Of a stretch of 64,000 bases of DNA, positions 1 through 64,000 are shown one piece after another; position 1 is the first letter of the stretch, and each line of letters opens with the position of its first letter. Source of the stretch: Medicago truncatula (lineage: Eukaryota > Streptophyta > Magnoliopsida > Fabales > Fabaceae); the NCBI RefSeq assembly GCF_003473485.1, contig NC_053045.1, positions 35,438,494 to 35,502,493 on the forward strand, given 5' to 3'. The position numbers and the translations under genes were made by a program. Below the pieces are notes generated by a model. The model saw only the letters and a list, made by a program, of their open reading frames with translations. It did no database searches and was not told the DNA's origin.

Positions 1-139
1 TGTATCTCTCAAATACAAATTATGTAAAACTTCTTTTCTTTTAAACATTTTGAGGACAGAAAATCAGTTACCCTTTTTTTTTTTAGAGAAAAAATCAATT
101 ACCCTTGAAAACCTCAACAGATCATCATATACCATCTCC

Positions 140-157
140 TATATATATATATATATA
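140..157 (+). promoter_or_regulatory. TATA-like TA run upstream of copy 1 of the three-exon gene
   Basis: A run of alternating T and A about 110 bp before the start codon. The same position holds a shorter run in copy 3 (20,288-20,297) and a longer run in copy 4 (60,096-60,118, minus strand). It probably acts as the TATA element and is also a length-variable microsatellite. Confidence 0.5.
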
Positions 158-263
158 CACTCAAACCATCCCTCTTTTTTCATAACTCTTTGCCACTCAC
201 ACTTACTTTACAATCAAAGTTCAAATTCAAATCTAAAAACAAAAGAGAAAACAATTCAGAAGA

Positions 264-1626
264 ATGGGTGATTTACAGATTCAACAAGAATCCATGTTGA
301 TCCCTCACAAACAGAAACAATCCATGATTATTCCAACATCATCAATGCTTCATCATCACACTCACAACAACACTGTCAAACGCCGTTCACCATCATCATC
401 ATCTTATCACCAACCATCATCCAAGAAGCATTCTTTTGACGCAAGCAATCTCACCCGTAATGGCTTCTCTGCCATTACACTTCCTTTCAGTCTCCGTGGA
501 AATGCTCTTAGCCGCTGTGTCTCTGATCCATGCACCTTTCCGGATCAATCCATGCCGGTAAAAGGGCCGTCAACTGCTTTGCAGCCTCTGCCTCCGATCA
601 GCAGATGTATATCTGAAGTTATTGATCCTACTGAGGTTAAAGAAGCAGTAGCTCGTTATTTGAACTGTGCTGAAAAAACCACCCCTGAATCTGATTCAAT
701 GGTATGTGTTGAAACTTGTGTTTCTTGCTAAAAAAGTAAACTTTTTTTGATTTGGAATATTGGGTTTTGTTTGTTTTTTGTAGAGGCTTAAAAGGATGAA
801 GGATCGGTTAAAAGAAATGAAGAAAGTGTGGGATGAAGTTATGGAAGTCGGGGAAGAAAATGAAAAAGAACAAGAAGAAGAAGAGCCCTCTCCTGATGCT
901 GAAGATAAAAAAGATGAAAAAGAACAAGAACAAGAAGAAGAACCCTCTCCTGATGCTGAAGATGAAAAAGATGAAAAAGAACAAGAACAAGAAGAAGAAC
1001 CCTCTCTTGACTCTTTTGTTTCTGAAGATGAAAAAGTCATATCTCAGGTACATATCTTGAATATTCAACTGTGATTGAGTTTTCTATTGTAATCTTCAAT
1101 GTATTTGGTTCTTTAATTGGTACTTACAAGTTATGCTCATAAATTTATAAGTTTTTTCTTGTTTTTATGTATATCCTAGTTGCACTTGCTTAATTACGTA
1201 GAATCCGGGGGTTATGGGAAATTAAAGTATTGAATTTGATCATAGTTGCATTTGTAATTATAGTTTATGTGCAGCAATTTTAACAACTCAATTATATAGG
1301 ATCTGGGATTTATGGGAAGTTATTGAATGTTTCGTTGCTTGTTCACATAATTTCTCTTCTGTAGTTAAGCAATAGTCATATACGTTAATGCTAGTAAGTT
1401 GTCCATCACAGATCACGGAAATAGTGGTTTGTTCCAATTCAGATTAATAGTTTTTATGCTGAACAATTGATTTTTGTTTTTGTAGGATGAATTGGGAAAT
1501 GATTATGAAGAAGCTGTTAGTGTGGAGTGGGTTGATAAGTGTTTAAGCCTTACTTTCAAGTGTCCATGTGGCAAGGGATATGAGGTTCTAATCTGTGCAA
1601 ACAATTGTTACTACAAGTTGGTCTAG
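264..1626 (+). CDS. Uncharacterised three-exon gene, copy 1 (Cys-rich C-terminus)
   Basis: I do not recognise this family. Exons read from splice signals and from comparison with the two other full copies: 264-701, 784-1047, 1486-1626, all phase 0, giving 280 codons before TAG. Introns begin GT and end TTTTTGTAG. Residues 1-146 are hydrophilic and Ser/His/Pro-rich, with a conserved stretch around RNGFSAITLPFSLRGNALSR. Exon 2 starts with a charged helix (RLKRMKDRLKEMKKVWDEV), then an acidic EKEQEQEEEPSPDAED repeat present twice here. Exon 3 (46 residues) carries CPCGKGYEVLIC followed by a further Cys and YYKL, which may bind metal or form disulfides; that is inference. If intron 1 is retained, a 155-residue protein ends at 731. 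A TA-rich TATA-like run lies at 140-157. Confidence 0.85.
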
Positions 1627-2740
1627 AAGAATCAGTATGCTTATTTGTGACATGGATCACTTTTGTTTATATTCTGTTTTAGTTTGGAAAAAGCTTGTCT
1701 GTTTTCATTTGTAGTAGCACTTGGTTGTCACTAGAAGAACCAGTCTATATTTGTAGATCCTTTACATTTGTTTTGTAAATAAGTTGGTATGTACTATCTC
1801 AACATTCTTTGAACATAATGAATGAAATTATTTTTATACCATCTATCAGTTCAATTCCTTGTGAAGTAAGCATTACTAGTTCCTTTAGACAGTTGACTGC
1901 ACAGTTGGGTTTGCGACGTTATTATTGACACAGCTTACTACCTTAGCAAGTACAAAACCTAAATTTACATGTGTCAACATAAAACCTCTGCAAAACATGC
2001 TATGATGAGCTACAAAGAAACAAGAACAACAAACCCTTAGCAACAGAAAACACATGCTATATTGCACTCAATTCAATTCTGCCTGCATATACAGTCAAAA
2101 GAGAGACAAGCAAATAAGTCAGGAGGAGAGGAAACAAGCAAAGTGAAACAATGAGGTGCATATTACCTCTTCATGTTTCTTTAACATTTTTAGTATATGG
2201 AAAACTCTCTTTTCTATAATAAAATATCTCACTAAAGACTAAAATTCTCTCTTTTCTATATAATTCAATCTAATTAATTCAACCACCCAAATTGCGTTGA
2301 CGACATATCAACTCTCCATGTGTCACGTCGTAAATATTCTGATGTGACACCTCTAAGAAAACTCCACATTCTTCTATGTGAACGCATTTATGCATCCAAT
2401 AGTATTCACTACTAGTCATTTGTCATTTGAGTTACAATATAATATAGCCGTTGCAAATTAAAGTATTATTTACTCAAAATTCATTGCTTCTCGTCAATGT
2501 CATTATTGGTATTTCACCTTTATTTCTTTAGCAATGCAAAACACATTAATTTAATTTGATGCATCTTATAGAAATTCATTCTTGGCTCACTTAGATATAA
2601 TCTCATCCTCAACTTACTATATGTTTTCTCTTGCTTTTGTAATCATCCTTTCTCTCAAGGTAATCATCTTAGTGAAAGACTAAAGAGCCACAACCCCACA
2701 AAACCGGCTTGTGAGGTGAGGATTGCCTCCACTTATAAAC
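1627..2740. other. 3' flank of the three-exon gene, duplicated segment
   Basis: No gene seen. Parts of this stretch recur downstream of the other copies of the three-exon gene: the 1627-1830 part near 10,225-10,370, 21,998-22,190 and (inverted) 58,030-58,229; the part around 1905-2070 near 10,500-10,670, 22,340-22,500 and inverted 57,720-57,880; the part around 2290-2450 near 22,600-22,760. It is therefore part of the amplified block rather than an independent gene. Confidence 0.6.
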
Positions 2741-2778
2741 ACTTTGTCAGGAAATCTCTTATCCGATGTGGGACTCTT
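2680..2778 (-). repeat. Dispersed intergenic repeat of legume type (tentative)
   Basis: Contains ACCGGCTTGTGAGGTGAGG and ATCCGATGTGGGACTC, phrases I associate with a repeat scattered through legume intergenic DNA. It abuts the Copia fossil. The family and boundaries cannot be set from this window alone. Confidence 0.35.
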
Positions 2779-4318
2779 TAACACCCTGATTCTGTAAAGG
2801 CTTCACATCAGGGTTCATAGGAGTATCAATTGGTTTACAATCGAGCATCCTTGTTTCTTCCAAGATATGAAAAACATATTTTCTCTGAGAAATAACAATG
2901 ACAGTCTGTGATTGAGCTACTTCAGTCCGAAGAACATATAACATAACCGACCTAATTTTTTTTGGAAAGCGGCCGAATAAATGTTGTTTTTGGTCTCTAA
3001 TTCATTCTTAGTCCTTACTGGTAATAACAATGTCATTTACACATAACACAAGATAAATGACTTTGTTCGAAGATGAACTTTAAAAGAATATAAATTGATC
3101 AGCTTCACAAAGAATCATGCCAAATTGTTGAATAACCTTGCTGAGTTTTCTGAACCAAGATCGAGGTGATTGATTTATATCCTCCTAAGCAATAAATCCA
3201 AGTGGTTACTCCATAAATCTCATCTTCTATCAGTCGAGATTTCAAATAATCCACCTGTTTATGTTGGCCTACTTTAATAGCAAGGGCCCACTAACAACCA
3301 AATTTAGAGTTTCAAGGAGGTATCAAGCTAGATTTCATGTACCACTAGACTCCAATGCATTCATTTCATCAATCATTGTTTTTTGCCATCCTGGATGGGA
3401 TATTTCTTCCTGGGCGAACTTAGGAATTGAGATAACGGATATTGCAAAGACAAAAGCATAGTGGGATTGAGACAAACCATGAAAATTCAAAAGGTTATAC
3501 ATAGGATGAGAATTATAAGTAATCTGTTTACCTTTTACGAAGAGTAATATGTAAGTCAATCGAAGGATCAGGTGGGACCACAGTTGGGCAAAGGATTGGA
3601 ACCGAACCCGTATCACTAAAAGAGGTAGGAAGATTCTCTTGAGCTAAATTGCCAAAATCAGTTGGAGCACTCTCTCGAACTTTGACATGTCAACGTTGAT
3701 AAATAATACCATAATAATGAAACTTAGAACCACTATGTGACCGTGGAGGTCTGTGAGTACAGACAAGTGTTTCAAATATAGGAATAGGTAGCACATGAGT
3801 ACTATCATCTTTTGCAGAATCAGATGTAGCTGGTGTCACAAGTATTTTCAAAGAATGTAACATTTGCAGAGATATAAAATGGATGTGTAGATGGACAATA
3901 ACATTGATACCCCCTTTAAACTCTGAACTACCCCGGAAGCACACACACTTGATAAACTGTGCCGACAATCTTTCGCGACCAGGAGATAGATCATGAACAA
4001 AATAAGTGGATCCAAACACTCGAATAGGAACAAAATAAAGGAGGTCCTTATGAAACAAGTGAAATGTGGAATCACATTATCCAATATTGAAAATGACTTG
4101 TAGTTGATCAAATAACAGACGGTGAAAAGTGCAATACCTCAAATTTTGAAAGAAGCATGAGAATTGATCAATAAGGTACGAGCTGTATCAACTAGATGAC
4201 GATGTTTCCGCTCAGCGATACTATTTTGTTGTCGTGTGTGTGGACAACTAGACTTATGGTTTGTGCCCTGAGAAGTCAAGAAGAAGTTGCATCGTGAAGA
4301 AAAGAATTCTTTGGCATT
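2745..4318 (-). mobile_element. Copia (Ty1) LTR-retrotransposon fossil, pol fragment 1
   Basis: On the minus strand, short stretches resemble Copia integrase (around 4139-4318), the integrase-to-RT linker (around 3690-4111), the start of reverse transcriptase (around 3335-3616) and the later RT/RNase H part (around 2759-2944). No LTRs, gag or protease are seen. It is broken many times over and clearly old. Its integrase end abuts the first codons of a type B SAUR (next entry), and related fossils lie at the same place in the other duplicated blocks. Confidence 0.8.
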
Positions 4319-4357
4319 GTAACTAACACTTATAAGAGCGGGTAATCGAAAGCCCAT
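4319..4357 (-). pseudogene. SAUR 5' remnant (about 13 codons) joined to Copia sequence
   Basis: A start codon at 4355-4357 begins MGFRLPALI and the similarity to type B SAURs runs for about 13 codons, after which the sequence is Copia integrase-like. The upstream side keeps a normal type B SAUR leader and a TATA box (4474-4483). The SAUR core domain is absent, so no SAUR function is expected. It is the former head-to-head partner of the SAUR at 5162-5419. Confidence 0.75.
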
Positions 4358-5161
4358 TTTATGTGCTTATTTGGGAAAAGAAGAACAGAGCAAAGATATA
4401 AATATATTAAGAAGGATGTAACTAACACTTGACGTTGCCAATGACTAATGTTGTTTTTGAAGGAAATAGCAAGTATATTTATAATTATTGAGGTTCTCTG
4501 AAAAGTGAAAATCCGATTCCAATCTAAAATATTATTTGAAAGAGTTGAAAGTTAAAGAGCATAAGATAATATATCATGTGGCGTTGTCTTAAGATTGCAT
4601 TTATCGTACCCCACCTTCTAAGAAAATGGCCAATATAAAGCATCCACTTGCAACCAAATGAGACTTTCTCAAGTGCAGAGCAGCCTCATATCTGTTCGTG
4701 CATTAATTACTACTTCATAATTATGAAAACATGCTTAGACATGTTTTTTTTTTATTATAATAGTGTTGATGTCCAGATGCTAAATTATACTTTCAAGTTG
4801 ATTAATTATATGCTGGCCTCTGCTCAACAAGGTGGGACTTGCATTATCTATCTACCACAACATTTGATGTTGATCTTTGAGAAAGTCCTCAAAACTCTTA
4901 AGACAACACCATGTGATGTTTCATATGCTCTTGTCTGACCATGACTCAAATCTTATGGCCCTCATTCACTGAGCATTATAGTTGCCGACGATTTGTTAAG
5001 TATCCTTTCATCTATATATATTCATGGCTGCAAGCCTTTAGCACCAACACAAATCATTCACATTCCAACTCTCATTTGAAGTTCAAAAACTTGACTCTTT
5101 TCTATATACAAGTTTGTCTATTTTAGACCAATCTCTTCTTTTCAACACATACAATACGACA
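4358..5161. promoter_or_regulatory. Divergent SAUR promoter region 1
   Basis: Lies between the SAUR remnant (leftward) and the SAUR at 5162 (rightward). Leftward TATA box at 4474-4483. Rightward side: ACCATGTGAT followed by CATATG at 4922-4927, then TGTCTG, and TATATATA at 5013-5020, about 140 bp before the start codon. CATATG is the core of the NDE element known from soybean SAUR promoters, where it takes part in auxin response; its use here is inferred from position and conservation among the paralogues. Confidence 0.65.
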
Positions 5162-5419
5162 ATGGGTTTCCGTTTACCTAGTATCATCAAAAGGTCATCA
5201 TCTTCAAAATCTGTGGGCGTTCCAAAGGGATATCTAGCAGTGTACGTAGGAAAGGAGATGAAGAGATTTGTGATCCCTATATCATATTTGAAGCAAAAAT
5301 TATTCCAAGAACTGCTGAGCCAAAGTGAGGAACAATTTGAATATGATCATCCAATGGGTGGTCTCACTATTCCTTGCAGAGAAGAAGTTTTCTTAGACAT
5401 CACTTCTAGCTTGAATTGA
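5162..5419 (+). CDS. SAUR-family protein, type A
   Basis: 85 residues, one exon, full family length. The SAUR domain (PF02519 family) spans roughly residues 19-80, with [10 protein letters not shown] and [11 protein letters not shown] intact. SAURs are short-lived early auxin-response proteins; members of the Arabidopsis SAUR19 group inhibit PP2C.D phosphatases at the plasma membrane and so favour H+-ATPase activity and cell expansion. This start was chosen because MGFRLPS is shared by all paralogues; an in-frame upstream ATG at 5114 lies in the leader. It has SVGVPKG, GKEMKRF and YLKQK, features shared with the SAURs at 12,232 and 54,983, which also face Copia-joined partners. A DST-like 3' element (ATAGAT then GTA) spans about 5440-5472. 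Confidence 0.95.
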
Positions 5420-6695
5420 AGTAGCTCTGAAGATATTAGAAGATTGACATAGATATCTGATCAATTTTTGTATGAAATTAGTTTCTAACCTTCAAACGAT
5501 TTCCACTTTTGTTGTTATCATACTTGGATGTAAAACATTCATCGGAATGAGAAATTTATATACACTATTACATTATTTCTCTATTCCTTCCTTCCTCTTA
5601 ATTATCAATATGAAAATCGATTGCTAAATGTTCAGTTTATGATATCTCTGACAAAATGAAAAATTCATTTACTTCATTTATAAAATTGAATCTCCTCTGT
5701 TACAAAAAAAAAAAAAAAAAAAAAACTGATATAATTTAGTGGTCATAAATTAAGTATATATTGCGAAAAAATCTTCAAGAATAACACTGAGTCTAGCTAT
5801 ATTGATTTATTTGTAGTTTTATTTTGAGTCATAGATCCTGTTGTTGATTTGTAAAAAAAAATAAAAGGTTTATTTGCATTTACTTGTTGGCCAAGTTGAG
5901 CTTAGGCATGAATGTCACCTACAATTTCTTACAATTTTTGTTTTGAGAAAACTAGAAGAGTTAAAGACTTCAGAGCCATAAGATCAAGCAGGGAAATTTG
6001 AATCAACTTCAACCCCTGGAGTTGAAATAATTATCTGGCTTGTAAATTTAAATTAAACTTGTATAAAATTGAAGTTTAGATGCTAATTTTTACTTGGGAG
6101 ATAAGACAATAGTTAAAATAATGAGGTTCAAATTTTTCTTTTTTTGAATATATGTGAAATATTTAACCAAACTATACCTCTTAATATATAATCATCAATG
6201 GAATAAAAGACATTTTTTGAAGACATAGGCCAAACCTAATTAATTTAACTAAATTATTAATGGTTAATGATTTATTTCAAAAAATTTAGTTATTTACCTG
6301 GAATTAGCAAAACAGGTATTGCTGCATAGAAAGGTTTAGCTGGATTTTACAGAAATAAAAATAGCAGATTGTCTTTTTTCAACAGGCTCAAAGAACTAAC
6401 TATAACTTGTGGTAGGCTTTATTTTTTAAATCAATAAAATTATTTATTCTTCATAAGCAGGCTGATATTTAAGGAACTAACTATAGCTAGTGAAAGTTGT
6501 AACTGATAACGTAAATGAGCTCAATGATGTTATTAAACAATAAAAAAGAGGACAGCAATTTCTTTAATTTGTTATTCAAATAGTAAATTTTCTCCATTTC
6601 CCATGAAAAGGGTAATATTTACAAGTAAAAAAGATGCCTAAAATGAAAATTGTCTCAATTAATCTAGTCTATGTGAGTATGCTACAGTGTAAGAT
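5420..6695. other. Intergenic, convergent SAUR 3' flanks
   Basis: No gene seen. The left part is the type A downstream flank, also present near 12,490-12,980 and inverted near 54,480-54,980, with a poly-A run at 5702-5724. The right part is the type B downstream flank, similar to 13,200-13,950 and inverted 53,500-54,250. Confidence 0.6.
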
Positions 6696-6974
6696 TCATA
6701 GTCCATTCAAGGAAGAAATTATATGTTGGAAGACATCTTCCGTGCAAGGAATGGTGAGGCCACCCATGGGATGATCATATCCAAATTCTTCCTCGGATTG
6801 ACTCAACAAGTCTTGAAATGAAGGTTGGTTTAAGTATGATACAGGGACTACAAACCGCACCAGTTTCTCTCCAACATACACCGCAACATAGCCCTTTCTC
6901 ACTTCTACAGATTTTGATGTTGCTTGTCTAGCTGTTACCGATCCTCTTAGAATAGAGTTGAAATGGAAACCCAT
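6696..6974 (-). CDS. SAUR-family protein, type B
   Basis: 92 residues, one exon. The domain runs from about residue 25 to 88, with [12 protein letters not shown] and [11 protein letters not shown]. The N-terminus carries the type [13 protein letters not shown] segment and the end is SSLNGL. It differs from the SAUR at 53,215 only at residues 4 and 5 (HF here, RL there), and the two lie at mirror positions in the window, so they are recent inverted duplicates. HF replaces the RL found in most paralogues. TATA box at 7095-7104, about 120 bp upstream. Confidence 0.95.
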
Positions 6975-7796
6975 TTTTTTGTTATTGTTTGAGAGAAGAA
7001 CAAATAAAAAATCTCAAATGTAAAAAGGATGTAAGTTGAAACTAAATATTTGATGATGCCAATGAGTTGTCCTGTTTGTGAAGGCGAGAGGAAGTGTATT
7101 TATAGATTTTGAAGTTCTCTCAAAATCAAATTTCAACAAAAACTATTATTGAAGGGTTTGATGGATAGAGAGCATAGGGATAAGGTCTCATGTGGTGTTG
7201 TCTAAGAGTGTACCCTACCTTCTTAAACAAATGTCCAATACAAAGCTTCCACTTGCTACCAAATGAGATGTGCTCAAGTGCAGCCTCATATTTCTTCATG
7301 ATTTAATTGGTGTACTTCATAATTTTGTAAACATGCTTCAGACATGTTTTCTTCATTATGATAATGCCGATGTGAAGCTGGTAAGTGACTATAAGGCCAT
7401 GGATAACAATAGATCAACTCAAACCATTCTACATGTCTGTGGTTCTACTTTCAAGTCTATCTATCATATGATGCTTCTACTCAAGAATTATGCATTATCT
7501 ATCTACTACACCATTTGAAGTATATCCATTCATTTAGAGACAACACCATGTGATCTTTCATATGCTCTTGTCTGGCCATGACTCATATCTCATGGCCCTC
7601 CTTCATTGATCATTGTAGTTGCTGACGGATTCATTATTTATCCTTCATCTATATATATTAATGGCTGCAAAGGCATTTAGGACCAACAAAAAACCATTCA
7701 CATCCCAAGGCATTTGAAATTCAGAAACTTGAGTCTTCTATATACAACTCTTTCTTTTTTAGACCAAGCTTCTCTTTTAAACACATACATACAACA
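6975..7796. promoter_or_regulatory. Divergent SAUR promoter region 2
   Basis: Shared 5' region of the SAURs at 6696 (leftward) and 7797 (rightward). Leftward TATAAATACA at 7095-7104. Rightward ACCATGTGAT and CATATG at 7559-7564, TGTCTGG just after, TATA run at 7650-7658. A middle tract around 7420-7520 is conserved in most other pairs. Confidence 0.7.
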
Positions 7797-8057
7797 ATGG
7801 GTTTTCGTTTACCAAGTCTCATCAGATCAAGAGTATCATCTTCAAAAGCTGTGGACGTTCCAAAGGGATATCTAGCAGTGTACGTAGGAGAGAAAATGAA
7901 GCGGTTTGTGATCCCTATATCATATTTGAAGCAAACATCATTACAAGAACTGTTGAGCCAAGCTGAAGAACAATTTGAATATGAACATCCAATGGGTGGT
8001 CTAACTATTCCTTGCAGAGAAGAAATTTTCTTAGATATCACCTCTCACTTCAATTGA
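7797..8057 (+). CDS. SAUR-family protein, type A
   Basis: 86 residues with the full domain (about 20-81). Reads [23 protein letters not shown] and [12 protein letters not shown]: His-64 is kept, but the usual Asp before it is Glu, the only such change among the intact genes here. Ends SHFN rather than SHLN. YLKQTS is a mixture of the YLKQK and YLNQTS forms. A DST-like mRNA-instability element (GGA, TAGATAT, GTA) lies at 8081-8112 in the presumed 3' UTR. Confidence 0.95.
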
Positions 8058-10083
8058 ATTAGCTCTTTGAAGATATCATAGGACTGACGTAGATATCTGA
8101 CCCATTTTTGTAGCACTTTAGTTTCATACCTTCAAAAGATTTTCACTTTTGTTGTAATTTGGATGTAAAATGTTGATCTAAATGAGAAATTTATTAACAC
8201 CATTTTCATATTTCTCTATTTCTTCCCTTTAAATATCAACATGAAAATCGATTGTTAAATGTTCAGTTTAGAATCAATATTTGATAAAATGAAGAAATTC
8301 ATTACTTCAATTACAAAGTTGACTTCCCCTGTTGCAAAAGTATATAATGTTAAAAGTAAGTTTTATAATTTAGTGATCATAAGTGAAGTATGTGTTGCGG
8401 AAAAAAAATCCGCAGAGAAAAATATTGAGTCATTGATCCTGTTGATTTGTAAAAAAAAATGGTTTATTTGCATATACTCATTGTCCAAGTTAAGCTTATA
8501 CATTGATATCACCGACAATATCAAACAGTTAGCAATCCTCTAGACTATCTAGTGAATCAATGGTTTATAGAGTGCATGGCCACTACTGATAAATATTCGA
8601 CTGAAATAATAAAAGCTTAAGATTTTCTGTTTTGAGAAAATTTGAAGAGTGAAAGACTAAAGCTGAAGAGCGATGAAGACAAAGCTGAGATACAAAGACT
8701 CAATATAAATCTGCGATGAAGGGAATCAAAATTAATCCTTCATGCAATGTTTTTGCTCAATTTAGAAATAAGGTTAGTGACAGAGAACAAGTTCTGCTCA
8801 TCATTTTTGTTTGATTCTGCCAATTTGATATTCATTGAGGAAGACATGCACACAGTGATAAGATTATAAGATGAAGAATCAAATGTTGATTCCAATTTAT
8901 TTATAATCATAAAATGTTCTAGGCCTTAGTTACCACTTCAGTAACTCCTTGTTCATGTTGACTGTTGCCATATGAATATCTTTATTGAAGATTAAATTAG
9001 GAACATTTGATACAAAGTGGGGTTTGCAAACTGAATACGAACACATTAGATGAATCAAGTTAAACAGGAAATGGAGTTACAATTTTTGTTCAAACGACAT
9101 AATGATCTTTCACTTCTAATATCAAATATAACACACATTTTACTTCTGCCTTGAGAAACTACAAGGCATATCAGTTACAAAGGGGGGAAAAATAACTAGC
9201 TCACATTCCATGTGGTTCTTTTAATGCTGCGACAAGTCTGTTATTTTTTTTAAACTCATTGTGACCACGTCGATGTCTATAAAAGTTTTCCTAACCTTTA
9301 CATGCATGATAATTTAATTTTTCCAGCTCATAATAGTATGGTTCAAGATTTGAGGTAAACATTATGAAATTTGTGCAGCAATAAAATTAGGTCAGTGATT
9401 AATGGAATCATTATTTACACTTGAACAGAAGGCAATCAGGCAACAAGCTGCGCCGCTAGACTTGGTTTAATAGCCAAAGATTAATTCTAATCTTAGAAAT
9501 TCAAATCAAAAACCATTTGAAGCAGGCAGCCCATATTTGTGAACTCTATAAAATGTAATGCATGAAGAAAGAATCAAAAACTATATCTATCTAATATATG
9601 AGAATAGCATTTCAATTCCTCCTGATATAAATATAATCGACCATTAATTAACAAAGAACAATAAAGTCACAAATAATTAGAACAATCATAAAATAAATTA
9701 TAAACAGAAATTAACATAAAATTGATTGAGTCATTAACATAAAATTGATCGAATCTAAAGTTTAAGTCACATAGCACCACATCTACATCCTTACATTAGA
9801 AACAAGGTGATACCAAACTCTCAACGTAGACTTCAGGGATATTCCAACCATTGATGTTTTCAATCATTTTTCGTTTGGTCAACTGTGTGGTGTGCTTCCC
9901 TCCACTGCATTTTTCGTTTGGTTTTTAATTTACTGAATCTAGGTAAGAATAAATACTCTTCCTTTCATGAATTTTGTGGGCAATATGTTTTTATGGGCAA
10001 TATGGCGACAACAAGTTAAAACGATATACATGACTTTAAGATTAATAGTTTTTATGCTGAACAATTGATTTTTATTTTTGTAG
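8058..10083. other. Intergenic between SAUR and orphan exon
   Basis: No coding gene seen. 8058-8530 is type A downstream flank. 8560-9830 is AT-rich sequence I cannot assign. 9840-10,083 matches the second intron of the three-exon gene (compare inverted 58,380-59,010), so the left edge of the partial copy lies in that intron. Confidence 0.55.
8081..8112 (+). promoter_or_regulatory. DST-like 3'-UTR element
   Basis: GGA, then ACGTAGATAT-like core, then GTA, about 25 bp after the stop codon. The DST element of SAUR transcripts (three spaced blocks GGA, ATAGATT, GTA) is known to speed mRNA decay. Here the middle block departs from the consensus, so strength is uncertain. Confidence 0.5.
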
Positions 10084-10224
10084 GATGAATTGGGAAATGA
10101 TTATGAAGAAGCTGTTAGTGTGGAGTGGGTTGATAAGTGTTTAAGCCTTACTTTCAAGTGTCCATGTGGCAAGGGATATGAGGTTCTAATCTGTGCAAAC
10201 AATTGTTACTACAAGTTGGTCTAG
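10084..10224 (+). pseudogene. Orphan last exon of the three-exon gene (copy 2)
   Basis: Identical in reading to exon 3 of the other copies: 46 codons from DELGNDYEEA to YYKLV then TAG, preceded by TTTTTGTAG. No exon 1 or exon 2 is found upstream before the SAUR at 7797, so this is a partial duplication. It retains the complete Cys-rich tail and an intact acceptor site, so it could in principle be joined to another transcript, though nothing shows that. Confidence 0.8.
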
Positions 10225-10744
10225 AAGAATCAGTATGCTTATTTGTGACATGGATCACTTTTGTTTATATTCTGTTTTAGTTTGGAAAAAGCTTGTCTGT
10301 TTTCATTTGTAGTAGCACTTGGTTGTCACTAGAAGAACCAATCTATATTTGTAGATCCTTACATTTATTCATCGGCTGGTTTGACTTCGATTATCTTGCA
10401 GTCTTGTTTAACTGTTAAACTATGTATGAACCAAGATTGATTTGGCCGATTTTTAAGTTACAAAACTGGATTAGCATTTATGTCAATAATGAAATTCTTA
10501 GTCACAGATTTTGGGTTTGCAATGTTATTATTGAGACAGCTTACTACCTTAGCAAGTACAAAACCTAAATTTACATGTGTCAACATAAAACCTCCGCAAA
10601 ACATGCTATGATGAGCTTCAAAGAAACAAGAACAACAAGCCCTTAGCAACAGAAAAAACATGCCATATTGCTTTCAATTCAATTCTTTGCTAAATTAATT
10701 CTGCCTGCATATACCGAAGCAAGTAAGTCAGAAAAAAGAGAGAC
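10225..10744. other. 3' flank of the three-exon gene, copy 2
   Basis: No gene seen. Same flank as after the other copies, running into the Copia fossil. Contains the tract GGCTGGTTTGACTTCGATTA also present near 22,200 and inverted near 58,010. Confidence 0.55.
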
Positions 10745-11391
10745 AAGCAAATAAGTCAGATCCCAAATTACATTGATAAATAATACCATAATAATGAAAC
10801 TCAGAACCACTATGTGACCATGGAGGTATGTGAGTACAGACAAGTGTTTCAAATAAAGGAATAGGTAGCACATGAGTACTAACATCTTTTGCAGAATCAT
10901 ATGTAGCTGGTGTCACAAGTATCCTCAAAGAAAGTAACATGTGCAGAGATATAAAAAGGATGTGTAGATGGAAAATAACATTGATACCCCCTTTGAACTC
11001 TGGACTACCCCGAAAACACGCACTCGCTTGATAGACCGTGCATACAATCTTTCGCGGCCAGGTGGTAGATCATGAACAAAATATGTGGATCCAAACACTC
11101 GAATAGGAACAAAATACAGGAGGTCCTTATGAAACAAGAGAAATGTCGAATCACATTATCCAATATTGAAAATGACTTGTAGTTGATCTAACAACAGACG
11201 ATGAGAAGTGCAATACCTCAAATTTTGAAAGATGCATGAGCACTGATCAATAAGGTACGAGCTGTATCGAATACGATATTTCTGCTCAGCAACACTATTT
11301 TGTTGTCGTGTGTGCAGACAACTAGACTTATGATTTGTGCCCTGAAAGGTCAAGAGGAGTTTCATTGTGAAGAAAAGAATTCTTTGGCATT
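10745..11391 (-). mobile_element. Copia LTR-retrotransposon fossil, pol fragment 2
   Basis: Minus-strand similarity to Copia integrase and the linker that follows it, closely matching the corresponding part of fossil 1. The reverse transcriptase part present in fossils 1 and 4 is absent. No LTRs. Broken and old. Its integrase end abuts a SAUR start, as in fossils 1 and 4. Confidence 0.75.
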
Positions 11392-11430
11392 GTAACTAAC
11401 ACTTATAAGAGAAGGTAATCAAAAGCCCAT
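11392..11430 (-). pseudogene. SAUR 5' remnant joined to Copia sequence, second copy
   Basis: Start codon at 11,428-11,430 and a short SAUR-like stretch, then Copia integrase-like sequence at the same junction as at 4319. It is more decayed than that copy and does not remain open. Type B leader and TATA box (11,547-11,556) persist upstream. Confidence 0.65.
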
Positions 11431-12231
11431 TTTATGTGCTTATTAGGTAAAAGAAGAACAGAGCAAAGATATAAATATATTAAGAAGGATTTAACTAGCA
11501 CTTGAGGTTGCCAATGACTAATGTTGTTTCTGAAGGAAATAGCAAGTATATTTATAGTTATTGAGGTTCTCTGAAAATCCAATTCCAAGCTAAATTATTA
11601 TTTGAAATTGTTAACGATTAAATAGCATAAGATAATATAGCATTTGGTGTTGTCTTAAGATTGTACCCCACCTTCTCAAAAAATGGGAAATACAAAGCAT
11701 CTACTTGCAACCAATTGAGACTTTCTCAAGTGCAGAGCAGCTTCATATCTGTTCATGCATTAATTACTATTTCATAACTGTGAAAACATGCTAAGACATG
11801 TTTTATTTCATTATGATAGTGTTGATGTCAACATAAACCACTCTACATGTTTGTGGTTATACTTTCAAGTTCATTAACTCTATGCTGGCCTCTGCTCAAC
11901 AAGGTGGGACTTGCATTATCTATCTACCACAAGATTTGATGTTGATCCTTGAGAAAGTCCTCTAAATTCTAAAGACAACACCATGTGATGTTTCATATGC
12001 TCTTGTCTGAACATGACTCAAATATTATGGCCCTCATTCACTGATCATTATAGTTGCCGATGGTTTGCTAAGTATCCTTTCATCTATATATATTCATGGC
12101 TGCAAGCCTTTAGCATCAACACAAATCATTCACATTCCAACTCCCATTTGAAGTTCAAAAACTAGTCTTTTCTATATACAAGTCTGTCTATTTTAGACCA
12201 ATCTTTTCTTTTTAACACATACAATACAACA
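11431..12231. promoter_or_regulatory. Divergent SAUR promoter region 3
   Basis: Leftward TATAAATATA at 11,547-11,556 for the remnant. Rightward ACCATGTGAT, CATATG at 11,994-11,999, TGTCTG, and TATATATA at 12,085-12,092 for the SAUR at 12,232. Nearly the same sequence as region 1. Confidence 0.65.
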
Positions 12232-12489
12232 ATGGGTTTTCGTTTACCAAGTATCATCAAAAGGGCATCATCTTCAAAATCTGTGGGTGTTCCAAAGGGA
12301 TATCTAGCTGTGTACGTAGGAGAGGAGATGAAGAGATTTGTGATCCCTATATCATATTTGAAGCAAAAATCATTCCAAGAATTGCTGAGCCAAAGTGAGG
12401 AACAATTTGAATATGATCATCCAATGGGTGGTCTCACCATTCCTTGCGGAGAAGACGTTTTCTTAGACATCACTTCTCGCTTGAATTGA
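12232..12489 (+). CDS. SAUR-family protein, type A
   Basis: 85 residues, full domain. Same subtype as 5162 and 54,983 ([15 protein letters not shown]), but GEEMKRF and [14 protein letters not shown] at the end. Its upstream partner is the second Copia-joined SAUR remnant, so it is functionally unpaired. A DST-like element (GACTGACATAGATAT, then GTA) lies at about 12,500-12,531. Confidence 0.95.
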
Positions 12490-13947
12490 AGATATCAAAA
12501 GACTGACATAGATATTTGACCAATTTTTGTAGCACTTTAGTTTCTAACCTTCAAAAGATTTTCACTTTTGTTGTTATCATACTTGGATGTAAAACGTTCA
12601 TCTGAATGAGAAATTTTTGAACACTATTACATTATTTCTCTATTCCTTCCCCTTAATTATAAATATGAAAATCGATTGCTAAATGTTCAATTTATTATCT
12701 CTCTGATAAAATGAAAAATTCATTTACTTCATATATAAAATTGAATTGCCCCTGTTAGAAAAATAAAGAAATAAGAAACTGATATAATTTAGTGGTCATA
12801 AATTAAGTATATATTGTTAAAAGAATCTTCAAGAATAACACTGAATATAACTATATTGATTTATTTGTAGTTTTATTTTGAGTCATAGATCCTGTTGTTG
12901 TTTTGCAAACAAAAATGGTTTATTTGCATTTAGTTGGTGGCCAAGTTGATCTTAGGCATGGATGTCACCTACAATTTTAGACAGTTGCCAATTATCTAGT
13001 TTTTCTAATTATTTTGAAGGAGAAAATTTAAAAAACTCCTAACTTATACTATGTTTTTATATCAAATTGATATTTGTTGAGTATATATTATCGACCAGTA
13101 AAAAAAACGTACATATTATCTATAACAGATTCCTGTTCCCTACAGAAATATACAACTGAAACAACACAATACTGCGATTTTTTGTTTTGAGGAAACTAGA
13201 AGAGTTAAAGACTTAAGACCTAAGATCTAGCAGGGAAATTTGAAATTTGAATCAATTTCTACCCCTGGATTTGAAATAATTATTTAGCTTGTGAATTTGA
13301 AGAATGTAACCAAATTAAGTGAGAGAGCTTATGAATAAAATTGAAGTAGGTGCTAATTTGTACTTAGCAGATAAGGCAATAGTTATGATAATCATATCCA
13401 AATTTTTTCTTTTTTTGAATATATGTGAAATATTTAACCAAACACCTCTTAATATATAATCATCAATGGAAGAAAAGACATTTTTTGAAGACAAAGACCA
13501 AACCTAATTAATTTCGTTAAATTATCAATGGTTAATGATTTATTGCAAGAATTCTACTAATTTACCTGGAATTAGCAAAACAGGTATTGTTGCATAGAAA
13601 GGGTTAACAGGATTTTACAGAAATAAAAATAACAGATTGTCTTTTTTCAACTATAGCTTGAGGTATGCTTTATTTTTTAAATCAGCAAAATTATTTATTC
13701 TTCATATGCAGGCTTATATTTAAATAACTAACTGTAGCTAGTGAAAGTTAACTGATAAAGTAAATGAACTCGATCATTAAACATTAAAGAAGAGGACATA
13801 TATTTTTGAATTTGACATTCTTACGGTAAAATTTGTCCATTTCTCATGAAAAGAGTCATATATTTACAACTTCACAAGTCAAATAAATTCCTATTTGAAA
13901 AATGTCTCAACTAATCTAGTGTATGTCAGTATGTTACAATATAAGAT
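12490..13947. other. Intergenic, convergent SAUR 3' flanks
   Basis: No gene seen. Left part repeats the flank after the SAUR at 5162; right part repeats the type B downstream flank before 6696. Same arrangement as 5420-6695, as expected for a duplicated block. Confidence 0.6.
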
Positions 13948-14226
13948 TCATAGCCCATTCAAGCAAGAAGTTATATGTTGGAAGACATCTTCGGAGCAAG
14001 GAATGGTGAGGCCACCCATGGGATGATCATATCCAAACTCTTCCTCGGCTTGACTCAACAAGTCTTGAAATGAAGGTTGATTCAAGTATGATACAGGAAC
14101 TACAAACCGCGCCAATTTCTCTCCAACATACACGGCAACATAGCCCTTTTTCACTTCTACTGATTTTGATGTTGTTTGTCTAGCTGTTACCGATCCTCTT
14201 AGAATAGAGTTTAAACGGAAACCCAT
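13948..14226 (-). CDS. SAUR-family protein, type B
   Basis: 92 residues. [27 protein letters not shown]-type N-terminal half, [33 protein letters not shown] end. Very close to the SAUR at 42,246 (differences near residues 6, 10 and 31). Divergent partner of 15,027. TATA box at 14,328-14,337. Confidence 0.95.
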
Positions 14227-15026
14227 TTTTTGTTATTGTTTGAGAGAAAAACAAATAAAAAATCTCAAATGTAACTAAATATTTGATGATGCCAATCAGT
14301 TGTGCTGTTTATGAAGGAGAGAGGAAGTGTATTTATAGATTTTGAAGTTCTCTCAAAACCAAATTTCAAGAGAAACTATTATTGAAGGGTTTGATGGATA
14401 GAGAGCACAGGGATAAGGTAGCATGGGGTGTTGTCTTAGAGTGTACCCTACCTTTCCTAAACAATGTCCAATACAAAGCTTCCACTTGCTAAAAAATAAG
14501 ATGTGATCAAGTATAGCCTCATATTTGTTCATGATTTAATTAGCGTCAATAATTTTGTAAGCATGCTTCAGACATGTTTTCTTCATTATGATAATGCCGA
14601 TGTGAAGCTGGTATGTGACTCTAAGGACATGGATAACAATAGATCAACATAAACCATTCTACATGTCTGTGGTTGTACTTTCAAGTCTATCAATTATATG
14701 ATGCTTCTGCTCAAGAATTATGCATTATCTATCTACTACACCATTTGAAGTATATCCATTCATTTCGAGACAACACCATGTGATCTTTCATATGCTCTTG
14801 TCTGGCCATGGCTAAATTCTAATGGTCCTCCTTAATTGATCATTGTAGTTGCCGACTGTTTGTTAAATATCCTTTCATCTATATATATTATTGACTGCAA
14901 AAGCATTTAGCACCAACAAAAAATAATTCACATCCCAAGGCATTTGAAATTCAGAAACTTGAGTCTTCTATATACAACTGTTTCTTTTTTAGATCAATAT
15001 CTTCTTTTCAACACATACATACAACA
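14227..15026. promoter_or_regulatory. Divergent SAUR promoter region 4
   Basis: Leftward TATAAATACA at 14,328-14,337. Rightward CATATG at 14,789-14,794 preceded by ACCATGTGAT, with a TATA run at 14,880-14,888. Both partner genes are intact. Confidence 0.7.
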
Positions 15027-15284
15027 ATGGGTTTCCGTTTACCTAGTATCATCAAAAGGACATCATCTTCAAAAACCGTGGACGTTCCAAAGGGATATCT
15101 AGCAGTGTATGTTGGTGAGAAAATGAAGCGGTTTGTGATTCCTGTATCATACTTGAACCAAACCTCATTCCAAGAACTGCTGAGCCAAAGTGAGGAACAA
15201 TTTGAATATGATCATCCAATGGGTGGTCTAACTATTCCTTGCAGAGAAGACATTTTCTTGGATATTACCTCTCACTTAAATTGA
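15027..15284 (+). CDS. SAUR-family protein, type A
   Basis: 85 residues: [60 protein letters not shown]. It combines the KR N-terminus of the 5162 subtype with the YLNQTS and SHLN features of the 18,238 subtype. DST-like block at 15,308-15,341. A decayed tRNA-Ser copy follows about 450 bp downstream. Confidence 0.95.
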
Positions 15285-15544
15285 ATTAGCTCTTTGAAGA
15301 TATCATAGGACTGACGTAGATATTTTACTCATTTTTTTGTAGATGTTGTTATCATACTTGTTGTAAAAATGTTCATCTCAATGAGAAATTTATTTGCATT
15401 ATTTTCTCTATATTTCTCGATATATAAATCTGTAAATCAAAACATCTTTAAACGATATATTGGAAGATTCAGTTATTTAAATATAAAACCAACCCCCCCT
15501 TTTACAAAAAGAAAATTAAAGTTAAAAGTAACTATCATGATTTA

Positions 15545-15727
15545 ACAATTATTGGATAATTATTTATATAACCAAAAAAAATGTTGGATATTAATTTATA
15601 TAACAAAAAAAAAATTGGACAATAATATATATAACAAGAAAAAAAATTAAAATTAAAGTTAAAAGTAACTCTGCAGAGAAGCCCATAGTTATTCGATAAT
15701 AATTTATATAACAAAAAAAAATTGTTA
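15545..15727. repeat. Imperfect AT-rich tandem repeat
   Basis: Four to five imperfect units built on ATTGGATAAT...TTTATATAAC followed by a run of A. Found only after this type A gene, so it expanded after the duplications. Confidence 0.6.
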
Positions 15728-15735
15728 AACAACAA

Positions 15736-15817
15736 GTCGCTTTGGCCGAGTGGGTAAGGCGTGTGCCTGCTAATTACATGGGGTTTCCCCGCAAGATTTC
15801 GAATCTCTCAGGTGACG
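15736..15817 (+). tRNA. tRNA-Ser(GCU), probably a decayed copy
   Basis: 82 nt with tRNA-Ser form and anticodon GCT. Acceptor GTCGCTT pairs with AGGTGAC only with G-T wobbles. The anticodon stem has a mismatch (TTACA instead of GTACA), the T arm is mismatched (CAAGATTTCGAATCTCTC) and the D loop reads GTGGGTAAG. The paralogues at 18,819, 26,285 and 43,611 lack these faults, so I judge this one a pseudogene. Confidence 0.7.
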
Positions 15818-17251
15818 GATTTTTATTTTTTTCATAACAAAATTGATAGGAATTTTTTTTAATTATCTAGTCTTCTATATGTGGATTTTAATAATGACAT
15901 TAATTTTTCTAGTATCAGAGAAATAAATGTAATACATGAACTCGATCGAATAATCTGACAGAGTGAATAACTTAGTTGCTTCATGTTAAAAATAAATAGA
16001 AAAACTTGAATTTATTAAATACAAGTTTCATCTATCTCTTGGTATATATTTTTTTCCGTCGGGAATACAAATCAAGAAAATCAATCCTATATAGTATGTG
16101 CGGGAAGAAACTAAATGAATCATAACAGGGGAGAGACAGAGCATTGTGATTCAAAGAAAAATAATTTATATAGTATGAGAGACAGAGCGTTGTGATTCAA
16201 AGAAACTAAGCGAATCATAACAGGGGAGAAACTTACTTTTATGTGAATGTGTTGTGATTTATGTAGTCTGAATTGATGCACTTGGTTCTTGAAGTTCAGG
16301 CTTCCAACTGCTTCTATTTGACTACCTCTATTAACATTGATGTGATAATTAAGTTTTATAGGCTTTGAGTTTCTTATATATTATGTTAGTGTTTCTTTTG
16401 CTACTTCATTTTTGATGTTCAAATTAACAATACAAATGTACAATTGAGTCAAAACTACTATTGTATAGATCTAACCGAGTTCATTTGCTATTTTTCTGTT
16501 TCGGAATGTGTGGAAAAAAACTAGTAGTGAAAAACTTTCATAAGTCCTACCAGCCAGTCAGTTTGAATCTACTTCTAATTACTGAAAGGATTTGGAATTT
16601 TTCTAAAGTTTAAAGGTGTCTACCAATAAACTGTCTGACGGAGCTTCGAGAAAAAATTGAAGTCTAGGTGCTAATTTCTATTTAGGCGATAAGATTAGTT
16701 AAAATAATCATGTTCAACTTTAAGTTTTTGAGTATTTGTAAAAAATTTAACCAAACAAGCTCTTATTATAGAATAAATAGGCGCAAAGCCGATTTCGGAG
16801 GACAGGCCAAGCCATGTTTATTTAGCTAAATCATCAATAGTTATTGATTTAGTCCAAGAATTTTAGCTAGCTGGCTGGAATTAGCAAAACTGGTTTAGTT
16901 AATCTGGATTCTAACAGTGACATTAATTTTTCTAGCATAGGAGAAATAAAAGTAACGGATCATATCATTTGAAAAGACATAAACATAAAAGAATAAACTA
17001 TAGCTTGTGATAGGCATTAATTTTTAAATAAGCATGAAAAGTGAAGTTATAACTGATAAAATAACTGAGCTCACTGTCAATAAATAAGGAAAAAGAGGAC
17101 AGTATATTTTTGAATTTGATATTCAGATGGTAATATTTCTCCATTTCTCATGAAAAGTGTCATAAATTTACAACTTCACAAGTCGAATAAATGCCTATTT
17201 GAAAAATGTCTCAGCTAATCTAGCGTATATCAGTATGTTACAGTGTAAGAA

Positions 17252-17530
17252 TCATAGCCCATTCAAGCAAGAAGTTATATGTTGGAACACATCTTCGGAG
17301 CAAGGAATGGTGAGGCCACCCATGGGATGATCATATCCAAATTCTTCTTCCGCTTGATGTAGCAATTCTTGAAACAATGGTTGGTTCAAGTATGATATTG
17401 GGACAACAAACCGCTTCTGTTTCTCTCCAACATACACTGCAACATAGCCCTTTGGAACTTCTGCTGATTTTAGAGCTGCTTGGCTAGCTGTGAATGATGC
17501 CCGTCGAATAACATTTAAACGGAAACCCAT
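17252..17530 (-). CDS. SAUR-family protein, type B
   Basis: 92 residues: [66 protein letters not shown]. The upstream 480 bp and most of the coding region are almost identical to the SAUR at 24,318, but the last part ([16 protein letters not shown]) and the 3' flank match the SAUR at 13,948. It thus looks like a recombinant or converted gene. An in-frame upstream start at 17,567-17,569 lies in the leader and is not favoured. TATA at 17,656-17,665. Confidence 0.95.
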
Positions 17531-18237
17531 TTTTGGTGATTGTTTGAGAGAGAAGAACAAACTCAACAAAGTAAATATCTCAAAAAATTTAGAAGAATGT
17601 AACTAATACTTGAGGATGTCAACGACTTGTGTTGTGTTTGAAGCCAATTTGTAAGTATATTTATAGTTACTGAGATTCTTTGCAAACCTAATTCCAAGCT
17701 AAATTATTTCTTGAAAGAGTTAAAGGATAAGATGATATACCATGTGGTGTTGTCTAAACATTGTACCACCACCCTTTCAAGTTCAACCTCATATTTTATC
17801 ATCTATTAACTATCACTTCATAATTGTGTAAACATGTTTCAGACATGTTTTCTTCATTATCATGGTGCTGATGTCCAGCTAGTATCGACTAACGAATAGA
17901 TAGACTAATCTGCATTATTTGAAGGGGGTGCATTATCTACCATGAAATTAATTTGATGTTGACCCATGTGTAAGTCCTCCAAAACAATACCATGTGATCA
18001 TTCATATGGACTTGTCTCCCATAGTTCTCATGACTTGCATCCATCTCATGGCTCTCCTTCAAGTTGCCGACTATTTGTTACATATCCTTTCATCGTCTAT
18101 ATATACGATCATTTAGGACCAATACAAAACCATTCACAACCAAAACCATTTGAAAGTCAGAAACTTGAGCCTTCTGTTTACAAACAATTCTCCTTTTTAG
18201 AATAAGCTTCTGATCTTTTCAACACATACATACAACA
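17531..18237. promoter_or_regulatory. Divergent SAUR promoter region 5
   Basis: Leftward TATAAATATA at 17,656-17,665. Rightward CATATG at 18,003-18,008 and a perfect TGTCTC auxin-response core at 18,013-18,018, ten bases apart, then TATATATA at 18,098-18,105. TGTCTC is the classical binding core of ARF factors. Confidence 0.72.
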
Positions 18238-18498
18238 ATGGGTTTTCGTTTACCAAGTATCATCAGATCAAGGGCATCATCTTCAAAAGGTTTGGACGTG
18301 CCAAAAGGCTATCTAGCAGTATACGTAGGAGAGAAAATGAAGCGTTTTGTGATTCCTGTATCATACTTGAACCAAACATCATTCCAAAAGTTGTTGAACC
18401 AAGCTGAGGAACAATTTGAATATGATCATCCAATGGGTGGTCTCACCATTCCTTGCAGAGAAGACATTTTCTTAGATATTAATTCTCACTTGAATTGA
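18238..18498 (+). CDS. SAUR-family protein, type A
   Basis: 86 residues, full domain. [26 protein letters not shown] (Lys where most have Glu), LDINSHLN (Asn where most have Thr). Closest to 44,076. DST-like element at 18,522-18,554. A well-formed tRNA-Ser gene follows at 18,819. Confidence 0.95.
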
Positions 18499-18818
18499 AT
18501 TACCTTTTTGAAGATATCATAGGACTGACGTAGTTATTTGATCCATTTTTTGTAGTAGTTTAGTTTCTCACGTTCAAAATATTTAATCTTTTGTTGTTAT
18601 CATACTTGGTTGTAAAAATGTTCATCTCAATGAGAAATTTATTAACATTATTTTCTCTATATTTCTTCATAATAATGAAAGATTAAGTTATTCAAATATA
18701 AAATCAATCCTCCATTTTGCAAGAAAAAAAAATAAAGTTAAAAGTAACTATCATGATTAATGATCATAGATTGTATATATTGCAAAAAAAAATCTGCAGA
18801 GAAGCATTTAAGTAACAA

Positions 18819-18900
18819 GTTGCTTTGGCCGAGTGGTTAAGGCGTGTGCCTGCTAAGTACATGGGGTTTCCCCGTGAGAGTTCGAATCTCTCAGGCAACG
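18819..18900 (+). tRNA. tRNA-Ser(GCU)
   Basis: 82 nt. Acceptor stem GTTGCTT with AGGCAAC, anticodon stem TGTGC/GTACA, loop CTGCTAA giving anticodon GCT (reads AGC and AGU), variable arm TGGGGTTTCCCCG, T arm GAGAGTTCGAATCTCTC. A T run that could end Pol III transcription follows. The third acceptor pair is T-A here and C-G in the copy at 26,285, a paired change. CCA is not encoded, as normal for nuclear genes. Confidence 0.88.
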
Positions 18901-20401
18901 AATTGTTTTTTTTAATAACAACCATTGAGTTAAAAATAGTTAACTCTACATTTTTTGTTTCAAATAAAAAAATTATAATCAAATTCTTCAATGACAAAGT
19001 TGTTTTTCTTTTGCTTTGATATGACTAGTTACAGTTTTGCTCTCAAAAGAGAAAGACTAATTTCAATTTTGCTGTAAAAACAAAGTGCAAGTTCCATTTA
19101 TGAACATGGGACTCTCCACATCTTTTACCATCTCCTACTTTTTTTTTCTTTGTATAAATCGAGTATCTCAGCTGTCGAGTCTAATATAATCACATACAAC
19201 AAAAATCTCCTCAAAATTTTAATGTTGTTGCGTACACATAGTTCGAAGTCAAAACCTCAATATAGACAAGAAGAAAATTTTGATATCTTATCTAAGTAAT
19301 CATGGTATGTCATCCAATCACTCTTGAATTATAGTCTCGCACTTTACTTTTTCCTAACTCTAAAAGCTGCAGAACATCCCTATTTAATGTGTGCTAGTAA
19401 CTGAGCCATTCGACAAGGTTGCCACTGAAACATGACTCGTGCTACCAGAGATTGAATTTTTTCTATCTATGATCCATCATTGGATGATTTACTCAATTAT
19501 ATCAATATTAATATATAAACCTATCTTTTTGCATGAATCTGACACTTTAGAATTCATGTTTAAATTCTTATGGTATAATTATATCAATTTTTTCATGTTT
19601 AAATTCATGGATCATAGATAACTTAATGAATTTACTTGTAACGATCCATCTATATAGATCTTCATGTTTTTTATTTACTCCACTTTAATATATATTGACT
19701 TTTCATTATAGTATGACTTTTCAATGCAAAGTACAAAAAGGCACTACAAAGGAAAATAACTTTGAAAAGCATATGCAAAGGGCATTAAGAGTTTATAACA
19801 TATATTCATTGAACATTGGCCTAAAGCCTAAAAAAAGTTACAATCTTTGTCCATATTAAAAAACACATGACATGACGGTTATTGTATTTATGCAGCTTGT
19901 TTTTGGCAGACTGTTTTGTATGAATGTTCCGAGTTGTGAAGTGGTAAAAATCAATTTAGAACCACTGATGTGGACAGAAGGGGCAAAAATTGTCATGACC
20001 AGCCAGAAATCCATTTTGGTTTGTATCTCTCAAATACAAATTATGTAAAACTTCTTTTCCTTTAAACATTTTGATTAGATTTTAAGGACAGAAAAAAAAA
20101 ACATTGGATTAAAATGCATATATAATAATAAAAAATATTAATTCTACGATACTACATAGAGATTGGTACAGTGAGAATTAGTTATCATGGGTTCGATCCT
20201 CGGCGCTCGAAGTCTCTAACTCTATATCCTACCTACAAAAATCAGTTACCCTTGAAAACCTCACAAATCATCATATACCATCTCTCCTATATATATACTC
20301 AAACCATACCTCTTTTTTCATAACTCTTTGCCACTCACACTTACTTTACAACCAAAGCTCAAATTCAAATCTAAAAACAAAAAACAAAACAATTCAGAAG
20401 A
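18901..20401. other. Intergenic; duplicated segment and promoter of three-exon gene copy 3
   Basis: No gene seen. 19,080-19,480 recurs after the tRNA at 26,285 (near 26,480-26,560 and 27,290-27,580). 20,022-20,090 matches bases 1-60 of the window, the start of the three-exon gene block. 20,095-20,235 is an insertion absent from the other copies; it carries GGGTTCGATCC, a Pol III B-box-like motif. Confidence 0.55.
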
Positions 20402-21997
20402 ATGGGTGATTTACAGATTCAACAAGAATCCATGTTGATCCCTCACAAACAGAAACAATCCATGATTATTCCAACATCATCAATGCCTCATCATCACACT
20501 CACAACAACACTGTCAAACGCCGTTCACCATCATCATCATCTTATCACCAACCATCATCCAAGAAGCATTCTTTTGACGCAAGCAATCTCACCCGTAATG
20601 GCTTCTCTGCCATTACAATTCCTTTCAGTCTCCGCGGGAATGCTCTTAGCCGCTGTGTCTCTGATCCATGCACCTTTCCGGATCAATCCATGCCAGTAAA
20701 AGGGCCGTCAACTGCTTTGCAGCCTCTGCCTCCGATCAGCAGATGTATATCTGAAGTTATCGATCCTACTGAGGTTAAAGAAGCAGTAGCTCGTTATTTG
20801 AACTGTGCTGAAAAAACCACCCCTGAATCTGATTCAATGGTATGTGTTGAAACTTGTGTTTCTTGCTAAAAAAGTAATCTTTTTTTTAATTTGGAATAAT
20901 GGGTTTTGTTTGTTTTTTGTAGAGGCTTAAAAGGATGAAGGATCGGTTAAAAGAAATGAAGAAAGTGTGGGATGAAGTTATGGAAGTCGAGGAAGAAAAT
21001 GAAAAAGACCAAGAAGAAGAGCCCTCTCCTGATGCTGAAGATGAAAAAGAACAAGAACAAGAACAAGAAGAGCACTCTCTTGACTCTTTTGTTGCTGAAG
21101 ATGAAAAAGTCATATCTCAGGTACATATCTTGAATCTTTAACGGTGATTGTGTTTTCTATTGTAATCTTCAATGTATTTGGTTCTTTAATTGGTACTTAT
21201 AAGTTATGCTCATAAATTTATAAGTTTTTTCTTGTTTTTATGTATATCGTAGTCACACTTGTTTAATTACGTAGAATCCGGGGGTTATGGGAAGGTATTG
21301 AATTTGATCATAGTTGCATATGTGCAGCAATTTTAACAACTCAATTATATAGGATCTGGGATTTATGGGAAGGTGTTGAATGTTTCCTTGCTTGTTCACA
21401 TAAGTTGTCTTCTGTAGTTAAGAAATAGTCATATATGTTAATGCTAGTAAGTAGCAAAGTTGTCCATCACATATCATGGAAAGTAGTGATTTGTTCAAAT
21501 TCGGATATGCTGCTGTATTATAGCTGATATGTAACCACCTTTTGTTCCACTTAAAGGATCTGAGGGTTTGGCTAAGAAGCATAATAAATTGTTGATGTGA
21601 TCATAGTTGCACTTGTAATCATTGTTTTAAATTGCGATTGCAGTCGCACTTGTGGTCACGATGTGAACCTTTACATTGTGGTGAAATATGGACGATGTGA
21701 CTAAAATTGTGTTTGTGATGCCCTTGTATAGACCTCAAAATCCTCTAAAAAGCGGCTGCAATTGCGATGTAGTTATGGAGACAACAAGTTAAAACTATAT
21801 ACATGACTTTAAGATTAATAGTTTTTATGCTGAACAATTGATTTTTGTTTTTGTAGGATGAATTGGGAAATGATTATGAAGAAGCTGTTAGTGTGGAGTG
21901 GGTTGATAAGTGTTTAAGCCTTACTTTCAAGTGTCCATGTGGCAAGGGATATGAGGTTCTAATCTGTGCAAACAATTGTTACTACAAGTTGGTCTAG
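20402..21997 (+). CDS. Uncharacterised three-exon gene, copy 3
   Basis: Exons 20,402-20,839, 20,923-21,120 and 21,857-21,997, all phase 0, giving 258 codons before TAG. Exon 1 differs from copy 1 by few residues (MPHHHT, ITIPF). Exon 2 is 66 codons versus 88 in copy 1 because the acidic EQEQEEEPSPDAED-type repeat occurs once and is shortened. Exon 3 is unchanged. Intron 2 (21,121-21,856) is longer than in copy 1 and contains a small inverted-repeat element. Function unknown. Confidence 0.85.
21629..21768. repeat. Small inverted-repeat element in intron 2
   Basis: Begins AAATTGCGATTGCAGTCGC and ends GCGGCTGCAATTGCGATGT, imperfect inverted ends about 19 bp long, MITE-like. The same element lies in intron 2 of copy 4 (58,459-58,599) and is missing from copy 1. 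Confidence 0.5.
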
Positions 21998-22739
21998 AAG
22001 AATCAGTATGCTTATTTGTGACATGGATCACTTTTGTTTATATTCTGTTTTAGTTTGGAAAAAGCTTGTCTGTTTTCATTTGTAGTAGCATTTGATTGTC
22101 ACTAGAAGAACCAATCTATATTTGTAGATCCTTACATTTGTTTTGTAAATAAGTTGGTATGTACTATCTCAACATTCTTAGAATTAGGAACTGACCAGTT
22201 CATCGGCTGGTTTGACTCCGATTATCTTGCAGTCTGGTTTAACCGTTAAACTACGGATGAACCAAGATAGATTTGGCCGATTTTAATTTATAAAACTGGA
22301 TTAGCATTTATGTCAATAATGAAATTCTTATTCACAGATTTTGGGTTTGCGACGTTATTATTGACACAGCTTACTACCTTAGCAAATACAAAACCTAAAT
22401 TTACATGTGTCAACATAAAACCTCCGCAAAACATGCTATGATGAGCTGCTAAGAAACAAGAAAGACATGCCCTTAGCAACAGAAAAAACATGCTATATTG
22501 AATTGAATTCAATTCTTTGCTAAATGAATACTTCCTGCATATACAGAAGCAAGTAAGTCAGAAAAAAGAGAGACAAGCAAATAAGTCAGATCCCAAAATG
22601 CATTGACGACGTATCAACTCTCCATGTGACACGTCGTAAATATTCTAATGTAGCACCTCTAAGAAGACTCAAATTGTTCTAGGTGAACACATTTTTGCAT
22701 CCAATAGTATTCACTAATATTCATGTGTCATTTGAGTTA
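21998..22739. other. 3' flank of the three-exon gene, copy 3
   Basis: No gene seen. Same flank as after copies 1 and 2, continuing to the Copia fossil. Confidence 0.55.
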
Positions 22740-22965
22740 CGATATAATATAGACCGTACGATGATTTTTCTAACTTGTAAACAAGACCAGTATCACCCTG
22801 ACCAATGAAGCCAGGTGGCTGCTGCATATACATCGCCTCCAAGACTCCATGAAATAAGATATTTTTAATGTCAAGTTGACAAAGGTAAATGTATGATGGC
22901 AGCCACTGATATTCATGTGCCATCTGAATGAGGAAATATTCATTTTGATAATCAAAGGCTCCAAT
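22740..22965 (-). mobile_element. Copia LTR-retrotransposon fossil, RT fragment 3
   Basis: Minus-strand similarity to a central part of Copia reverse transcriptase (QLDIKN, then YMQQPPGFI, then LEKSSYGL). Short, without LTRs or other domains, broken and old. It occupies the same place in the block as fossils 1, 2 and 4 but does not reach a SAUR start. Confidence 0.7.
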
Positions 22966-23300
22966 GAAATAAATGTTCAGTACAGAATCTCTAGACGATC
23001 ATTGAATGAAAAATTAATTTCTCTTTTGAAAAGAAACTGTCCAATGTTAACATTTCACTACAAATGCAATCTAACAACATTTTAATTTCAGTCTGTTAAT
23101 GCCTAAAAAAGTTATAATTGTTTGGGTCATCTGATCTGCATGTTGCTCCAAATAATGCTTCAAAGGCATTATCCAAGTCGCATGAATAGCACACACTTGT
23201 TCTTTGAGTCATATTATTTTAGCCTTCGGATGACTAAGGTTAAGTTCAAGAATTTTGCATAGCTACTTATAATTAGCAAAACTGATTTTGTTAGAGAAAT
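22945..23300 (-). repeat. Three-copy intergenic repeat
   Basis: The inverse of sequence at 40,680-41,010 and 45,685-46,010, including TTAGGCATTAACAGA and TGATTCAAAGAACAAGTGTG. Downstream of SAUR genes in all three places. No coding capacity seen. Probably a duplicated SAUR flank or an unnamed element. Confidence 0.55.
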
Positions 23301-24317
23301 GTTCAGTTACAGTATTAAAATAAGAGATTATCTTATTTTAACAGGCAGAAAGAAATAACTATAACTTGTTATTGATTTTTATTTTTTATTTTTAAGAAGC
23401 AGAAAATTAAGAGTGCGTTTGGAAATTGAGATTTCCACGGTGGAGTGGCTTGTTGATGCACAATGTAGGCCACTAGACATTAATGAACTAATTGAAGTTG
23501 ATCAATAATATATATAATCTGTCTCCTTAAGCTTTGTTTGGGAGTTTGGAACTGGAGGGGAAAATGGTAAAATCTTTCACATTTTTTTAAAGAGTAATTA
23601 TTTTAGAAAATGATAAATGAATGCTTATGATTAATATATTTTTAATTTTATGAATATTATAATTACATTGATTAAATTTGAAGAATACATGTAAACCCTC
23701 CTCAATACATTTTTCGAGTTCCCTCAAATGAGGAGGATTTTGTATTATGAAGAAAAATGAACCCCCAAAGTCTTTCCCTTTCAATATCATCCATTTCATC
23801 AACTTCCTCCTCCCTTTTTTTCCAAACCCCTCCCCTCCCTTCCACTCCAAACTCGCAAACAAAGCCTTAATCTCCATGAGATGGTTCTCTACAGTATACA
23901 AAGAAAGAATAAAAATTTGATTCTGTGGATAAAACTTAAAAATTATTTAAATTCTGTCCTTAATAAACTTATGTTTGGTACTTTTCTTTGGATCTGAAAA
24001 ATAACTTTAGCTCTGCACTGACTGTTCATATTATTTTTACTGTGAAATTTATGAAGATATACTTTTTTCCTTAGGCAAGCAGATGGCTTTTTTTACGTGA
24101 TGTTCAAATTGCGGATTGCTGAAATTGTAATTGATAAAGTAACTGATCTTACCGTCACTACACAAGAACGAAATATGAAAGTTGTTTTTCTTTTGATTCA
24201 GATAACTATTTTTCTCTGTTTCCAATGAGAAGGTATAATTTTTACAAGTTAAAAAATTCCTATGGTACAAAATTTCTCTACTAATCTGTCAGTATGCTAA
24301 AGTGTCAGATTCATGGC
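23300..24317. other. Intergenic, type B downstream flank
   Basis: No gene seen. 24,010-24,317 matches inverted 45,300-45,640 (flank of the SAUR at 45,022). The stretch 23,400-23,900 is AT-rich with a pyrimidine-rich block at 23,800-23,850 and is not assigned. Confidence 0.5.
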
Positions 24318-24590
24318 TCAATTTAAGCAAGAAGTTACGTGTTGAAAGACGCCTTCAGTGCAAGGAATGGTGAGGCCACCCATGGGATGATCATATCCAA
24401 ATTCTTCTTCCGCTTGATGTAGCAATTCTTGAAACAATGGTTGGTTCAAGTATGATATTGGGACAACAAACCGCTTCTGTTTCTCTCCAACATACACTGC
24501 AACATAGCCCTTTGGAACTTCTGCTGATTTTAGAGCTGCTTGGCTAGCTGTGAATGATGCCCGTCGAATAACATTTAAACGGAAACCCAT
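24318..24590 (-). CDS. SAUR-family protein, type B
   Basis: 90 residues; ends SCLN, two residues short of the common LNGL end because the stop comes earlier. N-terminus [19 protein letters not shown] as in 17,252. [11 protein letters not shown] has Gly where relatives have Asp. An in-frame upstream ATG at 24,627-24,629 is in the leader. Its 3' flank resembles that of 45,022, unlike its near twin at 17,252. TATA at 24,716-24,725. Confidence 0.95.
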
Positions 24591-25319
24591 TTTTGGTGAT
24601 TGTTTGAGGGAGAAGAACAAACTCAACAAAGTAAATATCTCAAAAAATTTAGAAGAATGTAACTAATACTTGAGGATGTCAACGACTTGTGTTGTGTTTG
24701 AAGCCAATTTGTAAGTATATTTATAGTTACTGAGATTCTTTGCAAACCTAATTCCAAGCTAAATTATTTCTTGAAAGAGTTAAAGGATAAGATGATATAC
24801 CATGTGGTGTTGTCTAAACATTATACCACCACCCTTTCAAATTCAACCTCATATTTTTTCATCCATTAACTATCACTTCATAATTGTGTAAACATGTTTC
24901 AGACATGTTTTCTTCATTATTAAAGTGTTGATGTCCATCTTGTATCGACCTAACGAACGGATAGACTAATCTGAATTATTTCAAGTGGATTAACATGCTT
25001 TGTTCAAGGTGGTGCATTATCTACCATGAAATTAATTTGATTTTGACCCATGTGGAAGTCCTCCAAAACAATAACATGTGATCTTTCATATGGACTTGTC
25101 TCCCAAAGTTTTCATGCCTCATCCATCTCATGGCTCTCCTTCAAGTTGCCGACTGTTTGTTACATATCCTTTCATTTGTCTATATATACAAGCATTTAGG
25201 ACCAACACGAAATCACTCACAACCAAAAGCATTTGAAATTCAGAAAGTTGAGCCTTCTATTTACAAACAAGTCTTTCATTTTTAGATCAAGCTTCTCTTT
25301 TCAACACATACATACAACA
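24591..25319. promoter_or_regulatory. Divergent SAUR promoter region 6
   Basis: Leftward TATAAATATA at 24,716-24,725. Rightward CATATG at 25,087-25,092, TGTCTC at 25,097-25,102, TATATATA at 25,181-25,188. The half nearest 24,318 is almost identical to region 5. Confidence 0.72.
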
Positions 25320-25580
25320 ATGGGTTTCCGTTTACCAAGTATCATCAGATCAAGGGCATCATCTTCAAAAGCTGTGGACGTTCCAAAGGGATATCTAGCA
25401 GTGTACGTAGGAGAGAAAATGAAGCGGTTTGTGATCCCTTTATCATACTTAAACCAACCATCGTTTCAAGAATTGTTGAACCAAGCTGAAGAACAATTTG
25501 AATATGATCATCCAATGGGTGGTCTTACTATTCCTTGCAAAGAAGACATTTTCTTAGATATTACTTCTCACTTGAATTGA
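25320..25580 (+). CDS. SAUR-family protein, type A
   Basis: 86 residues, full domain: [27 protein letters not shown] (Leu and Pro at places usually Val/Ile and Thr), [15 protein letters not shown] longer in-frame reading from 25,233 covers the leader and TATA-proximal mRNA and is not conserved, so the MGFRLPS start is used. DST-like element at 25,607-25,639. Confidence 0.95.
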
Positions 25581-25923
25581 ATTATTAGTTCTTTGAAGAT
25601 ATCATAGGACTGACGTAGATATCTGACCCATTTTTTGTAGCAGTTTTATTCTCACCTTCAAAAGATTTAATCTTTTGTTGTTATCATACTTGGTTGTAAA
25701 AATGTTCATCTCAATGAGAAATTTATTAACATTATTTTCTCTATATTTCTCCATAAATATAAATCTGTAAATCAAAGCATCTATTGGCTAAATGTCAGTT
25801 TAGAATCTTTAAATATAATGGAAGATTCAGTTATTCAAATATAAAATCAATCCTGCCTTTTGCAAAAATAAAAATAAAAAATTGTTAAAAGTAACTATCA
25901 TGATTTAAAGATCATAGATTGTA

Positions 25924-26210
25924 GGGTTAATAGTATTTTTCACCCTTGTAATATATGTCATATTCGGTTTTCGCCCCTATAAAATTTTCGGTTTGATTTT
26001 CACCCTCATAAAATTTTTATTTTCCGGAAAACACCCTTAATAGGCCATCCAAAAACCAAAATTTCTTGAAAAATTTTTCTGAAAATGGCCTATTAGGGGT
26101 GTTTTTCGGAAAATAAAAATTTTACGATGGTGCAAATCAAACCGAAAAATTTTATAGGGGCGAAAACTGGAAATAACATGTATTACAGGGGTGAAAAACA
26201 CCATTAACCC
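25924..26210. mobile_element. Mutator-like MITE (287 bp) with 9-bp target duplication
   Basis: Ends GGGTTAATAG and ACCATTAACCC, and the two halves are long imperfect inverse complements (foldback). Flanked by TAGATTGTA at 25,915-25,923 and 26,211-26,219. The paralogous flank at 18,767-18,775 has a single TAGATTGTA with no insert, an empty-site match. A 9-bp duplication fits Mutator-like elements. No transposase, so non-autonomous. It inserted after the SAUR-tRNA unit duplicated. Confidence 0.85.
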
Positions 26211-26284
26211 TAGATTGTATATATTGCAAAAAATAACCAGCAAAAAAGCAGATAATTATTGGATAAGAACTGGTTTAGCAACAA

Positions 26285-26366
26285 GTCGCTTTGGCCGAGT
26301 GGTTAAGGCGTGTGCCTGCTAAGTACATGGGGTTTCCCCGCGAGAGTTCGAATCTCTCAGGCGACG
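26285..26366 (+). tRNA. tRNA-Ser(GCU)
   Basis: 82 nt, all stems pair: acceptor GTCGCTT with AGGCGAC, anticodon loop CTGCTAA, T arm GAGAGTTCGAATCTCTC, long variable arm typical of serine tRNA. T-rich tract downstream. Likely functional and the form nearest to the ancestral one here. Confidence 0.9.
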
Positions 26367-26562
26367 AATTGAATTTTTTGTTTTTTAATAACAAAGTTGG
26401 TTAAAAATAGTTAACTCTACATTTTAAATCAAATTCTTTAATGACAAAACTCAAAATAGAAAGACTAATTTCAATTTATGAACATGGGACTAGCTACATA
26501 TTTTACCATATCCTAATTTTTTTTCTGTATAAATCAAGCATCTCACTTGTCGAGTATAATAA

Positions 26563-27260
26563 GGCCCCGTTTGGATAAACAGCTTATATAGATGTTTATG
26601 GCATTAGAGCTTACATCATAAGCTCTTATATTTGATAAGCTATTTATGTTTGGATATGTACACTAAAGTACTTAAATAAATTGAAGTGTTTGGATCTGAC
26701 ATTACATAAGCAATTATCGAAATTTTAAATATTTTTAATTTAACAAAAAAATCAAAGAATCGAACCACAAAAATGAAAGATAATAGTGTATAGTTTGTTA
26801 CCAAAAAAAGACAAGTTAAGTTTGTTTTATTTATTCAGTTTCTTTTTGTTACGTAACAAAAAAATAATAAAAATTTTCCTTCAAAAAAAAAATAATCTTA
26901 GTTATGTGTGTTACTTTGGTAAGATAAGTATATAACAATTTTGTTACTCATGCACCGTCAAAGATAACTAACATTATAATTAAAATATATGTTTGTTTCT
27001 AAAAACAAAAACAAAAAAAAAATTAAAATATATGTTTTGAAAAAGTGGATCCAGAGAGAATCGAAGGAGGTTACATAAATTCATAAGCTCTTTGTTAAGC
27101 CGGAGGGTAAGCTGAAAATTTAAGCTTATTAAAATATGGCATAAGCAGCTTATGAAACTATGATAAGCTATTTTTATTTATTTACCCAAACACCTTTAAA
27201 AAGGCTTATGGGAGTAGATAAGCCCAGATAAGCTCAACTTAAGCCAATCCAAACGGGGCC
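26563..27260. mobile_element. PIF/Harbinger-like MITE (698 bp)
   Basis: Terminal inverted repeats GGCCCCGTTTGGAT at 26,563 and ATCCAAACGGGGCC (with an extra base nearby) ending at 27,260, flanked by TAA on both sides (26,560-26,562 and 27,261-27,263). Internal AAGCTTATnn phrases are repeated in both directions near the ends. TAA duplication and the GGCCCCGTTTGG end fit the Tourist/Harbinger group. No transposase, so non-autonomous. Confidence 0.75.
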
Positions 27261-27263
27261 TAA

Positions 27264-27675
27264 ATCCACATAGACGAGGAAACTCTTCCCAAAATTTTAA
27301 AGTTGTTGCGTTCACATAGTTTGAAGTCAAAACCTCTAAATAGAAAAGAAGAAACTTTTGCCTTCTTATCTACGTACTCATGGTATGTCATCCAATCACT
27401 CTTGAATTACAGTCTCACACTTTACTTTTTCCCAACTCTAAAAGCTGTGGAACATATCCCTATTTAACTCTTGAATTACAGTCAAAACCGTCAAGGCATC
27501 AACAAGCCCTATTTAAGGCCACCACTGAAACAAGACTCGTGCAACCAGAGAATGAATATTTTCTATCTATGATTCATCCTTGGATGATTTACTCAATTAT
27601 ATATATATCAATATCAAGATATAAACATTGCTGTTCAATATCCTAGTATGATTTTATCAAGATATAAACATTGCT
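27264..27675. other. Duplicated intergenic flank
   Basis: No gene seen. Continues the flank interrupted by the Harbinger-like element; the same text occurs near 19,190-19,500. The ATATAAACATTGCT phrase occurs twice (near 27,620 and 27,660). Confidence 0.5.
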
Positions 27676-27990
27676 AAACAAAGAAAGATTCGAGTTTCTG
27701 GATTTCAAATGCTTTGGGATGTAGATGATTTTGTCTTGGTCCTAAATGCTTTCAGCAATGAATATATATACATGAAAGGATAAGTAACAAACCATCGGCA
27801 AATGAAATTATCAGTGAAGGAGGGCCATAAGATTTGAGTCATGTTCAGACAAGAGCATATGAAAGATCACATGGTGTTGTCTCGAAATGAATGGATATAC
27901 TTCAAATGGTGTAGTAGATAGATAATGCATAATTCTTGTGCAGAAGCATCATATAATTGATAGACTTGAAAGTACAACCACAGACATGTA
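27676..27990 (-). promoter_or_regulatory. Type A SAUR promoter without its gene
   Basis: Minus-strand copy of the standard type A upstream region: CATATG at 27,856-27,861 with ACCATGTGAT beside it, TATATATA at 27,763-27,770, and leader sequence to about 27,680. Instead of a MGFRLPS start the next sequence is unrelated. The coding part was lost by deletion or rearrangement, leaving an orphan promoter next to a damaged type B partner. Confidence 0.7.
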
Positions 27991-28341
27991 GAATGGCCTA
28001 TGATGATCCATAATTATACATTGCCTTATAATCACTAACCAGCTGGACATCGACATTTTCATAATGAAGAAAACATGTCTAAAGCATGTTTACAAAATTA
28101 CAAAGTACCAATTAATGCATGAATAAATATGAGGTTGCAATGTTAAGACAACATCACATGATATCTTATCCTATGTTCTCTAATATTTTACCCTTTCAAA
28201 CAATAACTTTTGCTTGGAATTGGGTTTCAATTTCAAGATAATCTCAATAACTATAAATATACTTCCTCATGTCTTCACAAACAACACAAGTCCTACGCTT
28301 TCTCAAGTATTTAGTTACGGTCTTAATTAATTTGAGTCCTT

Positions 28342-28563
28342 GCAAAATCAGCAGAAGTAAGAAAGGGCTATGTTGTAGTGTATGTTGGAGAGAAACAAAA
28401 ACGGTTTGTAGTCCCTGTGTCATACTTAAACAAACCATCATTTCAAGATTTGTTGAATCAAGCCGAGGAAGAGTTTGGATATGATCATCCAATGGGTGGC
28501 CTCACCATTCCTGTCAACGAAGATGACTTCCAATACATAATTTCTCGCTTTAATGGGCTGTAA
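28342..28563 (+). pseudogene. SAUR type B pseudogene lacking its start
   Basis: Reads [18 protein letters not shown] through to RFNGL and TAA, the domain from about residue 21 onward. The leader sequence runs directly into codon ~20, with the ATG and N-terminal codons deleted; the frame upstream meets TGA at 28,333. The normally invariant TIPC motif reads TIPV. TATA box at 28,252-28,261 persists. If translated from the first later ATG most of the domain would be missing. A shortened protein by non-ATG start is possible but unlikely. Confidence 0.85.
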
Positions 28564-30750
28564 ACTTCATACTGCAAGAGACTGACATAGTTTAGTAGAC
28601 TAGAGACATTTTTGTAAAGTACGTAGGAATGTTATCAAATTGTAAAGACTAGAAAAGAAATGAACATTAGATTCAAAAATTTGTAGAGTATATACTTATT
28701 GTTTAATGACAATGAATTCAACTACTAAAACATCTGTATTTTTGGTTTATTAGTTAAAATATTCACTCCTGCCTACACTTAAGGACCTGCGAAATATGAG
28801 AAATGTTGCTTGCGATATGAAAACACAGAGTTGTATTCTGAGAAAACTTAAAGCCGGTAAAAACACATGGCTCCTAGCAACTTGGCAAGGGCAGAGAAAA
28901 AGATAATTTTCGATCAAAAGTGATTAATATTTTTTGTTTTGGATTTGAAGGCTTGATCACATGATGCACCTTCCTTTCCTAGGCATATTTACAAATCAGT
29001 GATTTAAGATGAATCAGTAGAACGAGCAAAATCCTAATTATAATAGAAATTAAAGGCATTCTTTCCTACCGTTGAAGTGTGGTTTGTCTATATTTCCATA
29101 TTCTTAGATTTTTTAATATACTTACCAAGATGACAAATTTTTACAAATGGTAACTAGCTAGAAGAAAGGAATGCAAAATACACAGGGATAATAACATCAT
29201 GTTCTACATCTTTTAATCAACTTAGCAAGATGAAAGGAGCTTAAATTGTGCACACATGGTCATGACTAAATATCTCATCATATCTTAAACAAAGTCCCTT
29301 TCTTGCAATTATGCATAGGTCAGTCTTCTAAACCTCCCTCGTGTTACTTTCTTTCCCCACTTAACTTCCATCCGCGCGTAAACATAGACTGTGATTGTGT
29401 TGAATATGGCTCATAGTCACCAATTGAATATATGTGTAAAATAATTGTATTACTAAATAAATACAATTCAAATTTACTTCAGTATCCTTAAACTTTTGAA
29501 TGATTTTGTTTTCAGACATGTCAAGAAAATTATAAAATTCCTTTGTAAAATATGTGCTCAAAATTTAATTTTTTGGTTGGATTTTCTTTACTTTTATCTT
29601 GAACTATTTGTGCTTTAAGAAAAATAATTTTTTTAATGGCTATAAAAATCATAATTAATTCATTCCATGTTAGAAAACTCTAACGTTTTGTAAAAGAAAT
29701 CTCTATAATGTATACAAAAATTCATTAAAAATTTAAGGATAATTTTGAACTTAACAAAGATTAAAATTGCATATTGGAAATTTGTATAGGAGCACATAAA
29801 CATGTCACTAATTTTTACGAAGATGAAAAACAAAATTTGTTATATTTATTGAAATCAAAAACTTATTTTACCGTTTTCTTTTTTGTTGATAGAAGCTCTT
29901 TTTTTGTTGATAGAAAGCTCAGTAGTTCATTTTTTAAATTTAAGTGTTAATATTATATTTACCCCTATAATATTAGTGGTTTCTAATTTAATCAATGTAA
30001 AATAAAATTGTTTAAATTTCAACCCTATAATTTGAAGATTCTTGAAAATGAATCCAAACCCATCTAACTCATAAAATGTTGATGTGATCATATGACATTG
30101 TGACTGTGTATATAATTATAGTTTTATTTTTTTCCTTCAACCTGTATATTCACGTGGACATGCCATTATTTAATTAAAAAAAGGAAAAAAAAAATATAAT
30201 TAAAAATTAAAAATGTTAACGAGTGTCTCGAGACATGTTTTAAGGCTCTTAAACAGTAACTTTTTATAAAAAAAATTATGCATTCAATGCTTTGGAAAAA
30301 AACATAAAAAACCCAAAGAAAACATAAAAACAGAGGTGGAAAAACTAGACCCCTTCTTCTCTACCGTGTTCCCAGGAAGATTCTTTCTCCCGGTCCTTCA
30401 TCTTTTGCTTCACATTCTTAACTTAATCTTCAAATTTATCCAACCCAAAAAAATAAAAATCCATAAAATTACAACAAATCAGAAGTTAGCAAACAACATC
30501 AAAATAGATCCAACATTAATTGAAAAGAGAACCACAACAAAACCCAAACTCAAATTGAGTTGCTGCAATCACTAATCTAACACTAATCATGAATCAATTG
30601 AAACCTAATCAACCTCTTGATCAAAAAATTCAAAACTCTGATCTGAGTTTTCTTTTAATGATTTACAATGTTTTGATGCTTCCACTGAATTCGTCACTTG
30701 GTTTTTTTGTTAAGATGAGCTCTGATTTGTTCCAATTTTATCCATAAGAA
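28564..30750. other. Gene-poor AT-rich region
   Basis: No gene seen. 28,570-28,760 is type B downstream flank (compare inverted 35,480-35,690). Around 29,940-30,200 the text about 'ACCCCTATAATATTAG' and 'CAACCCTATAATTTGAAG' looks like an arm of a Mutator-like element, without a matching second arm. Remaining sequence unassigned. Confidence 0.45.
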
Positions 30751-30756
30751 ATTGGA

Positions 30757-30965
30757 TGTCTCCCTCCGTTTCTTTTTAAGTGTCACTTTTGGAGAAAATT
30801 TTTGTTCCTATTTAACTGTCACTTTCAAAGTTCAATGCAACATTAAATGTTGTTTTACCAATATTATGCTTAGTCAATTTATTGCGGAGAGAGAAATATA
30901 TGAAATGAAATATTAAATGAATAAGGTCCGTAGAGAAAATTAATAGTGTTTTTAAGGAAAAAATA
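30757..30965. mobile_element. Partial Stowaway-like (Tc1/mariner) MITE
   Basis: Begins CTCCCTCCGTTTCTTTTTAA, the terminal sequence typical of Stowaway-type elements, and continues with TGTCACTTT phrases repeated twice. The matching right end is not seen, so it is truncated. Confidence 0.5.
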
Positions 30966-30993
30966 ATAGTTATATATACAGTTTTTGAAAATT

Positions 30994-31076
30994 CAAGGGA
31001 TCACCAGCAACAAATATGTTTTTTAAATCTTTTCAAGGGATCACCATGACCAAATATGTTTTTTTAAATCTTATAC
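30994..31076. repeat. Two-unit tandem repeat
   Basis: CAAGGGATCACC...CAAATATGTTTTTT followed by AAATCTT, present twice in tandem with small differences. Confidence 0.7.
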
Positions 31077-31084
31077 ACACATGT

Positions 31085-32677
31085 TAAATTAAATAGGCTT
31101 TGTTTTCATACCTGTATCTTTTTTTTTTTCTTTCTTTTCAAAACCGATCCAGTAAGTTGTAAACGTTTTGTTTTTCATCCCTTCTATTAGCTTCTGTTAC
31201 AAAAAATGTACACATGGCTAAAGGAGGTTGATGTGGCAGTGGCTGATGTGAAAGACAACGCTGACGTGGCAAACTATATAATGAGTCACACAAGGAGAGG
31301 GATCAAAACCAAAAAACGAGAAGTCGAAAATTCAAATTTAAAAATAACAATTCTACAATCTTCTTCTTCCCTCCTCATCTTCTCCATCTTCATCCTCATT
31401 TTCATAATCTTGGTCAGAAAAATTAAAACCCAAACTTCAAAATCAAATTACAAAATAAAAAAAAAATCTAAAACAATTTTTATATGAACTTTATACCACT
31501 TCCATTTCTTCTTCTTCTTTATCTTCTTATGAACTTCATACCATAGTCATGAACATCAAGAAACAAATTCAGAAAAATAAAATAACATAACCCAAAAAAA
31601 ATTCAACACATCACCACCATACCCAACAAAAAAAATGCCACAACCAACACCACCACAAATTAGGGAAAAAAAATTGCATTATCATCACCACAATCATCAT
31701 CAACATTATCACTCGCCATAGCATCGTCAACACACACCATTTCATTTTATAAAATATCGAAATTGTATCAATGACAAGCTTAGAGAATTTTATCCATAAG
31801 CCAAAGAATGATGGTGAATTAAAAGGGTGAGGGGGCGGAAATAAGCACCTGAAAAAATGTAGTGAATCGTATCAAAAAGATCCATCAACAACAAACCATA
31901 ATTAACCAAAGACTAGAAATTAGTTACTCCTCGATAACCCAAAAACTCCAGCAATTACAGAAAAAACAAATTAATTAACCCACAAACACAAGAAACTAAT
32001 TAATTAACCTAGAAACCATAACGATAAACCCCACAAAAGATTCAATTCGCGTCGGTGGTGTAATGATGTTTTGGTGTTACTTGTCTTAGAAAACAAGATT
32101 TCGAATGAGAATGATGAAGGATGAATTAGATGTTAGTTCTTTCTAAAATTTTGGAAAGCTTCTTTCCAAAATTTAGGGAAATCTTCTAAGCGAGATGAAT
32201 CAAATTAGTGAAATTTAATTTTATTAATTTATTTTTACTTTTAGAATTTTTTTTGTTTTGTAATTTGATTTTTAATTTTTTTTTTAATGATTTTGAGTTT
32301 AATTTTTTTTGGGCAAGACTATGAAAATGAGGATGAAGATGGTGAAGATGAGGAGGGAAGAAGAAGATGGAGAATTGTTATTTTTAAATTTGAATTTTTC
32401 GACTTCTTGTTTTTTGGTTTTGATCACAATACGAATTTCGTTTTTTTGGTTTTGGTCCATCTTCTTGTTGTGTGACTCATCATTCAATTTGTCACGTCAG
32501 CGTTGTCTGCAACTGCCACATCATCCTCCGTTAGCCATGTGTACGTTTTGTAACAAAAGCTAACGGGAAAGACAAAATGCAAAACATTTACAACTTATAG
32601 AGTCATTCTAAAAAAAGATACACGGACAAAAATAAAAAATACACAAAATTACAAAGACGATTTATATATTTAAGCCA
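31085..32677. mobile_element. Long-inverted-repeat element, Mutator-like MITE (tentative)
   Basis: The left arm (about 31,085-31,440) and right arm (about 32,320-32,677) are inverse complements over several hundred bases, including TGTACACATGGCTAA / TTAGCCATGTGTAC and the AAGATGAGGAGGGAAGAAGAAG tract and its complement. Open frames in the arms (around 31,206 and 32,287) mirror each other and are not genes. No transposase is visible. Family is inferred from the long arms and AT-rich ends; no target duplication was identified. Confidence 0.65.
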
Positions 32678-33836
32678 ACTAAATGAAAGGCCCCAATCAT
32701 TGATTAGATATAGCCCTCCTACCTGGCAATATACAAGGAAAATGCCAAACACTCACTCAGGAGGGACAAATGTCATGTTTTTATAAGTTTGACTTTAAAT
32801 CCACCAAACCAATATGCTGAAGAAATATATCTCATTAATTTGACATATCACTTTTAAAAAAAAGTTGAATCCTGAAAAAAGCATCTGTCTGATTAATATG
32901 TAAGTGAGGTTTAATCTTAATATTTTAATCAAATCAAACTTTTTTTTTTTTTTTGAAAAATATTGATAGGTCCGACTTTTTCCACCTCTTATGTAGAAAT
33001 GGATTATCTTAAATAGAGATTTTCACAAGAGGGTCAATAGTAAAAATACTCGACATTAAACCTTTTCTCCTCATTTTATTCATATTTTTCAGCTTTTATC
33101 AATCTCACCTTTTAAATATATCTAATATGACTGACTTTGACTTTTTTGGCTCCACTACGAGATTAATTTTTAAATTAATAATGAACATATTTGTTTTTGG
33201 AAACGACTTCATAAATCTAACTCATATTCTTTTTGTGGAGAAGAGTCTTCGAACACCATGTTGGTATATGGGATTCCATGATCTTAAATTAACTATAACA
33301 TTCAAGTCACATTAGAGATGTATAAATTAAGGACCTACCACCGATCTCATCAAGTCATGGTATCGTTAGGAAATATTCCAAAAATTCCACCATATCTAGC
33401 TACTTTTATTTTTATTTTTTATATATTAATAATATCTAGCTACTTTTGTACTTAAAAAAAAATAAAAAATTCTAGCTACCTTCGTAAACAAGTAATTTGC
33501 TATTATCTAATAAGAAGGCAATATCTATCCAGCAATTAAATCTTAACATGTTTCCCTTCTCTAGAGGAAAGTTCCTGCATCTACAACCAAATTGTTAGGC
33601 ACATGTTTTACTATTTATATGTCTAGTTTCTAAATCACAGCGAACTTCTTAAAAATATATTGAATTTGAACCACAGAAACATGATGTTATATGTCTTGTC
33701 GTCTTTAACTAATTTGATTCTTTTGGTTCCAAAATTTATCTCTATATAACATCCCACAATTCTTCATAATGTTTTCACACTTCCCACGAACTAGTCATTT
33801 TCTTCAAAGCTTGTTATCAACTTCTCTTGAAGGATA
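32678..33836. other. Intergenic upstream of the lone SAUR
   Basis: No gene seen. AT-rich, with a duplicated ATATCTAGCTACTTTT phrase near 33,390-33,450. TATATAA at 33,743-33,749 is the likely TATA box of the following gene. The CATATG/TGTCTC block of the other SAURs is not found here. Confidence 0.5.
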
Positions 33837-34136
33837 ATGGCTATTCGTTTGCCTTTAATAATGCAAGCTAAGAAGCATATCCTCTCCCGCACGCTTACAA
33901 TCCGAAAAAAAGTGTTATCAGTTAATAATATACCAAAAGGGTATCTGGCGGTATATGTTGGAGAAGAGAAAAAGAAGAAATATGTTGTTCCAATATCATA
34001 CTTGCATCAACCTGCTTTTCAACAATTGCTAGGTAAAGCTGAAGAAGAGTTTGGATTTAATCATCCAATGGGTGGTCTCACCATTCCTTGCAGAGAAGAT
34101 ATTTTTGTTACAGTCACTTCTCAATTGGAAGTTTAA
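33837..34136 (+). CDS. SAUR-family protein, divergent singleton
   Basis: 99 residues, one exon. Starts [18 protein letters not shown], an N-terminus nearer to the Arabidopsis SAUR19-24 style than to the MGFRL genes here. Domain about residues 32-96: [20 protein letters not shown] (with extra Lys and Tyr for Phe), [14 protein letters not shown] (Asn for Asp). Unlike the rest it has no head-to-head partner and a different promoter. It may represent an older cluster founder or a separate lineage at the centre of the inverted array. Confidence 0.95.
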
Positions 34137-34405
34137 TCTCAACAACAAATAAGTAATATCAAATGCAAATGGACTACACAATTTTCTATCAAGATGTGAT
34201 CTTTGCTGCCATTTCAACAAATGGACTATGCAGGGTTAAAGATGACTAGAACTTTAGTAGCCATTCTGCTTTGAAGCATGTAGAATAACATAGGGTATGC
34301 ATTACATGAAAATAATTATATAACATAACATAAGGCATGTAGAATAACATAGAATATTGTCTTGGAGATGGAGTCTTACTAGGTTGAAGTTGTGTCCATG
34401 TTTAT
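34137..34405. other. 3' flank of the lone SAUR
   Basis: No gene seen. A short duplicated phrase, AGAATAACATAG, occurs near 34,281 and 34,340. Confidence 0.45.
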
Positions 34406-34732
34406 ATTTTGAATGGCGTTGGAATCCCATTGGCGTCGTTAGGGGCTTTGGGCTGCTGTTTGTTATCGATATTAGGGCTCCCATTGTTGCTGCTCTTTTG
34501 TTTAATTTTGTTCAGGGTGCTCTCTGAATTTTTAGCAGCCGTGGGGGTCCGTCCCCAGCTCTTTTTCCAGCAGTAGCTGCTGTTTTTGTGTTCATGTGTG
34601 TTGTGATCAGTTGTAGCCGACTTGGCGTTTGTACCCGAGTTATAGTGTTTTGGTGCTCTACAGTACGTCTTGTGCGTGTAGTTGCAAGTTTTAATAAAAT
34701 TTAACCATTTAAATAAATAAATAAATAATTTC
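34406..34732 (+). mobile_element. Probable LINE 3' end with (AAAT)n tail
   Basis: A markedly more GC-rich stretch than its neighbours, ending TTTTAATAAAATTT and then ATTTAAATAAATAAATAAAT. Such a tail-bearing GC-richer block fits a 5'-truncated LINE. No reverse transcriptase frame is present, so the call rests on composition and tail. Confidence 0.4.
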
Positions 34733-35690
34733 ATGCTTGAGGAGCTTATCATATCCGGTCTCACAAAATCACATGATGACTAAAATTACTCGAGAATTAA
34801 ATCCACAAGTATTGATTGATGTTCAATATATATATATATATATATGTTGTAGAACAAGGGACTTAACTACTCTTGCAACTTGTAGTTTCTATTACTTTCA
34901 ATTTGTTGAAGAAAGATCTTCTAGGTATCATTCATAATGTAGTATGACTAGTCCATATATAGACCAAATAGGTATGTACATAAAAGTGAAGATGTGGGTA
35001 TTGAACATGGTATGTCTTGAACATAACAATCAAGGACATTGATTAAACAATAATTAAGTTCTTTTCTCTAAAATAAATCTCTTCCACTTTGAAGAAAAAC
35101 CTGTGTGGGTGATTCATAGGCCCTTGTCTCACACTAGACCCCATAAAATAGAATCAAGTTAACAATAGTTTTCAACTATGCAATTATAGTCTTTAATTTC
35201 AGGAACTTAATCTGCTGGCAGTATAATCTCAAAACTTTGAAAGAGACTCTAAGTAATATCATGTGAATATGTGATCCCTTGGCTCTTAATTACTAGATCC
35301 TATAATAGAGTCCCTTCAAAATTTATTAATTGTGTATTTGGTTTGCAAAGGCCCTTAAAATCTAAGAATATGGAATCATAGACAAACCATAACCAGTGGT
35401 ACGAAAGAAAGCTTTTGCTAGTAGAATTAGGCTTGTGCCGTTCATTTTCAAAATTTCGTAAGTGCTTAGGTGAAGAGAGGAATGAACATTTTAACTAATA
35501 AACCAAAAACACAGAGTAGATGTTTGAGTAGCCGAATTAATTTTCATTAAACAAAAAATACATACTGCATAAACTTGTCAATCTAATGGTAATTTCTTTT
35601 CCCATCATTGCAATTTGATTAGATGCCTAGTATACAAAAATGTCTCTACTCTAGTCTACTAAACTACGTCAGTCTCTTTCCACGTGAAAT
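34733..35690. other. Intergenic, type B downstream flank at right
   Basis: No gene seen. A (TA)n run at 34,827-34,845. From about 35,340 rightward it resembles the flank after the pseudogene at 28,342, inverted. Confidence 0.5.
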
Positions 35691-35969
35691 TTATAGCCCA
35701 TTCAAGCGAGAAGTTATGCGTTGGAAGACATTTTCAGTGCAAGGAATGGTGAGGCCACCTGTGGGATGATCATATCCAAACTCTTCCTCAGCTTGACTCA
35801 ACAAATATTGAAACAATGGTTGGTTTAAGTATGAGATAGGGATCACAAACCGCTTTTGTTTATCTCCAACATACACTGCAACATAGCCCTTTGGAACTTC
35901 TACAGATTTTGATGATGCTTGTCTAGCAGTTACTGATGCCCTTAGAGTAGCATGTAAACGGAAACCCAT
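35691..35969 (-). CDS. SAUR-family protein, type B
   Basis: 92 residues: [58 protein letters not shown]. Oddities: GDK for GEK, Tyr in FQYLL, and DHPTGG where nearly all relatives have DHPMGG. An upstream in-frame ATG at 36,012-36,014 is in the leader. TATA at 36,074-36,083. Confidence 0.94.
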
Positions 35970-36754
35970 TTTTAGTTCTTGTTTGAGAGAAGAAGAATAA
36001 AGAAAAAATCTCAAATGTAACTAAATACTTGAGGATGCCAATGAATTGTGTTGTTTGTGAAGGCAAGAGGAAGCGTATTTATAATTATTGAGGTTCTCTT
36101 GAAACTGAAACCCAATTCCAAGCAAAATAATTTTTTGAAAGGGTAAAATAATAGAGAACATAGGATGAGATATAATGTGGTGTTGTCTTAGATTGTACCC
36201 TACCCTATCAAACTATCTCGAATACAAATGCAACCTCATATTTTTCATGCATTAATTGGTAGCTACTCCATAATTTGTAAACAGGCTTAGGACATGTTTT
36301 CTTCATTATGATAATGTTGATGTCTAGCTGGTAAGTGAGATATAAGGCAGTGGATAACAATAGATCAACATAAACCATTCTACATGTTTGTTTTATCTCA
36401 ACTAGATTAGATTAGATTGATATGCTGGCCTCTGCTCTCAACAAGGTGGGACTTGCAACATCTGATGGTGATCCTTAAGAAAGTCCTGAGAAGACAACAC
36501 CATGTGATTATTCATATGCTTTTGTCTAACCACGACTCAAATCTTATGGCCCTCCTTCACTGATCACAATAGTTGCCGACTGTTTGTTACATATCCTTTC
36601 ATCTATATATATTCATGCCTTCAAGCAGTTAGGACAAACACAAAATCATTCACAATCCAAAACATTTGAAATTCAGAAACTCGAGTTTTCTATATTCAAA
36701 TAAGTTTTTCTTTTTTTCAAGATCAATCTTCTTCTTTTTTCAACACATACGAAA
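35970..36754. promoter_or_regulatory. Divergent SAUR promoter region 8
   Basis: Leftward TATA at 36,074-36,083. Rightward ACCATGTGAT, CATATG at 36,513-36,518, TTGTCTAA, and TATATATA at 36,604-36,611. Confidence 0.68.
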
Positions 36755-37018
36755 ATGGGTTTTCGTTTACCAGGTATCATCAGAAGGACATCGTCTTCAA
36801 AAGGCGTGGACATGCCAAAGGGATATCTAGCAGTATATGTTGGAGAGGAAATGAAACGTTTTGTGATCCCTATATCATACTTGAACCAACCATCGTTCCA
36901 AGACTTGTTGAACCAAGCCGAGGAACAATTCGAATATGATCATCCAATGGGTGGTCTCACTATTCCTTGCGGAGAAGACATGTTCTTAGATATCACTTCT
37001 CGTTTGAGTAGGTGTTAA
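36755..37018 (+). CDS. SAUR-family protein, type A (SRC-ending subtype)
   Basis: 87 residues: [64 protein letters not shown]. The C-terminal Ser-Arg-Cys replaces the usual ending Asn and marks a subtype with 39,657, 41,175 and 46,181. The best DST element in the window follows at 37,033-37,069. Confidence 0.95.
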
Positions 37019-37032
37019 CCTCTTTTGTAGAA

Positions 37033-37069
37033 GGAGCTGACATAGATTATATAACTTGAGGAAATTGTA
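37033..37069 (+). promoter_or_regulatory. DST element in 3' UTR
   Basis: GGA, six bases, ATAGATT, then GTA after about 20 bases, just past the stop codon. The first two blocks match the SAUR DST consensus exactly; spacing to the third is longer than usual. Confidence 0.65.
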
Positions 37070-37365
37070 CATAAGACACTTTTTTTTTTATTCTTTTCCA
37101 TTTTTGTATTCCTTTGTAAGTCAAAGGTACATGAAAAAGCATTTGAGGGAGATTGTATGGAAAAAGATTATAGCTTGTTTTGGGCTTTGGCCAATGTTCA
37201 ATGAATATATGTTATAAACTTATTTGCCAAAATTATAATACGAAGTGAAAGATTTTATTGCGTATGCTCTTCAATGTTATTTTCCTTTGCAGTGCTTCAC
37301 TTGAAATTTTCCTTTGCAGGGCTTCACTTCTAATAAACAGAGTAATATATGTTACCGTAATTTAG

Positions 37366-37965
37366 AGTCAAGGTGGAGATTGTTGTGAAAGTGCCTCAAA
37401 ATTGAAGAAATTGGAATTCTGGAAGCTGAATTTTCAGGGCAGGGTGGCCGATTTTGACCTGTTTTATTTGAGCTTCAGGTTCGGCAAAAATCGGTGGCCG
37501 ATTTTGACAGCAGAAAATAAAACAGAAAATGTATTTTCAGGCCACTAGGGTTTGTATAGAGTTTGTCTCTTGGCAACAAACACTAGGGTTTGAGGGTTGA
37601 TTCATCCTGAGAAACACTATTAGGATTGAGTCTATTGGTTACGATAAGAGATTGAGGCTTTGGGTATAATTAGGCGGGAGACTTATTTTTGTAACCTAAT
37701 ATCTCTTTTGTAAGGTTACTCATCATTATATTGAAACGAAGGGCTGCTCTTTCCCCAGACTAGGTCAATTTGGACCAAACTGGGTCAACAAATTCTTTTG
37801 TGTTCTCTCTTCCTTTCTCTCTCTCTCTCGTTGTTTTCTACTTTTGACTTGTGTTTATAATTGTTCCATAAACTTTGTTTTGGTTGCTTGGTTATTCATT
37901 GCTCCACACATCAAGTTTGTTATTGGTGTGATTTTTCATCGAATTCAGAACAGGGATGATTGACA
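37366..37965 (+). mobile_element. Probable Copia-type LTR remnant
   Basis: A purine-rich AAGGTGGAGATTG immediately before TGTTGTGAAAG is the usual polypurine-tract and LTR-start arrangement of plant Copia elements. The following 580 bp is unlike its surroundings and ends in a pyrimidine-rich, GTGTGA-type stretch. No internal coding region and no second LTR are present, so this is an isolated, broken remnant. End position is approximate. Confidence 0.5.
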
Positions 37966-38712
37966 ACCTTGTTTGGATGATATACCATTAACACTTAATT
38001 AAGATATCACGAGTTTTTTCATGTCAAAATAGAGGTTTTCAGCTTGAACTATGTGAATGCAACAACACTACAAAAATTTAGAGAGAACTTTAATTTGTTG
38101 GTAATGACTAATGAGTTCTATTTGACTCGAGAGTTGAGATACTCGATTTATAGAAAAAAATGGAGATGGTAAAGTATGTGTCTAGTCATAAGCTTATAAA
38201 TTGAAATTAGTAATTTTTACTGAAATTTTTTAACTAGTCGTTTCAAAACTAAAGAAAAACACTTTTGTTATTAAAGAATTTGACTAAAAAAATGTAAAGT
38301 TAACATTTTTAACTCAATTTGACAGTTATTAATATGTTTTACTAAACCATGACTTTTGTTATCTAAATTCTTATCCAATAACGTTCTTCTCTGCATATTT
38401 ATTTTTTTCAATATAATGATCATTAGCCATGATAGTTAATTTTAACTTTCGTTTAATCAATTTTATATTTGAAATAACTGAATCTTCCATTCTACCGCTG
38501 GATATTATAAACTAAACATTTAAAAAACAATTTTCATATTGATATTTAAGGGAAAGATATAGAGAAATACGGTAATAGTGTTAATAAATTTCTCATTCAG
38601 ATGAAGTTTATACATCCAAGTATGATCACTACAAAAGAGAAACTAAACTAATGCAAAAATTGGTCATGCATCTATGTTAGTCTTGTCATATCCTCAGAGG
38701 GTTAACAGGTAT

Positions 38713-38970
38713 TCAATTCAAGCAAGAAGTGAATTCTAAGAAAAGGTCTTCTCTGCAAGGAATAGTGATGCCACCCATTGGATGGTCATATCCGAACTGT
38801 TCTTCAGATTGGCTCAGCAATTCTTGGAATGAACTTTGGTTTAAGTATGATATAGGGATCACAAATCGCTTCATTTTCTCTCCTACGTACACTGCTAGAT
38901 ATCCTTTTGGTACGTCCACAGATTTTGAAGATGATGACCTTTTGATGATACTAGGTAAACGAAAACCCAT
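38713..38970 (-). CDS. SAUR-family protein, type A
   Basis: 85 residues: [36 protein letters not shown], then [17 protein letters not shown] with Ile for Leu, ending LEFTSCLN. Mostly A-like but with Gly-Tyr (FGYDHP) as in type B. TATA at 39,103-39,110; the NDE-type site reads CAAATG on the plus strand (39,196-39,201) instead of CATATG. Confidence 0.95.
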
Positions 38971-39656
38971 TGTTGTACGTGTTAAAAAGAATGGATTGGT
39001 CTAAAAAAGAAAGAGTTGTATATAGAAGAGTCAAGTTTCTGAATTTCAAATGAGTTGGAATGTGAATGATTTTTGTTGGTGCTAAAGGCTTGCAACCATG
39101 GATATATATAGATGAAAGGATACTTAACAAACCGTCGGCAACTATAATGATCAGTGAAGGAGGACCATAGGATTAGAGTCATGTTTAGACAAGATCAAAT
39201 GAAACATCACATGGTGTTTTCTTTAAGAGTTTTGAGGACTTTCTCAAAGATCAACATCAAATGTTGTGGTAGATAGATAATGCAAGTCCCACCTTGTTGA
39301 GCAGAGGCCAGCATAGAGTTAATGAACTTGAATTGGTACTACTTACTGCAAAGAACATGTCTGAAACATGCTTACACAATTATGAAGTACTTCTTAATGC
39401 ATGAACAAATAAGTGGTTGCAGTTGAAAGGGTGGGGTACAATCTTAAAACAACACCACATGCTATATCATCTTATCCTTTAACTCTTTCAAACAATAATT
39501 TAGCTTGTAATTGGGTTTCCAAAGAACCTCAATAACTATAAATATACTAACAATTGCCTTTAGTTTAAGCACCACACAATTCATTGGCATCCTAAAATAT
39601 TAGTTACATCCTTTGTTTAGATCAATCTCTCCGGGTTTTTCCCAACACATACAAGA
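38971..39656. promoter_or_regulatory. Divergent SAUR promoter region 9 (mixed)
   Basis: The leftward side is type A but with the CATATG core changed. The rightward side is a type B promoter: ACACCACATGCTATATCATC and TATAAATATA at 39,537-39,546, then a type B leader to about 39,615. It serves a type A coding region at 39,657, so promoter and gene body come from different types. Confidence 0.7.
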
Positions 39657-39920
39657 ATGGGTTTTCGTTTACCTGGTATCCTAAGAAGGACATCATCTTC
39701 AAAAGGTGTCGAGGTTCCAAAGGGATGTCTAGCAGTATATGTTGGAGAGGAAATGAAACGGTTTGTGATCCCAATATCATACTTAAACCAACCATTGTTT
39801 CAAGACTTGTTGAACCAAGCCGAGGAACAATTTGAATACGATCATCCAACGGGTGGTCTCACTATTCCTTGTAGAGAAGACATGTTCTTAGATATCACTT
39901 CTTGTTTGAGTAGGTGCTAA
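39657..39920 (+). CDS. SAUR-family protein, type A body behind a type B promoter
   Basis: 87 residues, SRC-ending subtype, closest to 36,755: [23 protein letters not shown]. Two unusual residues: Cys for Tyr in [10 protein letters not shown], and Thr for Met in [11 protein letters not shown]. The body and 3' flank match 36,755, while the upstream region matches the type B gene at 45,022. DST element at 39,935-39,967. Probably functional, but the KGY change is in the most conserved part. Confidence 0.92.
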
Positions 39921-40509
39921 TCCCTTTGGTAGAAGGAGCTGACATAGATTATGTAACTTAATTTGTACAAAAGACACTTTTTTTTCTTTTCCATTACAGT
40001 CTTCCTCCTGTGTAAGTTAAAAAGCATTTGAGGCAGATAGTTAAGGAGAAAGATTATAACTTGTTTGAGGCTTTAGGACAATGCTCAATTAATATATGTT
40101 ATAAACTTATTTGCCAAAATTATAATACAAAGTCACCAATTGTTTTTGCATATGCTCTTCAAAGTTATTATCCTATGCAGTGCCTTTTTGTACTTTATAT
40201 TGAAAAGTCATACTATAGTGAAAAGTCAGTGTATATTACAGTGGAGTAAATAAAAAAAATTGAAGATCTATATATATATATGCGGATCATTACAATTACA
40301 TATATTAAGTTTAAAATTGAAAAATCATATGCAACAAACAAATAATTTGAGGCAAAATAATAGAATTCCAAATACTATATTGATATAATTGAGTAAATCA
40401 TCCAAGGATGGATAATGGAGAGAAACTCTTTTGAAGGTGAGAAACTAAACTGCTACAAAAAATGTGTCAAATATCTACGTCAGTCCTATGATATCTTCAA
40501 AGAGCTAAT
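39921..40509. other. Type A downstream flank
   Basis: No gene seen. 39,921-40,240 parallels 37,019-37,340. A (TA)n run lies near 40,267-40,280. The 40,400-40,509 part is the 3' flank of the fragment that follows. Confidence 0.5.
39935..39967 (+). promoter_or_regulatory. DST element in 3' UTR
   Basis: GGA, six bases, ATAGATT, then GTA. Same layout as after 36,755. Confidence 0.62.
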
Positions 40510-40626
40510 TCAATTTAAGTGAGAGGTGATATCTAAGAAAATGTCTTCTCTGCAAGGAATAGTTAGACCACCCATTGGATGATCATATTCAAATTGTTCC
40601 TCAGCTTGGTTCAACAATTCTTGGAA
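40510..40626 (-). pseudogene. SAUR type A 3' fragment
   Basis: Stop codon at 40,510-40,512, then minus-strand codons for the last 38 residues ([33 protein letters not shown]-like). Similarity stops abruptly at about 40,626, where unrelated sequence begins. No 5' half or promoter is nearby. Closest to 25,320 and 61,777. Confidence 0.85.
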
Positions 40627-41174
40627 GAAATTATCCCATATGGAAGAAATTTAGAGCACCTCAGTTAGATAAAAGGGAAAGGAATTACCACCAAATTAAC
40701 ATGGAAGAATAAGGAAAAAGAATATGATTCAAAGAACAAGTGTGTACTATTCAAGCGATTTTGATATCACCTTTGAAGTGTTATTTGGAGCAACATGCAG
40801 ATCAGATGACCCAGACGATTATAACTATTTTAGGCATTAACAGACTGAAATTAAAATTTTGTTAGAGAGCACTTGTAGTGAAATCTTAACATTAGACAAT
40901 TTCTTTTCAAGAGAGATTTTTTTTTTTTTTTTTTCATTTAATGATCGTCTAGAGATTCTATACTGAAAATTTATCTTATTGGAGCCATTGACTATCAAAA
41001 AGATCGTTGAGGGGAAAATTTAAGAAGATATATTCATAAATTCCTCATTCAGATGAACTTGTCTACAAAAACGGTTGATAAAAACAAAAGAGAATATTTC
41101 CATGATAAGATCAACTGTTACAAAATTTGGTCAACTATCTATGTCAATCTAATCTGAGTTATCTTCATAAGATG
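40627..41174. repeat. Three-copy intergenic repeat and SAUR flank
   Basis: 40,680-41,010 matches 45,685-46,010 and inverted 22,945-23,300. 41,010-41,174 is the 3' flank of 41,175 and equals that of 46,181. A poly-T run at 40,919-40,934. Confidence 0.55.
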
Positions 41175-41435
41175 TTAGCACCTACTCAAGCGAGAAGTGA
41201 TATCTACGAAAAAATCTTCTTCACAAGGAATAGTAAGACCACCCATTGGATGGTCATATCCAAATTCTTCCACAGCTTGGCTCAGCAAGTCTTGAAATGA
41301 AGTTTGATTCAAATATGACATTGGAATCACAAACCGCTTCATCTTCTCTCCTACATAAACGGCAAGATATCCTTTTGGCACATCCAAGCCTTTTGAAGAT
41401 GATGACCTTTTGATACCTGGTAAATGAAAACCCAT
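41175..41435 (-). CDS. SAUR-family protein, type A (SRC-ending subtype)
   Basis: 86 residues: [70 protein letters not shown]. Val replaces Glu in QAVEEF and Glu follows the TIPC Cys, both shared with 46,181. A longer frame open to 41,606 covers the leader and TATA region and is not conserved. Partner of 42,246. Confidence 0.95.
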
Positions 41436-42245
41436 TCTTGTATGTCTAGAAAAAAAAATAACTGCACTAGAAAATACTAGTACAAGACTCAAGTTTCTGA
41501 ATTTCAAATGGCTAACAATGTGAGTGATTCGTGTTTGTTCGAAATGTTTTGCAGTCATGAATATATATATATATAGATGAAAGGATACATAACAAGTCTT
41601 CGGCAATTGTAATGATCATTGAATGAGGGCCATAAGAAATGATTCATGGCCAGACAAGGGCATATGAAAGATCACATGGTGTTGTCTTCGAGACTCTCTC
41701 AAGGTTCAACATCAAATATGTTTTAGTAGATAATACAGGCTTCACCTCTATGAGCAAAGGCCAACAAAGCATATCAATCGACATGAGATAAAAAAAACAT
41801 ATCGAGTGATTTATGTTGATCTATTGTTATCCATTGCCTTATAGTCACTTATCAGCTGGACATCAACATTATCATAATGAAGAAAACATGTCTGAAGCAT
41901 GTTTACAAAATTATTGACGCTAATTAAATCATGAACAAATATGAGGCTATACTTGATCACATCTTATTTTTTAGCAAGTGGAAGCTTTGTATTGGACATT
42001 GTTTAGGAAAGGTAGGGGACACTCTAAGACAACACCACATGCTACATTATCCCTATGATCTCTATCCTTCCACCCCTTCAATAATAGTTTTTCTAGGAAT
42101 TGGGTTTTGAGATAACTTCAAACTCTATAAATACACTTCCTCTCTCCTTCACAAACAGCACAATTCATTGCATCATCAAATACTTAATTACATCCATCTT
42201 ACATTTGATCATTTTTCACTGTTCTTCACTCGAACAATAAGAAAA
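41436..42245. promoter_or_regulatory. Divergent SAUR promoter region 10
   Basis: Leftward CATATG at 41,661-41,666 and a long TATA run at 41,562-41,575. Rightward TATAAATACA at 42,126-42,135. Confidence 0.68.
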
Positions 42246-42524
42246 ATGGGTTTCCGTTTACACACTATTCTAAAGGGTTCAGTAACAGCTAGACAAACAA
42301 CATCAAAATCAGTAGAAGTGAAAAAGGGCTATGTTTCCGTGTATGTTGGAGAGAAATTGGCGCGGTTTGTAGTTCCTGTATCATACTTGAACCAACCTTC
42401 ATTTCAAGACTTGTTGAGTCAAGCCGAGGAAGAGTTTGGATATGATCATCCAATGGGTGGCCTCACCATTCCTTGCACCGAAGATGTCTTCCAACACATA
42501 ACTTCTTGCTTGAATGGACTATGA
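42246..42524 (+). CDS. SAUR-family protein, type B
   Basis: 92 residues: [37 protein letters not shown] with Ser for Ala, [33 protein letters not shown]. Close to 13,948. Upstream in-frame codons from 42,168 lie in the leader. Confidence 0.95.
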
Positions 42525-44075
42525 ATCTTATACTATACGCTAGATTAGTTGAGACATTTTTCAAATAGGAATTTATTTGACTTGTGAAGTTGTAAATATA
42601 TGACACTTTTCATGAGAAATGGAGAAATATTACCATCTGAATATCAAATTCAAAAATATACTGTCCTCTTTTTCCTTGTTTAATAACACTGAGCTCCGTT
42701 ATTTTATAAAGAATAACTCTGCTTATTTAAATATTAAATCCTATCACAATTTATAGTTTATTCTTAAAGTTTAAGTCTATTCAAATGATATGATCCATTA
42801 CATTTATTTCTCTAATACTAGCAAAATTAATGTCATTTTAAAATCCAGATTAACCTTTTTATGTAACAAACACGTTTTGCTAATTCCAGGTAGCTAACTA
42901 AAATTCTTGAACTAAATCGATAACTACTGATTATTTAGCCAGTTTAACAAGGCTTGTTCTATGTCTTCAGAAATTGCCTTTGTGCCCATTTATTATATAC
43001 TAGCTTGAGCTAGCTTGGTTGAATTTTTTACTAATACTCAAATACGAAAAGTTTAACATCATTATTTTAACTAATCTTATATCCTAAGTAGAAATTAACT
43101 AGCTCCTAGACTTCAACTTTTCTCAACTTTCCCGCTAACTAATGATTTTAAATCCTATCGGTAATTAGAAGAAAATTCAAACTGGCCTGCTGGTAGGACT
43201 TGTCAAAGTCTTTCACTAGTAGTTTTTTTCCCAGACATTCCAAAACAGAAAAATCGCAAATTTTGTTGTTACAGTTGAATGTTTATCTATAGGGACTGAG
43301 GAACAGTTACTCTATACCCTTCTAATGTTTGGCATTGTCCCAAATGAACTCAATTATACAGAATCTGTAATAGATCTAAACAAAGAAAAAAAACTAGCAG
43401 ATGGTAAAATATGTGGCTAGTCCCATGTTCATAAATTGAAATTACACATTTTTTACAGCAAAATAGAAATTAGTCGCTCTTTTTTTAGAGCAAAAATGTA
43501 ACTAGTAATTTCAAAGCAAAAGAAAAACAACTTTGTCATTAAAGAATTTGATTATAAATTGTAAAGTTGACTATTTTTAACTTAATTTTGTTATTAAGAA
43601 AATAACAATTCGTCACCTGAGAGATTCGAACTCTCGCGGGGAAACCCCATGTACTTAGCAGGCACACGCCTTAACCACTCGGCCAAAGTGACTTGTTGCT
43701 AGAGCAATTTTTATCCAATAATTATGTGCTTCTCTGCAGATTGTTTTTTTTTTTTTTTTGCAATAAATACAATCTATGATCGTTAAATCATTTTTTTTAT
43801 GGATGATTGTTAAATCATGATAGTTACTAACTTTTATTTTTTTAATTTATTTTTGCAAAACGGGGGATTGATTTTATATTTGAATAACTGAATCTTTCAT
43901 TATTGTGGAGAAATATAGAGAAAATATTGTTAATAAATTTCTCATTGAGATGAACATTTTTACAACCAAGTATGATAACAACAAAAGATTAAATCTTTTG
44001 AATGTGAGAAACTAAACTGCTACAAAAATGGGTCAAATATCTACATTAGTCCAATGATATCTTCAAAGAGCTAAT
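42525..44075. other. Intergenic, convergent SAUR flanks with a tRNA
   Basis: Apart from the tRNA, no gene seen. 42,525-43,370 parallels 47,455-48,790, and 43,066-43,070 is the single TTTAA that marks the empty site of the 48,048 insertion. 43,400-44,075 is the flank of 44,076, with a poly-A/T tract at 43,745-43,761. Confidence 0.6.
43611..43692 (-). tRNA. tRNA-Ser(GCU)
   Basis: 82 nt on the minus strand. Acceptor GTCACTT pairs fully with AGGTGAC, anticodon GCT in loop CTGCTAA, T arm GAGAGTTCGAATCTCTC. Compared with 26,285 the fourth acceptor pair is A-T instead of G-C, changed on both sides. Lies downstream of 44,076 on the same strand, the same relation as the other copies. Confidence 0.9.
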
Positions 44076-44336
44076 TCAATTCAAGTGAGAAATGATATCT
44101 AAGAAAATCTCTTCTCTGCAAGGAATAGTGAGACCACCCATTGGATGGTCATATTCAAATTGTTCCTCAGCTTGGTTCAACAATTCTTGGAATGAGGTTT
44201 GGTTCAAGTATGATACAGGAATCACAAACCGCTTCATTTTCTCTCCTACGTACACTGCTAGATACCCCTTTGGCACCTCCAAACCTTTTGAAGATGATGC
44301 CTTTGATCTGATGATACTTGGTAAACGAAAACCCAT
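44076..44336 (-). CDS. SAUR-family protein, type A
   Basis: 86 residues: [56 protein letters not shown]. Close to 18,238. DST-like element (inverse) at 44,021-44,052. Partner of 45,022. Confidence 0.95.
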
Positions 44337-45021
44337 TGTTGTATGTATGTGTTGAAAATAAAGACTTGTTTGTAAATAGAATGCTCAAGTTTCTGAATTT
44401 CAAATGCTTTTGGTTGTGAATGGTTGTGTGTTGGTCCAAAATGCTTGTATATATAGACGAATGAAAGGATATGTAACAAACAGTCGGCAACTTGCAGGAG
44501 AGCCACGAGATGGATTAGAGTCATGAAAACTATGGGAGACAAGTCCATATGAAAGATCACATGGTTTTGTTTTGGAGGACTTACACATGGGTCAACATCA
44601 AACTAATTTCATGGTAGATAATGCACCCCCTTCAAATAATGCAGATTAGTCTATCCGTTCGTTAGGTCGATACTAGCTGGACATCAGCACTTTGATAATG
44701 AAGAAAACATGTCTGAAACATGTTTACAAAATTATGAAGTGATAGTTAATGCATGAACAAATATGAGGTTGAATTTGAAAGGGTGGTGTACAATCTTTAG
44801 ACAACCCACATGCTATATCATCTTATCCTTTAATTCTTTCAAACAATAATTTATCTTGGAATTAGGTTTGCAAAGAATATTAGTAACTATAAATATACTT
44901 ACAAATAGGCATCAAACACAACACAAGTCATTGGTATCCTAAAGTATTAGTTAGATTCTTCTAAATTTTTGTGATCTTTGCTTTCTTGAGTTTGTTCTTC
45001 ACCTTCAAACAATCACCAAAA
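44337..45021. promoter_or_regulatory. Divergent SAUR promoter region 11
   Basis: Leftward CATATG at 44,546-44,551 with GAGACA (TGTCTC on the minus strand) at 44,536-44,541, and TATATATA at 44,448-44,455. Rightward TATAAATATA at 44,888-44,897. Shares the CATATG-TGTCTC spacing of regions 5 and 6. Confidence 0.72.
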
Positions 45022-45300
45022 ATGGGTTTCCGCTTAAATGTTATTCGACAGGCATCATTTGCGACTAGCCAAGCAGCATCAAAATCAGCAGGAGTTCCAA
45101 AGGGCTATGTTGCAGTATATGTCGGAGAGAAACAGACGCGGTTTGTGATCCCAATATCATACTTAAACCAACCATTGTTTCAAGAATTGCTACATCAAGC
45201 GGAAGAAGAATTTGGATATGATCATCCCATGGGTGGACTCACCATTCCTTGCACTGAAGATGTCTTTCAACACATAACTTCTTGCTTGAATGAGCCATAA
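45022..45300 (+). CDS. SAUR-family protein, type B
   Basis: 92 residues: [69 protein letters not shown]. Ends LNEP rather than LNGL. Same N-terminal subtype as 17,252 and 24,318. Confidence 0.95.
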
Positions 45301-46180
45301 ATCTGACACTTTAGCATACTGACAGATTATAGAGAAATTTTGTACCATACAAATTTTTTAACTTGTAAAAATTATACCTTTTTATTGGAAACATCGAAAA
45401 ATACTTATCTGAATTAAAAGAAAAACAACTTTCATATTTCCTTCTTGTGTAATGACAATAAGATCAGTTACTTTATCAATTACAATTTCAGCACTCCGCA
45501 ATTTGAACATCACAAAAAAAAAAGAGCTATCTGCTTGCCTAAGGAAAAATGTAGACTTGTATGTCCTCAAATTTGACAGTAAAAATAATATGAACAGTCA
45601 GTGCAGAGCTAAACTTATTTTTCAGAACCAAACATAAGTTGTATCCACAGAACAAAATCAGTTTTGCTAATTCAATTAGCTAACGGGGAAAGGACCTACC
45701 ATCAAATGTACATGAAAGAATAAGGGAAAAAAATATGATTCAAAGAACAAGTGTGTGCTACTCATGCGACTTTGATAACGCCTATTAAGAGTTATTTGGA
45801 ATAACATGCACATCAGATGATCCAGACGATTATAACTTTTTTAGGCATTAACAGAGTGAAATTAAAATATTGTTAGAGTGCACTTGTAGTGAAATGTTAA
45901 CATTGGACAATTTCTTTTCAAGAGAGAAATAATTGTTTTCATTTAATGACCGTCTTACGATTCTATATTGAACAATTGTCATACTGGAGCCTTTGATTAT
46001 CAAAAAGATTGTTGAGGGAATAATTTAAGAAGATATATTCATAAATTCCTCATTCAGATGAACTTGTCTACAAAAACGGTTGATAAAAACAAAAGAGAAT
46101 ATTTCCATGATAAGATCTACTGTTACAAAAATTTGGTCAACTATCTATGTCAATCTAATCTGAGTTATCTTCATAAGATG
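45301..46180. repeat. SAUR flank and three-copy repeat
   Basis: No gene seen. 45,301-45,640 equals inverted 24,010-24,317; 45,685-46,010 is the three-copy repeat; 46,010-46,180 equals 41,010-41,174. Confidence 0.55.
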
Positions 46181-46441
46181 TTAGCACCTACTCAAGCGAG
46201 AAGTGATATCTAAGAAAAGATCTTCTTCACAAGGAATTGTAAGACCACCCATTGGATGGTCATATCCAAATTCTTCGACAGCCTGGCTGAGCAACTCTTG
46301 AAGTGAAGTTTGATTCAAATATGACATTGGAATTACAAACCGCTTCATTTTTACTCCTACGTACACCGCAAGGTATCCCTTTGGCATATCCAAGCCTTTT
46401 GAAGATGATGCCCTTCTGATACCAGGTAAATGAAAACCCAT
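46181..46441 (-). CDS. SAUR-family protein, type A (SRC-ending subtype)
   Basis: 86 residues: [22 protein letters not shown], then YVGVKMKRF with Val for the conserved Glu, [35 protein letters not shown]. Near twin of 41,175. Partner of 47,191. Confidence 0.95.
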
Positions 46442-47190
46442 TCTTGTATGTCTAGAAAAAAAAATTATTGCTCTAGAAAATACTAGTAAACAATACTCAA
46501 GTTTCTGAATTTCAAATTGCTAAGAATGTGAGAGATTTGTGTTGGTTCGAAATGTTTAGCAGTCATGAATATATATAGCTGAAAGGATACATAACAAGTC
46601 GTCGGAAATTGTAATAATCAATGAAGGAGGGCCATAAGATATGAGTCATGCCCAGACAAGGGCATATGAAAGATCACATGGAGTTGTCTTAGAGACTTCA
46701 AGCGTTATGGTAGCTAGATAATGCATAATTCTTGAGAAGAAGCATCATATAATTGATAGACTTGTAAGTAGAACCACAAACATGTAGAATGGTTTCTGTT
46801 GATCTATTGTTATCTATGGCCTTATAGTCACTTACTAGCTGGACATCAGCATTGTCATAATGAAGAAAACATGTCTTCAGCATGTTTATAAAATTATGAA
46901 GGACATCTCATTTGGTAGGAAGTGGAAGCTTTGTATTGGACATTGTTTAAGAAGGTAGGGTACACTCTAAGACAGCACCACATGCTACCTTATCACTATG
47001 CTCTCTATCCTTCCACCCCTTCAATAATAGTTTTTCTAGGAATTGGGTTTTGAGATAACTTCAAACTCTATAAATACACTTCCTCTCTCCTTCACAAACA
47101 GCACAACTCATTAGCATCATCAATTACTTAGTTACATCCTTCTTACTTTTGATATTTTTTTCTCTGTTCTTCTCTCGAACAATAAGAAAA
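46442..47190. promoter_or_regulatory. Divergent SAUR promoter region 12
   Basis: Leftward CATATG at 46,663-46,668 and TATATATA at 46,570-46,577. Rightward TATAAATACA at 47,069-47,078. Duplicate of region 10 with a deletion near the centre. Confidence 0.68.
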
Positions 47191-47454
47191 ATGGGTTTCC
47201 GTTTACATACTATTCTAAAGGGTTCAGTAAAATCAAAATCTATAGAAGTGAGAAAGGGCTATGTTGCAGTGTATGTTGGAGAGAAACTGACGCGTTTTGT
47301 CGTTCCTGTGTCATATTTGAACCAACCTTCATTTCAAGACTTGTTGAATCAGGCTGAGGAAGAGTTTGGATATGATCATCCAACGGGTGGCCTCACCATT
47401 CCATGCTCCGAAGATGTGTTCCAACATATAACTTCTTGCTTCAATGGACTATGA
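47191..47454 (+). CDS. SAUR-family protein, type B, shortened N-terminus
   Basis: 87 residues. [23 protein letters not shown] lacks five residues of the TARQTTSKS segment present in 42,246, an in-frame 15-base loss outside the domain. [11 protein letters not shown] has Thr for Met. Ends SCFNGL. Domain otherwise complete. Confidence 0.94.
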
Positions 47455-48047
47455 ATCTTATACTATACGCTAGATTAGTTGAGACATTTTTCAAATAGGT
47501 GTTTATTTGACTTGTGAATTAGTTGTAAATATATGACACTTTTCATGAGAAATGGAGAAATATTACCATCTGAATATCAAATTCAAAAATATACTGTTCT
47601 CTTTATCCTTGTTTAATTTACAGTGAGCTTAGTTATTTTATCAGTTACAACTTTCACCGGTTTTAGTTAGTTCTTTAGTATAAGCCTGCTTATAAAGAAT
47701 AACTATACTTCTTTAAAAATTAAATCCTATCACTAGTTTGTTCTTAAAGTTTAAGTATGTTCAAATGATATGATCTATTACATTTATTTCTCTAATACTA
47801 GCAAAATTAATGTCATTTTAAAATCCAGATTAACCTTTTTATGTAACAAACACGTTTTGCTAATTCCAGGTAGCTAACTAAAATTCTTGAACTAAATCAA
47901 TAACTATTGATTATTTAGCCAGTTTAACAAGGCTTGTCCTATGTCTTCAGAAATTGCCTTTGCGCCCATTTATTATATACTAGGAGCTAGTTTGGTTGAA
48001 TTTTTCACAAATACTCAAAAACGAAAAGTTGAACATGATAATTTTAA
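47455..48047. other. Type B downstream flank
   Basis: No gene seen. Parallel to 42,525-43,070; ends at the insertion below. Confidence 0.55.
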
Positions 48048-48431
48048 GGCTTAATTACTCATTTGGTCCCTTAACTTATTTTTTGGTTTCGTTTTGGTCC
48101 CTTAACTTACTTTTTGGTTTCGTTTTGGTCCCTTAACTATTAAAAGTTTCGTTTTGATCCCTTAACTTATTTTTAGGTTTTGTTTTGGTCCCTTAACTCT
48201 TCCTTCGTCAACCACTTTGATCTTTTATGCTAGGATGAATGTATTAGAGTTAAGGGACCAAAACGAAACCAAAAAATAAGTTAAGGGACCAAAACGAAAC
48301 CAAAAAATAAGTTAAGGGATCAAAACAAAACTTTTAATAGTTAAGGGACCAAAACGAAACTAAAAAATAAGTTAAAGGACCAAAACGAAACTTTTAATAG
48401 TTAAGGGACCAAAATAAAACCAAAAAATAAG
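48048..48431. mobile_element. Palindromic insertion built of about 30-bp repeats (384 bp)
   Basis: The left arm repeats TTTGGTCCCTTAACTTATT-like units and the right arm carries their inverse (TTAAGGGACCAAAACGAAAC), so the whole can fold into a hairpin. Flanked by TTTAA at 48,043-48,047 and 48,432-48,436; the parallel flank at 43,066-43,070 has a single TTTAA and no insert. No coding capacity. The extreme ends are not a clean inverted repeat, so its class is uncertain. Confidence 0.7.
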
Positions 48432-49164
48432 TTTAACTAACCTTATCTCCTAAGTAGAAATTAACTCCTAGACTTCAATTTTTTTCCAAAGCTCTGTCAC
48501 ACTGTTTATTAATAAACACCTTTAAACTTATAACTTTTTTCTCAACTTACACGCTAATTAATGATTTAAAAGCTATCAGTAATTAGAAGTAAACTCAAAC
48601 TGGCCTGCTGGAAGGACTTGTCAAAGTCTTTCACTAGTAATTTTTTTCCCACACATTCCAAAACAGAAAAATCGCAAATTTTTGTTGTTACAGTTGAATG
48701 TTTATCTATAGGGACTGAGGAACAGTTACTCTATAACCTTCTAATGTTTGGCATTGTCACAAGTGAACTCAATTATACAGAATCTGTAATAGATCTTTAC
48801 AATAGTAGTTTTGACTCAAGTTTACATTTGTATTTTTAAGGTATGAATGGAATGATGCTCGTATACAACAGTAGTTTTTACTATAATGTATTTCAAGTGT
48901 TAGGAAACATGATATCCAATGAAGGAATGAGAGAAAACTAAGAGAATCTTTCTATTGATGATAAAAGTGAATATTACAAATGATCAAAGGTTCCTTCTAA
49001 TGAGGTGATTACAACTATATACACTACTACATGACTAATACTAACTAGTATCTAACCTATATCTCTAATACCAAGTACTGATAACATTAATTAGGATATC
49101 ATATATATAAATTTTCTCTACATTCTGTCTATGATCTAAATGAACTCAAAAACAATCTGCATAA
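48432..49164. other. SAUR flank then unassigned insertion
   Basis: 48,432-48,840 continues the type B flank (as 43,071-43,370 and 63,540-64,000). 48,850-49,160 is unlike any other part of the window and may be a mobile-element piece; no ends were found. Confidence 0.45.
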
Positions 49165-50620
49165 GGCTTAACCATATTAACCGAACCAAACTGAACCGAA
49201 GTGTTGAAATGGTTCGGAATAACCGAACCGAACCATTTAAGGTTTGAAACTAACCGAACTGAACCAAAGTTATGGTTCGGTTAACCGTTTGCTTGCCTAT
49301 TAACCGAACCGAACCAAAACCAAAATTTTGAACCGAAATGTATTTTTTACCCTTTTGCGAATTTAATTGTGTTTTTTTTTTTCCTTTTTAAATTTAATTG
49401 CCAATGACCGTACCAATTCGATGCTCTAAATAACAAATTTTTGAGATTCATTCTGTAAAAAAAAAAAAACTCGGATCTAATTATGTGGTTGATCCTAAGG
49501 AAAATATGCATAAGCAACAGTATGGTTTATAAGGAGAATTTGAGGCTTATTGCTGTCAGTTTGGAAGTTACTGCTAATGCAAATGAGAACATAAAGAGTC
49601 CTTTGAGGCAACTAATATTGTAGGCCACATATGATGTATCTTTAAATTTGCTGGTATGCAGTGACATCTGATTTAAATTTGCATGAATCAACAGGCAAAT
49701 GTCTCTTAGTGAATCGGTTATTTAGTAATTATGTGACAATGAGTAGACCATTTATTGATTAACCTTAACAAAGTTTACTTCAACAATGCCGCTACAATCT
49801 CAACCTGATCAAGAAGCTTATAAGTTTAGAGTTAAAATTATAATCAAAATCTATTTTGAATAAGCTGTTTAACATAAAATAAGCTGTTTTGAATAAGTTT
49901 TTTTTTTAAATGAGTTGTTTTGAATAATCTGTTTTTTAAAATAAGCTATTTGGAATAAGCTGTTTTTAAAATAAGCTGTTTTAATAAGTTATTTTTTAAA
50001 ATAAGCTATTTTCATAAAATAAGTTGTATTGAATAAGCTGTTTTTTAGAATAAGTTATTTTGCATAAAATAAGTTGTTTTCAAAATAAGCTGTTTTGAGT
50101 AGGTTTTTTTTTATTTTTAAATAAGCTGTTTTCATAAAATAAGTTGTTTTGCATAAAATTAGCTGTTTTGAATAAGCTATTTTTAAAAATAAGATGTTTT
50201 GTATAAAATAAGCTGTTTTAAATAAGTTGTTTTTTTAAATAAGTTGATTTGCAAAAAAATAAGTTGTTTTGAATAAGCGGTTTTTAAAAAGATATTGTAA
50301 TAAGTTGTTTTGCATAAAATAAGTTGTTTTGAATTAGTTGTTTTTTAACAAGAGATCGTTATAAGTTGTTTTGCATAAGACAAATTGTTTTGAATATGTT
50401 GTTTTTAAAAAGAGATCACTAAGTTGTTTTGCATAAATAGATATGGTTAATGGTTCGATTCGGTTAACCAAAGTTATTAAAGGTTCAGTTCGGTTAGTGA
50501 ATTGCTGTCAAAATAATGGTTCAGTTCGAGAACTTTCGAAATGGTTCAATTAATTTTGATATAGTTCAGTTCGGTTAACCGGTTCAATATGGTTTTTGGT
50601 TATTTTTTCCCACACCTACC
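49165..50620. mobile_element. AACCGAACC-rich inverted-repeat element with minisatellite core
   Basis: The left part has repeated AACCGAACCGAACC phrases with AACCATATTAACCGAACC; the right end holds the inverse, TCGGTTAACCGGTTCAATATGG. Between about 49,850 and 50,440 is a degenerate tandem array. No protein. Probably a non-autonomous DNA transposon; boundaries approximate. Confidence 0.5.
49850..50440. repeat. Degenerate minisatellite (AATAAGCTGTTTT units)
   Basis: Thirty or so imperfect units of AATAAGYTGTTTTGAATAAG and TGTTTTGCATAAAATAAG types, strongly T-biased on the plus strand. Lies inside the inverted-repeat element. Confidence 0.8.
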
Positions 50621-51285
50621 TGAGAGGAATGTTGAAAAATTGAGTAACTTTAAACTCGGCCATAGAGGATGTTTCTGTCATCAAGTTCTGAGAAAAACTC
50701 AGATGAATTTCTACCAGAACACAGTGTTTCATACTATCTATGCTTGTGTGTTTGTCCTGAAAGGCTCTGTTGTTTCTTTCAATCCAAATTATCCAAACAA
50801 TATACAGGACTGCAGACAGCATCACTTTCCGCAACAGAGAGCTACTCATACTCAAACAGCTAGTGATTAGAGCCAACCAGCTTGACTTATCAATCTGCTG
50901 ACCAGTACCAGAGCTAAGCCAATCCCACAACACCATAGTAACCGGGCAAGATAAGAAAATATGATGAGAAGATTCCGCCTGAATGTGACAGAAACAGCAG
51001 ATAGAGACAATGCAACACCCTCTTTTACGCAACGTGTCATCAGTGGGAAACTTATTGTGAGCAAATCTCCAAAGAATAAAAGATCTGGAAGGGGGAGGAT
51101 ACTTATTTCAAATAGCTGGGCACCTCGGAAATCTCTAAAAAGTCCCTTTCAAATGACCAAAAGCTAATTTATTGGTCAAATTCCCATCAATAGAGTTGTT
51201 CCTATTGAGTGTATCAGCAACTGGGTCAATAGGCAGAGTGATACCATATATTTGCTGGACTAAAGAGACAGGGGCCAATGCTTGT
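50616..51285 (-). mobile_element. LINE (L1-type) fragment, zf-RVT region
   Basis: On the minus strand, an open stretch of 138 codons (50,616-51,032) contains CCFCHIQAESSHHIFLSCP, the Cys/His pattern of the zinc-binding zf-RVT region at the C-terminus of plant LINE reverse transcriptases. Just upstream (51,033-51,110) RSFILWRFAHNKFPTDDTLR fits the start of the same domain in the same direction. Further upstream LINE-like text contains an in-frame stop. The polymerase core and endonuclease are absent. Confidence 0.75.
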
Positions 51286-52149
51286 ACAAGAGAGGGGTAG
51301 CTATGGCTACCCCAAAAAAATAAATTTTATTGAGTTAGTAGGTATATTTTTATGTTTAGCTACCCCTAATAATATATATTTGGCTACCCCAAGTTCGATT
51401 TTAGGTGTAATAATTTTTTATGACTTTGGTTACTTTCGGGTGGCCACCTCATAAAATTATTGCTAGCTTCGCCTCTGTAAAGAGACATCCTTTATTATGC
51501 AGGAAATATTCAGGAATTTGCCACTGGCCCTCTATCACAAAATCAGCAACTTTCATTAAGTAGAGGTTGAGTTCGAACTATGGTCAAGCAACAACTTTAA
51601 AAAAATATAGGGAGAGTTTTCTTGTCTGTGGTTTTATTTGACTCCAGAGTCGAGATACTCGATTTATTAAAAACAAATTAGGAGATTTTTAAATACTTGA
51701 CATAGATTGAAAAAGGATATTAGCTACAGCCTGCGGCTCAAAGAACTGGGCTGAATGGTGTCTTACCTTTTTACTACCCTGTGTTGTGGGCTTAAGTGGA
51801 AAAATTAGAGAAAGTGGATTTGCACCCTTGATTTAATCGGATATCTGTGTTTTGATTGACTGTGTGACTGCGCCATTTTTTTTACTGCAGTGAATCACAA
51901 TCTAGATTCTAAATTGAACATATGCTTTGATTTTCAGATTTATATTTAATGGGAAATACACAGTAACACAATAATAATGTTAATAAATTTGTCATTGAGA
52001 TGAACTTTTTACAACCAAGTATGATAACAATAATAATGTTAATAAATTTGTCATTCAAAAGAGAAACTCTTTTCAAGGTGAGAAACTATACTACTACAAA
52101 ATTGGGTCAAATATCTACGTCAATACTATGCTAACTTCAAAGATTTGAT
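51286..52149. other. Intergenic, type A downstream flank at right
   Basis: No gene seen. 51,550-51,670 resembles 38,030-38,160 and 61,000-61,110. A short local duplication (AATAATGTTAATAAATTTGTCATT) occurs near 51,981 and 52,031. No tRNA in this flank. Confidence 0.5.
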
Positions 52150-52410
52150 TCAATTCAAGCGAGAAGTGATATCTAAGAATACTTCTTCTCTGCAAGGAAT
52201 AGTGAGACCACCCATTGGATGATCATATTCATATTGTTCTTCAGCTTGGTTCAACAATTCTTGGAACGAGGTTTGGTTCAAGTATGATATTGGGATCACA
52301 AACCGCTTCATTTTCTCTCCTACATACACTGCTAGATATCCTTTTGGCACGTCAACAGCTTTTGAAGATGATACCCTTGATCTGATGATACTTGGTAAAC
52401 GAAAACCCAT
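52150..52410 (-). CDS. SAUR-family protein, type A
   Basis: 86 residues: [17 protein letters not shown] as in 7797, [26 protein letters not shown] with Tyr for Phe in [20 protein letters not shown]. Mirror counterpart of 7797 in the inverted array. Partner of 53,215. Confidence 0.95.
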
Positions 52411-53214
52411 TGTTGTATGAATTAAAAAGAGAAGATTGGTCTAAAAAAAAGAGTTGTGTATAGAAGACTCAAGTTTCTGAACTTCAAATGCCTTGGGAGG
52501 TGAATGATTTTTTGTTGGTGCTAAATGCTTTTGCAGCCTTTAATATATATAGATGAAAGGATATGTAACAAACAGTCGGCAGCTACAATGATCAATGAAG
52601 GAGGGCCATGAGGTTTGAGCTATGGCCAGACAAGAGCATATGAAAGATCACATGGTGTTGTCTCTAGATGAATGGATAAACTTCAAGTGTTGTAGTAGAT
52701 AGATAATGCATAATTCTTGAGCATAAGCATCATATAATTGATAGACTTGAAAGTAAAGCCACAAACATATAGAATGGTTTATGTTGTTATATTGTTATCT
52801 ATGGCATTATAGTCACTTACTAGCTGGACATCAGCATTATCATAATGCAGAAAACATGTCTAAAGCATGTTTACAAAATTATGAAGTACACCAATTAAAT
52901 CATGAAGAAATATGAGGCTGACATCTCATTTGGTAGCAAGTGGAAGCTTTGTATTGGACATTTGTTTAAGAAGGTAGGGTACACTCTTAGACAACACCAC
53001 ATGAGACCTTATCCCTATGCTCTCTATCCATCAAACCCTTCAATAATAGTTTCTCTTGAAATTTGGTTCTGAGAGAACTTCAAAATCTATAAATACACTT
53101 CCTCTCTCCTTCATAAAGCACAACTCATTGGCATCATCAAGTATTTAGTTAAAACTTACATCCTTCTTACATTTGAGATTTTTTATTTGTTCTTCTCTCA
53201 AACAATAACAAAAA
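52411..53214. promoter_or_regulatory. Divergent SAUR promoter region 13
   Basis: Leftward CATATG at 52,637-52,642 and TATATATA at 52,544-52,551. Rightward TATAAATACA at 53,088-53,097. Inverse counterpart of region 2. Confidence 0.7.
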
Positions 53215-53493
53215 ATGGGTTTTCGTTTAAACTCTATTCTAAGAGGATCGGTAACAGCTAGACAAGCAACATCAAAATCTGTAGAAGTGAGAAAGGGCTA
53301 TGTTGCGGTGTATGTTGGAGAGAAACTGGTGCGGTTTGTAGTCCCTGTATCATACTTGAATCAACCTTCATTTCAAGACTTGTTGAGTCAATCCGAGGAA
53401 GAATTTGGATATGATCATCCCATGGGTGGCCTCACCATTCCTTGTACAGAAGATGTCTTCCAGCATATAATTTCTTCCTTGAATGGACTATGA
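53215..53493 (+). CDS. SAUR-family protein, type B
   Basis: 92 residues: [55 protein letters not shown]. All residues but two agree with 6696, its mirror-image copy. TATA box 118 bp before the start. Confidence 0.95.
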
Positions 53494-54982
53494 ATCTTAC
53501 ACTGTAGCATACTCACATAGACTAGATTAATTGAGACAATTTTCATTATAGGCATCATTTTTACTTGTAAATATTACCCTTTTCATGGGAAATGGAGAAA
53601 AAAATACTATTTGAATTACAAATTCAAAAAATTACTGTCCTCTTTTTTATTGTTTAATGACATTGAGCTCATTTACTTTATCAGTTACAACTTTCACTAG
53701 CTATAGTTAGTTCTTTAAATATCAGCCTGCTTATGAAGAATACATAACTTGGCTGATTTAAAAAAAAATCCTACTACAAGCTATGTTCTTTGAGCCTGTT
53801 GAAATAAGATAATCTGTTGCTTTTATTTCTGTAAAATCCAGCTAAATCTTTCTATGCAATAAAACCTGTTTTGCTAATTCCAGGTAAATAACTAAAGTTA
53901 TTGAACTAAATCAATAACCATTGATAATTTAGCCAAATTAATTAGTTTTGGCCTGTCTTCAGAAAATGCCTTTTTCCATTGATTATATTTAAGAGGTATA
54001 GTTTCGTTAAATGTTTCACATAAATTCAAAAAAAGCAAAAGTTGAACATGATTACTTTAACTATTTTATTATCTCCTAAGCAGAAATTAGCTCCTACACT
54101 TCAATTTTATTCAGAATCTATCTCACTTAGTTTATTAGTAAACACCATTAAACTTACAAGCTAAATATTTATTTCAATTCCTATAGTTTGAAATTGATTC
54201 AAATTTCCAACTGGCTCTTAAGTCTTTAACCCTTCTAGTTTTCTCAAAACTGAAAATCACAAACTTTTATTGTTTCAGTTGAATATTTATGTGGGGAACA
54301 GGCCCTCTATAAACTTCTAATGTTTGGCAAGGAAGTGCCTCGCGTATTCCTTATAGTATAAGGAATCTGTAATAGATAATATGTACCTTTTTTTACTGGT
54401 TGATGATATATACTCAACAAATATCAATTTGATATAAAAACAAAGTAAAAGTTAAGAGTTTTTGAAATTTTCTCCTTCAAAATAATTACAAAAACTAGAT
54501 AATCTATATAATTGGCAACTGTCTAAAACTGTAGGTGACATCCATGCATAAGCTCAACTTCGCCAACAAGTCAATGAAAATAAACCATTGTTAGATCAAT
54601 ATAGTTGGATTCAGTGTTTTTCTTGAAGATTCTTTTCGCAATATATCCTTAATTTATGACCACTAAAATATATCAGATCCTTTTTTTTTTATTGCAACAG
54701 GGGCGATTCCTTTTTATATATGAAGTAAATGAATTTTTCATTTTATCAGAGAGATCATAAACTGAACATTTAGCAATTGATTTTCATATTCATAATTAAG
54801 GGGAAGTAATAGAGAAATAATGTAATAGTGTTTAAAATTTCTCATTCAGATGAACGTTTTACATTCAAGGTATGATAACAACAAAAGTGGAAATCTTCTA
54901 AAGGTTAGAAAATAGAAACTAATTTGATACAAAAATTGGTCAGATATCTATGTCAATCTTCTAATATCTGCATGGAGCTACT
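53494..54982. other. Intergenic, convergent SAUR flanks
   Basis: No gene seen. The inverse of 5420-6695 in layout and sequence, so the two belong to the inverted duplication. Confidence 0.6.
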
Positions 54983-55240
54983 TCAATTCAAGTTAGAAGT
55001 GATATCTAAGAAAACTTCTTCTTTGCAAGGAATAGTGAGACCCCCCATTGGATGGTCATATTCAAATTGTTCCTCAGCTTGGTTCAACAATTCTTGGAAT
55101 GATTTTTGCTTCAAATATGATATAGGGATCACAAATCTCTTCATGTCCTTTCCTACATACACAGCTAGATATCCCTTTGGAACGCCCACAGATTTTGAAG
55201 ATGATGACCTTTTGATGATACTAGGTAAACGAAAACCCAT
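54983..55240 (-). CDS. SAUR-family protein, type A
   Basis: 85 residues: [55 protein letters not shown]. Mirror copy of 5162 (both have GK before the acidic residue). Its head-to-head neighbour is the Copia-joined SAUR remnant at 55,968. Confidence 0.95.
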
Positions 55241-55967
55241 TGTTGTATGTGTTGAAAATAAGAGATTGGTCTAAAATAGACAGACTTGTATATAGAAAAG
55301 ACTCAAGTTTTTTAACTTCAAATGAGTTGGAATGTGAATGATTTGTGTTGGTGCTAAATGCTTGCAGCCATGAATATATATAGATGAACGGATACTTAAC
55401 AAACCGTCGGCAACTATAATGATCAGTGAAGGAGGACCATAGGATTAGAGTTATGTTCAGACAACAGCATATGAAACGTCACATGGTGTTGTCTTCAGAA
55501 TTTAGAGGACTTTCTCAAAGATCAACATCAAATGTTGTGGTAGGTAGATAATGCAAGTCCCACCTTGTTGAGTAGAGGCCAGCATATAATTAATCAACTT
55601 GAAAGTATAACCACAAACATGTAGAGTGGTTTATGGATCTATTGCTATCTATTGCCTTGTATAGTTTAGCATCTGGACATCAACACTATCATAATAGAAA
55701 GAACATGTCTAAGCATGATTTCACAGTTATGAAGAAGTAATTAATGCATGAACAGATATAAGGCTGCTCTGCACTTGAGAAAGTCTCAATTGGTTCCAAG
55801 TGGAAGCTTTGTGTTGGCCATTGTTTGAGAAGGTGGGGTACAATCTTAAGACAACGCCACATGCTATATTATCTTATGCTCTCTAACCTTTAACTCTTTC
55901 AAATAATAATTTAGCTTTGAATCGAATTTTCAGATAAACTCAATGACTATAAATATACGCACATAAA
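55241..55967. promoter_or_regulatory. Divergent SAUR promoter region 14
   Basis: Leftward CATATG at 55,468-55,473 and TATATATA at 55,375-55,382. Rightward TATAAATATA at 55,948-55,957, only about 11 bp before the remnant's ATG because most of the leader has been lost. Confidence 0.65.
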
Positions 55968-55995
55968 ATGGGTTTCCAATAGCCTGTTCTTCTAA
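55968..55995 (+). pseudogene. SAUR 5' remnant joined to Copia sequence, third copy
   Basis: ATGGGTTTCC at 55,968 followed by a few SAUR-like bases and then Copia-type sequence in the same order as at 4319 and 11,392. More decayed than the copy at 4319. TATA box persists upstream. Confidence 0.6.
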
Positions 55996-57720
55996 GTGTT
56001 AGTTACATGGCATCCCACTACAGTCTAGTTGTCCGCACACACCACATCAAAATGGTGTTTCCAAGTGGAAACATCGTCATCTACTCGTACCTTATTGATT
56101 AATGCTCATGCACTTTGAAAACATTGAGGTGATGTTGTTCTCACAACATCTTATTTGATCAAGTGTATGCCATTCTCGGTATTGGATAATGAGATTCCAC
56201 ATTCTCTCTTGTTTTATAAGCCCCCGCTGTATTTTGTACTTTTACGAGTGTTTGGATCCACTTCTCTTGTTCATGTTCTATCTCCTGGCTGTGAAAAATT
56301 GTTTACAGGAGATATCAAGTGTGTGTTTCAGGGGTACTGCAGAGTTCAAAAGGGGGATCAATGTTATTGTCTATTTACACGTCATTTTTATGTTTCGACA
56401 GATGTTACTTTCTTTGATGATACACCTTACTTTGTGACACCAGGTACATCAGATTCTAAAACATATATATGTTAGTAATCATGTGGTACATATTCCTCTA
56501 TTTGAATGATCTATCTCTACTCACAGACCTCCATAGTCACATAGTCATCCCGAGTTTAAGTGTTATTGTACTACTAATCAACGTCAATGTGTTGATGCTC
56601 AAGAGACAGTTCCTACCTCTTCCGGTGATTTAGATTTTGTTCATATTACTTCTAACCGTCATTATATATATAACTTTTTGAGTTATCATCGCTTGCCTCC
56701 ATCGATCTCACTATGTTTTTGTCTCTATTATATCCGCTATCTCTATTCATAAGTTCATCCAGAAAGTAATATCACATCCAGGATGGCGACAAGCAATAAT
56801 TGTTGAAATGAATGCATTGGAGTCTGTGTACATGGAAGTTTGTTCCATTACCTCCTCGAAAATCTATTTTGGTTGTCAGTGGGTCTTTGCTATTAAAGTA
56901 TGTTATCATGAACAAATGGATCATACAAAAGGTCAATTGGTAGCAAAAGTATACCCTCAAATTTATGGTTTGGACTATATTGGTACCTTGCAAAAATGGT
57001 TTATGCTCGTCTTTCTTTGTTAGTGGCTGCTATCAAACATTTACCTTTGTATCTTATTTCATGAAGTCTTAGAAGAGGCGATGTATATGCAGTAGCCACC
57101 TGGCTTTATTGCTTAGGGTGATTTTGGTCTTGTTTACAAGTTAGAAAAATCATTGTACGGTCTAAAGCAATCAGCTTGAACTTACTTTTGAAAATTCAGC
57201 AAGCTTATTCAATAATTTGGCAGGATTCATTGTGAAGCTGGTCATTCTGTATTATTTAGACATTCATCTTCAAACAAAGTCATTTATTGAGTGGTATATG
57301 TGGATGATATTTTTATTACCGATAATGATTAAGAAGACATTAAAAACATAAAAAATAATTTATTCAACCACTTTCAAACCAATTATTTAAGCCAATTGCG
57401 TTTTTTTTTTTGGGAATGAAGTAACACAAACACATGAAGCTACTGCTATTTCTTAGAGAAAATATGTTCTTGATATCTTGGGAGAAACATGGATGCTCGA
57501 TTGTAAACCAGTTGCTACTCCTTTGGACCATAATGTGAAGCTTTTACAAAATCATGGAGAGTGGTATCCTGATCCAGACAGATACAGGAGGCTAGTTGTG
57601 AAACTGAATTATCTCACTATTCTTGTCTCTCCTCCTCTCACTTATTTGCTTGTCTCTCTTTTTTCTGACTTACTTGCTTCTGTATATGCAGGAAGAATTC
57701 ATTTAGCAAAGAATTGAATT
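55996..57720 (+). mobile_element. Copia LTR-retrotransposon fossil, pol fragment 4
   Basis: Plus-strand similarity to Copia integrase, linker (around 56,155-56,475), start of reverse transcriptase (around 56,780-57,020) and later RT/RNase H part (around 57,450-57,620). Inverse counterpart of fossil 1 and the longest of the four. No LTRs, gag or protease. Broken many times, old. Confidence 0.78.
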
Positions 57721-58229
57721 AATGCAATATATCATGTTTTTTCTGTTTCTAAGGGCTTGTTGTTCTTGTTTCTTTGTAGCTCATCATAGCATGTTTTGCG
57801 GAGGTTTTATGTTGCAGATGTAAATTTAGGTTTTGTACTTGCTAATTTAGTAAAGCTGTGTCAATAATAACGTTGCAAATCCAAAATCTGTGAATAAGAA
57901 TTTCATTATTGACATAAATGCTAATCCAATTTTATAAATTAAAAATCGGCCAAATCAATCTTGGCTCATCCGTAGTTTAACGGTTTAACCAGACTGCAAG
58001 ATAATTGAAGTCAAACCAGCCGATGAACTGGTCATTTCCTAGTTCTAAGAATGTTGAGGTAGTATATACCAACTTATTTAAAAAACAAATGTAAGGGTTC
58101 TACAAATATAGGTTGGTTCTTCAAGTGACAACAAAATGCTACTACAAATGAAAACAGACAAGCTTTTTCCAAACTAAAACAGAAAATAAACAAAAGTGAT
58201 CCATGTCACAAATAAGCATACTGATTCTT
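57721..58229. other. 3' flank of the three-exon gene, copy 4 (inverse)
   Basis: No gene seen. Inverse of the flank after copies 2 and 3 (compare 10,225-10,680 and 21,998-22,510). Confidence 0.55.
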
Positions 58230-60003
58230 CTAGACCAACTTGTAGTAACAATTGTTTGCACAGATTAGAACCTCATATCCCTTGCCACATGGACACTTGA
58301 AAGTAAGGCTTAAACACTTATCAACCCACTCCACACTAACAGCTTCTTCATAATCATTTCCCAATTCATCCTACAAAAACAAAAATGAACTGTTCAGCAT
58401 AAAAACTATTAATCTGAAAGTCATGTTTATAGTTTTAACTTGTTGTCGCCAAAACTACATCGCAATTGCAGCCGCTTTTTAGAGGATTTTGAGGTCTCTA
58501 CAAGGGCGTCACAAACACAATTTTAGTCACATCGGCCGCATTTCCCCACAATGTAAAGGTTCACATCGTGACCACAAGTGCGACTGCAATCGCAATTTAA
58601 AACAATGATTACAAGTGCAACTATGATCACATCAACAATTTATTATGCTTCTTAGCCAAACCCCCAGATCCTACATATTTAAGTGGAACAAAAGGTGGCT
58701 ACACTACACATGAAGTTGTAATGAGGCCAAAAGTTTAGGTAGTGTTATGGCTATAAACATTCAAACACGGGAATAAAGGTGGCTACACTACACATGAAAC
58801 TATAATTGAATATGTCATCTTCATTCTTCAGTATGTTCCTGTCTTAAAATTTAGCATTTTTACCCTTCGATATAAAACCTCTAACTCTAACATATTGCCC
58901 ACAAAATTCTTGAAAAGAAGAGTGTTTATTCTTACCTAGATTCGGTAAATTAAAAACCAAAGGAAAAATGCAGTGGAGGGAAGCACATCACACAGTTGAT
59001 CAAATAATTTTTTTACTTCAGATATGTATATGTCGATAAGGGAAAGTCCAGATCCTATATAATTGAGTTGTTAAAATTGCTGCACATAAACTATGATTAC
59101 AAATGCAACTATGATCAAATTCAATACCTTCCCGTAACCCCCGGATTCTTCGTAATTAAGCAAGTGCAACTAGGATATACATAAAAATAAGAAATAACTT
59201 GTAAGTACCAATTAAAGAACCAACTACATTGAAGATTACATAGAAAAGACAATCACAGTTGAAGATTCAAGACATGTACCTGCGATATGACTTTTTCATC
59301 TTCAGCAACAAAAGAGTCAAGAGAGTGCTCTTCTTGTTCTTGTTCTTTTTCATCCTTTTCATCTTCAGCATCAGGAGAGGGCTCTTCTTCTTGTTGTTCT
59401 TTTTCATTTTCTTCCTCGACTTCCATAACTTCATCCCACACTTTCTTCATTTCTTTTAACCGATCCTTCATCCTTTTAAGCCTCTACGAAAAACAAACAA
59501 AACCCATTATTCCAAATCAAAAAAAGAGTACTTTTTTATCAAGAAACACAAGTTTCAACACATACCATTGAATCAGATTCAGGGGTGGTTTTTTTAGCAG
59601 AGTTCAAATAACGAGCTACTGCTTCTTTAACCTCAAAAGGATCAATAACTTCAGATATACATCTGCTGATCGGAGGCTGAGGCTGCAAAGCAGTTGACGG
59701 CCCTTTTACCGGCATGGATTGATCCGGCAAGGTGCAAGGATCAGAGACACAGCGGCTAAGAGCATTCCCGCGGAGACTGAAAGGAAGTGTAATGGCAGAG
59801 AAGCCATTACGGGTGAGATTGCTTGCGTCAAAAGAATGCTTCTTGGATGATGGTTGGTGGGCAGATGATGATGATGGTGAACGGCGTTTGACAGAGTTGT
59901 TGTGAGTGTGATGATGAAGCATTGATGATGTTGGAATAATCATGGATTGTTTCTGTTTGTGAGGGATCAACATGGATTCTTGTTGAATCTGTAAATCACC
60001 CAT
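58230..60003 (-). CDS. Uncharacterised three-exon gene, copy 4
   Basis: Minus strand; exons 60,003-59,566, 59,483-59,280 and 58,370-58,230, phase 0, giving 260 codons. Exon 1 reads NNSVKRR, SSSAHQPSSKKHS, ALQPQPPISR and LNSAKKTTPE, a few residues away from copies 1 and 3. Exon 2 has one acidic EEPSPDAEDEKDEKEQEQ repeat (68 codons). Exon 3 with CPCGKGYEVLIC is unchanged. A longer in-frame reading from 60,183 covers the TATA run and leader and is not conserved. The exon 2 acceptor reads CGTAG and its donor side CGCAG-GTAC, both usable. Confidence 0.85.
58459..58599. repeat. Small inverted-repeat element in intron 2, second copy
   Basis: Inverse of 21,629-21,768 with the same CATCGCAATTGCAGCCGC and GCGACTGCAATCGCAATTT ends. 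Confidence 0.5.
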
Positions 60004-60083
60004 TCTTCTGAATTGTTTTCTTTTTTGATTGTAAAGTAAGTGTGAGTGGCAAAGAGTTATGAAAAAAGAGGGATGGTTTGAGT

Positions 60084-60118
<35 letters not shown>

Positions 60119-61776
60119 GGAGATGGTATATGATGATCTGTTGAGGTTTTCAAGGGTAACTGATTTTCTGTCTTCAAAATCAAATCAAAATGTTTAAAAG
60201 AAAATAAGTTTTACATAATTTGTATTTGAGAGATACAAACCAAAATGGATTTCTGGCTGGTCATGACATTTTTTATTATATACACCCTGAGTCTGGAAAT
60301 CAATTTTACAGGGGTGGACTTATTGTTGAGAAAAAAATGATCATAAGATGCGAAAATCTCAACAAATTATACTTAGTTATTTAAGCCTGTTGAAATGAGA
60401 TAATTGCTACTACTGTCTCTCTGAATACTAGCTAGCATAATTAGGGTCATTGTTCATCCAGTTTTGCAAATTCGAGGTAGCTAACTAAAATGCTCGCACG
60501 AATTCAATAACTATTGATGATCTAGCCAAATTGATAAGGCTCGGCCTATGTTTTCAGAAATTGCATTAGCAGTGATTATATATTCATTAAGAGCTGTTTT
60601 GGTTAAATTTTTCACATATACTCAAAAATGAAAAGTTGAACATGATTACCTTAACTAATATCTTATCTCCCAAGAAGAAATAAGCTTCTATACTTCCAAT
60701 TTTTTCAGATCTCTCTAACTCAGTTTATAGGTAAAAACATCCAGAACTTACTGGTAACACCATCAGAGTTCAGATATTTCTTTCTCATACAAGTTTATTC
60801 ACATCAGTATTTCATTTATAGTGTGCAGAACAATAAAAAAAAAAAAAAGGGTAATATATATAACAAAAGAAGAGAGGACTCAAACAGAGGACTCAATAAT
60901 TCATGCTATTTTTTAGAGTTAGGAAACAGTAAAAAAATTCAAGAGTGCTTGGATGATATGCCATGAGTACTTAGATAAGATGTCCCAAGTATCTTCCTAT
61001 CTAAATAGAGGTTTCCGGTTCTAACTATGTGAATGCAACAACGTTAAAATGTTCAGGGAGAGTTTTGCCGTGGTTTTATTGGACTCGACAATTGAGAAAC
61101 GTGATTTGTAAAAACAGAAGTAGTAGATGGTAAAATATAGTCCTATGTTTATAAATTGAGATTATAGATTTTTTACAGCAAAATTGAAATTTGCCTTTCT
61201 TTTTTGAGAACAAAATTGTTTAGACATTTCACAACAAAAGAAAAAAAATATATTATCAAAGAATTTGACTATAAAATGTAGAGGTAACTATTTTTAACTC
61301 ATTTTTTTTATTAAAAAAAAAAACATAATTTGATAAATTAAATAATTGTTAATATGATTTGAGAAACCATGTTTTTGCTATCTAAATTCTATCCAATAAT
61401 TCTGTGTTCTCTGCAGATATTTTTTCCGCAATATATACTTCAATTATTATTGTTAAATCAATATAGTTTACTTTTTAATTTCCATTTTTTGCATTAGGGG
61501 AGGATTGATTTTATAATTGAACAACTGAATCTTCCATTATATCCTCTAGAGATTCTAAACTGAACATTTAACAAATATAGATGCATCGATTCTTAGAATG
61601 GCATGTAAGAAAAACACAGTAATAATGTGTTAATAAACTTCTCATTGAGGTGAACATATTTACAAGCAAATATGATAACAACAAAAGATAAAATCTTTTG
61701 AAGGTGAGAAACTAAACTGCTACAAAACTGGGTCAAATATCTATGTCATGTCCTATGATATCTTCAAAGAGCTAAT
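60004..61776. other. Promoter of copy 4 and SAUR flanks
   Basis: TA run at 60,096-60,118 is the likely TATA region of copy 4; 60,160-60,260 is the inverse of bases 1-60. 60,360-60,720 is type B-like flank. 60,900-61,776 is type A downstream flank; its tRNA, expected near 61,300-61,390, is missing. Confidence 0.55.
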
Positions 61777-62037
61777 TCAATTCAAGTGAGAAGTAATATC
61801 TAAGAAAATGTCTTCTTTGCAAGGAATAGTTAGACCACCCATTGGATGGTCATATTCAAATTGTTCCTCGGCTTCGCTCAACAATTCTTGGAATGAAGTT
61901 TGGTTCAAATATGATACAGGAATCACAAACCGCTTCATTTTCTCTCCTACGTACACTGCTAGATAGCCCTTTGGAACGTCCACAGCTTTTGAAGATGATG
62001 CCCTTGATCTGATGATACTACGTAAACGAAAACCCAT
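61777..62037 (-). CDS. SAUR-family protein, type A
   Basis: 86 residues: [24 protein letters not shown] with Arg for Pro at residue 6, [24 protein letters not shown] with Glu for Gln, [17 protein letters not shown]-like element (inverse) at 61,721-61,753. Partner of 62,848. Confidence 0.95.
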
Positions 62038-62847
62038 TGTTGTATGTATGAGTTAAAAGGAGAAGATTGGTCTAAAAAGAAAGAGTTGTGTATAGAAGAC
62101 TCAAGTTTCTGAACTTCAACTGACTTGGGATGTGAATGATTTTTTGTTGGTGCTAAATGCTTGATGCCATGTTTATATATAGATGAAAGGATATGTTACA
62201 AACAGTCGACAACTACAATGGTCAATGAAGGAGGACCATGAGAATTTAATCATGGCCAGACAAGAGCATATGAAAGATCACATGGTGTTGTCTCTAAATG
62301 AATGGATATACTTCAAATGGTGTAGTAGATAGATAATGCATAATTCTTGTGCAAAAGCATCATATAATTGATAGACTTGAAAGTACAAACCACAGACATG
62401 TAGAATGGTTTATGTTGATCAATTGTTATCCATAGCCATGTAGACACTTACCAGCTGGACATCAGCATTATCATAATGAAGAAAACATGTCTGAAGCATG
62501 TTTACGAAATTATGAAGGAAACCAATTAAATCATGAAGAAATATGACGTTGCACTTGAGCACATCTCATTTGGTAGCAATTGGAAGCTTTGTATTGGATA
62601 TTGTTTAAGAAGGTAGGGTACACTCTAAGACAACACCACATGCTACCTTATCCCTATGATCTATATCCTTCAACCCCTTCAATAATAGTTTTTCTTGAAA
62701 TTTGGGTTTGAGAGAACTTTAAAATCTATATATAAACTTCCTCTCTCCTTCACAAACAGAAAAACTCATTGCATTATCAAATATTTAGTTACATCCTTCA
62801 TACATTTGAGATTTTTTCTCTGTTCTTCTCTCAAACTATAACAAAAA
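62038..62847. promoter_or_regulatory. Divergent SAUR promoter region 15
   Basis: Leftward CATATG at 62,267-62,272, TATATATA at 62,174-62,181. Rightward TATATATAA at 62,727-62,735, where most type B genes have TATAAATACA. Confidence 0.68.
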
Positions 62848-63126
62848 ATGGGTTTCCGTTTACACACTATTCTAAAGGGTTCAGTAACGTCTAGTCAAGC
62901 AAAATCAAAATCTGTAGAAGTGAGAAAGGGCTACGTTGCAGTGTATGTTGGAGAGAAACTGACGCGGTTCATAGTTCCTGTATCATATTTGAACCAACCT
63001 TCATTTCAAGACTTGTTGAATCAAGCTGAGGAAGAGTTTGGATATGATCATCCAATGGGTGGCCTCACCATTCCGTGCACCGAAGATGTCTTCCAACATA
63101 TAACTTCATGCTTGAATGGCCCTTGA
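62848..63126 (+). CDS. SAUR-family protein, type B
   Basis: 92 residues: [72 protein letters not shown] replaces ARQ and the last residue is Pro, not Leu. Closest to 42,246 and 47,191. Confidence 0.95.
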
Positions 63127-64000
63127 ACCTTACACTTTAACATACTGAAATAGCTAGATTAGTTGAGACATTTTTTTTGTAACAGGCGTCTTTTTGACTT
63201 GTAAATATATTACCCTTTTCATGGGAAATGGAGAAACATTACTATCTGAACAACAAATTCAGAAAAATTATCAAAATTTTTAGTTAGTTCTTTAAGCCTA
63301 TTGAAATGAGACAATATGTTACTTTTATTTCTCAAAATACTAGCAAAATTAGTTTCATTGTTAAAATCCAGCTAAACATCTTTAAGTAACAAAACCATTT
63401 TTGCTAATTCAGGTAGCTCTATAAAATTATTGAACTAAATCAATATCTATTGATTTTTTAACCATTAGTCACCCATTAATTATATCTTAAGAGCTACTTT
63501 GGTTAAATTTTTTCACATATATACTAACATAAGAGTTGAACTTGATTATTTAACTAATATCTTATCTCCAAAGTAGAAATCAGCTCCTACGCTTCAATTT
63601 TTTCAGAAGTTTTCTCTCTTAGTTTATTGGTAAAACCTTTAAATTTATAGAAGTTTTTCTTAACTTACAAGCTTAATAATCATTTCAACTCGTATTAGCT
63701 AGAAGATCATTCAAACATGCCTGCTACATCTTATGATTCTTTAGTCTTGCACTCTTCTAGTTTTCTGTCACACCTTGTACTCCCAAAACAGAAAATCACA
63801 AACTTCTATTGCTTCAGTTTAACGTTAATCTGTAGGGAACAGGCCCTCTTAACCTTCTTATATTTGGTATTGTTGCAATTTCTTATTATGAAAGTGTCTC
63901 ATGTGTTTCTTTTAGTATAAGGAATCGGTAATAGATCTATAATATTAGTTTTCAAACAATTGTACATTTGTGCCGTTACTGTTTGAAAGGAATGACGCTC
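63127..64000. other. Type B downstream flank
   Basis: No gene seen. Parallels 42,525-43,370 and 47,455-48,840, including the TGTAATAGATC phrase near the end. Confidence 0.55.

Follow-up and report, generated by a model that had tools for sequence, protein, structure and literature searches.

Head-to-head SAUR units in the window

The window, the whole 64-kb stretch of DNA analysed here, contains 15 divergent SAUR units, 14 of them found by tblastn and intergenic alignment and the fifteenth by region searches. SAURs are a very large family of early auxin-response genes whose redundancy makes dissection hard. Each of the 26 intact SAUR coding sequences in the window runs uninterrupted for 85-99 aa and has, as read from the DNA, the short, intronless form of SAURs. 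Three of the 26 were scanned with the PF02519 (Auxin_inducible) profile, namely one type A gene (90.7 bits), one type B gene (84.3 bits) and the single type C gene (77.5 bits), against a cut-off of 26.3; the others were assigned by tblastn to SAURs of the window. A search of solved structures with one A protein gave no match. In the coding tree, A and B form two groups, except for the gene at 39657. The units and the remaining SAUR are as follows.

4331..5419: damaged unit X05; A-position ATG plus 9 codons at 4331-4357 (-), then retroelement-like sequence; intact B 5162-5419 (+)
6696..8057: pair P07; A 6696-6974 (-), B 7797-8057 (+); start codons 6974/7797; spacing 822 bp
11402..12489: damaged unit X12; A-position start, stop at codon 4, then X05-type junction sequence; intact B 12232-12489 (+)
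13948..15284: pair P14; A 13948-14226 (-), B 15027-15284 (+); start codons 14226/15027; spacing 800 bp
17252..18498: pair P17; A 17252-17530 (-), B 18238-18498 (+); start codons 17530/18238; spacing 707 bp; mosaic, A part P24-like, B part P44-like
24318..25580: pair P24; A 24318-24590 (-), B 25320-25580 (+); start codons 24590/25320; spacing 729 bp
27685..28560: damaged unit P28; control region retained; A-type pseudogene 28342-28560 (+), first ~20 codons missing
33837..34136 (+): lone distant SAUR, type C, 99 aa
35691..37018: pair P36; A 35691-35969 (-), B 36755-37018 (+); start codons 35969/36755; spacing 785 bp
38713..39920: pair P39, B/B; B 38713-38970 (-), A-position gene 39657-39920 (+); start codons 38970/39657; spacing 686 bp
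41175..42524: pair P41; B 41175-41435 (-), A 42246-42524 (+); start codons 41435/42246; spacing 810 bp
44076..45300: pair P44; B 44076-44336 (-), A 45022-45300 (+); start codons 44336/45022; spacing 685 bp
46181..47454: pair P46; B 46181-46441 (-), A 47191-47454 (+); start codons 46441/47191; spacing 749 bp
52150..53493: pair P52; B 52150-52410 (-), A 53215-53493 (+); start codons 52410/53215; spacing 804 bp
54983..55958: damaged unit X54; intact B 54983-55240 (-)
61777..63126: pair P62; B 61777-62037 (-), A 62848-63126 (+); start codons 62037/62848; spacing 810 bp

Two intact open reading frames are present in 11 of the 15 units, ten being A/B and one B/B, and in the other four a partner is lost or broken. 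The layout described in the original prediction is thus partly confirmed: its 15 divergent arrangements were all recovered, and its counts of ten units with both partners intact and of nine intact A/B pairs were each one too low. The claim that nearly all SAURs lie in A/B pairs holds for 20 of the 26 intact genes; of the six outside, two form the B/B pair, three are B genes with no partner and one is the unpaired distant SAUR, which beyond its coding sequence does not match the pair control region. A strict A/B design, also proposed, describes ten of the 11 intact pairs and fails at 39657, where a B-type coding body with its 3' flank, resembling those of the P36 B gene, stands behind an A-like promoter. 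Every intact A gene (10/10) has a B partner opposite, and the three lone B genes still have A-side control sequence. In P28, no B coding sequence was found by tblastn and region searches. In all 11 intact pairs the genes lie on opposite strands with 685-822 bp from ATG to ATG, within the 1 kb used to define divergent pairs; spacing is measured between start codons, and transcription start sites may differ. These pairs come from one assembly, in which such repeats may have been misassembled. The B gene of P41 is nested in a longer open reading frame (41175-41558).

The intergenic control region

Control regions are homologous across all 15 units. Because of this homology, and because divergence between A and B (mean dS 1.03 in the ten A/B pairs) exceeds that within A (0.42) or within B (0.44), the sequences support the A/B pair as the ancestral layout, copied many times with its intergenic region. 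In appearance, the region consists of two TATA promoters placed back to back on either side of a near-palindrome, as exemplified by P07.

7193..7203 (-): A-sense AGACAACACCA motif
7329..7349: central near-palindrome AAACATG-N7-CATGTTT
7538..7572 (+): B-sense block AGACAACACCATGTGATCTTTCATATGCTCTTGTC

Each gene has its own TATA box and, in its own sense, a AGACAACACC motif, which is combined in a module with CACATG or CATGTG in the same sense. On the A-position side, TATAAATA is exact in ten of the 11 intact cases and has one mismatch in P62; on the B side, CTATATATA is exact in 14 of 14. With up to one mismatch, AGACAACACCACATG occurs in 14 of the 15 units, P44 having a one-base deletion. At the same tolerance, AGACAACACCA occurs 27 times against 1.41 expected, and 26 of these matches, as read off the match list, fall at the two expected places in the sense of their own gene. 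The near-palindrome AAACATG-N6/7-CATGTTT is exact, with either spacer, in 11 units (0.02 expected) and has 1-2 mismatches in the other four; such motif counts are not independent, because the units are homologous. In the 12 units whose two ends are both defined, the near-palindrome has a fractional intergenic position of 0.41-0.47; for X12, X54 and P28 the ends were set by hand, so that their element positions (0.37-0.47) are approximate.

Conservation peaks in the B-side block in windows of 20 and 30 columns and in the central block in windows of 45 columns, and the conserved blocks exceed the 95% column-shuffle limit. Conserved motifs, noted originally on the A side, are not confined to it, the B-side and central blocks ranking highest depending on window size. 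In 21 comparisons (P17, P24 and P44, each against the other seven pairs), the central block has a p-distance of 0.11-0.16 (two 25-column windows) against 0.32 at 4-fold sites of the A genes. Taken whole, the intergenic region diverges about as much as the A 4-fold sites do (0.305 vs 0.322), and the spacer between the centre and the B motif varies freely (0.42-0.71). A further idea, that the A promoter is an inverted copy of the B promoter, failed at the level of whole halves: their likeness scored 25 against a null mean of 21.0 (sd 2.4, maximum 32), which is not significant. In the available part of one study (PMC5735953), AuxRE-type motifs in SAUR promoters did not differ from those in a control group chosen at random, and their presence is a weak guide.

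Control common to both genes of a pair is possible, and selection may have acted on a shared bidirectional module. In that case the central palindrome would be a common enhancer for both genes and selection would hold the pair together, which overlaps partly with the reading preferred below and which we consider rather unlikely. Retention of the control region in all units, the central and palindromic nature of one of its most conserved blocks, and the agreement of A coding with intergenic histories described below fit a common enhancer; the separate TATA box and own-sense motif of each gene and the freely varying spacer argue against it.

Histories of the two partners

When A genes, B genes and intergenic regions are compared separately, partners turn out not to have a single common history. 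Over ten pairs, the Mantel correlation is strong between A coding sequence and intergenic region (r=0.83, p=0.0002), whereas B coding sequence follows neither A coding sequence (r=-0.05, p=0.56) nor the intergenic region (r=0.18, p=0.12). Under AU, the B topology is rejected by the A data and the A topology by the B data; the igB tree on the B data is rejected by AU and not by SH (p=0.137), and resolution of the B tree itself is poor (most nodes 40-67). The Mantel, AU and dS analyses used ten of the 11 intact pairs, leaving aside P39, in which a B-type gene occupies the A position.

The same discordance is seen site by site. Between P17/P24/P44 and P07/P14/P52/P62 (seven of the ten A/B pairs, only columns gap-free in all seven), there are 21 fixed differences in 278 columns of A and 90 in 621 of the intergenic region, against 0 in 258 of B (A vs B, Fisher 8.4e-7). 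The last of the fixed intergenic differences fall 52-22 bp before the ATG of B. The B 3' flank likewise has 0 fixed differences in 106 columns, a value that needs caution because the A 3' flank, with 0 in 116 columns (60 variable within lineages), also lacks lineage signal. P07 and P52 are near-copies in A coding sequence and the A-side half (p-distance 0.03-0.04) and not in B, their dS being 0.10 in A and 0.27 in B. P41 has P14-like A coding sequence and P46-like B and flanks. A mosaic scan gave a permutation p of 0.0002 in eight of eight chosen triplets, values that overstate the case because poorly aligned flanks and uneven constraint are included; best-segment limits are coarse, and per-region counts are therefore relied on.

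Stronger constraint on B, with no exchange, might in principle make B genes alike between lineages, and dN/dS is indeed slightly lower in B than in A (0.18 vs 0.23). At synonymous sites, however, B also shows about half the between-lineage divergence of A (0.289 vs 0.604), and its dS within lineages (0.19-0.49) matches that between them; constraint alone is set aside on these synonymous data as very improbable.

Coding bodies were thus probably exchanged between pairs while promoters stayed put. Discordant, mosaic neighbouring segments, as expected of the gene-conversion family of processes, are present and fit conversion and crossing-over alike; we infer conversion. The pair as the unit that duplicated is partly supported: layout and intergenic region were apparently copied together, but partner histories differ and the copied block is often larger. 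The decoupling of B coding bodies from the control region also weighs against a common enhancer holding both genes together.

Duplication, pairing and related systems

The segment 11546-15462, for example, matches inverted 51969-55958 and spans a lone-B unit plus a pair. Such blocks, often larger than the pair, fit passive hitch-hiking, in which the head-to-head form was an accident of ancestry copied segmentally with no selection for pairing. Loss of a partner in four of 15 units, persisting constraint on lone B genes and the overall intergenic divergence, close to that of the A 4-fold sites, point the same way. Against it stand the conserved central block and the fact that none of the ten intact A genes is unpaired and spacing keeps within its narrow range, although homology alone can also yield both of the latter. 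Hitch-hiking, partly compatible with the preferred reading, is given somewhat less than an even chance. The lone B genes bear on both alternatives. They remain intact under constraint, which counts against a common enhancer; their dN/dS (0.22-0.35) is nevertheless looser than in six paired comparisons (0.10-0.18, small counts), which leaves room for a partner effect.

The reading preferred here, with a probability of about 0.78, is a plant SAUR cluster, probably from a legume, built on an old head-to-head cassette, in whose copies promoters stayed and coding bodies were exchanged. The ancestral cassette would have consisted of gene A, a control region of 0.7-0.8 kb and gene B, and its 15 copies, four of them damaged, would derive largely from tandem and inverted segmental duplications. 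Each gene would be driven by its own TATA promoter with its own-sense module, the near-palindrome lying near the middle. After duplication, ectopic gene conversion or recombination would have carried coding bodies (5'UTR to 3'UTR) from one cassette to another and left the promoters where they were, so that partners would share position and control elements, not ancestry. The conserved elements presumably bind auxin-response and other factors, and both genes of a pair may well respond to auxin together. A bolder version, a mirror-symmetric two-way auxin switch with a bidirectional central dyad and own-sense AGACAACACC modules, in which selection keeps the cassette and gene conversion swaps SAUR bodies, to the point that at 39657 an A promoter precedes a B protein, is distinctly doubtful.

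Should coding bodies circulate among cassettes that retain their promoters, protein similarity would be a poor guide to the time and place of SAUR expression, and orthologues named from coding trees would be misleading. The diverged copies of one two-way control region could also serve as a natural series for finding auxin-response elements.

Gene conversion in gene clusters homogenises coding sequence among copies, a form of concerted evolution. The window resembles this in its homogenised coding sequence and differs in a boundary near the start codon that spares the promoters, which stay lineage-specific. Soybean is known to have divergent SAUR clusters; there the locus of McClure and co-workers (1989) reportedly has several intronless, auxin-induced SAURs within a few kb on alternating strands, with promoters said to contain NDE/DUE elements, one including CATATG. 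The window would differ in its 15 units with a central palindrome, in its two types of coding sequence and in the discordant histories of partners. The available part of one family survey (PMC7789510) gives 141 SAURs for Medicago and 236 for soybean and reports that clade 1 expanded very strongly in the Fabaceae. The cluster looks like such an expansion, the clade of its genes being presumed; that part of the survey suggests genome duplication as the cause, whereas the window shows local segmental duplication and exchange. Like the divergently paired genes and bidirectional promoters covered in the available parts of three other papers (PMC2670823, PMC3024869, PMC3834115), the pairs are neighbours on opposite strands with starts less than 1 kb apart; unlike them, they join two paralogues and recur in many copies. 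Among the matches listed, none dealt with SAURs in head-to-head pairs or with bidirectional promoters of SAURs, most subscription journals being outside the scope of that search.

Retroelement-like sequence adjoins some units. The X05 junction reads as copia-like from its residues, backed by 66.6% DNA likeness between 2784-4254 and inverted 56022-57557, which contains an SH3_retrovirus open reading frame (Pfam); a Pfam scan of the junction frame itself (4139-4357) gave no match. Likeness of X54 to other units stops at 55958, at the adjoining retroelement remains. Three MGDLQ copies in the window are 85-94% alike, two of them giving no match in a Pfam scan. Finally, the strict DST pattern GGA..ATAGATT occurs in the 3'UTR of two of the 26 genes (P39 A-position and P36 B), and looser TAGAT..TTTTGTA forms were spotted by eye in B 3' flanks.

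SAUR genes and their head-to-head layout

The window is AT-rich (GC 0.30–0.36), and PF02519 (Auxin_inducible) was matched well above cut-off by one A, one B and one type C protein. A tblastn sweep of the window, using as queries five SAUR proteins from the window itself, recovered, besides damaged copies, 26 intact SAUR coding sequences. They comprise 10 A-type genes, 15 B-type genes (one in an A position) and one more distant type C gene. Outside the head-to-head units lie:

33837–34136, + strand: type C SAUR, more distant, no pair partner
40513–40659, − strand: B-type coding fragment, 3' part only, adjoining pair P41

The B-type fragment shares 89–94% identity with seven B genes across about 175–209 bp. 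A weak C-like fragment also lies at 61220–61276 (E 0.1).

The 15 divergent arrangements of the original prediction were all counted as head-to-head units, which share descent and so do not count as 15 independent events. Its ten intact units, nine of them A/B, became 11 on recount (10 A/B and one B/B, ATG-to-ATG distance 685–822 bp), the other four being damaged. All 10 intact A genes have a B gene as partner, and A/B pairs contain 20 of the 26 intact SAURs. The soybean SAUR locus of McClure and co-workers (1989) reportedly also carries divergent SAUR genes. Legume SAUR expansions have already been published (PMC7789510). The cluster belongs with these known systems and adds an instructive evolutionary twist. 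A/B cassettes with mosaic coding bodies were absent from the literature matches listed, in a coverage that excludes most subscription journals.

Elements and rates in the control region

The intergenic control region (IG) was aligned end to end for 14 units, and that of the 15th, the damaged unit P28, was matched by blastn. TATAAATA is located 111–135 bp upstream of the start codon at the A position in 10 of the 11 intact pairs (P62 has one mismatch), and CTATATATA 120–152 bp upstream of the B start in 14/14. With up to one mismatch, AGACAACACCA occurs 27 times against 1.41 expected, about 220 bp upstream of A and about 255 bp upstream of B, each in the sense of its own gene; 26 matches fall at these two places, the exception being at 55459. 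The A-sense motif has at most one mismatch in 14/15 units (P44 has a one-base deletion), and the B-sense motif in 12/15, with 2–3 mismatches in P17, P24 and P44.

In a 12-column scan of the 802-column consensus, mean conservation of at least 0.96 was reached only in the A-side and B-side AGACAACACCA blocks. In wider windows, a central block and the B-side TATA and 5'UTR blocks also exceed the 95% column-shuffle limit, the top rank going to the B motif block at 20 and 30 columns and to the central block at 45. The latter contains AAACATG-N6/7-CATGTTT, exact in 11/15 units and with 1–2 mismatches in the other four (0.02 expected per window), at 0.41–0.47 of IG length in the 12 units whose two ends are defined. 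Mirror likeness of the two IG halves as wholes was not significant. The IG overall has diverged about as fast as A 4-fold sites (0.305 vs 0.322); divergence is 0.11–0.16 at its centre, 0.42–0.71 in the spacer from centre to B motif, and 0.71 in a single 25-column window situated between the B motif and the B-side TATA.

The NDE element of soybean SAUR genes includes CATATG. NDE elements S000360 and S000370 are named in PMC9659022, the auxin response factor core is given as TGTCNN (PMC10690724), and AuxRE-type motifs alone are described as no mark of SAUR promoters (PMC5735953).

Layout, conserved elements and the discordant histories of partners are shown, and they suggest two back-to-back promoters, multiplied as a cassette among whose copies coding bodies circulate (probability roughly 0.8). 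Each promoter would be auxin-responsive by itself, and the central element may act for both genes. A true shared switch for both genes appears unlikely, and pure hitch-hiking of the head-to-head layout somewhat less so though still doubtful; both are alternatives within or beside the cassette reading, so these likelihoods overlap.

Discordant histories and mosaic pairs

In the coding tree, A genes stand apart from B genes save for the A-position gene 39657 of the B/B pair P39, which clusters with the B gene of P36 (support 91.6/96). Across the 10 A/B pairs, A coding distances correlate with IG distances (r=0.83, p=0.0002) and with those of its A half (0.91). B coding distances correlate neither with A coding (r=−0.05, p=0.56) nor with IG distances (r=0.18, p=0.12). 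On A data, the AU test rejected the B tree (p=0.00015) and that of the B-side IG half (igB), and did not reject that of the A-side half (igA, 0.10). On B data it rejected the A (0.0009), igA (0.0007) and igB (0.012) trees, the igB tree not being rejected by the SH test (0.137); B tree support is weak except for P41+P46. The separate A, B and IG trees proposed with the original prediction went against a common history of partners.

Two lineages were compared, P17, P24 and P44 against P07, P14, P52 and P62. Synonymous divergence between them amounts to 0.604 for A genes against 0.289 for B genes, and fixed differences number 21/278 in A, 90/621 in IG and 0/258 in B, within-lineage variable columns being similar in number (64 in A, 57 in B). 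The fixed differences nearest to the B start lie about 52 to 22 bp upstream. Neither outer flank has any (0/116 columns on the A side, 0/106 on the B side), but in the A flank 60 columns vary within lineages, as P17 differs there from P24 and P44, so the case rests on the coding regions.

Individual pairs are mosaic. P07 and P52 have similar A genes (dS 0.10) and dissimilar B genes (0.27). P17 is P24-like in A (18/22 informative sites) and P44-like beyond B (120/139), and P41 is P14-like in A (19/28 sites) and P46-like in B (39/50) and both flanks. Gene 39657 retains an A-like promoter to about −60; its coding region and 3' flank resemble P36 B (0.81–0.94), the interval −60 to 0 matches other B genes just as well (0.82–0.85), and a DST-like stretch is common to it and P36 B alone. 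The simplest reading of these sequences is that coding bodies were moved by ectopic gene conversion or recombination, leaving promoters in place; the data fit both processes alike.

Copied blocks, damaged units and other features

Self-comparison revealed copied blocks larger than a pair: 11546–15462, with a lone-B unit and a pair inside, matches inverted 51969–55958. The likeness of P36 to other units extends little past the stretch from A stop to B stop. The pair, predicted to be the duplicated unit, would on this comparison be the ancestral layout, yet not always the unit copied.

Among the damaged units, the lone-B units X05 and X12 have an A-position start followed by a junction sequence common to both, so loss of A is probably older than their duplication. 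In the lone-B unit X54, homology to other units stops at 55958, next to an ORF at 56167 with a retroviral SH3 domain. In P28, A is a pseudogene, and a search for its B coding sequence found none. Retroelement-like sequence was located as follows:

2784–4330, about 11150–11400 and 56022–57717: retroelement-like remains at broken ends of lone-B units
56167–56475: SH3_retrovirus domain

The stretch 2784–4254 is 66.6% alike to inverted 56022–57557. The lone B genes (X05, X12, X54) are constrained (dN/dS 0.22–0.35), and six paired-gene comparisons are tighter (0.10–0.18); as each comparison of lone genes counts six to eight synonymous changes, relaxed selection after partner loss is only a hint.

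Other features of the window are:

264–731 (+), 20402–20869 (+) and 59539–60093 (−): unrelated gene MGDLQIQQESM..., 155–184 aa, three copies
48062–48433: 31-bp GGTCCCTTAACT repeats in two arrays that face each other, oppositely oriented
49854–50437: AATAAGCTGTTTT-type units in a long tandem array, AT-rich

The two MGDLQIQQESM... copies scanned had no Pfam match. Copies of this gene travelled with cluster segments, the surrounding DNA being 85–94% alike.
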